Below, in pieces: positions 1 to 64,000 of a DNA stretch of 64,000 nucleotides. Where the stretch lies: contig NC_089723.1 in NCBI RefSeq assembly GCF_035083965.1, forward strand, positions 37,331,193-37,395,192. Reading direction: 5' to 3'. Positions within the stretch are counted from its first letter, which is position 1. Each line of letters starts with the position of its first letter. The DNA comes from Branchiostoma lanceolatum (Eukaryota; Chordata; Leptocardii; Amphioxiformes; Branchiostomatidae). A program made the translations under genes and the position numbers. A model generated the notes under the pieces. It worked only from the letters and a program-made list of their open reading frames with translations. It made no database searches and was not told where the DNA came from.

Positions 1-219
1 TGTAAATCATACTAGTACGCAAAGAAACACTGCGTTTCACATTCAAAAATGCAGAAATGTACTTTCGTAAAAGCCAGATTTTGTCTAGTTTTATCTACTT
101 TTGCTTTCCAGCTATATAAAGACAAGAACCGGTAGGAAATTCGATCAACAAGTTCAAAGTTTCAGCCTTTGATATATGTCGTATTTCTAACGACGAGCAT
201 GTACCTTTTCCCTCCTTAG

Positions 220-1676
220 TGGACATCAAGGCTCGGCTGGAAGAGGATCTACTCCATGGGTACAGCAAAAACCAGGCGCCCGAGACTACGAACCAAGCTA
301 TCATCAGCTTTAGTGGCTCTGTGGAACATATCGTCGACTTGGTAAGTTGTAGTTTCTGTAATACGTTTAAGATCCTTGTTGATTTATAAGCAATAGACAA
401 CTCCAGTAGGTAACAAAACACAACTAATTATGACTTATCCACGCTATGACTTTTATTTCAGGACGAAAAGAAAGAACTGCTGGTTGCCTCTGTAGTCATC
501 GACTTCGTAAGTGGACCTAGTTAGACAAAATTCCATTTATGTCGTTTCGCATTGAAAAGGTTTAGGGGCTTTTCCATTGTTAAAATGATTCTTTTTTTTT
601 TGTCCAGACATGGCAGGACAGCCGGTTGGAGTGGGAGCCGATGTACTTCGATAACATCGAGACTCTCAGCGTCCCGGGCAGCAGCATCTGGACCCCTACA
701 TTTAGTCTGAAGAAGAAGTACGTAGTCTCGTCTTAAACTATCATCATTAGATCAATATCAAATCTTGTCCAAACTGCTTTTTCAGAAATGTAATAGATTG
801 TAATAGATATCATTTTACTAGCAGAAATAAATTCTAGCCTTGCAGTGCCTTATCAGGATTCTACCTGTCATATATATCAAAATGAACAGTATCCATGATG
901 ATCCTTGGAGACGAGTCTGTGAATAGTTTCTTAGTCAAATGATGACTTTAAACATCGAGAAAGTCCCCGAGAAAGGTAGCTCGTACAAAAAGTTACGTTT
1001 TTAAATCAACTGAATCAAGTTTACTTGCTGTTTCAGACAATGCAAACTATTTACTTGTTGAAACATTATTATAACTTTTGTAACGCGAGACAGTACAGGA
1101 GGATCCTTAGTCCAACAAAAGAAACAGTTCATTTAAAAATGCGAGGAAACAGTGGCTGTCGGAAAACTACCATATTGACTAGTCAAAGAGAACTAACGAG
1201 ACTTGTTGGTTTCTCCACAGTGCTGATCCTTTGTACCAAGGCCTGCCGAAGAACGTACCGCTACGGGTCACCACTGATGGTACGGTAACATGGAGGGTAG
1301 AAAGTCTGACCAGCACCCTCTGTGATGCAGACCCATTCTACTTCCCTGCCGACACCATGGAATGCCACATCTGTTTCTATGCATCCTCTGCAACTGAGCA
1401 AACCATCGGTAAGGCTTCGCAAACATTTCAGGATTTATTTTACGAGGGCAGTTCAATAAATATTTTTTGATTTATTTCAGGTTTATTGTAGAATGCTGAA
1501 ATTGAATATGTACAATAATGCATATTCTACATAATTTGTGAACTATAGATTTATCTTTGTTCCTAGGCGCTAATGTGTGATAATGGAGCAGGCCGAATTC
1601 AACGATCATTGTTTCTAATACTCCAACGTTTCAGCAAACTTTCGGCTGAATAAATGTGTGTGTGTGTGTGTGTGTG

Positions 1677-1726
<50 letters not shown>

Positions 1727-3351
1727 CGTGTGCATTGTTCTACATGTCTCTTGGTGATAATTGTTGGGATGATTTGTTGAACACAGCATGCGGAGAGGGT
1801 ACTTCTTGTGACGTCTGGTCTCCCCAACAAACGGAGGGCGAATGGTATCGGAAGAACAAGATCTTCGCACAAGGCGACAAGGAGGCGTGCTTCGCTGTCC
1901 ATCTGGAGAGGATCCCCCTGTTCCACATCGCCACGACTGTCGGGCCCTGCGCCATCCTAGTGGTACTGATGATCATCACCTTCATCATGCCCATAGACAG
2001 GGGAGACCGGATCTCCTTCGGAGTGACCATCCAACTCTCCATGGTCGTGTCTCTCGTGTTTGTCACAGAGGTACTTCCTGTCAAGGGAGCGCTCCCATTT
2101 TTTGGTAAGTAAAAATAGATAGATTGCACTGCAAGGTTATAAGTTAAAATAGATAGATAGCTACATTGTAGATATAGACTGTTGTGCTCTTCTTATTCAG
2201 TCGTTTTTTAAAGCTTTTTAAGACAAGGTATCTTTCGATTCGGTTCATTTGGTAATCTGGAACTGAGAATCTGCACCACGGTTCAATTTACCAGGCCTAT
2301 GATTTATCGAAACATCGGCAAAGTACATGTCACTCAGGTCGTGATTCAAGAGCCTCATTTTCCATCGAGCAATCCGATGAAGATGTTCACGGAGCATTCC
2401 AGTTACTGTTGACCATGGGTGTTGTTACAGCCACGCTGATCGTCGTGTGCATGGCGCTGATGGGACTTTTCCTCTTCTTCACCATGGGCATCATCAAGCT
2501 CCACGACAAGGAGGGGAGCCTGCCTCCGGCCGCGAAGACTTTCTTTCTCTGCTACATGTCAAAGTATGTAGTATTATTAACAATAGTTGGGGGTTAGATC
2601 AAACAGTAGAATACGGCAAATAAGATGCATACGAAACCAAATATATCAATAGAGACTTGTTGGTTGCTTAGATTTGTTTTGCATGAGGTTAATTGGAGAA
2701 ATACGTTTTTGGTTGATAACAAAGTGATCACTATTTCAGAAAAGCTTTGAACTTTTTGATGCTTCACGTTAAATGTGCGGAAGGTGGTCAAGACTTTTTA
2801 TTGGCAAACAGACTGATTCCTTTTGGTTGATTCCTATTGTTGACATTTTACCAGTGCGTCACCTTTGAAACAATGATCTGACCATGCATACATGACATAC
2901 ATCGATTCACAATATTTGTGGAGGTAACTGCATGTAGACATCAGTGAGAAGCATCAACATAATTTTTCCTTGTTGATGTTTGTAAAGGCTCCTTCTGCTC
3001 GGAGACCTCACAAAGAAGGCGGCTGCGAGCGAGGATGGAGAGACTGGCCTGACCGGCAGGACGCTGGCCAACGACGCCTTCACCGCCGATGACATTGCGG
3101 AGGTTGACGGAGAAAGCCCGGATGTCTCCGAGACAACCCGCCAGCTGCCCGCGCCGCCCGCACGAGATGAGTCCCCAGCCTTACGTGACCTGATCCGCAG
3201 CGTGAAGGAGCTGACCCTGACCCTGGGGACGAAGAGCGAGCAGGTGTCCGATTACATCCTGCTGGCCAAGGTGCTGGACAGGCTGTGCCTTGTCCTGTAC
3301 GTCATCAGCATTGCCGTGGCCGTGCCCATGACCATGTATCTGAGCAAGTAG
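220..3351 (+). CDS. Cys-loop ligand-gated channel subunit, nicotinic receptor-like (5' partial)
   Basis: Seven GT-AG exons join in frame: 220-341, 462-506, 608-717, 1221-1408, 1787-2104, 2431-2563 and 2988-3351 (TAG). The signal-peptide exon lies left of the window. Seen: the N-terminal LEEDLLHGY motif, WTPTF, a Cys-loop with exactly 13 residues between its cysteines (FYFPAD inside), M1 with the Pro-Cys pair, M2 starting DRISFGVTIQLS, M3, a short M3-M4 loop and M4 before the stop. Visible length is 425 residues. Known for the family: pentameric plasma-membrane channels opened by acetylcholine or other small ligands. Odd: the loop C region has one cysteine (KEACF) instead of the vicinal pair of alpha subunits, and the loop B Trp position is not Trp. 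Inference: a non-alpha or divergent subunit with unknown ligand. Confidence 0.9.
1655..1733. repeat. TG/CA microsatellite
   Basis: A run of TG dinucleotides, broken once by TTAG, in intron 4 of the channel gene about 50 bases before exon 5. It generates open frames of Cys-Val or His-Thr that are not genes. Confidence 0.95.
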
Positions 3352-4884
3352 AATAGTTTTGAGATTCATGGGACGTGTAACACGCTAGAGCACAGATATA
3401 GCCTGACTTTATTGTTATTGATTTATTCAGCTTTTAACAATCCGCATATACAGCCAGGACAGCCCAACTATTTCAACGGGTTAGACATTATGAGGAACTC
3501 TAGTAAGGTGCTCCACCCCTTGGGGGTCAATTGAGGTACCGGTCTTACAAATTAACAATAACTTGAATGTGCGCAAAGGCTATGGAGCATATTAAACAGG
3601 TAACTGCACGATATTGCATTTTTTTCAGTTTTAACTCATTTATTTATGTATTTATTTATCAAGGAGGAAATTAATGTGGCCTTAAGGCGTTTTCAGTTTG
3701 TACGGGGAAGACCCAAAAATAGATAGTGACATAAAAAAAATCTTCTTGTAAATATCTTGCACCTCCCGTCTAAAATGGAGAAGCTAGAATACTGCTTATT
3801 TCATCAGCAAACTCTCGTTTCATATCTACTATTTCTTCATAGACATGATTGTTGAGACGTTGTAAGTATGGAGCCGTTGTGTAAACACAACCAAACACAA
3901 CCCTAGATCCAAAGAGGAACAACCTCACTTAGTTTCATCTCAGTATCGCAGTATCAGTTCAGCTTGGAAGAACTTGCATGTATAGCCAGGACTCGTTCTT
4001 CGAAAAAGACAAAAGCCTCCAGCTGTGTATTGTGCGTTATTTCTGTACTATATGACCAAAAATGTATATTGAGGGGTGCCATGGTACGAAAACCACATAA
4101 CTAAAGATTTGGTCTGCCGTTGCCAAGGATATGTGCCCACAGGTCCGGGACCTGTACTTTAGTTGATATACATTTACCTAACATCATTTCTTAGTATACA
4201 GCCACTACGTCACACTGTAAGTGCATGCAGGGGTTTGCCTGATTCTACGCGTGCATGCTTACTCTTCTTGAACATATCTAAATCAACTAAAATGTAAAAA
4301 AAGCGTGAGTTTTATATTAAAACGTACGCAGAAATGAGGCGTCTGTCATTACTGCATACCTTTCTGCCCGTGTGTGTGCCTGTTAGTACGTGGGTGTGTT
4401 TTTGTGGGTGCGCGCGCGCGTGTGCAGCCAAAACTAACTTGATTCTATGAAAGGCACTCTAAAACTGATATGTGTGCGTGCAACTTATAGATACTGGATA
4501 AATCACAAAAGGTGTAACAATACTTGAACATGCAGTATATGGCATAACAAGCAATGAATCCTTAAATTTTCAATTTTTTTTGCATCACAAGGTTATTTTT
4601 CTTACTTTTGACAAAAGTGAAGCTTGGCGACAGCTGCAGATTTTTCCACAATATATTTGATGTGGGTCAAAGGTAAATTTGCTCTCCTGGTTTTCCAGAT
4701 AATACATTTTATGTCTACCTGCAGGTTAGTAGCTTTCTTTATGGTTTCTTCAGCAAAAATGCAATCTTATTTACCAGGGAATTGAGTCTTTTTTATAGGT
4801 GGGTCATATATAAACAAAATGAACTATAATCATAATATTTTCATACTTCATGTTTCGTCCGGTGATCATATTTCTTCCGAAAAT
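3352..4884. other. intergenic spacer after channel gene
   Basis: About 1.5 kb between the channel stop codon and the minisatellite. It probably includes the channel 3' UTR. No convincing exon or RNA gene is seen. A short alternating purine-pyrimidine stretch (TG/CG) lies near 4387-4425. Confidence 0.6.
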
Positions 4885-5108
4885 CTCTTTCCCAGGATGG
4901 TCCATCTCTTTCCCAGGGTGGTCCATCTCTTTCCCAGGATGGTCCATCTCTTTCCCAGGATGGTCCATCTCTTTCCCAGGATGGTCCATCTCTTTCCCAG
5001 GATGGTCCATCTCTTTCCCAGGATGGTCCATCTCTTTCCCAGGATGGTCCATCTCTTTCCCAGGGTAATCCATCTCTTTCCCAGGGTGATCCATCTCTTT
5101 CCCAGGAT
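4885..5108. repeat. 21-bp minisatellite, about 10.7 copies
   Basis: A 21-bp unit (CTCTTTCCCAGG followed by ATGGTCCAT) repeats nearly perfectly. The first and the last copies vary by single bases (GGGTG, GGTAA). Because 21 is divisible by three it stays open in several frames and yields heptad-repeat frames on both strands. I do not call these genes. Confidence 0.95.
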
Positions 5109-5224
5109 GTCCAAAACACAGGTGTCCAGTAGACTGTTCACAATTGGAATATTATATTAGTTTGTTCAAAACCTCCTTGGTTTGTTATAGTTCATACAAT
5201 AATTTTTGCCATATAATCATGAAC

Positions 5225-5450
5225 TCTAAAGGAAATCAAATTATTTACTAGAGACGAATGTACTTTTGTTTACAACGCCAAGATCTTAAAACGTTTTAGC
5301 TGATAGCCTTGCCACGTCACCAAATGAAAAAGACGAAACCGAAGGTATTATTCCTCCATGAAACGTTAATGATGAGATGTATTCTCGACAAAGTAAACCA
5401 TGGCCACAACCATGTCAAGTTCACGCTTTACGTGCTCCACTCTCTTGCAA
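5225..5450 (+). other. relic of a zinc-finger-unit 3' flank
   Basis: The stretch with GGAAATCAAATTATTTACTA, TTTGTTTACAACGCC and AACGTTTTAGCTGATA matches the block that follows the poly(A) signal of zinc-finger units (compare 17768-17860, 29990-30085, 35360-35460). The match continues to ATTCCTCCATGAAA and ACAACCATGTCAA as in 35490-35560. No finger-coding sequence lies upstream, so this looks like an orphaned flank of a lost unit or a copied fragment. Confidence 0.6.
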
Positions 5451-5479
5451 CATGCCTTCCTCGGGTTCCTGACCTTTTG

Positions 5480-5667
5480 GCCATGTGCCAACGTTTACAG
5501 TTTCCGGTTACAACTCAGCCCGGTAAAACACTGGTGCCCAGGTGAGCGGGAACAAATCAGAACACACCAAGTCAAACAAAGTTGGGTTCAATAGTTTTGG
5601 ACATGATGTGGTAACGTTCATTTCCTGCCAGCCTTCCAAAAAGATTTGGACGCATGACAACTCAACC
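5480..5667 (+). repeat. single unit of the ~171-bp tandem repeat
   Basis: Contains TTACAACTCAGCCCGG, GTGAGCGGGAACAAATCAG and CTTCCAAAAAGATTTGG, matching the array at 9885-10340 in the same orientation. The 4.2-kb inverted-repeat element therefore seems to have landed inside this array and split it. Confidence 0.65.
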
Positions 5668-6073
5668 AGGGGTGCCAAAGAATACATACGAATTTTACAG
5701 AATACATACGAATTTTACGGAATGCATACGATCCATTACTAGAAACATACGATCCGTACGGAATACATACGATCCAGTACGCAGAAACATACGATCCGTA
5801 CAGAATACATACGATCCATTACGCGGAATACATACGATCCGTACTAATTTGGAGAAATGGGTCTGGATCACGTGACATCGGCGGAAATTCAAGATGGCGG
5901 ACTCAGGAGAAGGTGCGTACATCCATTTCTTCCTACAATATCTTGGCTCTAAAGAACTTTAAGAGCTTACTCCAGCCTCCTAAACACCAAAACATTATCC
6001 CGGACTAATGTGGGCTTCTAAGGCGACGTATTACCCTGTATTTTAGACCAACTAGCCGGGCGAGACCGAGAAT
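5668..6073 (+). repeat. left terminal inverted repeat of the 4.2-kb element
   Basis: Outer part: about ten CATACGA-type units. Inner part: a CACGTG E-box at 5869-5874, then AAGATGGCGG at 5891-5900 (a YY1-type core), then sequence ending GGGCGAGACCGAGAA. Pairs with 9478-9884. Confidence 0.9.
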
Positions 6074-6277
6074 CGGTGTTAGCGAGATGGTGACGTAAAC
6101 TTTGAACACATGTCCGCAACCACGTCCTTCATCGAATACACTGGATTTGACGGTTGGTGGATAGCGGCATAGATATAAAGAAACCAGGACGGTTCCCAGG
6201 CTAGTGCAAACGTTGTGATGAATATACGCTCAAATATAGAAAGCTTCCTTTTGTTTGAAAAAAAAAGATGTGTGTGT

Positions 6278-6294
6278 GGGGGGGGGGGGGGGGG
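6278..6294 (+). repeat. poly-G run
   Basis: About 17 consecutive G in the interior of the 4.2-kb element, preceded by TGTGTGTG. A possible sequencing-length ambiguity. Confidence 0.9.
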
Positions 6295-6534
6295 CAAATA
6301 CTAAACTAAAATAAGCACCTAAAATTGATGTGGCTTTTATAAATTGACAATGTCATCCAAATATGCTGCTTCCTACTTAAAACAAAATCAGTAGATGAAC
6401 AGTACATATAATAGTTATGTCGTTATCTGTTCATTTTTGTTCAACTCGATGTTAATTTCAATCTTATATATTTCCCCTCTCATGTGCAGAAGTACATCTG
6501 GATCCTGTTCCAGCACCTAGCTGAATTACATGCA

Positions 6535-6695
6535 GTATTTGTGAGAAGACTTTAAAGAGTAAGAAAGGACTTCGCTTACACGTTCCGGGCTATCACAACA
6601 ACGATTACCCCTTTTGCTGTGACAGTGTGACGTTTGTGGAACTGGAGTTTAAACTGTTTGGTCTTGGACGTTTTCCCACAGACCCATGAACTTCT
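6535..6695 (+). pseudogene. C2H2 zinc-finger fragment (plus strand)
   Basis: One intact finger can be read: Cys-x2-Cys-x12-His-x4-His, beginning CSICEKTLKSKKGLRLH. It is preceded in frame by a stop. A second, frame-shifted finger follows (CDVCGTG reading) and the frame closes at a TGA near 6690. It lies inside the 4.2-kb element, tail to tail with another finger fragment on the minus strand. It has no start, donor or acceptor I can support, so I treat it as a captured and decayed gene piece. Confidence 0.55.
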
Positions 6696-6702
6696 GCTCT
6701 GT

Positions 6703-6960
6703 TCAGTGATGCACTAGATGTTGAGAAAGATAACCCTTTGTAAAAACGTCCTTACTGCAAACATCACATACAAAGTCCTTGCTGGCATGCTCAGTAATGA
6801 TGGTTTTCTGAGACTTCTTAGATTTGTATGTCTTATCACATGCAGTACACTTAAACTGTGCAGTGTGAGTCTTCAAGTGCTCCAGCAAGTTCTTTGCACA
6901 TGCAGACGCATCAACGGAGTAGAAACTTCAGGCCCAGAAAAGCTGACCGCAAGGTTGAAA
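6703..6960 (-). pseudogene. C2H2 zinc-finger fragment (minus strand)
   Basis: Minus strand, reading toward lower coordinates: the tail of one finger (NLLEHLKTHT), a degenerate finger (FKCTACDKTYKSKK), then a perfect finger, Cys-DV-Cys-x12-His-LVH-His, and a stop at 6703. The linkers are not TGEKPY and the codon use is unlike the tandem cluster at 16-47 kb, so it does not derive from that cluster. Probably a host gene fragment captured by the 4.2-kb element. It could still be a terminal exon of a larger minus-strand gene. Confidence 0.5.
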
Positions 6961-9477
6961 ACACTAGTTGACTTATTGTGTAACCTTCACCTTCACCTAG
7001 TCCCATCCCCATCTCATTGTGTAACACAGATACATGATTATGTGTATGTTGTATCATATATATGTTGGGAATATGGTAGATGAAATTCTGTTAAGTTCTT
7101 GTTACCAATGTAAGAGGACAGTGAAAATGGTGGAACAGTAAATCATTTATTTGCAGGAATAGTACACACCTTTGCAAATATACACAACCATGTCTAGCTC
7201 TTTAAGTTTAAAGAAACCTGCAATTTTATATAACCTTCAAATAGACTCTCTTTTTGCTTACTTTGATGCACAGAAAACCTGTACCTTATATCACACTTTT
7301 TCAATTCCTAAAAAAAATTGGCTGCTCCATTAAGCTAAACGATTTTTCACAATACTTTTGGTGTATGACATGCTTTCCATTATAAATGTATATGCAATGA
7401 ACATACAGCAACCTGTTTCCATGCACTGAGGTATCATGCCCTTGTCTCAACATCACTTAGTCATTATAACTAGAAAAGTCACATGCTGTATTGTTATATA
7501 TTGTCTGTCCGTCCTTTCATGTTACATGTACTTGCAATTAGCCTACGGGCAAGAACTTGCAATAATCTTATTGAAAGCAGAAATACAATGTATTTCTTGA
7601 ATTCAATGTACCACAGTATATACACATTAACCACATCCTGAATAATGGTACAAGTGGAAAGAGTTTTAGACTTTAGACAATACCAGGAAGGACATATTAT
7701 CTCTTGCTAAAACATGTTAATCAAAGGCTTACAGTGCTGTAAAACTGATCTAAAGCAGTATGTGTGTACAACTTTTAAGACTTCTGGCTAATGACAAAGT
7801 GTTACATCATTTTCTTTCGATAAACTTTGTTGTAGTATTCAGACTTGTTTCTTTTTTTTCATTTAACAGTACTGGTAGCACAGTATTTAAAGATACCCTA
7901 ATATATTGTTGAACAAGCACTTCCAGTTCAAGAATCATATAGCTTCTTCAGATTAGACAAGTTGTTGCATTTGCTAACCACACATCAGTTATGAACAAAA
8001 CAGACCTGTTTAGATCATATGCAATCTTACACATATACATGGTGTGTTCATCTATCTAGCATACATCTTAGTACATTGGCTTTCAAACTGTCTTTGACAC
8101 ACTGTAATGTCAGCAATAAGGGTAAGGCATGTCAACAGGTGCGCCTGAATGTTCAACAAGCATTCCTAACAAATTGTAGCTCAAACGCTTACTCATAAAT
8201 GTTCAAGATTTTTTGTGATTAGGATAAGATTCCCATCAGCCGTGCCACACTGCTCTGCTGCAAATTAGTCTGCCCTCCAAGCAGGGACCATTAAAAGGGT
8301 TCTCGGGTTTACGAGAACATTACTGCTGTGTGAACATTACCACAGCTGGTCCTAGGTCAAATTGTCAATATACTAGTTATTCAATCTCTTAATTAGGGAA
8401 AATAATTGGTGGTATCTAAAGGAACATAACATTTTGTTTCTGAACTCGAGTGCTCCTTTAGATATATTTGAAGAACAAGTCATGCTATTCAATGGGACAG
8501 CACAAGTGAATTCATGATACAAGTCTTACAACGAGGCAGATAACCGCATCCTGGATAAAAGATTTAATTTGCCCTCATCGACCTTGTGGTGCTGTCGGAC
8601 GGTCCCCTTGTAACTACGCCCTTGGCAGTCTGATGGAGTGCGGAAATGCCTTTCGGGACTGCCTGTTTCCTTCTTCCTCTTCTTACTGTCAAAAAGGTGG
8701 TCCTGGAAAACCAAGATATGGCAACATGTTACTTATAATTTAGTTGCATTACAGGCTATGGTAATTGAAATCTAACTAAGATTCTAAGAAACTACTAGTA
8801 TCCCATATAAATAAAACAGTGAAAAAGTGTGTTATTTGATTTTAAACCTCCATTCAGTATTCTGATGCAGCATGCTGGAGTGGTCTGTATACTCTGCAGC
8901 TACTACCAGCTTGTACTAATTAGTAACCATGGGGTTTTTCTGAATTGAATCAGGTTTATGCTACAAAGTACATGTGCAGTTGACATATATAGCTCCAAAT
9001 GTGTCACCCTCAGGGGAGTTGTGGGCATACTACAAGCAATCAGCCTTTATCAGATAGAAGTCAAGCAACAGAATTTGTACATTGGACTATTATACTAAAT
9101 TGAGAATAAAAGAGGTAAAAATGAGCTGTCTAAACTGGATATAAAGCATCATTTCTGACTGAAGACTCTACTCTACTCTTCTCTACTCTACTCTAGTCTA
9201 CCCTGCCCTAGAATTGATTCAATTACTAGTATTGATTAATATAATAAGTGACACTGTGTACCTCTGCCCAAACTACGGTACCATAACTCCCAGTGAAAAA
9301 CCTGCCCCTTCCATAGAGCATATCACGGTCTTTCATTAGTCTCTACCAGACTAACCGTGCCGGCTATAAGGAGAACATTTGACGGGGGACTTTGGCCATG
9401 GAGGGTAACATTCGCAGGCGCAGCGTTTCTTGAATCGATGATTTTACAAAGTTAAACTGCCAGTATAACATTTGCGG
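6961..9477. other. interior of the 4.2-kb element, no supported gene
   Basis: AT-rich sequence. It holds a short LINE-like 3' tail around 7531-7566 (CTTGCAATTAGCC, GGGCAAGAACTTGCAATAA) and a CTCTACTCTACT-type simple stretch near 9170-9200. A 62-residue Lys-rich frame on minus at 8526-8714 could be a captured exon, but nothing else supports it. Confidence 0.5.
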
Positions 9478-9884
9478 TTCTCGGTCTCGCCCGGCTAGCT
9501 GGTCTAAAATACAGGGTAATATGTCGCCTTAGAAGCCCACATTAGTTCGGGATAATGTTTTTGGTGTTTAACAGGCTGGAGTAAGCTCTTAAAGTTCTTT
9601 AGAGCCAAGATATTGTAGGAAGAAATGGATGTACGCACCTTCTCCTGAGTCCGCCATCTTGAATTTGCCGCCGATGTCACGTGATCCAGACCCATTTCTC
9701 CAAATTAGTACGGATCGTATGTATTCCGCGTACTGGATCGTATGTATTCTGTACGGATCGTATGTTTCTGCGTACTGGATCGTATGTATTCCGTACGGAT
9801 CGTATGTTTCTAGTAATGGATCGTATGCATTCCGTAAAATTCGTATGTATTCTGTAAAATTCGTATGTATTCTTTGGCACCCCT
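9478..9884 (-). repeat. right terminal inverted repeat of the 4.2-kb element
   Basis: Near-perfect reverse complement of 5668-6073. It includes the E-box (9678-9683) and the YY1-type core (CCGCCATCTT, 9651-9660) in mirror orientation. Differences are a few substitutions and short indels. Confidence 0.9.
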
Positions 9885-10340
9885 GTCAACTAACCTTCGC
9901 ATCCTGTGAGTCTCGGGTTACAACTCAGCCAGGGAAGAAATCGGGGCTGGTCAGCGGGAACGAACTTGAACACACCAACAAGTCAAACCAACAAACAGAC
10001 TCGGGTTCACTAGTCTTGTCCATTTGCCAACGTTCACTTCCTGGCAGGCTTCCGAAAAGTTTTGAACGCAGGTCAGCGCAACCTTTGCATCCTGCCAGTC
10101 TCGGGTTACAGCTCAGTCGGGGAAGAAAATCGGTGCCCGAGTCAGCGGGAACGAATCAGTACAAACACCAAGTCCGTCAAACAAACAAACAAACATAGTG
10201 TTGTTCACGTCCTAAAAGCCTTCCGAAGAGATTTGAACGCAGATCAGCTCAACCTTAGCATCCTGTCAGTCTCGGGGTAAAACTCAGCCGGGAAGAAAAA
10301 AACGAGGCCGGGAAGAAAATTGAACACACACCAAGACTGA
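9885..10340 (+). repeat. ~171-bp tandem repeat, about 2.6 copies
   Basis: The unit runs from CTTCCGAAAAGTTTTGAACG through TCTCGGGTTACAACTCAGCC and GGGAAGAAAATCGG to AACAAACACCAAG and back. Copies diverge by a few percent and indels. The same unit is found at 5480-5667. Open frames here are incidental. Confidence 0.8.
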
Positions 10341-11280
10341 GAAACTATGCCTCCGTTTTCACGGAGGTTGTCATGTCAATTGTACACATAATTGACCGAA
10401 GTTATGATCGCTGATATACCAATTCTTACCGTCTGCTCTGGGCCAACCTAACTGCCTTATGTTTCGGACATCAAAGTCGATCACAAATACGTTTTGCAAT
10501 AAATCTAGGTTACGGACCTTTTATTTTTTTTAGTGAAAGTTTATTGCAAATTCCTGCCCGTTGGCTAATTGCAAGTAAAAGTACATGTAACGCGGAGAGG
10601 AAGGACAAACAATGATGAACAATATAACATATGGCTACTCTAGTCTTAACTTGCCTGTTGCAATTTGATAAAATAGATGAAATAAACTACTATACTGACA
10701 CTAAGTTCTAACACATTGGGTTCGGCTTCATGTGATTATGTTTATACAGTATTTCGAAATATGTTTTTTTTATTGACATATCTAAAGATGCATATGATAC
10801 TAGAAAGGCAACATTTGCGAGCAAATACAGCATGTTTAGCCATTCTCCTCGCCATGCAAAAAATGGACTCTCCCAAAATAACAATGGACTATTCTAAAAT
10901 ACTTCCACTAAAAAAAATGGATCAAAATTGAGTTTAAAAACAATTATCAGTCTCTCCATACAGGAATGGAGTCTTCCAGTAGCACATCAACATAATATGG
11001 ACCAGTCCAAAACCATATCCACTTATTAATTAACAAATACACTTCTGCTAACAAATGGACTTTTTCATAATCATTCCAGCTCAAAATTGAAAGAAATAAT
11101 TACAGAATCTCCCCTTGCAAGAATGGGATATTCCGTGCCATCTCCATGTAAACTACACCAGTGGAAAAATATCCGCTGAAAATTACACTCTCGCGCATAA
11201 TCAATCCAGTTCAAAATTGAATGAAAAAAGGTCAACCCCAGGAAGAATGAAGTTTTCCATAGTATACATAATGATATATA
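10341..11280. other. AT-rich spacer with LINE tail
   Basis: A minus-strand LINE-type 3' tail sits at 10535-10610 (TTTATTGCAAATTCCTGCCC, then GGCTAATTGCAAG). From 10850 to 11250 there is a degenerate short-period repeat with recurring ATGGACT and TTCAAAATTGA words. No gene seen. Confidence 0.55.
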
Positions 11281-12560
11281 TGAAGATTTGACAGGAGAAG
11301 AAGGAAATGACCAAAAACAACATATTTCAGCGATAGTATGGGTGAAATATAAAACTGTGACACCCCTTTGTTTGAATGCATGATTCAATAGTAAACACTT
11401 TGGGTTGAAAATAACGAAACCAAAAAATTCTTTGTTTAAAAAATCGTTTTGAAAGGCTGTATGCCAAACATTTGAATGAGGGCCTGTGTACATGCCAAAT
11501 TTCACATTGTTATCTTCGCCGAGTACTTGTACTCGGAGAAGATTATGTTTTCGGTTGAAAAATCTGTTGGGTGGGTCTTTATGTATGTCACGAGCATAAC
11601 TCAAGAAAGCTTCAATGAATATTTATGATTTTTGGTAGGTGTGTAGTGGTTGTGCAAAGGAAGGTTAAGTTCAAAAATGGTTTACCTGGCGTTTTCCAAC
11701 AGTCCTGCAGGAGACTTTGCATTTTTTTGTGTTTGTATGTAGGCAAAAAAAGTGACGGAAACGTTGATAGATCTTCATGATTTTTTGCAGGTGTGTAGAT
11801 GTTGTAGAAACGGAGGTCAAGGTCAAAAATGGTTTCCCTGGCATTTTCCGTTGGTACTGCAGCGGGCTTTATATGTGTGTGAATTTTTATGTTGCCAGCA
11901 TAACTCGAGGTGCTGTTGACGGCTGTGCATGATATTCAGTTGGTAGGTAGGAGTGTTAAAGAGGAAGGTCAAGTTCGATAATGGGCCTCCTAGCGGATAA
12001 TTAAGGTACTGCAGCTGAGTTTTAAATTTTGTGGTCGAGTTTTCTGGAAGTGCCAGGTTCATGATTTCTCACCAATACATAGGGTCTGGAACAGGAAATA
12101 GGTGGTGTAAGTTTGGCCCCCCTAGCGGATTTGGCGTTTTTGTTGAAACCTTTGGAGGCTAATAACTACAGAAGGGGTTGACGGATAGTCATGATTTTTG
12201 GTATGTAAATAGCTTGGGTAATGTTTTACATAATCAAATACATATTATGAAAACCGGGAACTGATTTGCATAATAAATGAAGAAAGTTTATCAATCCGCT
12301 TAAAGTTTGTGGTCGAATTTTTTGCAGGTACTAGGGTAATGATTTTTTGAGTGGTAGATAGATCTTGGGGCAGAGAGTAGGTGTTGTAAGTTTGGGCCCC
12401 CTTGCGGCTTGCCTTAAACTGCAGTGGGCCTATTCGTTTGTAACTTTTGAGGAGGATAACTCAAGCAGGGGTTGATGGATTATTCTTGTATTCGGTATAT
12501 ATGTTCCTTAGGTGATGATCACCATAATGATATGCTCATTATGCAGATCATGACCTACTT
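11281..12560 (+). repeat. degenerate tandem repeat family
   Basis: From about 11530 a unit of roughly 170-240 bp recurs four to five times with CATAACTC, ATGATTTTTGGTAGGTGTGT, AAGTTCAAAAATGGTTT and CTGCAG in the same order each time, ever more diverged. A family edge GAAGATTTGACAGGAG at 11281 recurs at 14098. The 177-residue minus-strand frame at 11071-11604 spans unrelated repeat pieces and is not credible as a gene. Confidence 0.65.
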
Positions 12561-13780
12561 TACGTAATAATTGGCATATATAGGACTGCCTCATCATAGT
12601 ACGCGGCATGTGTTAGTACACGTCTGGCGTCCAGAATCTAGGTCAACAGCTGGCGTCCTGAATCTAGGTCAACAGCTAGCTTACTACCTGGGCAATTGAT
12701 AAAAACAGGACTAAAATGTATCTGTTATGTTTGGTATGGTGATTTAAAAGTGGATTTTACGATTGACGTAACATGGTAATTATGCTAAACAGGACCTAAT
12801 TTGCATGATTAATGAAATGTTTTAAAAGTTCTATGTTTGTGCCCGTTTATATGCATTTTAGTCGTATTCTAGTCTTTGTGAAAGCTTGTATCAAGGTCTG
12901 CATATTGTTCAGTTACCAGGGCTAACCCTTTGTAATGGCCTTAGCCTTTGGTAGCCCTGGCTGTACTTATCTACAGCCGAAAAAACAAATAAAAGCAAAT
13001 CACCTTTGAAAACTGTGTCATCCTGAGAAAAAGAGGCTAGTAATTATCGATTATAATCGAAATATCAATTCTTAAAATTATCTCATTTGAATTATTGCTG
13101 AGATTATACTAAGATAATAACACTATGCTCGTAAATGACAGGACTTTTTGTATTCATGTTGGGCATTTTAACATAGCTGAATCTGATAATTGACATAGCC
13201 AAGCCAAGTTAAACAATAAGATGCTGATTATGTAATACAGGGTCTAATATTTGATAGAGTTATACTACTTCACTACGTTTCGAAAATCCATCCAGTTTTA
13301 TTGCCGGATGTCTAACCGTCATTAACATTCCATGAGAGGACTTTCATACATGTGACATATCAAGCCACTGAGAAAGAGGGGGACATTGATAGATATAATT
13401 TAAGCAACTAAAGACTAGAATTTAATTATTGTTTAGAAAAACGGCTATGTAATGCTATATTGGTAAATGGCGGTAATTTGGTCCTTGCATCTGTCGGTAC
13501 AATTCATATTATTTGGCGAAGATATGAGGTCGTGGAACTCTAGTTTTGGTCTAATACATGTAGGAACTGGAGATGTGTATCTTTTTTCAAAAAAGAGTGA
13601 ACAAAGCCATGTAATCACATGTCCTAGGGATTCCCATACCATATTTGGCATGGATACTAGCCTACACCTGCGCCAGAAATGCAAGATAATTAGATTAACT
13701 CAATTGACCAATCAGGTGGTCGCAAGGCTCACAGGCATGTAAGGCCAGGTGCAAGGCACTTGGGATCACTGACCTTTAGG
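12561..13780. other. AT-rich spacer, no gene seen
   Basis: Only a short duplicated phrase near 12625-12680 (CTGGCGTCC, then AATCTAGGTCAACAGCT, twice) stands out. No promoter, exon or RNA gene that I can support. Confidence 0.5.
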
Positions 13781-14165
13781 TCATATGTAGTATTGAAAGT
13801 GACAGAAGTGGCAAATATTGTCAAGAAAGCCCAAAATAAATCGTTTTGAAGATATGTATGCCAAAAATGGGAATGTAGTCCTTTACATATTTGTTCAAGC
13901 CACATATACAGCAAATTTCAGGTCATTCGGTTGAAATACCAGGGCGCAGGAGGCCAAGATATGCTAAAAATCTCAATAAAATCACTTTCAAGGTCAATAT
14001 CAAAAAAGGAAAAAAACGCACATTGGTTTTTGCCTACATTACCTCTGTACCAAATTTCAGGTCATTTGGTCAAAAAATGACAGAGATGAATCCATTTGAA
14101 GATTTGACAGGAGGAGAAGAAGAAACATGAGTAAAAACAATATGTTTAGCCATACTAGGTATGGC
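13781..14165 (+). repeat. dispersed repeat ending GAAGATTTGACAGGAG
   Basis: Contains the doubled phrase AAATTTCAGGTCAT(T)(T/C)GGT at about 13914 and 14053 and ends with GATTTGACAGGAGGAGAAGA. A related end occurs at 11281. It abuts the promoter of zinc-finger unit 1, marking the left edge of the intact cluster. Confidence 0.5.
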
Positions 14166-14182
14166 TAAACATAATAATGGAG

Positions 14183-14443
14183 ACACGCAGCCCGATGATG
14201 TGAGAGTAAAAACCCGTAAAGAGTAAACGGCATGACATGACTCAGTCACCGGTTGACGGTTATCTTCAGCTTCTTGTGGGTAATCAGGTACAAGAAACTG
14301 ACCCCTATAGTGTACTTCCGGGTCATCCACAGCGCATTTCCGTTGGTAAAAACTTGTCAGAATCGCGTGGACGGACGCTGTCTGATCTATCTTTGTCCTC
14401 GGACACGCCGGTTTCTACTGTTCCAATCGTCGAGACCTTTCAG
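14183..14443 (+). promoter_or_regulatory. promoter and first exon, zinc-finger unit 1
   Basis: A conserved module found at the head of the units: GTAAAGAG, GGCATGACATGA, CTTCAGCTTCTTGTGGGTAA, an ETS-like ACTTCCGGGTCAT, a second CATTTCCG, TGTTCCAATCGTCGAGACC and a consensus donor TTTCAG|GTAAGAAG at 14443/14444. No TATA box is evident. Frames across the module differ between units because of indels, so the exon is probably 5' UTR. The donor pairs with the acceptor before the coding exon at 16308. Confidence 0.7.
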
Positions 14444-14802
14444 GTAAGAAGTGATGACGAATATCTTCGTCAGGTTGTGTAACGATGTCGAAGCTGATTA
14501 ACTGCAAGTCACGATTTTGCGACGGTTTTTAGTGTGTTGTTTCATAGAGATAAGCATGGCAGTGAGCGGGTCAAGGGTGTTGTAGGGGCTCTTTTAATTT
14601 GAGGACAAAAAGGCTCAAATGGCTCAACTTACTTTGTTTTACTGTGTTAGAAGTAACATAGAATCTATGTGGAATAGTTTTATGTATGCAAAAGTTGGCT
14701 TTTTGGCTACAAAGGCTCAAAGGAATTTAGTTACGTATGTTAGAAACCCCCAACCTGGTCCTCACATCTGGTTTCAATCATTGCCTGTTGACAGCGTGGT
14801 CT

Positions 14803-14882
14803 GGTGGACGGACGCTGTCTGATCTATCTTTGTCGACCTCGGATTCGTCGGTTTCTACTGTTCCAACCGTCAGACCTTTCAG
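14803..14882 (+). promoter_or_regulatory. duplicated first-exon 3' end and donor, unit 1
   Basis: A second copy of the last part of the first exon (GTGGACGGACGCTGTCTGAT to TTTCAG|GTAAGAAGTG) lies 440 bp downstream of the first. It lacks the upstream half of the module. It offers unit 1 an alternative donor. Confidence 0.65.
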
Positions 14883-15427
14883 GTAAGAAGTGATGACGAA
14901 TATCTCCGTCAGGTTGTGTAACGATGTCGAAACTGGTAGTCTAGAAGTCACAATTTTTGCGATGGTTTTAGTCTGTTGTTTACCTTGGCGGTGAACGGGT
15001 CAAGATAAGATTTAGAAGGTTGTTGTAGGGGCTACCCGATCTGTTTTACATTGAGAAACCAACTTCAAATCGCTCAATGTACTGTGGTTTTACTGTGTAA
15101 GAAGAGACATAGAATCTGGACGGAATGGTTTTGTGTATGCAAAAATTTACTTTTCGCTACAAAGACACAGAATTTGTGTAACGTATGCAGAAAACCCCCA
15201 ATCGGATCCTCACATCTGGTTTCAATCAGTGCCTGTTGACAGGGTGGTCTGGTGTTATTTTGTTGGGACGGTTCACTAACTGCCACAGTGATGATTTGGC
15301 ATGAAGAAAACTTCAATACGTACTGACTCGTGTACTAGTATCGTATCGATAAATGTTATATGGGACGGACCAAACAAGAATGTGCGGATGATGTTACAAT
15401 TTGGAACGTTGGCAGATCATATGTTAG
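14883..15427 (+). other. intron of unit 1 with conserved intronic block
   Basis: Holds the block TCCTCACATCTGGTTTCAAT, CAGTGCCTGTTGACAG and GGTTCACTAACTGC (15205-15285), which recurs in the introns of the other units. The block may be regulatory or just inherited by duplication. Confidence 0.6.
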
Positions 15428-15619
15428 TATAAGCTAGTTCAGGGTCGCTACTACGCATGTGCAGTGTCAAAGGTGATTTAGGCCCACGGCTTGTAGACAG
15501 TTCTCGTCTCGACATTGTCTCGATTTGCATAACAACGCCCAGACGGGTCTTGTTTACGTCGAGGGGGCCTTTACCTTTGACACTGCACATGCGTAGTAGC
15601 AACCCTGAAGTAGCTTATA
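15428..15619 (+). mobile_element. MITE family A (TIR TAAGCTAGTTC...), copy 1
   Basis: Inverted termini of about 45 bp include CTACTACGCATGTGCAGTGT on the left and its reverse complement on the right, with core TCTCGTCTCGACATTGTCTC. The edge reads GTATAAGCTA...TAGCTTATAC, compatible with a TA target. A copy at the same intronic place in unit 3 has the core reversed; a third copy is at 56152-56349. Confidence 0.85.
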
Positions 15620-15621
15620 CA

Positions 15622-15819
15622 TAGCCTCCGTTGCAGGCACTGAAGCGGCTTTTTGGGGGGGCTAAATAATACACTCTCTGCAGCCACCATAATACACTAT
15701 CAGCCATCCTGTAACTATCAGCCGCCGGCTTACAGGATGGCTGATAGTTATGGGGTGGCTGCAGAAAGTGTATTATTTAGCCCCCCAAAAAGCCGCTTCA
15801 GAGCCTGCAACGGAGGCTA
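15622..15819. mobile_element. 198-bp palindromic element with 9-bp target duplication
   Basis: Almost fully palindromic: TAGCCTCCGTTGCAGGC on the left, GCCTGCAACGGAGGCTA on the right, arms containing GGCTTTTTGGGGGGGCTAAA, GGCTGCAG and CAGCCATCCTG. It is flanked by identical GCTTATACA (15613-15621 and 15820-15828). Unit 3 carries the uninterrupted site, so insertion followed the duplication. A 9-bp duplication is typical of Mutator-like transposition (inference). Confidence 0.85.
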
Positions 15820-15861
15820 GCTTATACAATGGATGGTTGTACATTTTAGAAATAGAAGAAT

Positions 15862-16052
15862 GTATGTGTGTGTGTGTTTGTATGGGTGTATTTGTATGTG
15901 TGTCTTGTCTGTGTTTTATGTGTGAGTGTGTGTGTGTTTCGCTGTAGTTCTGTGCCAGTATGTCTGTTTGCGTGCGTGTGTATGCAGCTGTAAGTGTGTC
16001 TGTCAGTGTGTGTGTGTGTTCGTGTGTGTGTGTGTATGTGTGTGTGTGTGTG
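15862..16052. repeat. TG/CA-rich microsatellite tract in unit 1 intron
   Basis: Interrupted (TG)n ending about 260 bases before the coding exon. Similar tracts sit at the same relative place in units 2, 3, 5, 6 and 7. Confidence 0.95.
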
Positions 16053-16318
16053 CCAGGACTGTCAGATTCTTTACCTTGCTGTTATCATATAACCTCCAAT
16101 CAGATCTTCTAGTGCCTCTGTCCTCGACTGCATAAAGATTTACCAGCGAAAGATCTAATAATTGATATTTGTCATCATGGCCGTCACATGTCTCCAAGCA
16201 GATGCAATGGTGTCCGTTGTATCATTCCCTGTGATGAAAACTCTCAATGGATTGAATTTCATTTTTAATTTGGTCATTTACTCTCTTTTCTTTTCACTAT
16301 TATAACAGAAGTGTCTCC

Positions 16319-17404
16319 ATGGCTACTACAAAGAGCTGCCACAGTGACGTCACCAATAGTAGAGTAGGAGGGATTGCCAACACTCTGCCATGGTGTGAGG
16401 AGTGCAGCAAGCAGTTCAGTACACCAGGTAATCTGACGATACACTTGCAGACTCACTCAGGGGAGAAACCCTACAAGTGTGAGGAGTGCAGCAGGCAGTT
16501 CAGTGCACCAAGTAAACTGAAGAGACACTTGCGGACTCACACAGGGGAGAAACCCTACAGGTGTGAGGAGTGCTGCAAGCTGTTCAGTACAACATGTCAT
16601 CTGAAGACACACATGCGGACTCACACAGGGGAGAAGCCCTACAGGTGTGAGAAGTGCAGCAGGCAGTTCAGTAGGCTGGGTGTTCTGAAGAAACACATGC
16701 GGACTCACACAGGTGAGAAGCCCTACACGTGTGAGGAGTGCAGCAGGCAGTTTAGTGAGCTGGGTAGTCTGAAGAGACACATGCGGACTCACACAGGGGA
16801 GAAGCCCTACAAGTGTGAGGATTGTGGCAAGCAGTTTAATGAGCTGGGTGTTCTGAAGAAACACATGCGGACTCACACAGGTGAGAAGCCCTACACGTGT
16901 GAGGAGTGCAGCAGGCAGTTTAGTGAGCTGGGTAGTCTGAAAAAACACATGCAGACTCACAAAGGTGAGAAACCATATAAGTGTGAGGAGTGCAGCAGGC
17001 AGTTCAGTGAGCGGAGTAATCTGAAGAAACACATGCGGACCCACACAGGGGAGAAGCCCTACAAGTGTGAGGAGTGCAGCAGGCAGTTCAGTGAGCTGGG
17101 TAGTCTGAAAAAACACATGCGGACTCACACAAGAGAGAAGCCCTACAATTGTGGGCAGTGCAGCAGGCAGTTCAGTGACCTGGGTAATCTGAAAAAACAC
17201 ATGCGGACTCACACAGGTGAGAAGCCCTACAATTGTGGGGAGTGCAGCAGGCAGTTCAGTGACCTGGGTAATCTGAAGAGACACATGCGGACTCACACAA
17301 GTGAGAAACCCTACAAGTGTGAGGAGTGCAGCAAGCAGTTCAGTGAGCTCGGTAAACTAAAGAGACACATGCGGACTCACAGGGGAGAAGGAGAAGTATT
17401 TTAG
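16319..17404 (+). CDS. C2H2 zinc-finger protein, 12 fingers (cluster unit 1)
   Basis: A single coding exon of 361 residues after an acceptor at 16308 (TATAACAG|AAG). The start is the ATG in GTCTCCATGGCT, shared in position by all units. The leader of 25 residues ([15 protein letters not shown]...) has no known domain. Twelve fingers follow from residue 26 at a 28-residue pitch: Cys-x2-Cys-x12-His-x3-His with TGEKPY-type linkers. Fingers 10 and 11 read CGQC and CGEC in place of CEEC. No KRAB, SCAN, ZAD or BTB domain. Inference: a nuclear sequence-specific DNA-binding protein; targets unknown. Its intron and leader are closest to unit 3. The poly(A) signal AATAAA is at 17752. Confidence 0.95.
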   Translation: MATTKSCHSDVTNSRVGGIANTLPWCEECSKQFSTPGNLTIHLQTHSGEKPYKCEECSRQFSAPSKLKRHLRTHTGEKPYRCEECCKLFSTTCHLKTHMRTHTGEKPYRCEKCSRQFSRLGVLKKHMRTHTGEKPYTCEECSRQFSELGSLKRHMRTHTGEKPYKCEDCGKQFNELGVLKKHMRTHTGEKPYTCEECSRQFSELGSLKKHMQTHKGEKPYKCEECSRQFSERSNLKKHMRTHTGEKPYKCEECSRQFSELGSLKKHMRTHTREKPYNCGQCSRQFSDLGNLKKHMRTHTGEKPYNCGECSRQFSDLGNLKRHMRTHTSEKPYKCEECSKQFSELGKLKRHMRTHRGEGEVF

Positions 17405-18264
17405 GCCGAACTGATGAAATATATGGAAAAGGCATTGTAGAAAAAATTGTATATGGTATTACTATTAGTCTGACATATTACTATTAGTCTGACGACAAAC
17501 CTCTTTTCTTTTTTTTTGTTTTCTATTTTATTTGTCACATTATTATACTGTGTCTTTGGTTCCCCTTGTTTATTTCGTGTATAATATCGCTGTTATTTTG
17601 TTTATAGCTTTGTTTCAGTAATGTCCATTTGTTACGTTCCATGTTTTGAAGTTAGATGCACTAACTGAGTTCTATTATGGTAGATGTAGAGATGATAGGC
17701 CCAAGGTTATGTTCATTTAGTTCATTTGTTTATGTTATTTAGTTCAGTATCAATAAAGTTTGTCGGCATAACACTGGTGGAGATCAACTTTTTCATTCAA
17801 GACGAGTGTACTGTTGCTCACAACGCCTAGATATTAACACGTTTTGGGGATAACCTTGGTACATGATACAAAACATAGTACAATTTTACACATGATTCCT
17901 AAGGGTCCCAGATATGACATTTTTTTTACTGTCAATTCCTTAAAAGACATTTAAAAAATCAAGTGAAAATAATTAGTTCTCAGTCATAATGGAACCAGCT
18001 TCCCTCCAAACAGTGGTTTCGGTCAGGGTCTATTTTGTTCTTTTCTCTTTTTGCAGCCTTTTCTACGATTCTGTGTTTCTCTAGTAGTGGCCGCGATTTA
18101 GAGGGAATTAATTGAACAAATTGGGGCCACAACCCACCAACTCGTATACCATCCAGTCTCGGTAGCATTTCAACACGTTTTCCGATAGGTTACGGGCATT
18201 TTTATTGCAATATGAATCATTGAGTGGCATGACCATGTTTTACATAACTTAATTGATCATAAAT
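17405..18264 (+). other. 3' region, poly(A) signal and spacer of unit 1
   Basis: The 3' UTR carries the recurring motif as TAGATGTAGAGATGATAGG (17681-17699) and ends at AATAAA 17752-17757. After it comes the conserved intergenic block with TTTACAACGCC-type words as CACAACGCCTAGATATTAAC, then unit-specific spacer. Confidence 0.8.
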
Positions 18265-18543
18265 GCGACACGCAAGTTGATCAAGTGATGAGAGAAAAAC
18301 CTCGTAAATATCAAGATCAAAGTCTACACGGAATGATATGATCTGGTTAGCGGTAGACGGTCATCTTCAGCTTCTTGTGGGTAATCAGGTACAAGAAACT
18401 GACCTCGCAGTGAACTTCCGGGTCATCTACAGCGCATTTCCGTTCTTCCAAGCTTGCCAGAATCGCGTGGACGGACGCTCCCTGATCTATCTCTGTCCTC
18501 GGATACGCCGGTTTCTACTGTTCCAATCGTCGAGACCTTTCAG
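18265..18543 (+). promoter_or_regulatory. promoter and first exon, zinc-finger unit 2
   Basis: Same module as unit 1, ending TTTCAG|GTAAGAAG at 18543/18544. Unusually, an ATG at 18338 opens a frame that runs to the donor and, after splicing to 19455, would continue in frame into the zinc-finger ATG, adding 72 residues (68 full codons, one split codon and Asn-Asp-Leu). In other units this frame is broken, so a 5' UTR with an upstream ORF is the simpler reading. Confidence 0.7.
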
Positions 18544-19454
18544 GTAAGAAGAGATGACGAATATCATTGTCAGGTTGTGTAACGATGTCGAAGCTGATAG
18601 ACTACAAGTCGTGATTTTGCGGTGGTTTTAGTGTGTCGCTTTGTCTGGGTCAAAATAAGATTTAGAAGGGTGTGGTATGGTCTACCGGGTATCTTTTACG
18701 TTGAGAAAATTCAAATTGCTCAATTTGATATGTTTTATCGTATTGTAAGTAACATCCAGAATCTATACAGAATAGTGTTAGTTTGCGAAATTTGACGTTT
18801 TGGCTCTAAAGACACACAGGACTTGAGTTACGTATGTTAGAAACCCCCAATCGGATCCTCACATCTGTTTTCAATCAGTGCCTGCATGTTGACAGCGGGA
18901 TCTGGTGTTTTTCATGGGGGCGGGTCACTACTGCTACAGGGGTGGTTTGCCTGCATACTTCGCACATACAGGCTACCGACAAATGTAACTTATCAGTACA
19001 AACTGTAATATGGGAGCAATGTCGGGGCAATAAGATAGAAGAACATTTTACGAAAAGGGAAGATAATGATTTTATAGCTGTGAGGGTTAAATATTGGATA
19101 TTATGGACGGGTGTACCTACTAGAAATGAATACATGCGCACATGTGTGTGTGTGTGTGTCACTGTGTGTGTGTTTTATGTGTTTGCGTGCTTGTCTTTGT
19201 GTATGTATGAGTTTGTGTACTGGGACTGCCATCTGAATCTTTATCTAAGTAACATACAAATCACAATTAATAGGAGGGTGTAGGTTTGACAAAGTGTCGA
19301 AGCTTAGTTGATTATTTCACATGTAGTATCATGTTTCATTACCCAGGATCACTCCAAGCAGATTCTGTGGTGTCTGTTATAACATTGTCCCATGCTGCAA
19401 ACTTCTCATCAACAATTTTCATTGATTATATTTTCCGCTTCTCTATGGTTACAG
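18544..19454 (+). other. intron of unit 2
   Basis: 911 bases from donor GTAAGAAG to acceptor GGTTACAG. Contains the conserved block TCCTCACATCTG, GTTGACAGCG and GGTCACTACTGC (18855-18945) and a short TG tract at 19143-19180. It lacks MITE family A. Confidence 0.7.
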
Positions 19455-19464
19455 AAACGACTTG

Positions 19465-20388
19465 ATGGCAACAACAAAGAGTGATGACGTTAGCAGTGGT
19501 TCAGTTGAGGGGTTTGCCAACAGCCTTCATAGGTGTGAGGAGTGCAGCAAGCAGTTTAGTACACCAGGTAGTCTGAAGAGACACATGCGTACGCACACAG
19601 GGGAAAAGCCCTACAGGTGTGAAGAGTGCAGCAAGCAGTTCAGTACACCAAGTAATCTGAAGATACACATGCGCACCCACACAGGGGAGAAACCCTACAT
19701 GTGTGAGGAGTGTAGCAGACAGTTCAGTGAGCTAGGTCATCTGAAGAGACACATGCGAACTCACACAGGAGAGAAACCCTACAAATGTGAGGAGTGCAGC
19801 AGGCAGTTCAGTCTGCTGTGTAATTTAAAGAAACACATGCAGACTCACACAGGTGAGAAACCCTACAGGTGTGAGGAGTGCAGCAAGCAGTTCATCCAGC
19901 TGGATCATGTAAAGAAACACATGCGGACTCACACAGGTGAGAAACCCTACAAGTGTGACAAATGCAACAGTCAGTTCAGTGAGCTGGGTGATCTGAAGAG
20001 ACACATGCGGACTCACACCGGGGAGAAGCCATACAAGTGTGAGGAGTGCAGCAGGCAGTTCAGTACACCAGGTAGTCTGAAGAGACACATGCGGACTCAC
20101 ACAGGTGAGAAACCCTACATGTGTGAGGAGTGCAGCAGGCAGTTCAGTCAGCTTGGTCATCTGAAGAGTCACATGCGAACTCACACAGGAGAGAAGCCCT
20201 ACAGGTGTGAGGAGTGCAGCAGGCAGTTCAGTAAGCTTGATGATCTGAGGAAACACATGCGCACTCACACGGGTGAGAAACCCTACAGATGTGAGGAGTG
20301 CAGCAAGCAGTTCAGTGAGCTGAGTAATCTGAAGAGACACATGCGAACTCATACAGCCCCGTATGCTGCCTGGACCTTCTCTGGCTAG
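19465..20388 (+). CDS. C2H2 zinc-finger protein, 10 fingers, array interrupted (cluster unit 2)
   Basis: Acceptor at 19454 (TTACAG|AAACGACTTG), ATG at 19465. The leader is 23 residues (MATTKSDDVSSGSVEG...), the unit 4/6 type. Ten canonical 28-residue fingers follow from residue 24. The frame then enters a 206-bp insert at 20357 and stops at 20388, giving 307 residues. The array continues beyond the insert to 20842 with a half finger, one good finger and one whose first Cys is Tyr (KYEEC). GT at 20361 and AG at 20565 would splice out the insert in frame (codon CC|T), bypassing the stop but losing the Cys half of one finger. Whether that occurs is unknown. Read without splicing it is a C-terminally truncated protein. 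Confidence 0.9.
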   Translation: MATTKSDDVSSGSVEGFANSLHRCEECSKQFSTPGSLKRHMRTHTGEKPYRCEECSKQFSTPSNLKIHMRTHTGEKPYMCEECSRQFSELGHLKRHMRTHTGEKPYKCEECSRQFSLLCNLKKHMQTHTGEKPYRCEECSKQFIQLDHVKKHMRTHTGEKPYKCDKCNSQFSELGDLKRHMRTHTGEKPYKCEECSRQFSTPGSLKRHMRTHTGEKPYMCEECSRQFSQLGHLKSHMRTHTGEKPYRCEECSRQFSKLDDLRKHMRTHTGEKPYRCEECSKQFSELSNLKRHMRTHTAPYAAWTFSG

Positions 20389-20562
20389 CATATACGATTT
20401 TCGGCGCCCCGTGTAGATCTGCTTGGAGATTACGTCCCTGTTCAAATGTTCGCGCGAAATAATCTGCATAGAGCACTCGCGCTATTGTTATTCCCATTCA
20501 TTATCTCCCCTGCGCTCTATTGTCATTCCCTGGCCCCCTATTTATTTGTTGTCATTTTACAC
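20357..20562 (+). mobile_element. 206-bp insert splitting the unit 2 finger array
   Basis: The host finger sequence stops after ACACAG (20356) and resumes at CAGTACACC (20563). About 40 host bases (linker plus the Cys pair) are missing. The distal part, from TGTTCAAATGTT through ACTCGCGCTATTGTTATT to TTATCTCCCCTGCGCTCTAT, has a dispersed copy at 31963-32095. No terminal repeats are obvious. Confidence 0.75.
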
Positions 20563-20842
20563 CAGTACACCAGGTAATCTGAAGAAGCACATGCGGACTC
20601 ACACAGGAAAGAAACCCTACACGTGCGAGGAGTGCAGCAAGCAGTTTAGTGAGCTTGGTGATCTGAAGAAACACATGCGGACTCACACAGGGGAGAAACC
20701 GTACAAGTATGAGGAGTGCAGCAGGCAGTTCAGTCAGCTGGGTGGTTTGAAGACACACATACGAACTCACACAGGGGAGAAACCCTACAAGTGTGACTAT
20801 GGACTAATACAAGCCAAACAGGCATACATTAACGTTGAATGA
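20563..20842 (+). pseudogene. stranded C-terminal fingers of unit 2
   Basis: In frame from the half finger STPGNLKKH: a complete finger ([14 protein letters not shown]), a finger with Cys replaced by Tyr, and a started finger (CDYGLIQ) that ends at TGA 20840. Reached only if the insert is spliced or read through. The final finger is truncated anyway, so decay had begun. Confidence 0.8.
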
Positions 20843-22106
20843 AAACGACAGAATCCAAAAATCTCTCGGTTGTTTTTTAAGTATATGGGTTTAGTTTGGA
20901 GACAACCTTCGTTTGCTTTTTTTAAGATTTGTTGCCCATTATCATACTATGTTGACGAGACTTGTTGTCCTGTTTATTCACTGTGTGGTTGCACCACTGT
21001 CATTTTGTTTGATTCATTTCTTATTGTTTGAGATCTATGGTCTATTTTTAAAAAGTTCAAACTACTAGTAGTAGAAGTTCTTTAACGATGGATGTTACAC
21101 TCAGGGTTATGTTTATTTAAGCCATTTCTGTTAAATTTGTTGGACGTTAATAGTTTAGGTTTAATTGTAGCATTCTAGAACTACAAGTAGCATTATGTTA
21201 TCGTAGCTGAAGATATAGTAGGTATAAGCTTACAAACTGATTTTGATGTTTATACATGTTGAGTTTTTGTAGATTTCTTATACGTACTTGACTACTTGTT
21301 AATTCAGATTCATGGAAATAGAAGAGTTTTTTGTCCTTACGCTTTATCTTTTCCTTCTATTATAGTGCTTGTATCATTTATTTTCCGCATAACCTTTTCA
21401 ATTATGCTTATTGTTCCCTACTTGTTGAGTTCTATTATGATAGCTGTAGAGATGATAGGTAGTACTAAGAAGGGTATGTTTATTCAAGTCCCTTCCTTTA
21501 ACATTTGTTTATGTCACTTATTTTGTTCACAGTTCGGTTACAATAAAGTTGTGGTGATAACACGAAGGGAATCAGATTATTTACTAGAGACGGGTTTATT
21601 TTTATTTACAACGCGGAGATATCAACACGTTTTGGGCAGATAACCTTGGTGCACCATGCAACAGAAAATTACACCAATAGTTAGCATGACTACTACGGGT
21701 CGCTGTATGTGTCATATTCTTACTGTCACGTACTAAGTCATTCAGAGAATCAAATGAAATTACAAGTTGCCTTCCTTGTTTTAGTCATAATGCAATAGTG
21801 TACAAGGTGCACTGTTCTCCAAGCAGCGATTTCAGTCAGGGGTTAATTATTTCGCCTTATTCAGATCCTATAATTCCTTAGTTAGGAGTGGCGTCTTTAA
21901 GAGGGAAATCGAAAGAAATTGCACCTAAAAGGGCAGTACCGAAGGAATAGACAAAATGCACATAAAAGAGCAGTACCGAAAGAAAAAGAAGAAACACTTC
22001 AATCGTATGCTTTCGACTCGAGTGATAGGATACGGGTGTTTGATCAAAATATATATACAGTACATGACATTACATAATATTTACATCTCTAGATATGGTA
22101 TAAATG
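20843..22106 (+). other. 3' region, poly(A) signal and spacer of unit 2
   Basis: The 3' motif is exact at 21441-21459 (TAGCTGTAGAGATGATAGG). The companion word TAGCTGAAGATATAGTAGG lies near 21206. AATAAA at 21542-21547, then the post-poly(A) block with TTTACAACGC and ATCAACACGTTTTGGG, then spacer. Confidence 0.8.
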
Positions 22107-22408
22107 CTACACGCAACTTGATCCGGTGATAAGAAGAGTGAAAACTCGTAAAGAGTTCACGGCATGACATGATCTGGTCACCGGTAGACGGTCATCTTCA
22201 GATGAGAAGGGTCTGTACTAATCGCCTTCTTGTGGACAACCAGGTACAGGAAACTGACCCCAGTATTGTACTTCCGGGTCATGCATTGCGCACTTCCGTT
22301 CGTGAAAGCTTGTGGTGTCAGAATCGCATGGACGGACGCTCTGTGATCTATCTTCCTTTGTCCTGGGATACGCCGGTTTCTATTGTTCCAATCGTCGAGA
22401 CCTTTCAG
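22107..22408 (+). promoter_or_regulatory. promoter and first exon, zinc-finger unit 3
   Basis: Shared module, with a short insertion (GATGAGAAGGGTCTGTACT region) after CATCTTCA and the donor TTTCAG|GTAAGAAG at 22408/22409. ETS-like ACTTCCGGGTCAT and CACTTCCG are kept. The upstream frame here ends out of register with the coding exon. Confidence 0.7.
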
Positions 22409-23430
22409 GTAAGAAGTGGTGACGACTATCTTTATCAAATTGTGCAACGATGTCGAAGCTGGAAGACACAAGTCGCGGTTTTGCGGTGGTTTTAGCGTTT
22501 TGTTTTGTCAAGATAAGACTTAGAAGGGTGTTTCTCAAGTCTTTCACGTTGGAAAACCGACACTAACATGACTAAAGTGACGCGCGAGCGGCGAGGGACA
22601 TCATCATGTCGCCGCCGCCGCCGCGCCCGCCATCTTGGATGTTTACGCATGTTGCAAATCGCTCGTGGGCGCCTTTTACGGAGTTTGTGTGAGTAAATAA
22701 GCTGACTGAAATGAAATTTTGACAAGAAAATTGACTGTATGGGACTGTATTTTGAAAAACGCTGCCCAAGACCGACTGGAAGTGTATCGCGATCGAAGTG
22801 ATGACTCGTCTGGAAACGGCAAGTACTTCACCGGCTTAGAAGTTAGAGTTTAGCTGCCGGAAAATACTTTTAAAGTAATATCTAAATGAATCTGAATAAT
22901 ACGTGATAAAATAACTAGTCATTTAGGGTTTAAATGTCGTTAAATGGGAGGACGAAATGTCCATGATGAGGACGAAAGGACCAGGGGACGAACGGGTCAG
23001 GGGGCGAAAAGACCTGTTACCGGGTGTTGTAGGGTCTACCGGATCAGTTTGAATTTGAGAAACAAACTTCAAATCGCTCAATGTACTGTGGTTTTACTGT
23101 ATAAGAAGAGACATAAAATCTGGACGGAATGGTTTTGTGTATGCAACAGTTAATTTTTGGCTACAAAGACACAAAGAATTTGTGTAACGTATGCAGAAAA
23201 CCCCTAATCGGATCCTCACATCTGGTTTCAATCAGCGTCTGCTGACTGGGTGGTCTGGTGTTGTTTTGTTAGGGGCGGTTCACTAACTGCTGCAGTGATG
23301 CTTTGTTGTGAAGAAAACTTCAACACTTACTGACTGGTGTATCTTATCAGTAAATATTATGTGGGACGGACCAAAAACAAGAATGTTCGGATAATGTTAC
23401 AATTTGGAACGTTGGCAGACCATATGTTTG
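22409..23430 (+). other. intron of unit 3, with GC-rich insert
   Basis: The usual intron, interrupted around 22560-22980 by sequence absent from the sister units. The insert holds (GCC)n, CGCCCGCCATCTTGGATG (a YY1-type motif) and a GTGAGT donor-like site. The conserved block TCCTCACATCTGG...GGTTCACTAACTGC returns at 23213-23295. Confidence 0.6.
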
Positions 23431-23596
23431 TATAAGCTAGTTCGGGGGTGCTACCACGAATGTGCAGTGTCATTGGGGACCCATCTGGGCGTTGTTATGC
23501 AAATCGAGACAAAGTCGAGACGAGAACTGTCTACAAGCTGTGAGCCTTGACCTTTGACACTGCACATGCGTAGTAGCAACCCTGAACTACCTTATA
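23431..23596 (-). mobile_element. MITE family A, copy 2, core inverted
   Basis: Same termini and same intronic site as the copy in unit 1, but the interior reads CTGGGCGTTGTTATGCAAAT and GACGAGAACTGTCTACAAG, the reverse complement of unit 1's core. It is also somewhat shorter. Confidence 0.85.
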
Positions 23597-23631
23597 CAAT
23601 AGATGGTTGTATGCTTTAGAAATGAATGAAT

Positions 23632-23800
23632 GTGTGTGTTTGTGTGGGTGTATTTGTATGTGTGAGTGTGAGTGTGTGTGTGTGTGTGTGTGTGAGTTTC
23701 GCTGTAGTTTGTTTGTTGTGTGTATGTATGCCAGTGTGTCTGTCTGTTTGCGTGCGTGTGTATGCAGCTGTGAGTGTGTCCGTGTGTGTGTGACATTGTA
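23632..23800. repeat. TG/CA-rich microsatellite tract in unit 3 intron
   Basis: Interrupted (TG)n at the position equivalent to 15862-16052 in unit 1. It ends about 276 bases before the unit 3 ATG. Confidence 0.95.
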
Positions 23801-24075
23801 CCAGGTCTGTCAGATTCTTTACCTTGCTGTTATCATCTAACCTCCAATCAGATCTTCTAGTGCCTCTGTCCTCGACTGCATAAAGATTTACCAGTGAAAG
23901 ATCTGATAATTGATATTTGTCATTATGGCAGTCACATGTCTCCAAGCAGATGCAATGGTGTCCGTTGTATCATTCCCTGTGATGAAAACTTTCAATGGAT
24001 TCAAATCATTCAATTTCATTTTTAATTTGGTCATTTACTCTATTTTCTTTTCACTATTATAACAGAAGTGTCTCC

Positions 24076-25242
24076 ATGGCTACTACAAAGAGCTGCCACA
24101 GTGACGTCACCAAAAGTAGGGTACGAGGGATTGCCAACACTCTGCCATGGTGTGAGGAGTGCAGCAAGCAGTTCAGTACACCAGGTTATCTGAAGATACA
24201 CTTGCAGACTCACACAGGGGAGAAACCCTACAAGTGTGAGGAGTGCAGCAGGCAGTTCAGTGCACCAAGTAAACTGAAGGGACACTTGCGGACTCACACA
24301 GGGGAGAAACCCTACAGGTGTGAGGAGTGCAGCAAGCAGTTCAGTACACCAGGTAATCTGAAGATACACTTGCAGACTCACACAGGGGAGAAACCCTACA
24401 AGTGTGAGGAGTGCAGCAAGCAGTTCAGTACACTAAGTAATCTAAAGAGACACATGGGGACTCACACAGGGGACAAACCTTACAAGTGTGAGGAGTGCAA
24501 CAAGCAGTTCAGTATACTTAGTAATCTAAAGAGACACATGCGGACTCACACAGGGGACAAACCTTACAAGTGTGAGGAGTGCAGCAGGCAGTTCAGTGAG
24601 CTGGGTCATCTGAAGACTCATATCCAAACTCATACTGGGGAGAAACCCTACAGGTGTGAGGAGTGCAGCAGACAGTTCAGTGAGCTGGGTAATCTGAAGA
24701 GACACATGCGAACTCACACAGGAGAGAAACCCTACAAGTGTGAGGAGTGCAGCAGGCAATTCAGTGAGCTGGGTAGTCTAAAGAATCACATGCGGACTCA
24801 CACAGGAGAGAAACCCTACAAGTGTGAGGAGTGCAGCAGGCAGTTCAATGAGCTGGGTGGTCTAAAGAGACACATGCGGACTCACACGGGGGACAAACCT
24901 TACAAGTGTGAGGAGTGCAGCAGGCAGTTCAGTGAGCTGGGTCATCTGAAGACTCATATCCAAACTCATACTGCGGAGAAACCCTACAGGTGTGAGGAGT
25001 GCAGCAGACAGTTCAGTGAACTGGGTAATCTGAAGAGACACATGCGGACTCACACAGGAGAGAAACCCTACAAGTGTGAGGAGTGCAGCAGGCAGTTCAG
25101 TGAGCTGGGTCATCTGAAAAACCACATGCGGATTCACACTGGAGAGAAACCCTACAGCTGTGAGGAGTGCAGCAGGCAGTTTAGTGAGCTGGGTAGTCTG
25201 AAGAGACACAAGCGGACTCACACAGTGAGCTGGGTAGTCTGA
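24076..25242 (+). CDS. C2H2 zinc-finger protein, 13 fingers (cluster unit 3)
   Basis: Acceptor at 24065 (TATAACAG|AAGTGTC), ATG at 24076; the in-frame upstream codons are intron. 388 residues. The leader [18 protein letters not shown]... differs from unit 1 at three or four positions. Thirteen fingers from residue 26. Fingers 6-7 and 10-11 (SELGHL then SELGNL, with linker GEKPYR or AEKPYR) are internal duplicates. One linker reads TAEKP and several TGDKP. The end THTVSWVV arises where 43 bases of the next finger are deleted and the frame shifts. Inference: a functional but C-terminally shortened DNA-binding protein, sister to unit 1. Confidence 0.95.
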
Positions 25243-25345
25243 GGAAACACAAGCGGACTCACACAAGGAAGTCGTACCAGTGTCTCAAACAGTTCAGTAG
25301 GCTGTATACTCTGAAGACGAACACGAAAGAACGAATGACGAGGAT
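25243..25345 (+). pseudogene. out-of-frame finger remnant after unit 3
   Basis: GAGCTGGGTAGTCTGAGGAA, CACAAGCGGACTCACACAAG and CAGTTCAGTAGGCTGTATAC are the continuing finger array in a shifted frame after the 43-nt deletion. A degenerate last finger reads KQFSRLYTLKTNTK. Confidence 0.75.
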
Positions 25346-26958
25346 TTTATTTTTGGCCCGTCTCCTTGTCTGATAGAAGACAAACAATCATTAGGCTTAC
25401 ATTCAGTTGTGTTCAAAAGGTAATATCCCATAAAAAGTCACCATTTTTTTTAAAGATAATGATGTGAGTCTTAAGATGAACATTGTTTGTTTTTTCATTA
25501 CGTTGTTTTTATCATTCAGATTATCATAGTTAGTTTCACTTATGTTGCTTGGATCTGCCTTGGACGTACTTTTAATTGTTTATTGTCTATGTTTCAGACA
25601 GTGTAGCATTTTGATATTGTAGCTGAATATGTAGTAGGTGCAAGCTTGCAAACTTATTTTGATGTTTATTAACGTAGATTATTTTTTAGGTTTCTCATAT
25701 GTTCTTATATCGAGAAGAGTAGGGGTGACCCGGTGTGCTTGCCCTAAAACACGAGAGGTGGCGAAGCCACATTGCACTACTACTAGTTACTAGAAAAAGG
25801 CATCATGCAATATGCTTCACCTCAATTGAGGATGACTGCATTACTTTTTACTTTTATATGTTCTGGTATGTATTGTAGATGTATATATAGTAGGTACAAG
25901 CTTACAAACGGATTTTTCTTGTTTATTCACACAGAATATCTGTAGTTTTCTTATATGTTCTTGTTAAGTAAAAATAAAAGTTTTGTTATAACACTATCTA
26001 TTCCCCGTATCATAGTATCACCGTTATTTTACTACTAACTTTATTTTGATTGTTACAACTTACTGCTAGTTGACTTCTGTTCAGGAGCTGTAGAGATGAT
26101 AGGCGCAGGGTTATGTTTATTTAGGTTACTTCTGATGCGTTTCTTTTAAAATTACAGTTACTGTTGCATATGTTTATGTTATTTAGTTTGTTACAGTTCA
26201 CTTGCAATAAAGTTTTGTGCTGAAATACTGGGAACTCACTTGTTGATTAGAAACGCTTTACCTTTACTATTGTCTACATTAACGCGTTTTTGGGAAATGA
26301 CCTTAGTACATCGTGGAAAAGGGAAAATTACAGTAATCCTACACATGATGGCTGAGGGTAGCGGATACGTCAGTCACTAAAATCAACTGAAAAATTTATA
26401 ACAAACAAAAAATTAACGTAATTTGCCATCCTTGTTTGAGTCATAACGGAATGGTACTCAAGGCGACCTACTCTCCAAGCTAAGGTTTACCTTGATGATA
26501 TTTCAATCTAGATGGAATAGTTTTGTTTGTGCCAGAAGTTGACCCTTTGGCCCCAAAGACACAACGGAATTGTGTTACGTATGTTTGAAACCCCCACCCG
26601 GATCCTCACATCTGGTTTCAATCAGTGCCTGTTGACTGCGTGGTCTGGTGTGTCGGGGGCGGTTCACTAACTGCCACAGTGATGATTCCGAGTAAATACT
26701 ACTCGGATGGACTAAACAGGCATGTGAGGATACTAGTATAGCGCAGCACTATGTTATAAATTAATACAGGAACATTGGCGAAGATGGGAACGTTGGAAGA
26801 TAATGACTTTATGGCTTTAAAATCACTGGTGTCCTTTTGTTGGGGGCGGTTCACTAACTGCTACAGTGTTGATTTCCCTGTATACTTCGCACATAATTCC
26901 TATTTATTATGACACTTAACAAACCATGTATTACGAGCTCCATATCTGCATACTTCTA
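25346..26958 (+). other. 3' region, poly(A) signal and fused intron remnant after unit 3
   Basis: AATAAA at 26206-26211; motif copy at 26085-26103 (GAGCTGTAGAGATGATAGG). Bases 25871-26506 are duplicated at 39323-39959. Beyond 26506 the sequence jumps straight into mid-intron sequence of the next unit (TCTAGATGGAATAGTTTTGT, then TCCTCACATCTGGTTTCAAT), with no promoter module in between. Confidence 0.8.
25871..26506 (+). repeat. 636-bp direct duplicate, copy 1
   Basis: Matches 39323-39959 with about seven differences by eye (about 99 percent). It covers the distal 3' region, AATAAA and the post-poly(A) spacer up to GATGATATTTCAA. Confidence 0.9.
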
Positions 26959-27724
26959 CAATAGACCGATCCTGTCGAACACCATATCGAACGAATAGAA
27001 GACCCATAGAGCCCCCTGTTCTATTCAGAACACCTCCGTCAAAAACAGCGTTGGCGGGGCAGGAATGGCACGTGTAAAGCAGGGTACGTATATCTGGGAC
27101 AGGTTTTCCACTGTATTGGTTGAATGCATGCTCAGAACAAAAACGGATTTAAAAAGAAAATAGATCGGGCACTCAAGGAGAAGAAGCTTGTACCACATGC
27201 TGACTACTACAAAGTCCGCTAGCGCAGAGTTTCGTCTCTTCAGTTACTGGTGTGTGAAACTGGCTAACTTGAAAGTGAACAGGGAAGTAAAAGGATGCAT
27301 TTTAATTCTTAGTTACTAAATACCATGCAGCTGTTATGCATGCATGCATACAGTGGGAACCCTGTCACAGATATATGAACCCTGTTTTACACGTGCATCG
27401 CCTGCTTCTCAGAAACTGGGCGCTGATGCCCACCGACAAGGGAAAGCTATGCGGCGCATACCGCTTTAACATTGACCGAAAACATTACGCTCTCACCGCA
27501 ACTACATCTACTCCCTCCTTAAACAACTCTACCCGGTGGATACAGCCTTCAACAAAGAATACATAGCATTCTTATTTGGCCCGCTCTGAAAGGGTTTCAG
27601 TGCCATAAAAGCTAAACCGAAGTCAGTGGCATTATTTTCAAACTAGCCGCGGCGGCCATGTTTGGTCCGTCAAACCCTGTTTTTGACGGAGGTGTTCGAA
27701 TCGAACAGGGGGCGTGGTCTATTG
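26959..27724. mobile_element. TIR element of about 766 bp in unit 4 intron remnant
   Basis: Ends CAATAGACC and GGTCTATTG. The stronger inverted pair is CCCCCTGTTC with AACACCTCCGTCAAAAACAG (27012-27048) against CTGTTTTTGACGGAGGTGTT and CGAACAGGGGG (27677-27712). The interior has a short open end FKKKIDRALKEKKLVPHAD... (27143-27223) that I cannot assign. The superfamily is unknown. Confidence 0.65.
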
Positions 27725-28186
27725 CATTAAGAAGCGAGAAGAAGTCGAACCTGTAAATAGTTGCAAGTATAGATTAGTCCTATTAGACATAGTAAGATAT
27801 CACATTTCATTACGTTATATTATCAACACTGTATGTATTCCTTTGTTTATCACCATGACCTGTACTTAGCTTGTTTAAGCATAAATGTACAATGAAGGTC
27901 TTTCATTCATTCAATGATGCAGTCCACAGACAAATGTCACCTTTTTTTCTTTTTTTTTTTTAAATCAATTCATCAGAGCCTGATGTAGCCATCGATTTAC
28001 GAAGAAAGGCGGCTCAATTGTTACTGTATCAGCATCTCTTCACCCTAGGAGACGAAAGGGTTACGAAGGCTCCCTGGGAAATTCCCCACCCCATTTAGAC
28101 CGGGACGTTTTGAGCCACTCACACCCTACTCTTTTTCGAAAGGTGCGGTGGGACAAATTTTTATTGATTCTATTTTCTCGTTACAG
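27725..28186 (+). other. region before unit 4 coding exon
   Basis: Holds a retroelement-like tail near 27840-27915 (ATGTACAATGAAGGTC, TTCATTCATTCA) and a T-run at 27941-27961. The TG tract seen in other units is absent. It ends with the acceptor CTCGTTACAG at 28186. Confidence 0.55.
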
Positions 28187-28196
28187 AAGCGACTTG

Positions 28197-28883
28197 ATGG
28201 CGACAACAAAGAGTGATGACGTCAGCAGCGGTTCGGGTGGAGGATTTGCCAACAACCCTCATCGGTGTGAGGAGTGCGGCAAGCAGTTCAGTACCCCAGG
28301 TAATCTGAAGAGACACATGCAGACTCACACAGGGGAGAACCCCTACAGGTGTGAGGATTGCAGCAGGCAGTTCAGTCAACTGGGTAATCTGAAAAGCCAC
28401 ATGCGGACTCACACAGGTGAGAAACCATATAAGTGTGAGGAGTGCAGCAGGCAGTTCAGTGAGCTGGGTAGTCTGAAAAAACACATGCGGACTCACACAG
28501 GGGAGAAACCCTACATGTGTGAGGAATGCAGCAGGCAGTTCAGGGAGTTGCGTAATTTTAAGGCTCACATTCGGACACACACAGGGGAAAAACCCTACCG
28601 GTGTGAGGAGTGCAGCAAGCAGTTCAGTGAGAAGGGTAGTCTGAATAAACATATACGGACTCACACAGGAGAGAAGCCTTACAAGTGTGAGGAGTGCAGC
28701 AAGCAGTTCAGTGAGTTGGGTAGTCTGAAGAATCACATGCGGACTCACACAGGTGAGAAACCTTACAGGTGTGAGGAGTGCAGCAAGAGGTTCAGTCGAC
28801 TGGTTTATCGGAAGAGACACATGCAGACTCATGCAAAAAAGTATGAGGCATACAACAATGTAACAGGCAGTTCAGTAAATTAA
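28197..28883 (+). CDS. C2H2 zinc-finger protein, 7 fingers (cluster unit 4)
   Basis: Acceptor TTACAG|AAGCGACTTG at 28186, ATG at 28197, 228 residues. The leader MATTKSDDVSSGSGGG... is of the unit 2/6 type. Seven fingers from residue 24; the first is CEECGKQ, finger 4 has RELRNFKAH, finger 7 is CSKRFSRLVYRKRH. The C-terminus (AKKYEAYNNVTGSS...) comes from a decayed further finger. The shortest array in the cluster. The shared promoter and first exon are missing upstream (deletion at 26506/26507), so its transcription, if any, must start elsewhere. Confidence 0.92.
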   Translation: MATTKSDDVSSGSGGGFANNPHRCEECGKQFSTPGNLKRHMQTHTGENPYRCEDCSRQFSQLGNLKSHMRTHTGEKPYKCEECSRQFSELGSLKKHMRTHTGEKPYMCEECSRQFRELRNFKAHIRTHTGEKPYRCEECSKQFSEKGSLNKHIRTHTGEKPYKCEECSKQFSELGSLKNHMRTHTGEKPYRCEECSKRFSRLVYRKRHMQTHAKKYEAYNNVTGSSVN

Positions 28884-30305
28884 ATGCTCTGAAGGGACAT
28901 AAGAGAAGAACACACTTGTAAGAAATTAGTTGCAAAGAATGAGAAGAAGCCTTTTATTGGCCTGTCTGATATATGACAAAGAGTCATTTTAGGATCACAT
29001 CCAGGTGTGTTAAAAAGGCAAAGCCCCCAATAAAGGCTCCATTATTTTATTTTAGAAGATTTTGACTTAAGTCAAACCTCGTTTAGTTCGTCCTCTTATA
29101 ATCTAGTTTGCTGTTAAGTCTGTTTTGTTTGTCACATTATGATACTCTGACGACAAGACTTGCTGTCTTTGGCTCCCCTTGTTTATTCATTAGATGATAT
29201 TTATTCCTTTATTTTGCGGATAGCTTTTGCGATTTCAAATGTTACGGTCTATGTTAAACGTTAGAGGCTAGACCTACAAGTTGAGTTCTGTTATGTTTCC
29301 TCGTTTGTTTCGTTTTTTTTATAGAGCAGCCTGCTGTTTCGTTAGTCACATTTTCATACTCTAATGACACGACTTGCTGTCTTTGGGTACCCTTGTTTAT
29401 TCCTTATATAATAGCACCACTGTTATTTTGCTCATAGCTTTTTCGATTATTTTCATTTGTTACATTCTATGTTGAACGTTTGGAGATTAGACTTTGGTTT
29501 CCCTTATGTTAGCTGTAGAGATGATAGGCGAAAGGTTATGTTTGTTTATGGCCCTTCTGTTACATTTCTTTATCTCATTTATTCTGTTACAGTTCAGGTT
29601 TGTAGCATTTCAGACCTACCAGTAGCATTTTGTTGTTGTAGCTGAAGATATAGCAGATATAAGCTAACAAGCTTATGTCGATGTTTATGAATGTACAGTA
29701 TTTTTATAGGATTACTAGTATATTTTCTTGTTTATTCAGCTTTAAGAAAATTTAAAAAAAGTTCTTGCCATAACGCTATATCAATTCCGTATGTCATAGT
29801 ATCGCTGTTATTTTTCTTTTGTCTTTTTCAGTTATATTATTTGTTACTACCTACTATCTGATTTCTATTATGGTAGCTGTAGAGATGATAGGAACAGTGT
29901 TGTGTTCCTTAAGTTCCGATCTATTTACATATAAATATGCTATTTGTTTTGTTACAATTCAGTTACAATAAAGATTTTTTGTGATAACACAAGAAGAAAT
30001 CAGCTTATTTATTAGAGACGTGTATACTTTTGTTTACAACGCCTAGATATAAACACGTTTTTGCAGATTACCTTGATACACCTTGCTAAAGGAAATCTCA
30101 TCAACTGTAGACATGATTTCCAAGCGGCGCTGGTATGTCAACTAATTATTGTCAGTTCTTATTTTAACCTCCTTGGGTTAACGCTTATTAAGAACCTTAA
30201 CAAAAGTCATATGTCATTTTTATAAGAGACATTACGAAATAGTGCCAAAAGTACACTTTCCATAAATAGTCGGCATTTTTACATTTGTAGATGTAGTAGT
30301 ATAAA
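28884..30305 (+). other. 3' region, poly(A) signal and spacer of unit 4
   Basis: Two clean copies of the 3' motif (29510-29528 and 29874-29892) within repeated 3' blocks, companion word TAGCTGAAGATATAGCAG near 29640, AATAAA at 29967-29972, then the post-poly(A) block (TTTGTTTACAACGCCTAGAT). Confidence 0.8.
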
Positions 30306-30430
30306 GGTGACGTGTGCAACTTGATCCTGTAATGTGAGTGAAAACTCGTAAAGAGTACACGGCATGACATGATGTGGTCATCGTTAGACGGTCATCTTCA
30401 GCTTATGGTGGGTAATCAGGTACACGAGAT
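30306..30430 (+). promoter_or_regulatory. truncated promoter module, zinc-finger unit 5
   Basis: The first half of the module (GTGAAAACTCGTAAAGAGTA, GGCATGACATGA, GGGTAATCAGGTAC) is present. The ETS-like sites, the rest of exon 1 and the donor are gone; the sequence passes directly into a minus-strand LINE tail. Confidence 0.75.
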
Positions 30431-30439
30431 GCAACAAAA

Positions 30440-31020
30440 GCTACGTATAGTGTGATAAAAATGGCAGAATCTAAATTGGATCCATATGTGTTTGTGTACT
30501 GTAACGGCCATGATATAATAAGTTCATTGCAAATTCATGCCCGAAGGCTAAATGCAAATAACACACATAAAAGAACAGAGTACAAAATGGGTATAATAGA
30601 TGCTTATCTGAATTATACAAACGTAATTGCCTATAACTAGTGAAGAGTTTGGCTTCTCTTTTGTATGTAAGCAATGGAAGACGTAATTTCCCACCTTTTC
30701 TATAATTTGTGGGTTTTTGGTGGTTAAAAGAAGAATAGTCTTTTCTTTGTCTGTAAGCTTATGGAAATTCGGATAGATCTTAGTTGTCTGAAACTCGTTT
30801 CGTGTATTATCATGAAATGAACAGTTTGAAATAAAGTGTATTTCGTCTTCCACGGCATTTGTACTGCAATACTTACAAAATCTTTCGTATATAGGTAATT
30901 TTCTATACCGGCCCCTCTCTATTTCAAGAGGATGAGCACTAACTCTAATTTTGCGAATGTCTGAGCGCAGATCAAAATCTGCAAAATCAAGATAACTCTA
31001 TGTTGTACATGGTTTTACAT
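30440..31020 (-). mobile_element. 5'-truncated non-LTR retrotransposon fragment
   Basis: On minus, an open frame from about 31000 reads SDIRKIRVSAHPLEIERGRY, then CKYCSTNAVEDEIHFISNC, then KLTDKEKTILLL and KVGNYVFHCL, the Cys/His C-terminal region typical of LINE endonuclease-reverse transcriptase proteins. The 3' UTR follows toward 30440 with TTGCATTTAGCC-type tail words. No reverse-transcriptase core is present. It replaces the end of unit 5's promoter module. Confidence 0.8.
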
Positions 31021-31074
31021 GTTGCATAGAATCTTAACTTAACGCTGTCGTTTACCAAGGTATGAAAAAATGAT

Positions 31075-31099
31075 TGTATATATATATATATATATATAT
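31075..31099. repeat. TA microsatellite
   Basis: (TA)n of about 24 bases, next to the LINE fragment. Confidence 0.95.
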
Positions 31100-33302
31100 G
31101 TATATGTTAGTCTCCTTCTCCTTACATACGTAATAAGTGTCTAATATCTGATACTCTTAATCAGATCATATGGATGAGGGGCTCGCATAAATTACCTGTA
31201 TGAGAAAGCCGTGATTGGCTGGTGAGAGTAGCCAATCAGAGAGTATCCCATTGTCAGCAGAACTGAGCTTTGAAGTTGTATTTGTCTAAGAGGGCAGTTG
31301 GTGGCTCCGGATTCCCAGGTACCTGTGTGTTAGTTGGAGCTTGTAGATTGTAATTTGTAGGCTGTGGAGTAGCTTAGTGTAGTTTGGCCTCTTATTTCGT
31401 CTTATCCCCTGTATAAGTCTAATGCCGGCAGATAGGATATTGTAAAGTAGAAAAGGTGAGATTTGGTTAACTTCTGTTAGGCACAATAACGGTGCGATCA
31501 CAATCTATGTCGAACCTCGGTGTGTGTTGCCTTGTATATAATCCTACCATAGATTCGTAGATATAAAGATAGAGGAACTTTCACTTCATAGAGTACTAGT
31601 ATTGCCGGCCCTCGCTTAACACTTAGTTTCATAAGGCCGCCTTGTGCCCTGGCGTGTTGTTGACTTCCTGTGCGTTCAAAAATAATTGCTGCCCTGCCGG
31701 TTCTGGACCTACCAAATTTGTGTGTTTGGGTAGGACAGAGGCAGATTCTATCGCATAAAATCCAAAGTATGGTGGCGTGGATTTTGCCCGTTTGGGTTAG
31801 GAAATTTGGTGCTTGAAACTAACCGATTGTCCGTTCTCTCTTTTCAATTATCGGTAGCAGCGCATATTAGCTGCTTATTTCTAATACCTCCCAGATTGTA
31901 CGGACGGTTTCGTCTAAGTTTGGCTTTCTAGTTTTCCACCGGTCAATATCGTTCTAAATTGTTACTGTTCAAATGTTTGTGCGTTAGCAAAATGATCTAC
32001 ATAGAGAACTCGCGCTATTGTTATTCATTCATTATCTCCCCTGCGCTCTATTATCATCCCCCGGCCCCTCTATTTCTTTGTTCTGATTTTGCCACTTTGC
32101 TGTGAACTACCTTTTGTGACCACGGCCAGGAGAGAGACCCGTGAAATATGTGTCTGGAACGTCCCTTTTGTTTTCTGTGGTGCCAAATGTGCATCCACAT
32201 TGTGACCTCTGACTTGTGGAATAGTGGCTGTTAATTTTAACGGGAACTTCCCTACTGTTGTTTTAGTAGTGGGCCGTAATTTGCATCAAAAGTTGTGACT
32301 TCTGACTGTGAACTGCCATATTGTTCTGGTTCCAAATATGTTGATCTGTTTTTATTGGCTTGTTTTGTAAATTTTCACGACCCCCGCCATCCCGACAATT
32401 AGCCAATGACAGCCGAGTTCCGAGTTATTAACACCCCTGGTCTTATGTAAATGTCATCAACTCAAACCAAGCACATTTCAGTTGTCGATTCGACTTTGTT
32501 CCGTACATCTAAATCTAATGGGGCGGTCGCTACGGGGGGAACAGGTTCCGACGCAGGTGAGATTTGTCGAGTCGACCCAACATTTCCCACATTGGGCAAG
32601 CTCAATTCAAGACGTACAAAATAGGAGAGAAACCAAGCCCAAGCTAGTCCTGTGTAAGAATTTTGTGGCACACTGTGAGGCCCCAAATCACCGACTATCG
32701 GCGAGAGACCGGATTTTCCGGCAAAGTCACCTAAACTGCTTCAAAGCTGATTGGAATAGTGATGTATACTGCGCACTTTAACGGACTTAGGTGCTAAATG
32801 CGCTATGCTCAAAGCTGATGCTACATATGCATGTATAGAGTCTGTTTTATCTTAAAACATTCAATGTTTTATTTACGTTCAATGTAACTTACGAGCCATA
32901 TCTTCGGTCGATCGGCTTCTTTTGGTAGTGGTTTGTAGCATCTGTGACACAGGTAGTTACATATATGAAAAACGGGCTTACAATATTCGACTTTGCCAAT
33001 GTTCAAAGATGTTTACGTTGCTTCTATAAAACACTTAGTGAATTTGAATACAAGTATGCCTGTCGTCAACTCTTTCAGCTATCTGAACTCGTAAGAACTG
33101 AGATTTATCAAAAGAATACAATAATGGCAACAAAGCCACTTTAGGCTCTAGGTAGGGTCACATGCTACTGATTCTTTGTAACTGAACGGAGATGAATATG
33201 CAACTTAAGTCTTGATATAACAAAGTAGTGTGAAGTGTGGATGTCCTTTGGACGAGTACAAGAAAGCACGGCAATTACTGCACGTACTTCATCACAATAA
33301 CA
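31100..33302. other. 2.2-kb stretch upstream of unit 5 coding exon, no gene recognised
   Basis: Not homologous to other units. It contains a copy of the dispersed sequence found in the unit 2 insert (31963-32095). A 57-codon frame starting near 32452 and other short frames have no recognisable domain. The stretch may be an old inserted element. Confidence 0.4.
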
Positions 33303-33342
<40 letters not shown>

Positions 33343-33402
33343 GCGTATGTGCGCGCGCGCGTGTGTTTGTCTGTGCGCGCGCGCGTTTGTGTGTGTGTGT
33401 GT
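33303..33402. repeat. TG/CG-rich tract before unit 5
   Basis: (TG)n with GCGCGCGCG stretches ending about 195 bases before the unit 5 ATG. Alternating purine-pyrimidine, hence potentially Z-forming. Confidence 0.95.
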
Positions 33403-33595
33403 GCATTTCTAGTTTGTGCCAGGATTGTCATCAGATTCTTTAAAATGCTGTTTATATTATTATAGCCAATTCTCGAACTAGATATACAGTATTTATTATA
33501 TGACTCCAAGCAGATGTAATGGATGCCATTATAACATCAGAATATTCTGATTTTATTCTATCATTCTCACTTCCTAGCCTTACAGAAGCGACTTG

Positions 33596-34438
33596 ATGGC
33601 GACAACAAAGAGCTGCTATGATGACGTTTGCACAGGTTCGGTTGGGGAGCTTGCCAGCACTCTTCATCGGTGTGAGGAGTGCAGCAAGCAGTTCAGTACA
33701 TCAAGTAATCTCAAGAACATACAGAACAATGTGCTGACTCACACAAGGGAAAAACCCTTAATGTGCGAGGTATGCAGCAGGCAATTTCATCAGCTGGGTG
33801 ATTTGAAGACACACATGCGCACTCACAAAGGTGAGAAACCCTACAGGTGTGAGGAGTGCAGCAAGCAGTTCAGTAGACCAGGTCATCTGAAGACACACTT
33901 GCGAACTCACACGGGAGAGAAACCTCACAGTTGTGAGGAGTGCGGCAGACAGTTCAGTACACCAGGTAGTCTGAAGAGACACATGCGGACTCACACAGGG
34001 GACAAACCCTACAGATGTGAGGAGTGCAGCAGGCAGTTCAATGATCTGGGTAGTCTGAAGAAACACATGCGGACTCACACAGGGGAAAAACCATACAAGT
34101 GTGAGGAATGCAGAAGACAGTTTGGTGAGCTGGGTAGTCTGAAGAAACACATACGAATTCACACAGGGGAGAAACCATACAAGTGTGAGGAGTGCAGCAG
34201 GCAGTTCAGTAAGCTGGGTGATCTCAAAAACCACATGCGGACCCACACTGGGGAGAAACCCTACAAGTGTGAGAAGTGCAGCAGGCAGTTCAGTCAGTTG
34301 AGTAATCTGAAGAAACACATGCGAACTCACACAGGTGAGAAGCCCTTCAGGTGTGAGGAGTGCAGCATGCAGTTCAGTCAGCTGGGTAATCTAAAAAGAC
34401 ACATGCAAACTCACAGGGGAGAAACCTCAAAAGTGTGA
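33596..34438 (+). CDS. C2H2 zinc-finger protein, 9 fingers (cluster unit 5)
   Basis: Acceptor CCTTACAG|AAGCGACTTG, ATG at 33596, 280 residues. Leader of 25 residues (MATTKSCYDDVCTGSVGE...). Finger 1 is damaged: its helix reads NLKNIQNNVLTH, so the first zinc-binding His is lost. Fingers 2-9 are intact, finger 6 with CEECRRQFGELGS. Fingers 3-5 (KPHSCEECGRQFSTPGSL, then NDLGSL) match fingers 15-16 of unit 6. It ends THRGETSKV, the same ending as unit 7. Upstream exon 1 was lost to a LINE, so expression is doubtful. Confidence 0.93.
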   Translation: MATTKSCYDDVCTGSVGELASTLHRCEECSKQFSTSSNLKNIQNNVLTHTREKPLMCEVCSRQFHQLGDLKTHMRTHKGEKPYRCEECSKQFSRPGHLKTHLRTHTGEKPHSCEECGRQFSTPGSLKRHMRTHTGDKPYRCEECSRQFNDLGSLKKHMRTHTGEKPYKCEECRRQFGELGSLKKHIRIHTGEKPYKCEECSRQFSKLGDLKNHMRTHTGEKPYKCEKCSRQFSQLSNLKKHMRTHTGEKPFRCEECSMQFSQLGNLKRHMQTHRGETSKV

Positions 34439-35767
34439 GGAGTATTACAGACAGATTAGTGAGTTAAGCACATTGTATCATGAGGGGAATATTACAGTTT
34501 TACAAATTGTTAGTTAAGGAGCAGGAAAAGTATTTTAGGCCGGACTGATGGAAGTTTCAAGAGATTCAAATTTCAGAGCCAAATTGATTAGTTTTTAAGT
34601 ATATGGTGTTAGTTGTTGCTGTTTATTTCATCGAGGTTAGACCTAGTATATTGAGTTTTGCTATGCTCACTGTTGAGATAGTAGGCCCAAGGGTATGTTG
34701 ATTTAGGTCCCTTCTTTTACATTTTATATTATATATTATTGAAGTTTCAAATGCAATTCAGCTTTAAGGAAACAGAGGAAATGTCATTAACACTTTATTC
34801 CTTATGTTATCACTGTTTTTTTCTTATAACTTTTTATTTATCTTGATTATTACAATCTACCTACTACTAGTAGTTGTATTATGATAGCTGTAGAGGTGAT
34901 AGGAACAAAGCTATGCTTATCTTGGTCCCTTACGTTTGTCTGGCATTTTCTCTGTATCAGTTCAGGTTTTATTGTAGCATTTAATAGCAACATACTATTA
35001 TAGCCGTAGACATAGTACATGTAGGTACAGGGCTTCAAACTGATTTTGATATTTATGTAGGTAGAGGTATTCGTAGGTCTCTATTATGTCCTGGTTAGAA
35101 GCAACATCAAATTAAGTTTTTTTTGTCGTAAGGCAATACTTAGTTCCTTATTTTATAGTATCACTGTAATATTCCTCATAACTTTTCGATTATTTCAATT
35201 CTTATTTTCTATCTACTAGTTTAGTTCTATTATTGTAGCAGTAGAGATGATAGACACAGGGTTTTTGTCATTTGGGTCCTTTTTTGTTACATTTGTTTAC
35301 TAGTATGTAATTTAATTTGTTGTAGTTCAGTTACAATAAAGGTTTTGGCATGCATAGCACTGGAGGAAATCAACTTATTCATAAGAGACTATTGTACTCT
35401 TGTTTACAATGCCAAGATATCACGTCTTGGCTGATAAACGTAATACGCCACGCGAACGAAAAACAGGAAGTCGATGTTGTTATACCTAATACCTCCATGA
35501 AATGATTAGATTTTTCTCACATATTTTTTGACAAAATAAAACACAACCATGTCAATTTCTAGCCTCCGATGCAGACTCCTCCCGGCTGTTTTCGTTTTCA
35601 AATTATTGTTTTTATACTGTTCCTTTTTTGTTCTAATTGCCGGCCGGAAACAACAAGAAAAAAATGTGATAGTAAATCTGGAACTTAGAAAATAAAAACA
35701 GCCCTCTATTTATATTCATATTTCAAAATATGGTATTTTATTCATATTTAGAAACATGTTATCAAAG
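34439..35767 (+). other. 3' region, poly(A) signal and spacer of unit 5
   Basis: 3' motif copies at 34885-34903 (one change) and about 35236-35254, with a weaker one near 34664. AATAAA at 35335-35340. Post-poly(A) block at 35360-35560, the best match to the relic at 5225. CTAGCCTCCGATGCAGACTC at 35563 is a dispersed repeat edge also seen at 53322. Confidence 0.8.
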
Positions 35768-36044
35768 CGTGACGCAACTTGATACATACAGAACTTTATT
35801 AGACAATGTGTTGAGAGTGAAAACTCATAGTCATAAAGAGTACCGGTAAACGGGCATCTTCAGCTTCTTGTGGGTAATCAGGTACGATGAACTGACCCCA
35901 ACAGCGTACTTCCGGGTCATCCACAGCGTACTTCCGTTCGTCACCGAGTGTCGAAAAGACGCGCTCCTGAGACTTTCTGTCGTTTTTCTTGTGAGACGCC
36001 AGTTCCCGTTCTGAGCTGTTCTAACCGCAGATAAGTTCTGTCAG
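35768..36044 (+). promoter_or_regulatory. promoter and first exon, zinc-finger unit 6
   Basis: Shared module, the most diverged copy at its 3' end (GCTGTTCTAACCGCAG, TTCTGTCAG|GTAAGG at 36044/36045). ETS-like ACTTCCGGGTCATCC and TACTTCCG are kept. Confidence 0.68.
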
Positions 36045-36991
36045 GTAAGGAGTGTTGACGACTATCTGTGTAAGGCTGTGTAACGAGTTCGAAATACAGA
36101 AGTACAAGACGCGATTTCGCGACGGTTTTAGTGTTTTGCTTGCGCAGGACGATGGACGGGTGAAGAAAAGGAGGGTAGGTTAGGGGCTACTGGATATGTT
36201 TAAAGTCAACAAATAGAACTGCACGGGACACAACAAAAGGCATCATGATATACTGTGTTAGAAGTGACATAGAATCTTGGATTATGTGTATGTTTGCACG
36301 AAAACAAAAAAACAATTTCGGACACTTCAAGACACAACGTAGGTTAGTTCCGTATGTTAGAAACCCCTCCATCGGCCCCTGCCCAAGAATTTCCCATCCA
36401 TGAGTTTCTCACATCTGGTGTCCATCAGTACCTGTTGACTGCGGGGTCTACCGGGTTTCTGTTGGAGGCGGTTCACTAACTGCTATAGTGTTGATTCATC
36501 ATAATTCTTCGATACATACAGGACACTGACTGGTTTATCTTATCAGTAAAAACTGTGTAGGCGGACCAAACAGGAATGGTCATTTTCGGAAAACTGGAAC
36601 GCTAGAAGATAATCATTTGATGGCTGTAAGATTAGGATACAATGGATGTTTGGTTGTTCATACTAGAAATAGATTAGTGTGTGTGTGTGTCACAGTGTGT
36701 GTGTGTCACAGTGTGTGTGTATGTGTGTGTATGTGTGTGTCTGTCTGCCTGTGTGTGTATGTATGTATGTATGTATGTATGTAATGTATGTAAACTGTGT
36801 GTGTGGTTGCAGTGTATACCTTCATTGTAATCAGACTCTTTACCCATTTTTAATGCCAATTCTAGACCCAGATGCATCTGTCACATGACTCCAAGCAGAT
36901 GTAATGGTATCCGTGACATTCTCCTATGCTGATAACTTCCCATCAACAAACTTTCATTGACTCTATTTTTATCTCTGCACTGTCGTTATAG
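36045..36991 (+). other. intron of unit 6
   Basis: 947 bases. Contains the conserved block CTCACATCTGGTGTCCATCA and GGTTCACTAACTGC (36405-36485) and a TG/GTAT tract at 36676-36800. It ends with acceptor GTTATAG. Confidence 0.7.
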
Positions 36992-37001
36992 AAGCGACTT
37001 G

Positions 37002-38420
37002 ATGGCGACAACAATGAGTGATGACGTTAGCAGCGGTTGGGTTGCAGGGTTCGCCAACACTCTTCATAGGTGTGAGGAGTGCAGCAAGCAGTTCAGTACA
37101 CCAGCTCTTCTGAAGAGACACATGCGCACTCACACAGGAGAAAAACCCTATAGGTGTGTGGTGTGCAGCAGGCAGTTCAGTGTTCTGGGTCATCTAAAAG
37201 CTCACATGCGGACTCACACAGGGGAGAAACCCTACAGGTGTGAGGTGTGCAGCAGGCAGTTTAGTGACCTGGGAAGTTTGAAGAAACACAAGCGAACTCA
37301 CACAGGGGAGAAACCCTACACTTGTGAGGAGTGCAGCAGGCAGTTCAGTGTGCTTTGTAGTCTAAAGAAACACATGCGGACTCACACCGGGGAGAAACCC
37401 TACACGTGTATGGAGTGCAGCAGGCAGTTCAGTGTGCTGGGTAGTCTGCAGACTCACATGCGGACTCACACAGGTGTCAAGCCTTACATGTGTGAGGAGT
37501 GCAGCAAGCAGTTCAGTCAGTTGGGTAATCTAAAGAAACACATGCGGACTCATACGGGGCAGAAACCCTTCAAGTGTGATGAGTGCAGCAAACAGTTTAG
37601 TTACATGGGTCATCTAATGACTCACATGCGTACTCACACAGGGGAGAAACCCTACAGGTGTGAGGAGTGCAGCAGGAAGTTCAGTACACAAGGTCATCTG
37701 AGGAGACACATGCGGACTCACACAGGGGAGAAACCCTACACGTGTGAGGAGTGCAGCAATAAGTTCAGTCAGCTGGGTGATCTGAAGACTCACATGCGGA
37801 CTCACACTGGGAAGAAACCCTACAGATGTGAGGAGTGCAACAGACGGTTCTGTTCGTCAAGTGATCTGAGGAGACACATACGGACTCACACTGGGGAGAA
37901 GCCCTACAGGTGTGAGCAGTGCAGCAAGCAGTTCATACAGCTGAGTGATTTGAAGAAACACATGCGGACTCACTCAGGTGAGAAACCCTACACTTGTGAG
38001 GAGTGCAGCAGGCAGTTCAGTGTGCTTTGTAGTCTAAAGAAACACATGCGGACTCACACCGGGGAGAAACCCTTCACGTGTATGGAGTGCAGCAGGCGGT
38101 TCAGTGTGCTGGGTAGTCTGCAGACTCACATGCGGACTCACACAGGTGTCAAGCCTTACATGTGTGAGGAGTGCAGCAAGCAGTTCAGTCAGTTGGGTAA
38201 TCTAAAGAAACACATGCGAACTCACACGGGAGAGAAACCCCACAGTTGTGAGGAGTGCGGCAGACAGTTCAGTACACCAAGTAGTCTGAAGAGACACATG
38301 CGGACTCACACAGGGGAGAAACCCTACAAGTGTGAGGAGTGCAGCAGGCAGTTCAATGATCTGGGTAGTCTAAAGAAACACACGCGTACTCACACAAGGG
38401 AAAAAACCCTACAAATGTGA
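37002..38420 (+). CDS. C2H2 zinc-finger protein, 16 fingers, frameshifted end (cluster unit 6)
   Basis: Acceptor at 36991, ATG at 37002, 472 residues as read. Leader MATTMSDDVSSGWVAG... of 23 residues. Sixteen fingers from residue 24. Fingers 4-6 (VLCSL, VLGSLQ, QLGNL, linker TGVKPYM) are repeated as fingers 12-14. Finger 10 is divergent (CNRRFCSSSDLRRH). At 38401-38406 a run of six A replaces the five expected (unit 5 has five at the same phrase), shifting the frame to a stop at 38418. Four intact fingers follow in the other frame to 38736. This is either a real recent mutation, a polymorphism or a base-call error. Confidence 0.93.
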   Translation: MATTMSDDVSSGWVAGFANTLHRCEECSKQFSTPALLKRHMRTHTGEKPYRCVVCSRQFSVLGHLKAHMRTHTGEKPYRCEVCSRQFSDLGSLKKHKRTHTGEKPYTCEECSRQFSVLCSLKKHMRTHTGEKPYTCMECSRQFSVLGSLQTHMRTHTGVKPYMCEECSKQFSQLGNLKKHMRTHTGQKPFKCDECSKQFSYMGHLMTHMRTHTGEKPYRCEECSRKFSTQGHLRRHMRTHTGEKPYTCEECSNKFSQLGDLKTHMRTHTGKKPYRCEECNRRFCSSSDLRRHIRTHTGEKPYRCEQCSKQFIQLSDLKKHMRTHSGEKPYTCEECSRQFSVLCSLKKHMRTHTGEKPFTCMECSRRFSVLGSLQTHMRTHTGVKPYMCEECSKQFSQLGNLKKHMRTHTGEKPHSCEECGRQFSTPSSLKRHMRTHTGEKPYKCEECSRQFNDLGSLKKHTRTHTREKTLQM

Positions 38421-38736
38421 GGAGTGCAGCAGACGGTTTAGTGAGCTCGGTAGTCTGAAGACTCACATGCGGATTCACAGAGGAGGGAAACCCTACATGT
38501 GTAAGGAGTGCAGCAAACAGTTCAGTCAGATTTGTAGTCTGAAGAAACACATGCAGACTCACACTGGAGAGAAACCCTACAAGTGTGAGGAGTGCAGCAA
38601 GCAGTTCAGTACACTGCGTAATCTGAAGATTCACATGCGGACTCACACAGGGGAAAAACCCTACGGTTGTGAAGAGTGCGACAGACAGTTCATTCAGCGG
38701 GGTAACCTGAAGACTCACATGAAAACACACTTGTGA
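38406..38736 (+). pseudogene. four frame-shifted C-terminal fingers of unit 6
   Basis: Reading one base back from the stop, the array continues with [42 protein letters not shown] and CEECDRQFIQRGNL, then MKTHL and TGA. All zinc ligands are intact, so the frameshift looks young or artefactual. Confidence 0.85.
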
Positions 38737-40236
38737 TAAATTCTTTAGAAACAATGACCTAGAATCAGACGCTGTCATCATAATTTCGCCGCAAGTCACT
38801 TGTTTGTTGATGAAGCTCAAGTCACTTCCCCATGATACTGTGTTACATTGTGGCAATATTTGAAGGTAATGCATATTTGATAAATACAGTACATTGTATA
38901 TTACACTCAGTCCTTCGATGCTCTTTCGATTAGCTTTAAAGTATAATGTATCAGTCTAAAGGTAAAGTCGCTTGTTTTGTTATCATCTAGTCTTCTGTTT
39001 TATCAGTCATAACTAAGAGTAGTAAGATGATGAGGCTTCTTTTCTTTAGGCCACATTGTTTATTCCTTACACATGTTATTTTACATTTTCTTTGTTTATT
39101 TCTTATACTTTTTCTTATTTGTAGCTTTGTTAATATCATTTTTGATTGGTACATCCTATATTTAGAGGTCAGACCTACCGAGGTCTAATATGTTCGTTGT
39201 ATAGATGATAGGCATGTAAGATTATGTTAATTCAGGTCAATTCTGTTACATTACTTGATGTTATTCATTGTTCTACAGTTCAGGTTCATTTGTAGCATTT
39301 TAGAGCTACCAGTGGCATTTTGTTATTGTAGATGTATATATAGTAGGTACAAGCTTACAAACGGATTTTTCTTGTTTATTCACACAGAATATCTGTAGTT
39401 TTCTTATATGTTCTTGTTAAGTAAAAATAAAAGTTTTGTTATAACACTATCTATTCCCCGTATCATAGTATCACCGTTATTTTACTACTAACTTTATTTT
39501 GATTGTTACAACTTACTGCTAGTTGACTTCTGTTCAGGAGCTGTAGAGATGATAGGCGCAGGGTTATGTTTATTTAGGTTACTTCTGATGCGTTTCTTTT
39601 AAAATTACAGTTATTGTTGCATATGTTTATGTTATTTAGTTTGTTACAGTTCACTTGCAATAAAGTTTTGTGCTGAAATACTGGCAACTCACTTGTTGAT
39701 TAGAAACGCTTTACCTTTACTATTGTCTACATTAACGCGTTTTTGGGAAATGACCTTAGTACATCGTGGAAAAGGGAAAATTACAATAATCCTACACATG
39801 ATCGCTGAGGGTAGCGGATACGTCAGTCACTAAAATCAACTGAAAAATTTATAACAAACAAAAAATTAAAATAATTTGCCATCCTTGTTTGAGCCATAAC
39901 GGAATGGTACTCAAGGCGACCTACTCTCCAAGCTAAGGTTTACCTTGATGATATTTCAAGCTGCGGCCAGTGCGGCTGTGTTGTTGCTTTTGTTAGGCGT
40001 TTCTATATTTACCTATAGCTAGAAGTGTAGTTGCTGCGTTTTAAAGGGATGACATTTTTAAAGATCGCTGTCAGTACTAAACATAGAGTCGTAGAAAAGG
40101 CCGCCGAAAAAGCAAAAATGAAAAAAATAACCCCGTCCGAAACTTCTGCTTGGAGAGCAAAGGCGCACTGTTTTTTTCAATGCGGGAGCACGAGAAGATT
40201 TCTACTCTTGATAAACATTTTTTGGTTACTGTAAAA
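38737..40236 (+). other. 3' region, poly(A) signal and spacer of unit 6
   Basis: Motif copies near 39194-39212 (diverged) and 39538-39556. AATAAA at 39659-39664. Bases 39323-39959 are the second copy of the 636-bp duplicate. Spacer follows up to the unit 7 promoter. Confidence 0.8.
39323..39959 (+). repeat. 636-bp direct duplicate, copy 2
   Basis: Near-identical to 25871-26506. Here the sequence continues normally (GCTGCGGCCAG...) to a promoter module, showing what the unit 3/4 junction has lost. Confidence 0.9.
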
Positions 40237-40527
40237 TTGCGACATGCAACTTGATCCTATGATAAGAGAGTGAAAGCTCGTTAAGACTACACGGCTCAAA
40301 CTCAAACGGCTTGACATGATCCGGTCACCGGTAGACGGTCATCTTCAGCTTCTTGTGGGTAATCAGGTACAAGAAACTGACCCCGGCAGTGTACATCCGG
40401 GTCATCCAAGTGCACTTCCGTTCGTGAAAGTTTGTCAGAATCGCGAGGGCGGATGCTCTCTGATTACCTTTCAAGTTTGTCCTCGGATACGTTGATTTCT
40501 ACTGTTCCAATCGTCGAGACCTTTCAG
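40237..40527 (+). promoter_or_regulatory. promoter and first exon, zinc-finger unit 7
   Basis: Shared module: GTGAAAGCTCGTTAAGA, GGCTTGACATGATCCGGTCA, CTTCAGCTTCTTGTGGGTAA, CCGGGTCATCC, CACTTCCGTTCGTGAAAG, TGTTCCAATCGTCGAGACC and the donor TTTCAG|GTAAGAAG at 40527/40528. The upstream frame contains an early stop, so exon 1 is non-coding here. The intron to 45439 is 4.9 kb because of a LINE. Confidence 0.7.
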
Positions 40528-40974
40528 GTAAGAAGTGATGAAGGATATTTATGTCAGGCTGTGTAAAGATGCCGAAGTTGTTAGACTACAAGTCGCTTTT
40601 TGCGATGGTTTTAGTGCGTTGTTTTTTTCGGGGCGGTGAATGGGTCAAGATGAGACGTAGAAGGGTGTTGTAGGGATAACCGGATCTCTTTTACTTTGAG
40701 AATAAGCTTCAAATTGCTCACTTACCTGCGTTTTACTGTGTTCTAAGTAACATAGAATCTAGACGGAATAGTTGTTTGTCTACAAATCTTAGCCTTTTGG
40801 CTCCAGGAACACAACGAAATTGAGTGACGTATGTTCGAAACCCCCATTCGAATCCTCACGTCTGGTGTCCATCACTGCCTGTTGACAGCGGGGTCGATGG
40901 CGGGGTTCGGTGTTTTTGTTGGGGGAGGTTCACTAACTACTACAGTGGTGATTTGCCTGTATACTATCACATAT

Positions 40975-43900
40975 ATTTCTTTATTTCTTTATTTCTTTAT
41001 TTGAATTTACCACATGCAAAAACAAGTGGAAGGGAGGACAAAACAGGTGTATCAACACCTTTACAAGTTGTCCTCCCAAACCTGAAATGATAATAGAAAA
41101 CAATACGAAACCAAGTCAAACAATAAACATTAGACATCAAAAGTCAGTGGACATGAATATACAATTCGGTAACAATACGCAGAATTGATTATATACAAAA
41201 TTATCAAATATCATTATATACAGAGTAAAAAGCTAATTATAATACTAATGTAGCCTTAAGGCAGTGCATGAGGCACACCCACAAGATGTGGACCAAGAGC
41301 AGGGGACGTCGATATTGAACTGGGTGTCAAATCTCACAAACGTGGCTCTCACAAGCGATCGCTTGAATGACAAGATGCTAGACTTTTCAGTGGCTTGAAC
41401 CCCAATATTGCGGAGGACAGGACTCAGCTGATTCCAGATGGTGACCAGCCTTGGTATGTAAGAAGAGCTGAAGGCTGATGTCCTTACTCTAATGGGGGTA
41501 ATCATGTGAGATCTGAGATATCTGGAGGGTCTGGAAGGGAAGGATACATACTTGTGAACAATTGGTTTTGACTTGATAAACACCATGACGTCGCACACTT
41601 CGCGCCTGTGCGTAAGAGGCAACAGACCAAGGGTGGAGAGACGTTCCTTGTAGGTCAGGGTGTTCGAGTGGGCTCCTAGAATGAATTTAGTCGCCCGCCG
41701 TTGCACCCCTTCTACAAGGGACATGAGTTTGCGGGACTGAGGGGACCACAAAGGTGAGCAGTATTCTAAGATGCTTCTCACCAGTGTGGTGTACAGTGCC
41801 TTGCGTACATCAGTGCTAGAGTTGAACCCGATTGTTCTTTTGATGAAACCAGTCATAGAATTGGCCCTGGCTACCATCTTTAAGATTTGACTGTTCCACT
41901 GAAGGTCCGACTGGACAATGACCCCCAGGTCAGGCATACTGTCTACAGATGTTATTGTAGTACCAGACATGTGATAAGAGTACACAATAGGACTCTTAGA
42001 GCGAGTTAAACGGATAAGTTTACACTTGGAAGGATGAAAGGTCATCTTCCAACTACGACTCCAGTTGTACATAGCAGTGATGTCATTTTGCAGCTTAACA
42101 CAGTCATTTAGCTTGCTGACTTCCCTAAAACATTTAGAGTCGTCAGCGAAGAGTGCTACAGTAGATTGAGTTGCTGCACAGGGCAAGTCGTTGATAAACA
42201 GAAGGAAGAGAAAGGGCCCAAGAATGGAGCCCTGTGGAACACCTGATGTCACCGGGAGCCATTTGGACTGGCAACCTTCCACTACCACACGCTGACGACG
42301 ATCGGTTAGGTAGGAGGTAAACCACGCCAGGAGGTTACCACCGAAACCAAACATCTGCAGTTTGTGGATTAGCAAAGTGTGGGAAACGGAATCAAACGCT
42401 TTCGCGAAGTCCAGGAATAACATATCTACCTGCCCCCCCTTGTCGAGTATGGATCCTGCTTGATGGTAGGTTTCTACTAGTTGAGTTGTAGTAGAACGGC
42501 CGGCAATAAACCCGTGTTGGAATTCGTGAAGCGACCCTCTCAAAATTGGAATCAACTGATTGTACATACAGCGTTCCATCAACTTGCTTACCAGGGATAA
42601 CAAAGATACTGGTCTATAATTGGCCACATTCTCCTTGTCACCCTTCTTATGCACTGGTAGTACGTTTGCATCCTTCCATCTACTCGGTACACAACCAGCG
42701 AATAGTGATCTATTGAACAGCAAGGTCAAGGAAGGAGCAAGAGTCTTGGCACAGCCCTTAAGAACGTGAGCAGAGATGTTATCCGGACCCACAGCCTTAC
42801 TAGTGTTGAGATTAACTAACACATTTTCCACGGATTCTACAGCAAGTAGCAAATTACACAATCTTTCATCAACTATCACGTCGATGTCGGGCTTGATAAC
42901 ATTAGGGTCAGGTGCAGAAAAGGTGGAGAAAAAGTAGTCATTGAACAAATTGGCCTTATCGGGTGCAGACTGAACGACCGTGCCGTTGAGATGAATGTCA
43001 GTCGGAAGAGACCTGGATTTTGACTTTGCTCGTACAAAAGCCCAGAATCTCTTCGGCGACTCCTGTAAAGTGGAAGAGAGGCTAACAAGATATTTGTTAT
43101 ACTTAGCTGATAACAAGTTCTTCAGTTTGTTTCTTAGTTTACGGAGCTTCTCCCAGTGAGAGGGGGAGTCGGAACGCTTCGCCCTTTTCCACGCTGTCCG
43201 CTTCTTGTTCTGCAAGTTGCGTACCTCGCCGTCGATCCAAGGAGGTGATGTTGATACCTTGAGCTTCCGACTGGGCACGAACATGTCAACAGCCGACTGA
43301 ACGGCTGAAGACCATGCCTCCCAGGCAGAGTCAATGTCATGGTGGTGAGTAACTGACTCTGATAGCCCCAGTGACTCTAGGTGAGCACTGAGACCATGCC
43401 AGTCGGCTCGTGTAAAGTTGTACACTTTACGAGGAAGCTCCTGCCTAGTTTGGATACGACAGCGGAGAGAGAACTCGAGAACAGTGTGGTCGGTGTCAAA
43501 GTCAGCGGGAAGTTCCCTGATCGTAGAGAACCTCTCAGGGATGTCCGTAAACACAAGATCTAACAGGTTGTGAGTGGAATTTGAGGGAACATGATTGATT
43601 TGTTTTAAAAAGTAGTTATTAATCATGTTGCAAAAGTCGGCTTCCCTACCCTCGTTTAACACTACACAATTAGCCCAGTCGATTCGAGGCAGATTGAAGT
43701 CCCCGAGGACACAGCACATGTTATACTCTTTGTTCACGCTCTCTAAAGTCGAGCCCAGGTTGTGCGTAAAAGCTGACAAGTTACCAGAGGGAGGTCTGTA
43801 GCAAAGAATAACAGCAATTTTGCCCATAGCTGGAGGACGGATTTCACATACAAGAATCTCATCCTGAGGCTCCAAGTCAAGTCTTCGACTACTACATAAT

Positions 43901-44790
43901 GACGATTTAACAGCAAGTAGAATCCCCCCACCAGACTTATTATTGTGAGTAACATGACGATCCTTGCGATGCGTCACAAATTCAGGGGGAATAACCTCTA
44001 AATCATGCACATCAGAAGTCAACCAAGTCTCAGTGATTGCGAGAAGATCCGGAGCATTAAGGTGTATCAGGTTGGTGAGCTGTACCAACTTGTTCCTACT
44101 CTGGTTAACAGATTTCACACTCCTAGCATTGAGATATATAGCATTAAGAAAATTGGATGACATCATTAAAGTGAAGAACAACAGGAAGCACACATGTGTT
44201 AACATACTTCCAATGATCTAATTGACTGTATGAAATAGCTCATCCAGTGGTAGCACTGCCTAGTAATTAATTTGCATATCTATAACAGTAAGGAATTTCA
44301 ATCTAATCAGGCTAACAGCTGCATACAAATTTACATAACAATTGGATTAAAAATAAGCTTAACAGTAAAAACACAATACGTAAGCTAACAGTAAAGTCTT
44401 CCAAAGACTAGAATACATGTGTACCGGTATCTGTACAGATCCTGCACTAAACACCACACAAATCAATTCAACACAAAGTTGCCTTATAGCTTACACATCG
44501 CTTAAAAGTGAATAACAATACACAGTAGGTGAGGAGGTCAGAGGGTCGATAATGTAGGGCGCCCTCCCCTATAAGGAGGTTTGCTGAAACATGAAGATAA
44601 AATTTCACATTAGGGCTAAAAATTTTCAAATAACTAATATCAAGATAGATTCTCTACAATTACAACTGTCCTCTGCTTTGTGAATACTGTGCAACTTTAA
44701 CGGGATTAAGGTGATATTTACTGGATTTAAAAGAAAATACCTGAAGAACTAATATTTAGGTGTTGCCCTGGTCGATGACCTCTGACCTAT
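40975..44790 (-). mobile_element. CR1-like non-LTR retrotransposon (LINE)
   Basis: Inserted antisense in the unit 7 intron. The 3' end (low coordinates) is an octamer microsatellite, TTCTTTAT repeated three to four times at 40977-41001, the hallmark of CR1/L2-group tails. The protein ORF is intact. The 5' part (44206-44790) has no ORF1, so the copy is 5'-truncated or single-ORF. Unit 2 supplies the empty site (CACATACAGGCTACCGACAA), which places the right end near 44790. Clade call by motif appearance only. Confidence 0.8.
41245..44205 (-). CDS. LINE endonuclease-reverse transcriptase (ORF2-type), intact
   Basis: 986 residues, uninterrupted. N-terminal apurinic-type endonuclease: YLNARSV near residue 20, ITETWL near 58, YRPPSGN, LGDFNL near 167, DTDHTVLEF. 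Central reverse transcriptase: NYRPVSLLSLVSKLMER near 529, HGFIAGRSTTTQL, FLDFAKAFDSVSH, SGVPQGSILGPFLFLLFIND, the catalytic FADDS near 685 and the thumb-region motif HPSKCKLIRL. The C-terminal region (YCSPLWSPQ, VQRRATKFI, RLSTLGLLPLTHRR) is usual for this group. All active-site residues are present, so the copy is recent. Role: target-primed reverse transcription of its own RNA. The Leu-rich N-terminus (MLTHVCFLLFF) may be upstream sequence; MMSSNFLNAI is another possible start. Confidence 0.93.
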   Translation of the reverse strand: MLTHVCFLLFFTLMMSSNFLNAIYLNARSVKSVNQSRNKLVQLTNLIHLNAPDLLAITETWLTSDVHDLEVIPPEFVTHRKDRHVTHNNKSGGGILLAVKSSLCSSRRLDLEPQDEILVCEIRPPAMGKIAVILCYRPPSGNLSAFTHNLGSTLESVNKEYNMCCVLGDFNLPRIDWANCVVLNEGREADFCNMINNYFLKQINHVPSNSTHNLLDLVFTDIPERFSTIRELPADFDTDHTVLEFSLRCRIQTRQELPRKVYNFTRADWHGLSAHLESLGLSESVTHHHDIDSAWEAWSSAVQSAVDMFVPSRKLKVSTSPPWIDGEVRNLQNKKRTAWKRAKRSDSPSHWEKLRKLRNKLKNLLSAKYNKYLVSLSSTLQESPKRFWAFVRAKSKSRSLPTDIHLNGTVVQSAPDKANLFNDYFFSTFSAPDPNVIKPDIDVIVDERLCNLLLAVESVENVLVNLNTSKAVGPDNISAHVLKGCAKTLAPSLTLLFNRSLFAGCVPSRWKDANVLPVHKKGDKENVANYRPVSLLSLVSKLMERCMYNQLIPILRGSLHEFQHGFIAGRSTTTQLVETYHQAGSILDKGGQVDMLFLDFAKAFDSVSHTLLIHKLQMFGFGGNLLAWFTSYLTDRRQRVVVEGCQSKWLPVTSGVPQGSILGPFLFLLFINDLPCAATQSTVALFADDSKCFREVSKLNDCVKLQNDITAMYNWSRSWKMTFHPSKCKLIRLTRSKSPIVYSYHMSGTTITSVDSMPDLGVIVQSDLQWNSQILKMVARANSMTGFIKRTIGFNSSTDVRKALYTTLVRSILEYCSPLWSPQSRKLMSLVEGVQRRATKFILGAHSNTLTYKERLSTLGLLPLTHRREVCDVMVFIKSKPIVHKYVSFPSRPSRYLRSHMITPIRVRTSAFSSSYIPRLVTIWNQLSPVLRNIGVQATEKSSILSFKRSLVRATFVRFDTQFNIDVPCSWSTSCGCASCTALRLH

Positions 44791-45439
44791 ATGCAACAGA
44801 CAAATGTAACTTTAGAACATCAGTAAAACCTGTTTGGAAGTGATTGATGTGGAAGCAATGTTGCAGCTAGGAAAAAAGCAGAGCACTAAAAACTGCAACA
44901 TTGGAAAATAATGATGGCTGTAAGATTCGGATGCAAAGAAATAATAGAAATTGGAAACTCAGGTTAATGCACTTTCGTGTGTGTGTCTGTATGTATGTGT
45001 GTGTGTGTGCGTGTGTGTGCGTGTCTGCATGTATGTGAGTGTTTGTGTTTTGTATGGATGACTGAGTCTTTGTGTGTGTGTGTATGTGTGTGTGTGTACG
45101 TGTGTGTGTGTGTATGTGTCTACCTAGCCTGGACAAGGGACATCCTCTCGGTTCGAACATCATGTCCTTTGTTTAATCTAAGGAGATTCAAATGTGAAAC
45201 ACTAGAAACAACGTCGCTTTTTCAGGTCTGGTACCAGTCCAGTACTCTACAATGTGTTATGCCTAAAAGCTATTTGCCTATTATTTGTTATGAAGAACAA
45301 ACACTTTTTTACTTTCTTAACACAAATCAATGATTATCTGTCTTATGAGTATGACTCAAAGCGCATTGTAACATTTGCTGTGATGTGCGTTTTGTCGACA
45401 AAATGTAAATCGCTCTTTTTTCTCTGACTATAATTACAG
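44791..45439 (+). other. distal intron of unit 7 with TG tract
   Basis: Resumes the shared intron (CAACAGACAAATGTAACTT). It holds an interrupted TG tract at 44975-45117 and ends with the acceptor ATAATTACAG at 45439. Confidence 0.75.
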
Positions 45440-45449
45440 AAGTGACTTT

Positions 45450-46697
45450 ATGGCTGCAGCAGAGAACTGCCACGTTGATGTTACCAAGAGAGGGATGCGC
45501 AACACTCTTCAAAGGTGTGAGGAATGTAGCAAGCAGTTCAGTACACCAGGTAGTCTGAAGAGACACATGCGAACTCACACAGGGGAGAAACCCTACAGAT
45601 GTGAGGAGTGCAGCAAGCAGTTCAGAACACAAAGTTGTCTGAATAGACATATGCGGACTCACACAGGGGAGAAACCTTACGGGTGTGAGGAGTGCAGCAG
45701 GCAGTTCAGTCGGCTAGGAGATCTGAAGAGCCACATGCGGACTCACACAGGGGAGAAACCCTACAGATGTGAGGAGTGCAGCAAGCAGTTCAGAACACAA
45801 AGTCATCTGAATAGACATATGCGGACTCACACAGGGGAGAAACCATACACGTGTGAGGAGTGCAGCAGGCAGTTCAGTGAGCTAGGACATCTGAAGAGAC
45901 ACATGCGAACTCACACAGGGGAGAAACCCTACAGGTGTGAGGAATGCAGCAGGCAGTTCAGTTATCTTCTTAATTTGAAAACTCACATTCGGATTCACAC
46001 AGGGGAAAAACCCTACATGTGTGAGAAGTGCAGCAGGCAGTTCAGTAAAGTTGATGATCTGAAGAGACACATGCGAACTCACACTGGGGAGAAACCCTAC
46101 AAGTGTGAAGAGTGCAGCAGGCAGTTCAGTCAGCTGGGTAGTCTGAAGAGACACATGCGGGCTCACACAGATGATAAACCATTTATGTGTGAGAAGTGCA
46201 GCAGGCAGTTCAGTCAGCTTGGTCATCTAAAGACTCACGTGCGAACTCACACAGGGGAGAAACCCTACAGATGTGAGGAGTGCGGCAGACAGTTCAGTCA
46301 GCTGTGTGAGGTGAAGAAACACATGCGGACTCACACGGGTGAGAAACCCTTTATGTGTGAGAAGTGCAATAGGCATTTCAGTCAGCTTGACCATCTAAAG
46401 ACTCACTTGCGGACTCACACAGGAGAGAAACCCTACAGGTGTGAGGAGTGCAGCAAGCAGTTCAGTGCGCTGGTCAGTCTGAAGAGGCACATGCGGACCC
46501 ACACAGGAGAGAAACCCTATACGTGTGAGGAATGCAGTAGGCAGTTCAGTCAGCTTGGTCATCTGAAAAGCCACATGCGGACTCACACCAAGGAGAAACC
46601 CTATCGGTGTGAGGAGTGCAACAAGCAGTTCAGTAATCTGCGTAAGCTTAAGAGACACATGCGCACTCACAGGGGAGAAACCTCAATGGTTCGATGA
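45450..46697 (+). CDS. C2H2 zinc-finger protein, 14 fingers (cluster unit 7)
   Basis: Acceptor at 45439, ATG at 45450, 415 residues. The leader is the most diverged (MAAAENCHVDVTKRGMRNTL...), 22 residues. Fourteen fingers. Fingers 2 and 4 share RTQSxLNRH. Fingers 7, 9 and 11 use CEKC. One linker is TDDKPF, another TKEKPY. It ends THRGETSMVR, matching the unit 5 ending, so the stop position is ancestral. No break in the array; with promoter, donor, acceptor, TG tract and poly(A) signal (AATAAA 48323) it is the most complete unit despite the antisense LINE in its intron. Confidence 0.95.
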   Translation: MAAAENCHVDVTKRGMRNTLQRCEECSKQFSTPGSLKRHMRTHTGEKPYRCEECSKQFRTQSCLNRHMRTHTGEKPYGCEECSRQFSRLGDLKSHMRTHTGEKPYRCEECSKQFRTQSHLNRHMRTHTGEKPYTCEECSRQFSELGHLKRHMRTHTGEKPYRCEECSRQFSYLLNLKTHIRIHTGEKPYMCEKCSRQFSKVDDLKRHMRTHTGEKPYKCEECSRQFSQLGSLKRHMRAHTDDKPFMCEKCSRQFSQLGHLKTHVRTHTGEKPYRCEECGRQFSQLCEVKKHMRTHTGEKPFMCEKCNRHFSQLDHLKTHLRTHTGEKPYRCEECSKQFSALVSLKRHMRTHTGEKPYTCEECSRQFSQLGHLKSHMRTHTKEKPYRCEECNKQFSNLRKLKRHMRTHRGETSMVR

Positions 46698-48440
46698 GTG
46701 CAGCAGACAGTTAAGTATCTGGGGAGAAAAATGAGAACACCAGTTTGAGAAAATTTTTACAAAGAAGGAGCAGTATTTTAGGCCGAACTGATGGAAGATT
46801 TGTAAAGGGCAAAGTAGGTAAAAAATTGTTTTTAAGTTTATGGTCTGACGACAAACCTCTTTTCCTTTGTTTTCTATTTCATTTGTCACATTAAAATACT
46901 ATGTGGACAGGACTGCTGTCTTTAGGTCCCATTGTTCTTTGTATGGTAGCATCACTGTTATTTTGCTTTGTTACAGTAATGTTCAATTGTTACGGTCAAT
47001 GTTTTGAGGTTAGACCCACTAACTGAGTTCTATTATCATCAATGGTAGCTGTAGAGATGATAGACACAGTGCTATGTTCATTTAGGTCCCTTCTGTTACA
47101 TTTGTTGATGTTATTTATTCTATTACGGTTCAGGTTTAAGTGTTCGTTTTTTATCTACCAGTAGCATTTTGTTATTGTAGCTGAAGGTAGAGTCCATTCC
47201 AAGTCACCGTGAGGGTTGTTATTGTCATAATTTAGAACTATTTTCAAGTTATTGTTATTATTTGTGTAAGAGATTTGATACTTTTGAAATATTTTGAATG
47301 TGATTTCAACTTTCTAAATATTTCTTAAGTTTTCTAAAACCTTAGAAATAATCATGATGTAGAATATAATATTTACAATGGTTTCTAAATAATGGTAACA
47401 GCATTCTATCATTATTTACAATTTTTTACAATTTCTTACCATTTTCTACCATTATATGTAACATCTCTATAAATAGGCCAGAGGGCTGGGAAGAAAGCAA
47501 TTCACACATCCTTGCGAAGTTTAGGGAAGAATGCTTTCCACAAAGGACCGAGAGGTGTCCTGTAGTGAAGTCTAAAGATGTACAAAGGCAGACAGAAGGG
47601 CCAGATTAGCATCTACTTTTATGGGGGCAATCACCATTCTACCATTGTTAACTATTTTCTACCATTTCTTGTTAATATTTCTAAAAGTGAAATAATCACA
47701 TAGATGTTTAGAAATTATTACAAATAAAGAGGTTTTTGTGCAGTTACTTTAAAAATATTTCTAAATTATCTAATTGAATTCGAATAAATTCATATTTTTG
47801 TATTTGATCTTCTAGAAAAATCTAGAACTATTGTCAGTCAGATATTCTTTTATTAGAAATTTTTCAAAATGATTACAAATATTATCATAAAACCCTCGCG
47901 GTGACTCGGAATGGACTCTATTGTAGGCGGAAGCTTGCAAAGTGATTTTGATGTTTATACACGTAGAGCATTTCTAGGTTTCTTATATGTGCTTGTTTCT
48001 TTTCGCCTTTAACAAAATACACCAAAAAAATTTTTCATAATATTTTCAATCATCTTACCTGTTACTACGTGCCTACTAGTTTAGTTCTATTTTCACTGTT
48101 ATTTTGCTTATTGCTTTGTTGTGATTATTTTCAAATGTTACGGTCAATGTTTAGAGTTTAGATCTACTAACTGAGTTCTATTATAGTAGTAACTTGGCAC
48201 TATCTCCCTACTAGTTGAGTTCTATTATGGTAGCTGTAGAGAGGATAGGCACAGGGTTATGTTTCTTTAGATCCCCTCTGTAGCATTTGTTAATTTCATT
48301 AATTCTGTTACAGTTTACGTACAATAAAATGGTTTGTTATAACATTAAAGGAAATCAGCGTACTGCATTTATTTGAGACGGTTATATTTTTGTTTCTAAC
48401 GCCTAGATATAAACACGTTTTTGGCAGATAACTTCGGGAC
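46698..48440 (+). other. 3' region and poly(A) signal of unit 7
   Basis: Motif copies at 47046-47064 and 48231-48249; AATAAA at 48323-48328; post-poly(A) block to 48430. The 3' region is split by a TA-flanked element (47190-47918). Confidence 0.8.
47190..47918. mobile_element. TA-flanked MITE, about 729 bp
   Basis: Ends GAGTCCATTCCAAGTCACCG and CGGTGACTCGGAATGGACTC are inverted repeats, continuing with GAGGGTT/AACCCTC. TA lies on both sides. Paralogous 3' regions show the joined site (TAGCTGAAGATA then TAGTAGG). AT-rich interior with repeated TTTCTACCATT words, no coding capacity. Tc1/mariner-type insertion by TSD (inference). Confidence 0.88.
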
Positions 48441-48845
48441 AACGACAAGTTTAAAACTGGTCTTGTCATAATGTATCAATCAACTAAACTTCGAAACGAA
48501 ACAATATATTCTCCATATTCTTTTAGGTTGCCTTGGGTCGTCAACGCAATTGCCCCAGATATAGACAATAACAATGATCTTTATTGCATATTCATGCACA
48601 ACGTGGTCTAAATACATTGAGTACTGTAGCTTAGTAAAAGTGTAGTAGAGAGGTTATGCTTTGGTACGTCGATCCATATGATATCTACGTATAGACAAAT
48701 TTGCAGAGCTTTTTCATTACATTGTACTTTATAGCTGACACAATGTACGTGAACACTCGGTCCTTTTTTAAACGTGCATATTTATGGTCCCGTTAAAGCT
48801 GTACGTTATGCAGAAGATTTGCGCATATCCGTCTAACGTTAGATA
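48441..48845. other. spacer right of the zinc-finger cluster
   Basis: A minus-strand LINE-type tail near 48570-48625 (ATCTTTATTGCATATTCATG, GGTCTAAATACAT). Otherwise nothing recognised. Confidence 0.5.
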
Positions 48846-49060
48846 TAAACAGTATGTAACGTCATTTGACGTGAAAGCGCAACCTACCGGTTTTTAGACA
48901 AAGTACAAGAGCGTAGACACCGGAAAGAAAACATGCCGTGACCTTTGCACATCGACTGACTGACGAAAACAGTCAGTCGATCGTTCAGCCTTCAGTCTGC
49001 CTTTGTGTGAACCGTAATATACATCAAGGGAACGTCGTGATCGATACCTTCACCCATGAC
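48846..49060 (+). repeat. upstream copy of the basic-protein gene 5' region
   Basis: ACCTACCGGTTT, AAAGTACAAGAG, ACACCGGAA and CGTCGTGATCGATACC match 49300-49450 (ACCTACCGGTTT, AAAGTACAAGAG, ACACCGGAAGGACAA, GTCGTGAACGATAC). This copy includes a perfect 10-bp stem, CGACTGACTG ... CAGTCAGTCG, at 48952-48979. Confidence 0.65.
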
Positions 49061-49213
49061 TAACTTCGCCAGGACAATACCCGAGTGGAGCAACTTCTCC
49101 GCCCGCGTTGTAGACAGCCTCCTCGTTGGACACCTTCAAGAGTAGGCTGCTGTCATCCCACACGTAACCCAAACGCTGTAGCCGTCTGCGTGATATGCTT
49201 ATACTAGTACTAG
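48996..49213 (-). pseudogene. unidentified protein fragment, frameshifted
   Basis: On minus, two adjoining frames read as one protein-like stretch: RLQRLGYVWDDSSLLLKV, then NEEAVYN, and after a frameshift EKLLHSGIVLAKLVMGEGID, HDVPLMYITVH. I do not recognise the family. It could be an exon of a decayed gene or chance. Confidence 0.25.
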
Positions 49214-49452
49214 GGAGTTACGAACTAGAACTAGAACTAGAACAGCAAGGTTAAGTCGACAATACGTACAGTCATATATATTGTATTTGATGTAAAAGCA
49301 CTACCTACCGGTTTGGGGGTAAAGTACAAGAGATTCCACACCGGAAGGACAACCTTCAGTGACCCCTTGGCACAGTTGATCGTTTAACCGCCAGTGTGCA
49401 ATTGTGCAAGTCGGGATATTTATAAGGGAAAAGTCGTGAACGATACAGTAGC

Positions 49453-52400
49453 ATGGGGAGGCCGAACACCTTCAGGAGAAAGAGGAGGCGCGACAAGGGG
49501 CCCCAATCGGGGCGTTTTCAGCCCGGCCACGTACCACCGAAGAAGATACCCCTTACGGAGGAGGACTACAGGCGGTTTGAGGAGATTCGTCGCCACAAGA
49601 AAGATGCGTGGGAGAGAGCACGCGACGAGGAGGGCAACACTACACCAGGTATGATTACGCTCATATGATTATAATATAATGTAATTCACCTTGTTGTATT
49701 TTATAGTCAGTATGTAACCATCTGATTACTGAGGCTGTTGTAACGTTCTCCAGGTCCCTCCTCGAACACGGGACCCCTATTTTAGTCGTCTCTTCCGAAA
49801 GACGGTGTAGGATAGGTATACCTCCAACTAGGTAAAGAATACCCTTCCCGGTTTCGAACCGGGAGTCTCACAGTTACCAAGGAGGGTCAACTATGAAGCC
49901 GCTCCTAATTGAGCTCAGGGACATCCCTATTACATGTATCTCCGTATTATTGCACTAAGATATGCTAGCTAGGGTCACATTTCCAAGCCGGGGCCCGACC
50001 GGGCTCTTTGAATGAGAAGAATAGAATAGAAAATGGTTATTCGAGAAAGCACGCGAAGAGGAAGGCAATTCTGCCCCCGGTATGATTACGCCCATATGAT
50101 TAGGCCTAAGGAAAAAATGATGTGTTTCTGGTTACCTGTATTACCATGGGATTATAGGGATTAGTATTTTCGATCTGAGTGATGAGATTGAAAACAGACT
50201 TCAGTATTTCACAAACACTTCACGGATGACAGCTTTGAATAGTTGATGTAGGAATGTGCAGTAAACATTGTACTTCTTTGTTCAGTGCATCATCATACAT
50301 ACGCTCATATGAGACCATATGGTTATCTCTGTATTATTGCACTAAGATATGCTAAGGTCATATTTCTAAGCCAGGGCCCGACCGGGCTGTTTGAATGAGA
50401 AAACAAAGAATACACTACCAAAAATGCTGTTTCTTATTTTTCTTGTTTTCTTATTTTTTCTTATTGAGAGAAAGATTTTCTTCCATAAAGAATTTCAAGA
50501 AAACCAAAAAATCTTACGCAAAACCTTTGTACGTTAAATCTTACATTAAGAGTTTTATTCTTGTTTTTCTTAGGTGAAGAGAGGATTTCTAGTCTGATTT
50601 TTTATCAGCAAGAATATTCTAGAAATTCTAGTCAATCTTTCTTCCTTATTCTTCACACAATATTTGCTTCTTGTTTGGTGAAATGGAGTATTTTACAGAA
50701 TCTACTCTTAAGATTTTTATTCTTGCCATACATGAATTTTTCTTTAGACTTTCATTTCACTAGGAAAACATTCTTGACATTTCTTGTTTTCTTGATTTAG
50801 GAAGTCTGAGGAATATGATTCTTGCTATTCTTAGTATATCTAAGAAGATGTAAGGATTTTCTTGACCACATACAGTTAAGAAAAATGAGAAAATCAAGAA
50901 ACTGTAAAACAAGTAATTCCCAAGTGTTTTTCTGTTCGAATTCCTTTTCCACAAAGTTAAAGAAAGATGTTTCCTGCTTTTCTGTGTTATCTAAAAATGA
51001 AAGTTCGAATTTGCATGATTTCCTTTCTTTTCTTAACATTGTAAAGCTCAAGAAGATAATTATTGTTTTTCTTGTAATGAGAAAGTAAATTATGCTAATT
51101 TAATACTCCCATCATCCTTTGCTGTAAAGAGAGTTTGAATGTGGACCGTTGAGTTTGGGCTCCAGCTGTATTTGCCTGATGTGCGGTTTAGATCTTACAA
51201 TAATAGGGAAAGATGTGGCTAGTTTCGTGAGGACACTTTTTGGTATCATGTGGGACTCACTACACAGCGTAGATGACTTGTTTTAAGTTCCAAAATGCTT
51301 CCTCAGGCCAACGCCATCAACAGATGTGCTCCAGGTATGTTATAGCCTGTCTTGCATGAAAATAACTTATTTCCCAAGTAGATACTCTTAGTTTTGTGTT
51401 TGTGGTTGCATGATACAGCCAACCAGTAATTGCAGAGCATGTACGTTTAGTGCAGTTATACCTAAAAGGTACTAAAAAAGTTGAAGTATATCATTTTCAA
51501 GCAAATGCACAAGCCCCCCCCTCCCCCATGCATGTATATGGGGGAGGGGGGCGATATAGGAAAATGACAGTCACTAACTCTTTGTGTGTTTTTCTAGGCT
51601 TAGAAACCTTTGTTGTGTTTGTGGTTTCATGATACAGCCAACCAGTAATTGCAGAACATGTACGTTAAGTGCAGTAATACCTACAAGGTACTAAAAAAGT
51701 ATAAGTATAACATTTTCAAGCAAATGCACAAGCCCCCATCCCCATGCATGTATAAGGGGGAGGGGGCGATGTAGGAAAATGACAGTCATCGTCATCTTTT
51801 TTGTGTGTTTTTCTAGACTTAGAAACCTGTTGGACCAAAGAAGATGCCCCCGTCTCAAGTTTGGAAAATCTTTCAACAATTACAAGTCATTGATTATAAG
51901 AAGGACAGCTACAACACTGCAGAACTGACAGTTTTAGAAGGACAATTAGTTATTTGTATGAGCACAGAGAAAATATGCTTTTATCACAGCATCAAATGTG
52001 AAACATTTATGGAAACAATTGTATTGCAAACTGGTTGATCTTTGCAATCCTTGGTTAAGAATGGGCATTAGAAAGAAAAATCCAAAACTGTGTATTAAAC
52101 AATTAGATCAATGATAATAAATATGATTGGAACATGTTTAAATTATATTATCATTGATTTATTAAATGGTATTCTTGATTCAAGACCTCCATCTTGATTC
52201 AAGAAACTGTTTCTAGGTTTAAGGAATTCATTCTTGAGGACAGAAAGGTATTCCTACAACAAGAACCTCACTCTTAGTGCAAGAAACTCATTCTAGGTGT
52301 AATAAAGTCATTCTTGAGGACAGAAAGGTATTCCTACAACAAGAACCTCACTCTTAGTGCAAGAAACTCATTCTAGGTGTAATAAATTCATTCTTGAGGA

Positions 52401-53967
52401 CAGAAAGGTATTCCTATTACAAGAACCTCACTCTCAGTGGAGGAAACTCATTCTAGATGTAAGAAATTCATTCTTGAGGTCAGAAAGGTATTCCTATTTC
52501 AAGAACCTCGCTCTTAGTGGAAGAAACTCATTCTAGGTGTAAGAAATTCATTCTTGAGGTCAGAAAGGTATTCCTATTTCAAGAACCTCGCTCTTAGTGG
52601 AAGAAACTCATTCTAGATGTAATAAAGTCATTCTTGAGGACAGAAAGGTATTCCTATTTCAAGAACCTCACTCTTAGTGCAAAAAACTTATTCTAGGTGT
52701 AAGAAATTTATCCTTGAGGACAGAAGAAATAAGGAAATGTCAGTGAGGACGTAACAAATATAAACTTTTTCTTAGAATATTTTCCTCTGAAATTTATATA
52801 TCTTAGATAAAAATTCTGTGCCAAAGAAGAATCATAACAACAAGAAAATTTATTTCGAGGTTTTAGTCACATATGTGTGAGAAAAAACAACTTGGTCAGA
52901 GAAAAATATTCTAAGAAAAAATTTCTATTCCTTACGTCCTCACTGACATTTCCTTATTCGTTCTTATTCTTGCACACAGAATAATTTTCTTTCTGGAAGA
53001 TAACTTTTCTTCAACAAAGAAAAAACAAGAAAAAACGAGAATGGCATTTTTTGTAGTGTAGAAAATGCGTATTTTTCGTTCCCGCAAACTACCCAGCCGG
53101 GCCCCGCTTTGGGGAATGCGACCCCAGCAATACCTAAGAGAACTAAGTGCTTTTCAGCCTGAGAAGACGTTATCGTTCCCTTTTTTTGTCTTAGAATTTT
53201 TTCAAGCTGTTAGACACCGTTGGACATATCTTATACCTTTATTTGATCATGATACTATGATGTATTTCATTTTAAAGCGAAGTTATTTCACAGTAATATA
53301 AGAGACGTTATGTAACTCACGCTAGCCTCCGTTGCAGACTCCCTCCGGCTGTTTTCTTTTACGTTACCGTTTTCTTATCATCTTATTTCACAAGGGCACA
53401 ACGTCGGGGCCCATGTCCAGACATGTCTGGGCGCAAGCTGGAATCGAACCATTACGGAGGGCCTGCATGCCCCTCAGTTTACGTAGAGCGTAATCGGCCG
53501 CTTTAATTTTACGTAGAGCGTTGCCGACTACTCCATAATATAGCGTAGAGCGTAGGGAGGCTTTTCTGAATTTAGCGTAGAGAGTAGGGAGGCTTTCTTA
53601 ATTTAGCGTATTACGTAGCCAGCCCTCCGAATTTAGCGTAGAGCGTTGTCGGGGACCCCCCCCCCCCCACCATGCAGGCCCTCATTACGCCACACGACGC
53701 CACGAGACAATGTTACAAGGCTGTTATGTTTTACAAATAAATCAATCTCAATCCATTTTGATTTCAGGTAGGCTGCGGCCCTTACCATGCGATCCTAAAA
53801 AGGGAAAGAAGAAGAAGAAAATTCCGGACCACAGATCACTGAAGAATGGGGCTAGCGGTCTGAAGGTTTCGGGGAGACGTGCTAAAGGTGTTCACAAGAG
53901 AAAAGGATTTGAGGGGCATCGAAATGGACTTCTAAAAAGACCTCAAGTTCAAACCGTCAGACGATAG
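49453..53967 (+). CDS. small basic orphan protein, two exons
   Basis: Exon 1 49453-49648 (ATG, donor ACACCAG|GTATGA) and exon 2 53768-53967 (acceptor TTGATTTCAG, stop TAG) join in frame in a Gly codon to give 131 residues. Seen: an Arg/Lys-rich N-terminus (NTFRRKRRRDKG), GRFQPGHVPPKK, an acidic-basic helix LTEEDYRRFEEIRRHKK, and a Lys-run tail PKKGKKKKK. There is no named domain; the charge suggests nucleic-acid binding or nuclear or nucleolar location (inference). AATAAA at 54011-54016, about 45 bases past the stop. The 5' region is duplicated upstream, an exon 1 piece recurs at 50037 and exon 2 pieces recur at 54049, so a small tandem family decayed here. A CACTA-type element occupies the intron. 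Confidence 0.5.
49745..49930 (-). mobile_element. tRNA-derived SINE
   Basis: On minus from about 49928: GAGCTCAATTAGGAGCGG resembles an A box, and CCCGGTTCGAAACCGGG carries a canonical B box with T-stem. The tRNA-like head is about 75 bases, followed by an unrelated body. It sits in the basic-gene intron. No CCA-end or full acceptor pairing, so not a tRNA gene. Confidence 0.65.
50037..50081 (+). pseudogene. duplicate of the end of exon 1 (basic-protein gene)
   Basis: GAGAAAGCACGCGAAGAGGA and GGCAATTCTGCCCCCG|GTATGATTACG parallel the end of exon 1 (GAGAGAGCACGCGACGAGGA ... ACACCAG|GTATGATTACG) plus the following intron bases. Either an alternative exon or a decayed copy; no acceptor is evident. 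Confidence 0.55.
51400..51832 (+). repeat. ~216-bp direct tandem duplication inside the CACTA element
   Basis: Two copies, each with GATACAGCCAACCAGTAATT, AAGCAAATGCACAAGCCCCC, a C-run/G-run palindrome around CATGCATGTATA, and TTGTGTGTTTTTCTAG. Confidence 0.85.
52227..52725 (+). repeat. 80-bp tandem repeat, about 6.2 copies
   Basis: The unit starts TCATTCTTGAGGACAGAAAG, then GTATTCCTA, AAGAACCTCACTCTTAGTG and AAGAAACTCATTCTAGGTGT. Copies differ by few bases. Repeat and gap have no CRISPR character because the whole 80 bp repeats. Confidence 0.9.
52727..52960. repeat. inverted repeat near the CACTA right end
   Basis: AAGGAAATGTCAGTGAGGAC and TTTTTCTTAGAATATTTTC on the left pair with GAAAAATATTCTAAGAAAAA and GTCCTCACTGACATTTCCTT on the right, separated by about 95 bases. 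Confidence 0.85.
53059..53457 (+). other. intron sequence right of the CACTA element
   Basis: Continues the duplicated intron (GAAAATGCG), then a dispersed repeat edge GCTAGCCTCCGTTGCAGACT (53322) followed by GGCTGTTTTC, as at 35563. No exon. Confidence 0.5.
53458..53682. mobile_element. 225-bp MITE with 8-bp target duplication
   Basis: Ends AGGGCCTGCATG and CATGCAGGCCCT. Flanks CATTACGG and CATTACGC (7 of 8). The interior repeats the word GCGTAGAGCGTA and variants five to six times plus a C run. An 8-bp duplication suits hAT-type transposition (inference). Confidence 0.75.
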
Positions 53968-54044
53968 GCGGTATGAAAAGCGGCCATGTGGCCGAACAAG
54001 CACTTCGAAGAAAAATAAAGGCTTTGACTTGTCTTGACTTGACA

Positions 54045-54200
54045 GACAGCGACAAAAAAGGGAAAGAAGAAGAATATTTCAGACCACAGATAACTGAAGA
54101 ATGGGGCTAGCGGTCTGAAGGTTTCAAAAATTCCAGACCACAGATCAGGACAGAATGATGCTTACAAGTCTAGCGGTGGGAAGGTTTCGGGCAGACATGG
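54045..54200 (+). pseudogene. decayed copies of exon 2 (basic-protein gene)
   Basis: AAAAAAGGGAAAGAAGAAGA, GACCACAGAT and GGGCTAGCGGTCTGAAGGTT repeat exon 2, followed by a second partial copy (ATTCCAGACCACAGATCAGG, TCTAGCGGTGGGAAGGTTTC). Frames are broken. Confidence 0.75.
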
Positions 54201-54214
54201 TGGAAGTGTTCAAA

Positions 54215-54420
54215 ACAGGAAAGGGAATTGGTGGCACGAAAGGCCCTCAAACCCTGAGATACTCCATACAACACTAGGGGGCAAATCCCACGTTCGAGAT
54301 TGGAAGTCCGAACGCGCTGGTTCTTCACAGTGCAAGTGCTGCAGGTATGGAACCAACTTCCGGCACACGCCGTCAACCGAAACACCTTCAGTGCATTTAA
54401 GATACCATCCACGGATTTAA
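54215..54420 (+). pseudogene. C-terminal fragment of a non-LTR reverse transcriptase
   Basis: One frame reads TRGQIPRSRLEVRTRWFFT, then QVWNQLPAHAVNRNTFSAFK, matching the terminal pattern of LINE proteins (R-x-R-x-F-F...-WN-LP-V-x(n)-FK). Only the last 60-70 residues remain. Confidence 0.7.
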
Positions 54421-54762
54421 GACACCAGCAACGGATTTGAGACACCGTCAACGGACTTAAGACACCATCAACGGCTTAAAGACATCATCATTTAAGACAC
54501 CATCAACTGATTTAAGACACACCAACGGATTTAAGACACCATCAACTGATTTAAGACACACCAATTGCAACGGATTTAAGACACCATCAACGGATTTAAG
54601 ACAGCTTCAACGGATTAAAGACACCATGAATGGATTCAAAGACATCATCAACGAATTAAAGACACCGTCAACGAATTCAAGACACCATCAACGGATTCAA
54701 GACACGATCAACGGATTCAAGACACCATCAACGGATTTAAGACACCATCAACGGACTTAAGG
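54378..54762 (+). repeat. 20-bp minisatellite, about 19 copies
   Basis: Unit GACACCATCAACGGATTTAA with single-base variants and a few short or long units. It begins immediately where the reverse-transcriptase tail ends. Confidence 0.92.
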
Positions 54763-55830
54763 ACAGTCACTGTAGACAAGCTCTTATACGAGACGATGTT
54801 ATGCATTCCTGACGCAGTATACTGTTATCAACATACTTGTGTAGAGCATTAGCATGCATATTTAGTATACCCAATGTTTACCACCCGTGACACTTATAAC
54901 GTGTCCGACAAATGTATGTCACTTACCTCAAATGCTTTTGCTCCAGAGTAGGGAGTTGCACAGACGCAGAAATATACACTTACTCCGCTCCGGAGTAATG
55001 ATTTACTCCGGAGCACCAGTAACACTTAACGTTATGCCAAAGCATGTCGTATATTGAATGTTTTGCATATTTCAAACATTGATTGCTCAATAAAAAAGTA
55101 AACGCATTCCTGTCTCCGATGGGTCTTCCTTTATGTTTTAATCAAGACATGCATATATAGACAGGCGCGGAACACCCGTATCGAAGGTTTAATGCGGCCC
55201 AGGTATGACATAACGTAAAACCGAACCGGTGCGGAACACTAGGTTTAAACGTTAATGCGGCCAAAAAGAAGGTATGACATAACGCAAAATAAGGGCTGGT
55301 CCGGAACAAACGTTTCCAACTTTATTTCGGTGCAGGTACGACATAAGAAAGTCATTCAGCACCAGAGACATGACGTGAGCAGCGTTCAGTACCAAGAACA
55401 CTTCCACTGCGAGTTTCGTGTGCACAATAAATGAAGCCAAGTCATTTTAGGCAGAACTTGGCGACACAGAGAAAATCTGACAAAATAGAAAGCCTAAATG
55501 TACGCCTAAATATACGTCGAAAACAAACTGAAGCAGAACCTCTGCTTGGAGAGTAACTAGTAACCACCCCCAAAAAACCTGCTCACTACCAACGGTGGTG
55601 CGTATTAACCCTCAGTCAAAATAACAATGAATTTGTTTTCAAATTTTCCTCTTTCCTTTGATTTCTTACAATTGCTAAAACATGAACAGTCTCTGTATAA
55701 AAAAAAAACAAATAAATAAAGATCTGCCATGCGCGTTGCCTACCGCCTGCCACCCCCGATAAATTTCCAAATAGAATCGTCCAAGGTCGAAACTTTGTGA
55801 GGTCAGAGTTCAGGGACAGGACTTAGTGGC
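54763..55830. other. spacer before the arylsulfatase gene
   Basis: AATAAA at 55089-55094 has no clear gene. TACTCCGGAGCACCAG near 55010 and repeated GGAACAC/GGTATGACATAACG words at 55195-55340 are short repeats. No exon recognised; the arylsulfatase promoter must lie in the last few hundred bases. Confidence 0.5.
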
Positions 55831-58800
55831 ATGTCGGCCGATGTTATGATGGCTCGTTCGACTTGTTGGCATTCGTCTTGTCAGTTCCTTCAGCGTTCGT
55901 TGTCCTCGGGTCCAAGGATCCTGCTCGTTTGTGTAATATTTGTTGTGCTGTTGCTGCTAACTTATCCTTCCTCCAGAAGTCTTTTGGACGTCAACACTTG
56001 GTGTTTTCTAACATCCACAAGGTAACGTTAAGGTTTGTTTGTAACCGGATCCCATGCCAATTTTTCCACGCCCACGTCCCACACCAAACCCGGAAGTACT
56101 GCAGCAGTACACGTCACTAATGGAGACAACAAGGGAGCCCAGAATCTAACAATAAGCTAGTTCGGAGTTGCTACTACGCATGTGCAGTGTCAAAGGTGAA
56201 GGCCCCGGGCTCGTATACAGTGCTCGCCTGGACATTGTCTAGATTTGCATAACAACTGTCTAGATTTACATAACTGGCTTTGTTGACGTCTGGGGGGCCT
56301 TCACCTTTGACACTGCACATGCGTAGTAACAACTCCGAACTTGCTTATATCGTTGATAAGAACTTAAGTTAAGAGCTTTATTGCGTGACAATTGCAAGAA
56401 GTACTTAATATGTATGGCAACTTGAGTCAAGTTGAAACTACCAGTACCAGATTTCCTGGCAATCCCGGGATCTAATAGCTTCGTTAGTTGCTAGTACGGT
56501 GCTAACACCATGCATAAACATGTAAGGCCAAGGTTATGACAGGATCTTCTTTTTGTACTATTGACAGCCTGATGCGTGGAAACGCTTACTGAAAACATAA
56601 CCTTCTTGGCAAGGGTACAAATCCATCTATAGTTTCTTCAGTTAACACCCATTAACATTGCAAAATAGATCTCTAGTGCAGCTCCCCAGGTATGCACAGT
56701 TTAGATATACAGTGCATTATACTGGGGGACGTTGAGTTGGAGATCTGTTTGGACGTATATTTTCAGGGTGGTGGAATTATGTACCCTGGTGGAATTGTGT
56801 TAGTATCTTGATGTTAAACTGTGTGCACACACAATCACTCCCCATGATTCAAAACATCACCCACATCCACATTTTGACCCGTTGCTTCCAGATGTGTCTA
56901 CCCCGATGCGCAGTCCGCCAGCGGCAAGCCGAACATAGTGTTCATCCTGGCAGACGACTATGGGTGGAACGACATCGGCTACCATGGCTCCGTCATACGC
57001 ACTCCCAACTTGGACAGGTAAACTTCATGTTGTCACAACCGGTTAACCATTAGCACACTAAAGTAGCCATTGTGCCGCCAATTCCTTATTGGTTACAGAG
57101 TTAGGCAGCAGGGAGAAGGTTAAACAGGACATGTCAACATTGGTTGCATCTGATGAACAGTTCATCAGATGCAACCATTGTTGACATTTCCTGTTTGACC
57201 TTCCGAAGAAAAGTCTTTCGAAATAGACCGTCCAGTATGATTGAGCAGGTAAAGCTATAAAGATATTTCAAGTCATAGCACAGACAATTTTCAAAGTTGC
57301 AGTTTCTTTATTCATTGTGAATCAAATTTGGTATAAAGTTACCTGTTCTTTAACAATTACTTTGTGCCTTTATTTCACTCCAATAAAAATCTAAGAATAC
57401 ATATTATCTTTCTTGTGGTCTGTGTCAGGCTGGCAGCTGAAGGGGTGAAGTTGGAGAACTACTACGTCCAGCCCCTCTGCAGTCCCTCCAGGTGTCAGCT
57501 ACTGACAGGGAGGTATCAGGTAACATAGCTTCAATGGTACTAACAGTGATGCTAATAATTAATTAATTCTACGCCACTACCGTATTTTCTCGATTAAAGT
57601 ACGCACCCCCGATTTGGGGTTAGTTCCAGACAAATTCGCAGAACTGAAACGTAAAGTGAAAAAAACCAAATAAAGTACGCACCCCTTCTCCACTGATCTT
57701 GAACAAATTTTGAACAGGATAAATTCAAATTTATGGTGTTCCTCCTATTATCTCCAGGTCATTTTTCTTATATCAAGGACTTCTACATAATGCCATTCCT
57801 TAGATTCATAAAAGATTCTCTTGTTTACTCTGCCAGCATCGTCTCTGCAAACTTGAGGATTGCCTACGACAAGTTACAAACTTCGCAAATTGGCAGGTAT
57901 TGAGCCATGCATTGTTGCACCGCAGCTGGGTTCCTGGTTTGATTAAGCAAGGGTTTGGTCCTTTTTGAAATTTCCAATTTGTCCGGGCAGTAACCTCAAA
58001 TAAAGTATGCACCCTGACTTCAGCAATGACTTGTGGTGCCTTTTGAATTTTGAAATGTTAATGTACTTTATTCGAGACAATACGGTAATTGGCCAAAGAG
58101 CAGGACTGAGAGACTAGGAAGCGAGGATGCTGCCTGAATAAGGAGACGTTTTATTAACACAACATGACAGTCGTGACTCGATGTTCAAAGTGAGACAGGA
58201 GGTGTAATCACGTACTAGATAACCCCTATGCAATGATGGAATTGCTGACCTCAGAGGTCATGACTCATTATCATAACATAACATACCAGTGGCGTTGAAG
58301 ATGGGGTTGGAAAAATAAAAAGTAAAGCGGTCGACCTCAGATAGGGGATGAAGTATTACGCTTTTTTTGATAGCTGATAGACTTTGCAATGTGCTAGTCA
58401 GCTTGGCAATGCACTCCAGGTCACCCCTATTCATCTCGATAAGTTTGTTGGGCTCTTTTACGTGCAGAGGTTTGGCGCTTGAGGCTTCAATGCCTGAAGC
58501 TCCCTCATACATGGGACCACCTGTTTTATAGTGCACAAAGAAACAAACACCAACAGTTCTCGCTGCCACTCCTAGACCTCTCAACCGAAATCTCTGCTGG
58601 GAAAATATAAGACCTCAGGTTATTTCATCTCTGATGTCTTTCCTCAGATCCGTTTTGGCCTCCAGCATAGTCTGATCTGGCCTCCCCAGCCCAGCGGCCT
58701 CCCCCTGGATGAAGTGACTCTCCCCCAGCGACTGAGGGAGGGGGGGTACTCCACCCACATCGTGGGCAAGTGGCACCTGGGCTTCTACAAGGAGGAGTAC

Positions 58801-61800
58801 AAACCCACAAACAGAGGGTTCGATACCTTCTATGGTGAGAGCAAGTTTCACTTTATTTAAACTTATATAATACAGATGATCATAGATGGTTGAGGCTTGT
58901 TGGTACAGCTGCCTATTGTATATCTCGGAGAGGACTAGATTAAAAAAAATAAAACTTGCCAATCTTCAAATGTGGTATGTGTAGGGATGAATATGAAAAG
59001 AAATTAGCTTAGATCTACTAGAGCTTATTATTATTATCATTGGTACTTTGATTACGGGGACAACACCTCACCACCAAATAAACACAGAGTGAGCAAAGCA
59101 TTATATCACCATAAACACCGAGGGAAAAGCAGGTCATCAATGTTATTATTATTATTGCAAATTCAAACATACACTGACATTGTTAAAAAGTTGAAATTGC
59201 ATCCCTAACTGTCCATTAATGGTGATCATTAATGCACAGCTTTCTTCTTCATTAACCCATACTTGTGATGTTATGCCTGTATAACCAATAGGAATTGAGG
59301 CTTGTGATTGGTCCTCACAGTCTGGCTGTCTGTTGCTTCTCCAGGTTATTTGACTGGTGGTGAAGACTACTGGACCCACCGGCAGGTAGGCGGCTTGCCT
59401 GGCCAGCCTCAGACCTGGAGCGGACTGGACCTGCGGGACCAGGACAGACCTGTCACAGACCAGAACGGAACTTATTCTACTCACCTGTTTGTCAATAAAG
59501 CCATAGAGATCATCGCGCAACAGGACAAGAACAAGGTTTGCTTACCAGTGTGCTCTCCCCCTACTTTAGTCACTATTGAAACAGAGATGCATGGGCTCTT
59601 CTCCAATACACCTCTAATAACTTCTTCTTTTTTTACACAGCCCATGTTCCTCTTCCTGTCCTTCCAAGCTGTGCACACCCCTCTGCAAGCACCAGCAGAG
59701 GACATCAGTAGGTACAGTCATATCAACGACAGTGACCGGAGGGTGTATGCTGCCATGACAACGGCCATGGACGAGGCAGTGGGGAAGGTGGCGGATGCCT
59801 TGAAGCGACATGGACTGTGGGACAACTCAGTGCTTATTTTCTCTACTGGTGAGTAAGAGCTAGGATTATGGTTACTTTAAACATCTTTGAACATCCATTT
59901 GTAGTCCAGGAGGAGATAAAGTTACAGGTATCCAACAAATTATGCTGTTTTCTTTTCAATTCATGGCATAATTGCCTCATTTGCATAAATTTGCATAAAG
60001 AGCCCTGGAACCATGATGTCCCACCTCGACCATAGAACGTTACATACCTTAAAATGATCAAGGAGCATCAAGCTATCATTCTATGATAGTGGACTAAATT
60101 TATAAAGGGTGTGCTACGTTTGTCAATTTCTAGGCCTCTTTTGAGAATCTCCTCCTGGACTATTGATTATGTAACTGTAAATCTTGGAAAATGCGCAGTT
60201 GTTTTATTTTGGTGGTGCCTCTCCACTGAAAAATGACAACATCGCACAATTGATATTATTGATTGTTTCGACTTCAAACTGTGACAACAGCCTGTCTTTC
60301 CACTCTGACTGCATAATTAAATCCTCAGAATGCATCTGCAGTACTAGTTATATTCTTTCTTTACCTTTTCCACGCAACATGCAAAGTTGGTTTGGGTGTA
60401 CAAAATCAACCTGTGATAAATCCATTATTTCACTCTTTTTCTTGCTGCCTGCGGTTTCCAAAATGATCAACAGAGGGCGCCCATAGTGTCAACCGGTCGA
60501 TCAAGAAAAGATAATATCCTTCACATATCTATTCAAGATAGATCTACAAGATGTCTTTTATTGGTTTGTCGCAGTTCTAAAAACACTGAATTAAAAGCCA
60601 ATGTACAAACAAGTTTCAATCCTGTCAGCATACAGATAATCTCATACGTATTATGTTGTAACGTATGTGTGTTATTTATTTATTACTACCATACTGACTT
60701 TTCTGTTTTAAGACAATGGTGGTCGGGTGGACAAAGGAGGGAATAACTGGCCTCTGAGGGGGTGGAAGGGCTCACTCTGGGAAGGGGGTGTTCGCGGAGT
60801 CGGCTTTGTCAACAGCCCGCTGATCCAATCAAAAGGCAGGACCAGCGACGCCCTGATCCACATCTCTGATTGGTTCCCTACTCTGGTGGGAATCGCTGGT
60901 GGCTCGACCAATGGGACGAAGCCGTTGGATGGCCATGATGTCTGGGAAGCCATCAGGTATATACTAACTAACTTTCTCCCTGCTGCCTAACCCTGTAAGC
61001 CTGAGTGAACCGCCCTTCAGCATAACTCACCTGCTCCATTTTCTGCATCTTTATAGCCGGTATAATGCCCTTCAGCATAACACATCTTAGCAAACAGGTA
61101 TCTGAGTTTAAGTGTCAAATTTGTTTGTAGTATATATATACCATTTCTAGAAGTCTGACTTAATAGTGTACTACATTGTCATGGCTAGGCTTGGCAAGGT
61201 GTTTGGTCGACCAGTTTTTACTGTAATGGTATGATTATCATGATTATGGCAATTGATAAAGAACTAATTGATCAAACTCAAGTTTCCGAACTTTTTGTGT
61301 TGAGTGCAGGTGTGTTACAAGGACCTGTCCCTCTGTCTCGGGACGGGAACTTGCTTGCTGGGACAGACAAAAATTTCACCCCGTCCATCCAAAATATCTG
61401 AACTTCATCTGAAAAATTCTAACTGATGAAATTGTCTCTTTGTAAGCTAAATTGATGGATTTAACAGCAAAAATCATCTAGAAGAATATGTACCTGGTCT
61501 CCGAAAAAATGAGTGGGACAAATAAATCTAAAGCAGGAGACAGCCTGGTATTTATAGTCTTGCTGTAATCACTTACTGCTATGTTCTGCAGTGAAGGCAG
61601 ACCATCGCCAAGGACTGAGATCCTCCACAACATCGACCCCCTGTTCAGCACTGTTACCAGCCCACAGCCCCACCGGTGGGGAAACCACGTCTTCAACACA
61701 TCTGTACACGCTGCCATCCGCTCGGGGGACTGGAAACTGCTCACAGGATACCCAGGTACATCCATATATACACTTGAAATGCACATTCGCAGTGTCAATC

Positions 61801-62766
61801 TTTCTCAGTGGAGAGAACACTGTGCAAACAAAACCACCACAAACATTTCAACATTTAAAGTGCATCCATGTCCTCGGTGCTGAACTGGTGATCCTGCAAA
61901 AAATACATGTAACATCAGGCCAAAGGTAACAAAGACATGGTGTCGTGTGGCCTACAATGAAGATTCATTGGTAGATGACTGGATAGCAAAGTCCTTTACA
62001 CACAACCAGTACACAACCACCTGCTGATGTTTTGGTGACCATCTGACACCTTTCTCAGGGGAATACTGACTGGTGCTACTTCACACTTGGGACCAGATCA
62101 GTATTCTTCACAATGCAGCAGTGACACCTTAGATCATTTTTCCCACTAACACAAGCAGTAAGAATCCTGTCTGTAGTGACCACCTGTCCACATAGACCAG
62201 CCTTTAGTGGCCCCCTGAGTGTTCTTCTTGAGATTTGAGCCAGAGGACATATTGGTATCTATTTTGATGTGATCATAACTATTTATTGTGACCATTCTGG
62301 TTTGGTAGCAGGTATAAAACTAAAACCATACCAGAATGGCTATCACACAAAAATACATACCAAATACTCTTCAAAAATCAGTGAGAATTTGCCAGGTCCT
62401 CAGATGAAATTTGGTGTCCTGGTCCATGGACATATTTTCTATGATGTGAGTTGCCTTGTTACCATCTGTATGATCTTTCTCTCATTACATATGTTTGTAG
62501 GCAATACATCGTGGGTGCCACCACCTTCATTGAAGAAACCCTGGGAGGAACCAACGGACCCACCGGGCAAACATCTCTGGCTGTTCAACATCCGCGAAGA
62601 CCCCGAGGAGAGAACAGACCTGTCGGAGAAACATCCCCGCGTGGTTCAGGAACTGTTGGAAAAGTTAGCCGCGTACAACAGAACAGCAGTGCCTGTGTTT
62701 TACCCATCCTTTGACCCTCAAGCAAACCCAGCGTTACATAATGACATGTGGGGACCATGGAGGTGA
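55831..62766 (+). CDS. ARSB: arylsulfatase B-like sulfatase, nine exons, complete
   Basis: Exons 55831-56021, 56892-57017, 57429-57519, 58648-58834, 59345-59535, 59641-59848, 60713-60956, 61592-61755 and 62501-62766 join in frame to 555 residues (human ARSB has 533). Exon 1 encodes a membrane segment at about residues 31-49 ([17 protein letters not shown]), acting as signal peptide or anchor. Catalytic features: DD at 85-86 (LADDYGWND), formylglycine motif CSPSR with Cys123, second signature with GKWHLG at 176-181, His274 (QAVHTPL), DNGG at 332-335 split by an intron, Lys350 ([10 protein letters not shown]). It ends DMWGPWR, like ARSB. Family role: lysosomal removal of 4-sulfate from N-acetylgalactosamine in dermatan and chondroitin sulfate. 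ARSI/ARSJ are the close alternatives. The first in-frame ATG is used; Met6 and Met7 also fit. Confidence 0.93.
56152..56349 (+). mobile_element. MITE family A, copy 3 (arylsulfatase intron 1)
   Basis: Ends ATAAGCTAGTTCGGAGTTGC and AACTCCGAACTTGCTTAT, with CTACTACGCATGTGCAGTGT and its inverse inside. The core has the same orientation as the unit 1 copy (GACATTGTCTAGATTTGCAT). Confidence 0.85.
57115..57203. repeat. 89-bp near-perfect hairpin in arylsulfatase intron 2
   Basis: A 44-base left arm (GAAGGTTAAACAGGACATG ... GATGAAC) and its reverse complement with three mismatches, separated by a single base. Could be a tiny MITE or a hairpin RNA source; nothing in the sequence decides. Confidence 0.85.
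57580..58085. mobile_element. 506-bp TIR element in arylsulfatase intron 3
   Basis: Ends CCGTATTTTCTCGATTAAAG and CTTTATTCGAGACAATACGG with TA on both sides. GTACGCACCCC recurs inside near 57600 and 57670, and GTATGCACCC near 58005. No coding capacity. Confidence 0.75.
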
Positions 62767-62786
62767 TGTCATACAAAATTAAGCAA

Positions 62787-63085
62787 GCAACTGGATGATT
62801 TCTCTAAAGACTAACTTAAAGACATTTCAGACAGCATCCACTGTCTTTCATCAGTGACTGGTTCACTATCGGATTCATTCTATCGCAACACATACTTCCC
62901 AAACCTCTGGAAACGTCTGTATATATAGGATTTGATCTTTGTTTGTCTTGTATGTACTTATATCATGTTGCTGTGTACATATTGTTTAACTATGGGCCAG
63001 TGAGTGCCTGAAACAAGTCACTGATGAAAGATTATAGTTGATGCTATCTGAAACGTCTTTAGAGAAATAATCCAGTTGCTTGAAG
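62787..63085. repeat. inverted repeat just after the arylsulfatase stop
   Basis: GCAACTGGATGATTTCTCTA, GACATTTCAGACAGCATCC and CTTTCATCAGTGACTGGTT on the left pair with the inverses at 63012-63085 (TCACTGATGAAAG, GATGCTATCTGAAACGTC, TAGAGAAATAATCCAGTTGC). MITE-like, with no clear target duplication. Confidence 0.75.
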
Positions 63086-63098
63086 ACAGAGTATTCAC

Positions 63099-63240
63099 TG
63101 AAGCATCCCAGTGTGGTTCAGGAACTGTTGGAAAAGTTAGCCGCGTACAACAGGACAGCAGTGCCCGTGTTCTACCCTTCCTTCGACCCTCAAGCAAACC
63201 CAGCGTTACATAATGACATGTGGGGACCATGGAGGTGATG
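63099..63240 (+). pseudogene. duplicate of the last 140 bp of arylsulfatase exon 9
   Basis: GTGGTTCAGGAACTGTTGGA through CATAATGACATGTGGGGACC and the stop codon repeat 62627-62767 with about 5 percent change, mostly synonymous (AGGACAGCAGTGCCCGTGTT). It lacks the exon start, acceptor and upstream coding, so it would lie in the 3' UTR of the real gene. Confidence 0.85.
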
Positions 63241-64000
63241 AAGTGACAGTGACTCACGGTTTTTCCTAATTTTGCTGCTATTTTGAAGCATAAGCTTTGA
63301 CTACGGGAGCTAAGGAAGCTTGTGACAAACCAAAGTGGAGAGATTTGAAGAAAGTCACTGATTGCTGCTTCAGGGTGTCCAGACTACTGCAGCAGCAGAA
63401 CACAGTGGAATGCTACTATTAGCTTTGAAGAATCCACGAGAATGGCCGCGTAAAAGAGGGATTGACAACATTAAGGAAAGTCTCCAGTGTGAGGGAGTGA
63501 ATGGAAAAAAAGGAGGACTTTCTTCAACAGTTGGTACCAAAATTAGCGTTTTGAGGGTTACGAAGGTACAGAATGGTACATGATTGCCATTTCTTTTTAA
63601 AAAAGCGGAGAGAGGAAGGTCTTAGAACCATAAAGGAATTCTATTTGTTGCAGATATGCAGCTGTGTTCAAGATAACTATTTGTGTAAAACAAATTATGT
63701 TGAGTTGTGGCAGTATAGAAACTTCAAACGTTGTGCAATATATAATGTTGTTAGGTTTCTATTGATGATAGGGTGATAGGGTGCAGACTTTCGGCAGCAT
63801 TCATTTTAATATCTAATATTGATATTTATATAGTGTACTAATATGTAACATTGCAGTACAAGGATATTGTTCCTTTATTCAGATTTCAGGCAGTAGCATT
63901 TAAGACAGAATGAAACTCAGTACATGAGCTTCCTATTGTCCTCTCTTCTTGTCCAAATCTAACTTCTTGAATAAAGAATACTTTTCCATGTCTTGCTTGT
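63241..64000 (+). other. probable 3' UTR of the arylsulfatase gene
   Basis: No further gene seen. AATAAA at 63970-63975 is the first good poly(A) signal after the stop. Confidence 0.5.

Follow-up and report, generated by a model that had tools for sequence, protein, structure and literature searches.

A head-to-tail cluster of seven C2H2 zinc finger units, each with one coding exon on the + strand, lies in the window (here meaning the entire 64,000-nucleotide stretch of DNA analysed) and is probably best explained as a tandem, locally duplicated family of animal poly-C2H2 genes whose products would bind different DNA sites and likely repress repeats. The shared ancestry of the units, their gene anatomy, the shuffling of their finger arrays and the decay of the cluster are demonstrated below. 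The encoded proteins are very probably DNA-binding regulators, and the chance that repression of transposons or repeats would be their main role is put at about even.

The seven-unit cluster had been proposed in an earlier note, and all seven coding exons could indeed be located; the bounds given there, 14183 to 48440, fit the first 5' module at one end and the last 3' module at the other. A six-frame search of the window returned 87 C2H2 motifs; 50 first-order Markov sequences built to the window's dinucleotide frequencies averaged 0.5 and never exceeded 2. Eighty of the motifs lie in frame within the arrays and, together with the first finger of unit 5, which has lost the C2H2 pattern, make up the 81 in-frame fingers counted earlier; the 87 also include the four fingers out of frame behind unit 6, and the remaining three are stray matches or relics. 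The strict 28-residue pitch likewise held, being exact along each array with no unmatched finger at this spacing except the first of unit 5, as did the description of the leader (22–25 residues, beginning MATTKS in five of the seven units, MATTMS in one and MAAAEN in one). Out-of-frame or relic fingers behind units 2, 3 and 6, and the 5' and 3' anatomy, had been absent from that note. Whole units were duplicated locally in tandem, the 5' module, coding exon and 3' module all being homologous across units, with the 5' modules of units 4 and 5 truncated. The features are as follows.

14183..15640 (+): unit 1 5' module, probable promoter with a non-coding exon 1, part duplicated; donors after 14443 and 14882, alternative donor after 14287
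16309..17404 (+): unit 1 coding exon, leader MATTKS with ATG at 16319, 12 fingers
17405..17757 (+): unit 1 3' region, polyA signal 17752
18259..18968 (+): unit 2 5' module; donor after 18543, alternative after 18388
19455..20388 (+): unit 2 coding exon, leader ATG 19465, 10 fingers
20389..21547 (+): unit 2 3' region, polyA signal 21542
20564..20797 (+): relic fingers 3' of unit 2, different frame
22060..23610 (+): unit 3 5' module, split in two; donor after 22408
24066..25242 (+): unit 3 coding exon, leader ATG 24076, 13 fingers
25224-25316 (+): unit 3 out-of-frame finger relic
25243..26211 (+): unit 3 3' region, polyA signal 26206
26480..26930 (+): unit 4 5' module, truncated, without either conserved donor
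28187..28883 (+): unit 4 coding exon, leader ATG 28197, 7 fingers
28884..29972 (+): unit 4 3' region, polyA signal 29967
30260..30450 (+): unit 5 5' module remnant; alternative donor after 30419 only
33586..34438 (+): unit 5 coding exon, leader ATG 33596, one broken finger then 8 intact
34439..35340 (+): unit 5 3' region, polyA signal 35335
35830..36600 (+): unit 6 5' module; donor after 36044, alternative after 35881
36992..38420 (+): unit 6 coding exon, leader ATG 37002, 16 in-frame fingers
38416..38739 (+): four out-of-frame fingers behind unit 6
38740..39664 (+): unit 6 3' region, polyA signal 39659
40220..41010 (+): unit 7 5' module; donor after 40527, alternative after 40366
45440..46697 (+): unit 7 coding exon, leader MAAAEN with ATG at 45450, 14 fingers
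46698..48328 (+): unit 7 3' region including an insertion, polyA signal 48323

The coding exon opens in all seven units with a conserved acceptor 10 bases 5' of the leader ATG. Two conserved donors lie upstream, each found in five of the seven units, with unit 4 lacking both. When spliced from the main donor, three of five units (3, 6 and 7) carry in-frame stops 10–24 codons 5' of the leader ATG; the frame is open upstream of the leader in units 1 and 2, with an in-frame ATG at -156 in one of the unit 1 duplicates and at -216 in unit 2, the counterpart of the latter in unit 7 running into a stop. Spliced from the alternative donor, all five units concerned (1, 2, 5, 6 and 7) display a stop 14–19 codons 5' of the leader ATG and no further ATG in between. 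On account of these in-frame stops, the upstream exon looks non-coding. In the six units that retain a donor, the stops rule against a hidden upstream effector exon. Its downstream equivalent was entertained because some last fingers end in HRGE; the sequence that comes next in all seven units is an AT-rich 3' module containing stops and a conserved AATAAA, and no conserved donor was seen in the DNA 3' of the last fingers. Up to the aligned AATAAA, the longest open stretch per frame spans 36–141 codons; the two longest, of 141 codons 3' of unit 2 and 104 codons 3' of unit 6, run across the relic or out-of-frame fingers. The predicted gene has a first exon that is non-coding, a lone intron, one exon that carries all the coding sequence, and a 3' UTR; the predicted protein would consist of the leader and fingers. 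One LINE with an intact frame is situated inside the intron of unit 7.

The finger arrays have been shuffled and some are cut by frameshifts; the unit 6 array was apparently truncated in this manner, leaving its four fingers out of frame. Among the relic fingers of unit 2, one has a zinc-ligand Cys replaced by Tyr.

The absence of any known effector domain, also claimed earlier, was upheld by Pfam searches of the seven proteins and the scanned + strand spacers. Among the matches listed for the proteins (25 of 48 families) were zinc finger models and a few others falling on the fingers, namely TBPIP_C, Spt46, C1_1 and DUF7838, for which no stretch passes alone in the one unit listed in full. 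The leaders scanned alone (four of seven) gave no match above the cut-off, and in the scanned + strand spacers no family exceeded its own cut-off and no KRAB was found. PF10058 matched twice (E 0.0056 and 0.002, short of the Pfam cut-off) in a repeat of 98.7% identity that lies behind units 3 and 6; these matches, and one of PF11131 to the unit 7 leader (E 0.11), were treated as chance. Nothing was found by Rfam at the gathering threshold or by ARAGORN, and a viral-contig scan gave nine pattern matches with none confirmed. An AlphaFold2 model of unit 2 from a seven-row alignment (mean pLDDT 42.5) was left out of the interpretation. The solved relatives of unit 2 with the best scores were finger arrays from zinc finger protein 568, Aart and PRDM9, with CTCF coming next; of these, ZNF568 belongs to the KRAB-ZNF group, and Aart is a designed protein.

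All but one of the 81 in-frame fingers (80) retain their zinc ligands, a count for which the search pattern itself demands three of the ligands. The phenylalanine, which lies outside the pattern requirement, is present in all 84 scored fingers, and the TGEKPY linker residues are each kept in 66–76 of 76. At contacts -1, 2, 3 and 6, pN/pS (a count rather than a likelihood test, and one that gene conversion may distort) is 1.38 versus 0.23 at the other columns for 84 fingers, the non-contact value being 0.31 once core columns are left out and the contact value 1.45 for the 80 in-frame fingers alone. Restricting the analysis to between-unit comparisons again gave 1.38 versus 0.23 (bootstrap over units 1.21–1.82). 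Among 7315 four-column sets, the observed set included, the observed pN was reached by 4 and the observed ratio by 58, and 64 distinct contact quadruplets occur in the 84 fingers. The classical contacts -1, 3 and 6 alone yield a lower ratio, 1.16 (84 fingers) or 1.24 (80), and the within-unit contact value of unit 7 is 0.98; for the seven finger pairs at least 97% identical, the contacts are identical in five and differ at one position in two. It was demonstrated by these comparisons that the contact residues diversify while fold and linker are constrained. With a pN/pS of 0.51 over its 22–25 codons, the leader is only weakly constrained, which would argue little for a recruitment domain.

Each protein is envisaged to bind a different long DNA site and would most likely repress transposons, repeats or other targets that change rapidly, through a partner recruited by the leader or fingers or by the blocking of access. 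Silencing of transposons by the cluster is plausible and would predict the contact diversification, which host gene regulation could produce likewise. Also counted against this best explanation are the 5' module loss in units 4 and 5 and the finger domain of amphioxus zfp665, a different protein, which alone gave no detectable axial defect in zebrafish in the excerpt of PMC7806126. That the cluster might represent a previously undescribed, effector-less invertebrate ZNF family, silencing transposons via the leader as a new recruitment motif or via the fingers alone and independently of KRAB/TRIM28, is considered unlikely.

A less probable but real contender is that the genes encode lineage-specific transcription factors with developmental or neural roles, whose diversification served host gene regulation and not genome defence; such factors would be expected to share this anatomy and to diversify at their contacts. 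Cephalopod C2H2 paralogues from one expansion fall into different expression modules in the excerpt of PMC12513265, and Drosophila ZNFs were without TE preference in the relevant section of Wells et al. (PMC10547256). The lack of a recognised activation or repression domain in Pfam tells against it, as does the combination of contact diversification and array shuffling, a pattern linked to recurrent target change, although both are compatible with host regulation all the same.

It is decidedly improbable that the units are mostly decaying, non-functional remnants of a once active cluster: the four out-of-frame fingers behind unit 6, the relics behind units 2 and 3, the broken first finger of unit 5 and the main exon 1 donor missing from units 4 and 5 (both donors in unit 4) would be so explained, but every unit retains an open frame of 7–16 fingers, a splice acceptor and a polyA signal, and pN/pS outside the contacts is low (0.23, or 0.31 without core columns). 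PRDM9 arrays too diversify at contacts, and the fingers of PRDM9 rank with the closest solved arrays; an action on satellite or centromere chromatin or recombination hotspots, instead of repeats or promoters, is nonetheless very remote, with no SET or KRAB coding exon found in the splice forms and spacers scanned and seven genes at this locus as opposed to one.

Returning to a DNA-binding family that likely represses repeats, the cluster appears to be a further case of a known type of fast-evolving gene family, one credited with a part in controlling mobile DNA. If transposon silencers, the seven genes would offer a compact test of bare finger arrays nucleating repression without KRAB-like domains; at present, they constitute another uncharacterised animal ZNF family with gene anatomy derived from sequence.

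KRAB-ZNF genes carry their fingers on a single exon, like the units described here. Tetrapod KRAB-ZNF genes (KZFP) are also clustered, with TGEKPY linkers and diversifying contacts, in the sections of Emerson and Thomas 2009 (PMC2604467) that bear on them. The KRAB exon expected upstream of the finger exon in KRAB-ZNF genes appears to be absent here: in six of the seven units, one or both of the splice forms tested run into an in-frame stop ahead of the leader, and the scanned + strand spacers gave no KRAB match. Fly ZAD-ZNF genes form a similarly large C2H2 family in one lineage (PMC10547256, in part), whereas no ZAD domain was found in the present cluster; fly and mosquito poly-ZF expansions, which may not be ZAD genes, show no significant positive selection in Table 2 of PMC2604467.

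The FiNZ-ZNF genes of cyprinid fish, going by excerpts of Wells et al. 2023 (PMC10547256), resemble the cluster in their tandem-repeat C2H2 arrays, clustered copies, signs of diversifying selection on the fingers and N-terminal sequence without a known domain (28 residues in FiNZ, 22–25 here). FiNZ, however, is glutamate-rich and occupies its own upstream exon, whereas the leader has 0 or 1 Glu and shares the finger exon in all seven units; judged on exon position, the cluster would fall outside the FiNZ-ZNF genes. Expression and TE repression were demonstrated for FiNZ-ZNF, knockdown derepressing young TEs, whereas the present cluster is known from its sequence alone. From the same excerpts, ZNF and retroelement copy numbers are correlated over 828 genomes, binding-site prediction is too inaccurate for single genes, the FiNZ-ZNF mode of repression is left open in the Discussion, and dozens more uncharacterised ZNF families exist across animals. 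Literature searches for amphioxus zinc finger expansions, and broader ones, gave, among the matches listed, no title or abstract opening describing this family. All seven units, with 7–16 fingers in frame, reach the minimum of five per gene that Wells et al. set, and the cluster is consistent with the tandem ZNF expansions that they surveyed (PMC10547256).

A six-frame scan of the window recovered seven C2H2 arrays on the + strand with a spacing of exactly 28 residues, bearing out the earlier note's claim of seven + strand finger units behind a short leader at this pitch. Units 1 to 7 hold 12, 10, 13, 7, 8, 16, and 14 in-frame fingers (80 in sum), to which unit 5 adds a broken first finger. 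The finger motif occurs 87 times in the window; in 50 first-order Markov sequences serving as the random control it occurred 0.5 times on average and never more than 2 times. The leaders are 22-25 residues long and begin with MATTKS in five of the seven units, MATTMS in one, and MAAAEN in one.

All seven coding exons are opened by a conserved acceptor 10 bases 5' of the leader ATG, which is directly followed by GC in every unit. A conserved donor, CAG/GTAAG, is present in the common upstream modules of five of the seven units (1, 2, 3, 6, and 7), with two copies in unit 1 from a local duplication; on the + strand of the window this octamer occurs six times, every time inside the 5' modules, against about one occurrence expected by chance, and on the minus strand twice. 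A second conserved donor-like site, TCAG/GTAC, lies about 155-165 bases 5' of the first donor in units 1, 2, 6, and 7, recurs in unit 5, and may mark alternative first exons. Neither conserved donor is present in the 5' module of unit 4. An AT-rich module with AATAAA follows the coding exon in all seven units; the hexamer by itself is common, and its evidential weight lies in the aligned position.

14287, 18388, 30419, 35881, and 40366, + strand: TCAG/GTAC donor-like sites, conserved in five of seven 5' modules (units 1, 2, 5, 6, and 7)
17752, 21542, 26206, 29967, 35335, 39659, and 48323, + strand: AATAAA of units 1 to 7, from alignment of the 3' modules

Joining from the first donor leaves units 3, 6, and 7 with an in-frame stop 10-24 codons ahead of the leader ATG; no such stop interrupts units 1 and 2, and unit 2 and one of the unit 1 duplicates also have an ATG in frame. 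Joining from the second donor gives a stop 14-19 codons ahead, with no intervening ATG, in all five units that carry it. Given the stops ahead of the leader and the AT-rich AATAAA module downstream, the protein is predicted to comprise the leader and the fingers, and nothing else. Its predicted structure is of low confidence (AlphaFold2, unit 2; mean pLDDT 42.5).

The surroundings of the arrays include a LINE-type retrotransposon in the unit 7 intron (41245-44205, minus strand), whose uninterrupted 986-aa frame carries endonuclease and reverse transcriptase domains, and an inverted pair of about 411 bases (5667-6075 and 9475-9885; 97.8% identical) with 42-base tandem units in each copy. A repeat of about 170-200 bases (15428-15621, 23429-23597, and 56152-56349), matching in both orientations, resembles a small palindromic transposon.

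1684-2112, + strand: flanking exon, neurotransmitter-gated channel transmembrane region (Pfam)
4883-5113: tandem repeat, 21-base unit
51394-51828: tandem repeat, 219-base unit
52200-52725: tandem repeat, 80-base unit
54395-54761: tandem repeat, 20-base unit
59308-59856, + strand: flanking exon, sulfatase piece (Pfam)
62269-62766, + strand: flanking exon, sulfatase piece (Pfam match below cut-off)

Pfam searches of the seven proteins returned, among the matches listed (25 of 48 families), nothing beyond zinc-finger models and a few others overlapping the fingers, and four of the seven leaders searched alone gave no match above cut-off. Eight spacer segments from the 12001-45383 interval, together with 46698-48442 and 20389-20570, were searched in all three + strand frames, and no family exceeded its own cut-off in any of them; two sub-threshold PF10058 matches both fall inside a repeated segment. 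The scan covered these + strand spacers apart from the finger-bearing 20571-20899 and 38421-38759, and the minus strand as ORFs only.

Across 84 fingers (the 80 in frame and four out-of-frame ones behind unit 6, linkers of last fingers omitted), pN/pS, here a count, was 1.38 at the DNA-contact columns -1, 2, 3, and 6 and 0.23 at the remaining columns, with pS of 0.31 and 0.39, respectively. The search pattern itself fixes three zinc-ligand columns; with six core columns removed, the non-contact ratio is 0.31. The contact ratio was 1.45 using the in-frame fingers alone, and columns -1, 3, and 6 alone gave 1.16 (84 fingers) or 1.24 (80 fingers). Between-unit comparisons again yielded 1.38 and 0.23, and bootstrapping over units gave 1.21-1.82 for contact and 0.18-0.27 for other columns. 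Among 7315 four-column sets from non-core columns, the contact set itself counted, 4 have a pN as high as that of the contact columns and 58 a ratio as high as theirs. Computed within each unit, the contact ratio was 1.32-2.21 except in unit 7, where it was 0.98. The pN/pS of the leader was 0.51.

The arrays also bear marks of copying and decay. Duplication within the array links fingers 6-7 of unit 3 with its fingers 10-11, and fingers 4-5 of unit 6 with its fingers 12-13; seven finger pairs are at least 97% identical, five with the same contacts and two with one contact changed. Identity between units 1 and 3 is 95-97% at the leader and first fingers, 79-88% past that stretch, and 75-84% farther 5', a pattern suggestive of conversion or unequal exchange. 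The two copies of a 639-base tract, at 25871-26509 behind unit 3 and at 39324-39962 behind unit 6, share 98.7% identity although the sequence ahead of them has diverged far more, and they seem to stem from recent gene conversion or copying. Out-of-frame or decayed fingers lie behind units 2, 3, and 6.

Each protein would probably read its own long DNA site, distinct between units. By analogy, repression of transposons or other repeats would be the most likely use, the strongest alternative being that the fingers serve host gene regulation. PMC7806126 reports that the finger domain alone of a different amphioxus finger protein produced no detectable axial defect in zebrafish, a null result that cautions against presuming that bare fingers suffice. 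The families most similar in kind are KRAB-ZNF clusters and the tandem ZNF expansions across animals, cyprinid FiNZ-ZNFs included, that Wells et al. 2023 (PMC10547256) surveyed. On the splice joins and + strand spacers examined, the present units fall outside the KRAB-ZNFs, and the gene anatomy of the FiNZ-ZNFs is unlike theirs; Wells et al. do not use the words amphioxus, Branchiostoma, or lancelet in their main text. Emerson and Thomas 2009 (PMC2604467) located selection in vertebrate expansions mainly at -1, 3, and 6 and detected no significant selection in the tabulated fly and mosquito expansions. The pattern in the present units, weaker at -1, 3, and 6 alone, leans towards the vertebrate one.
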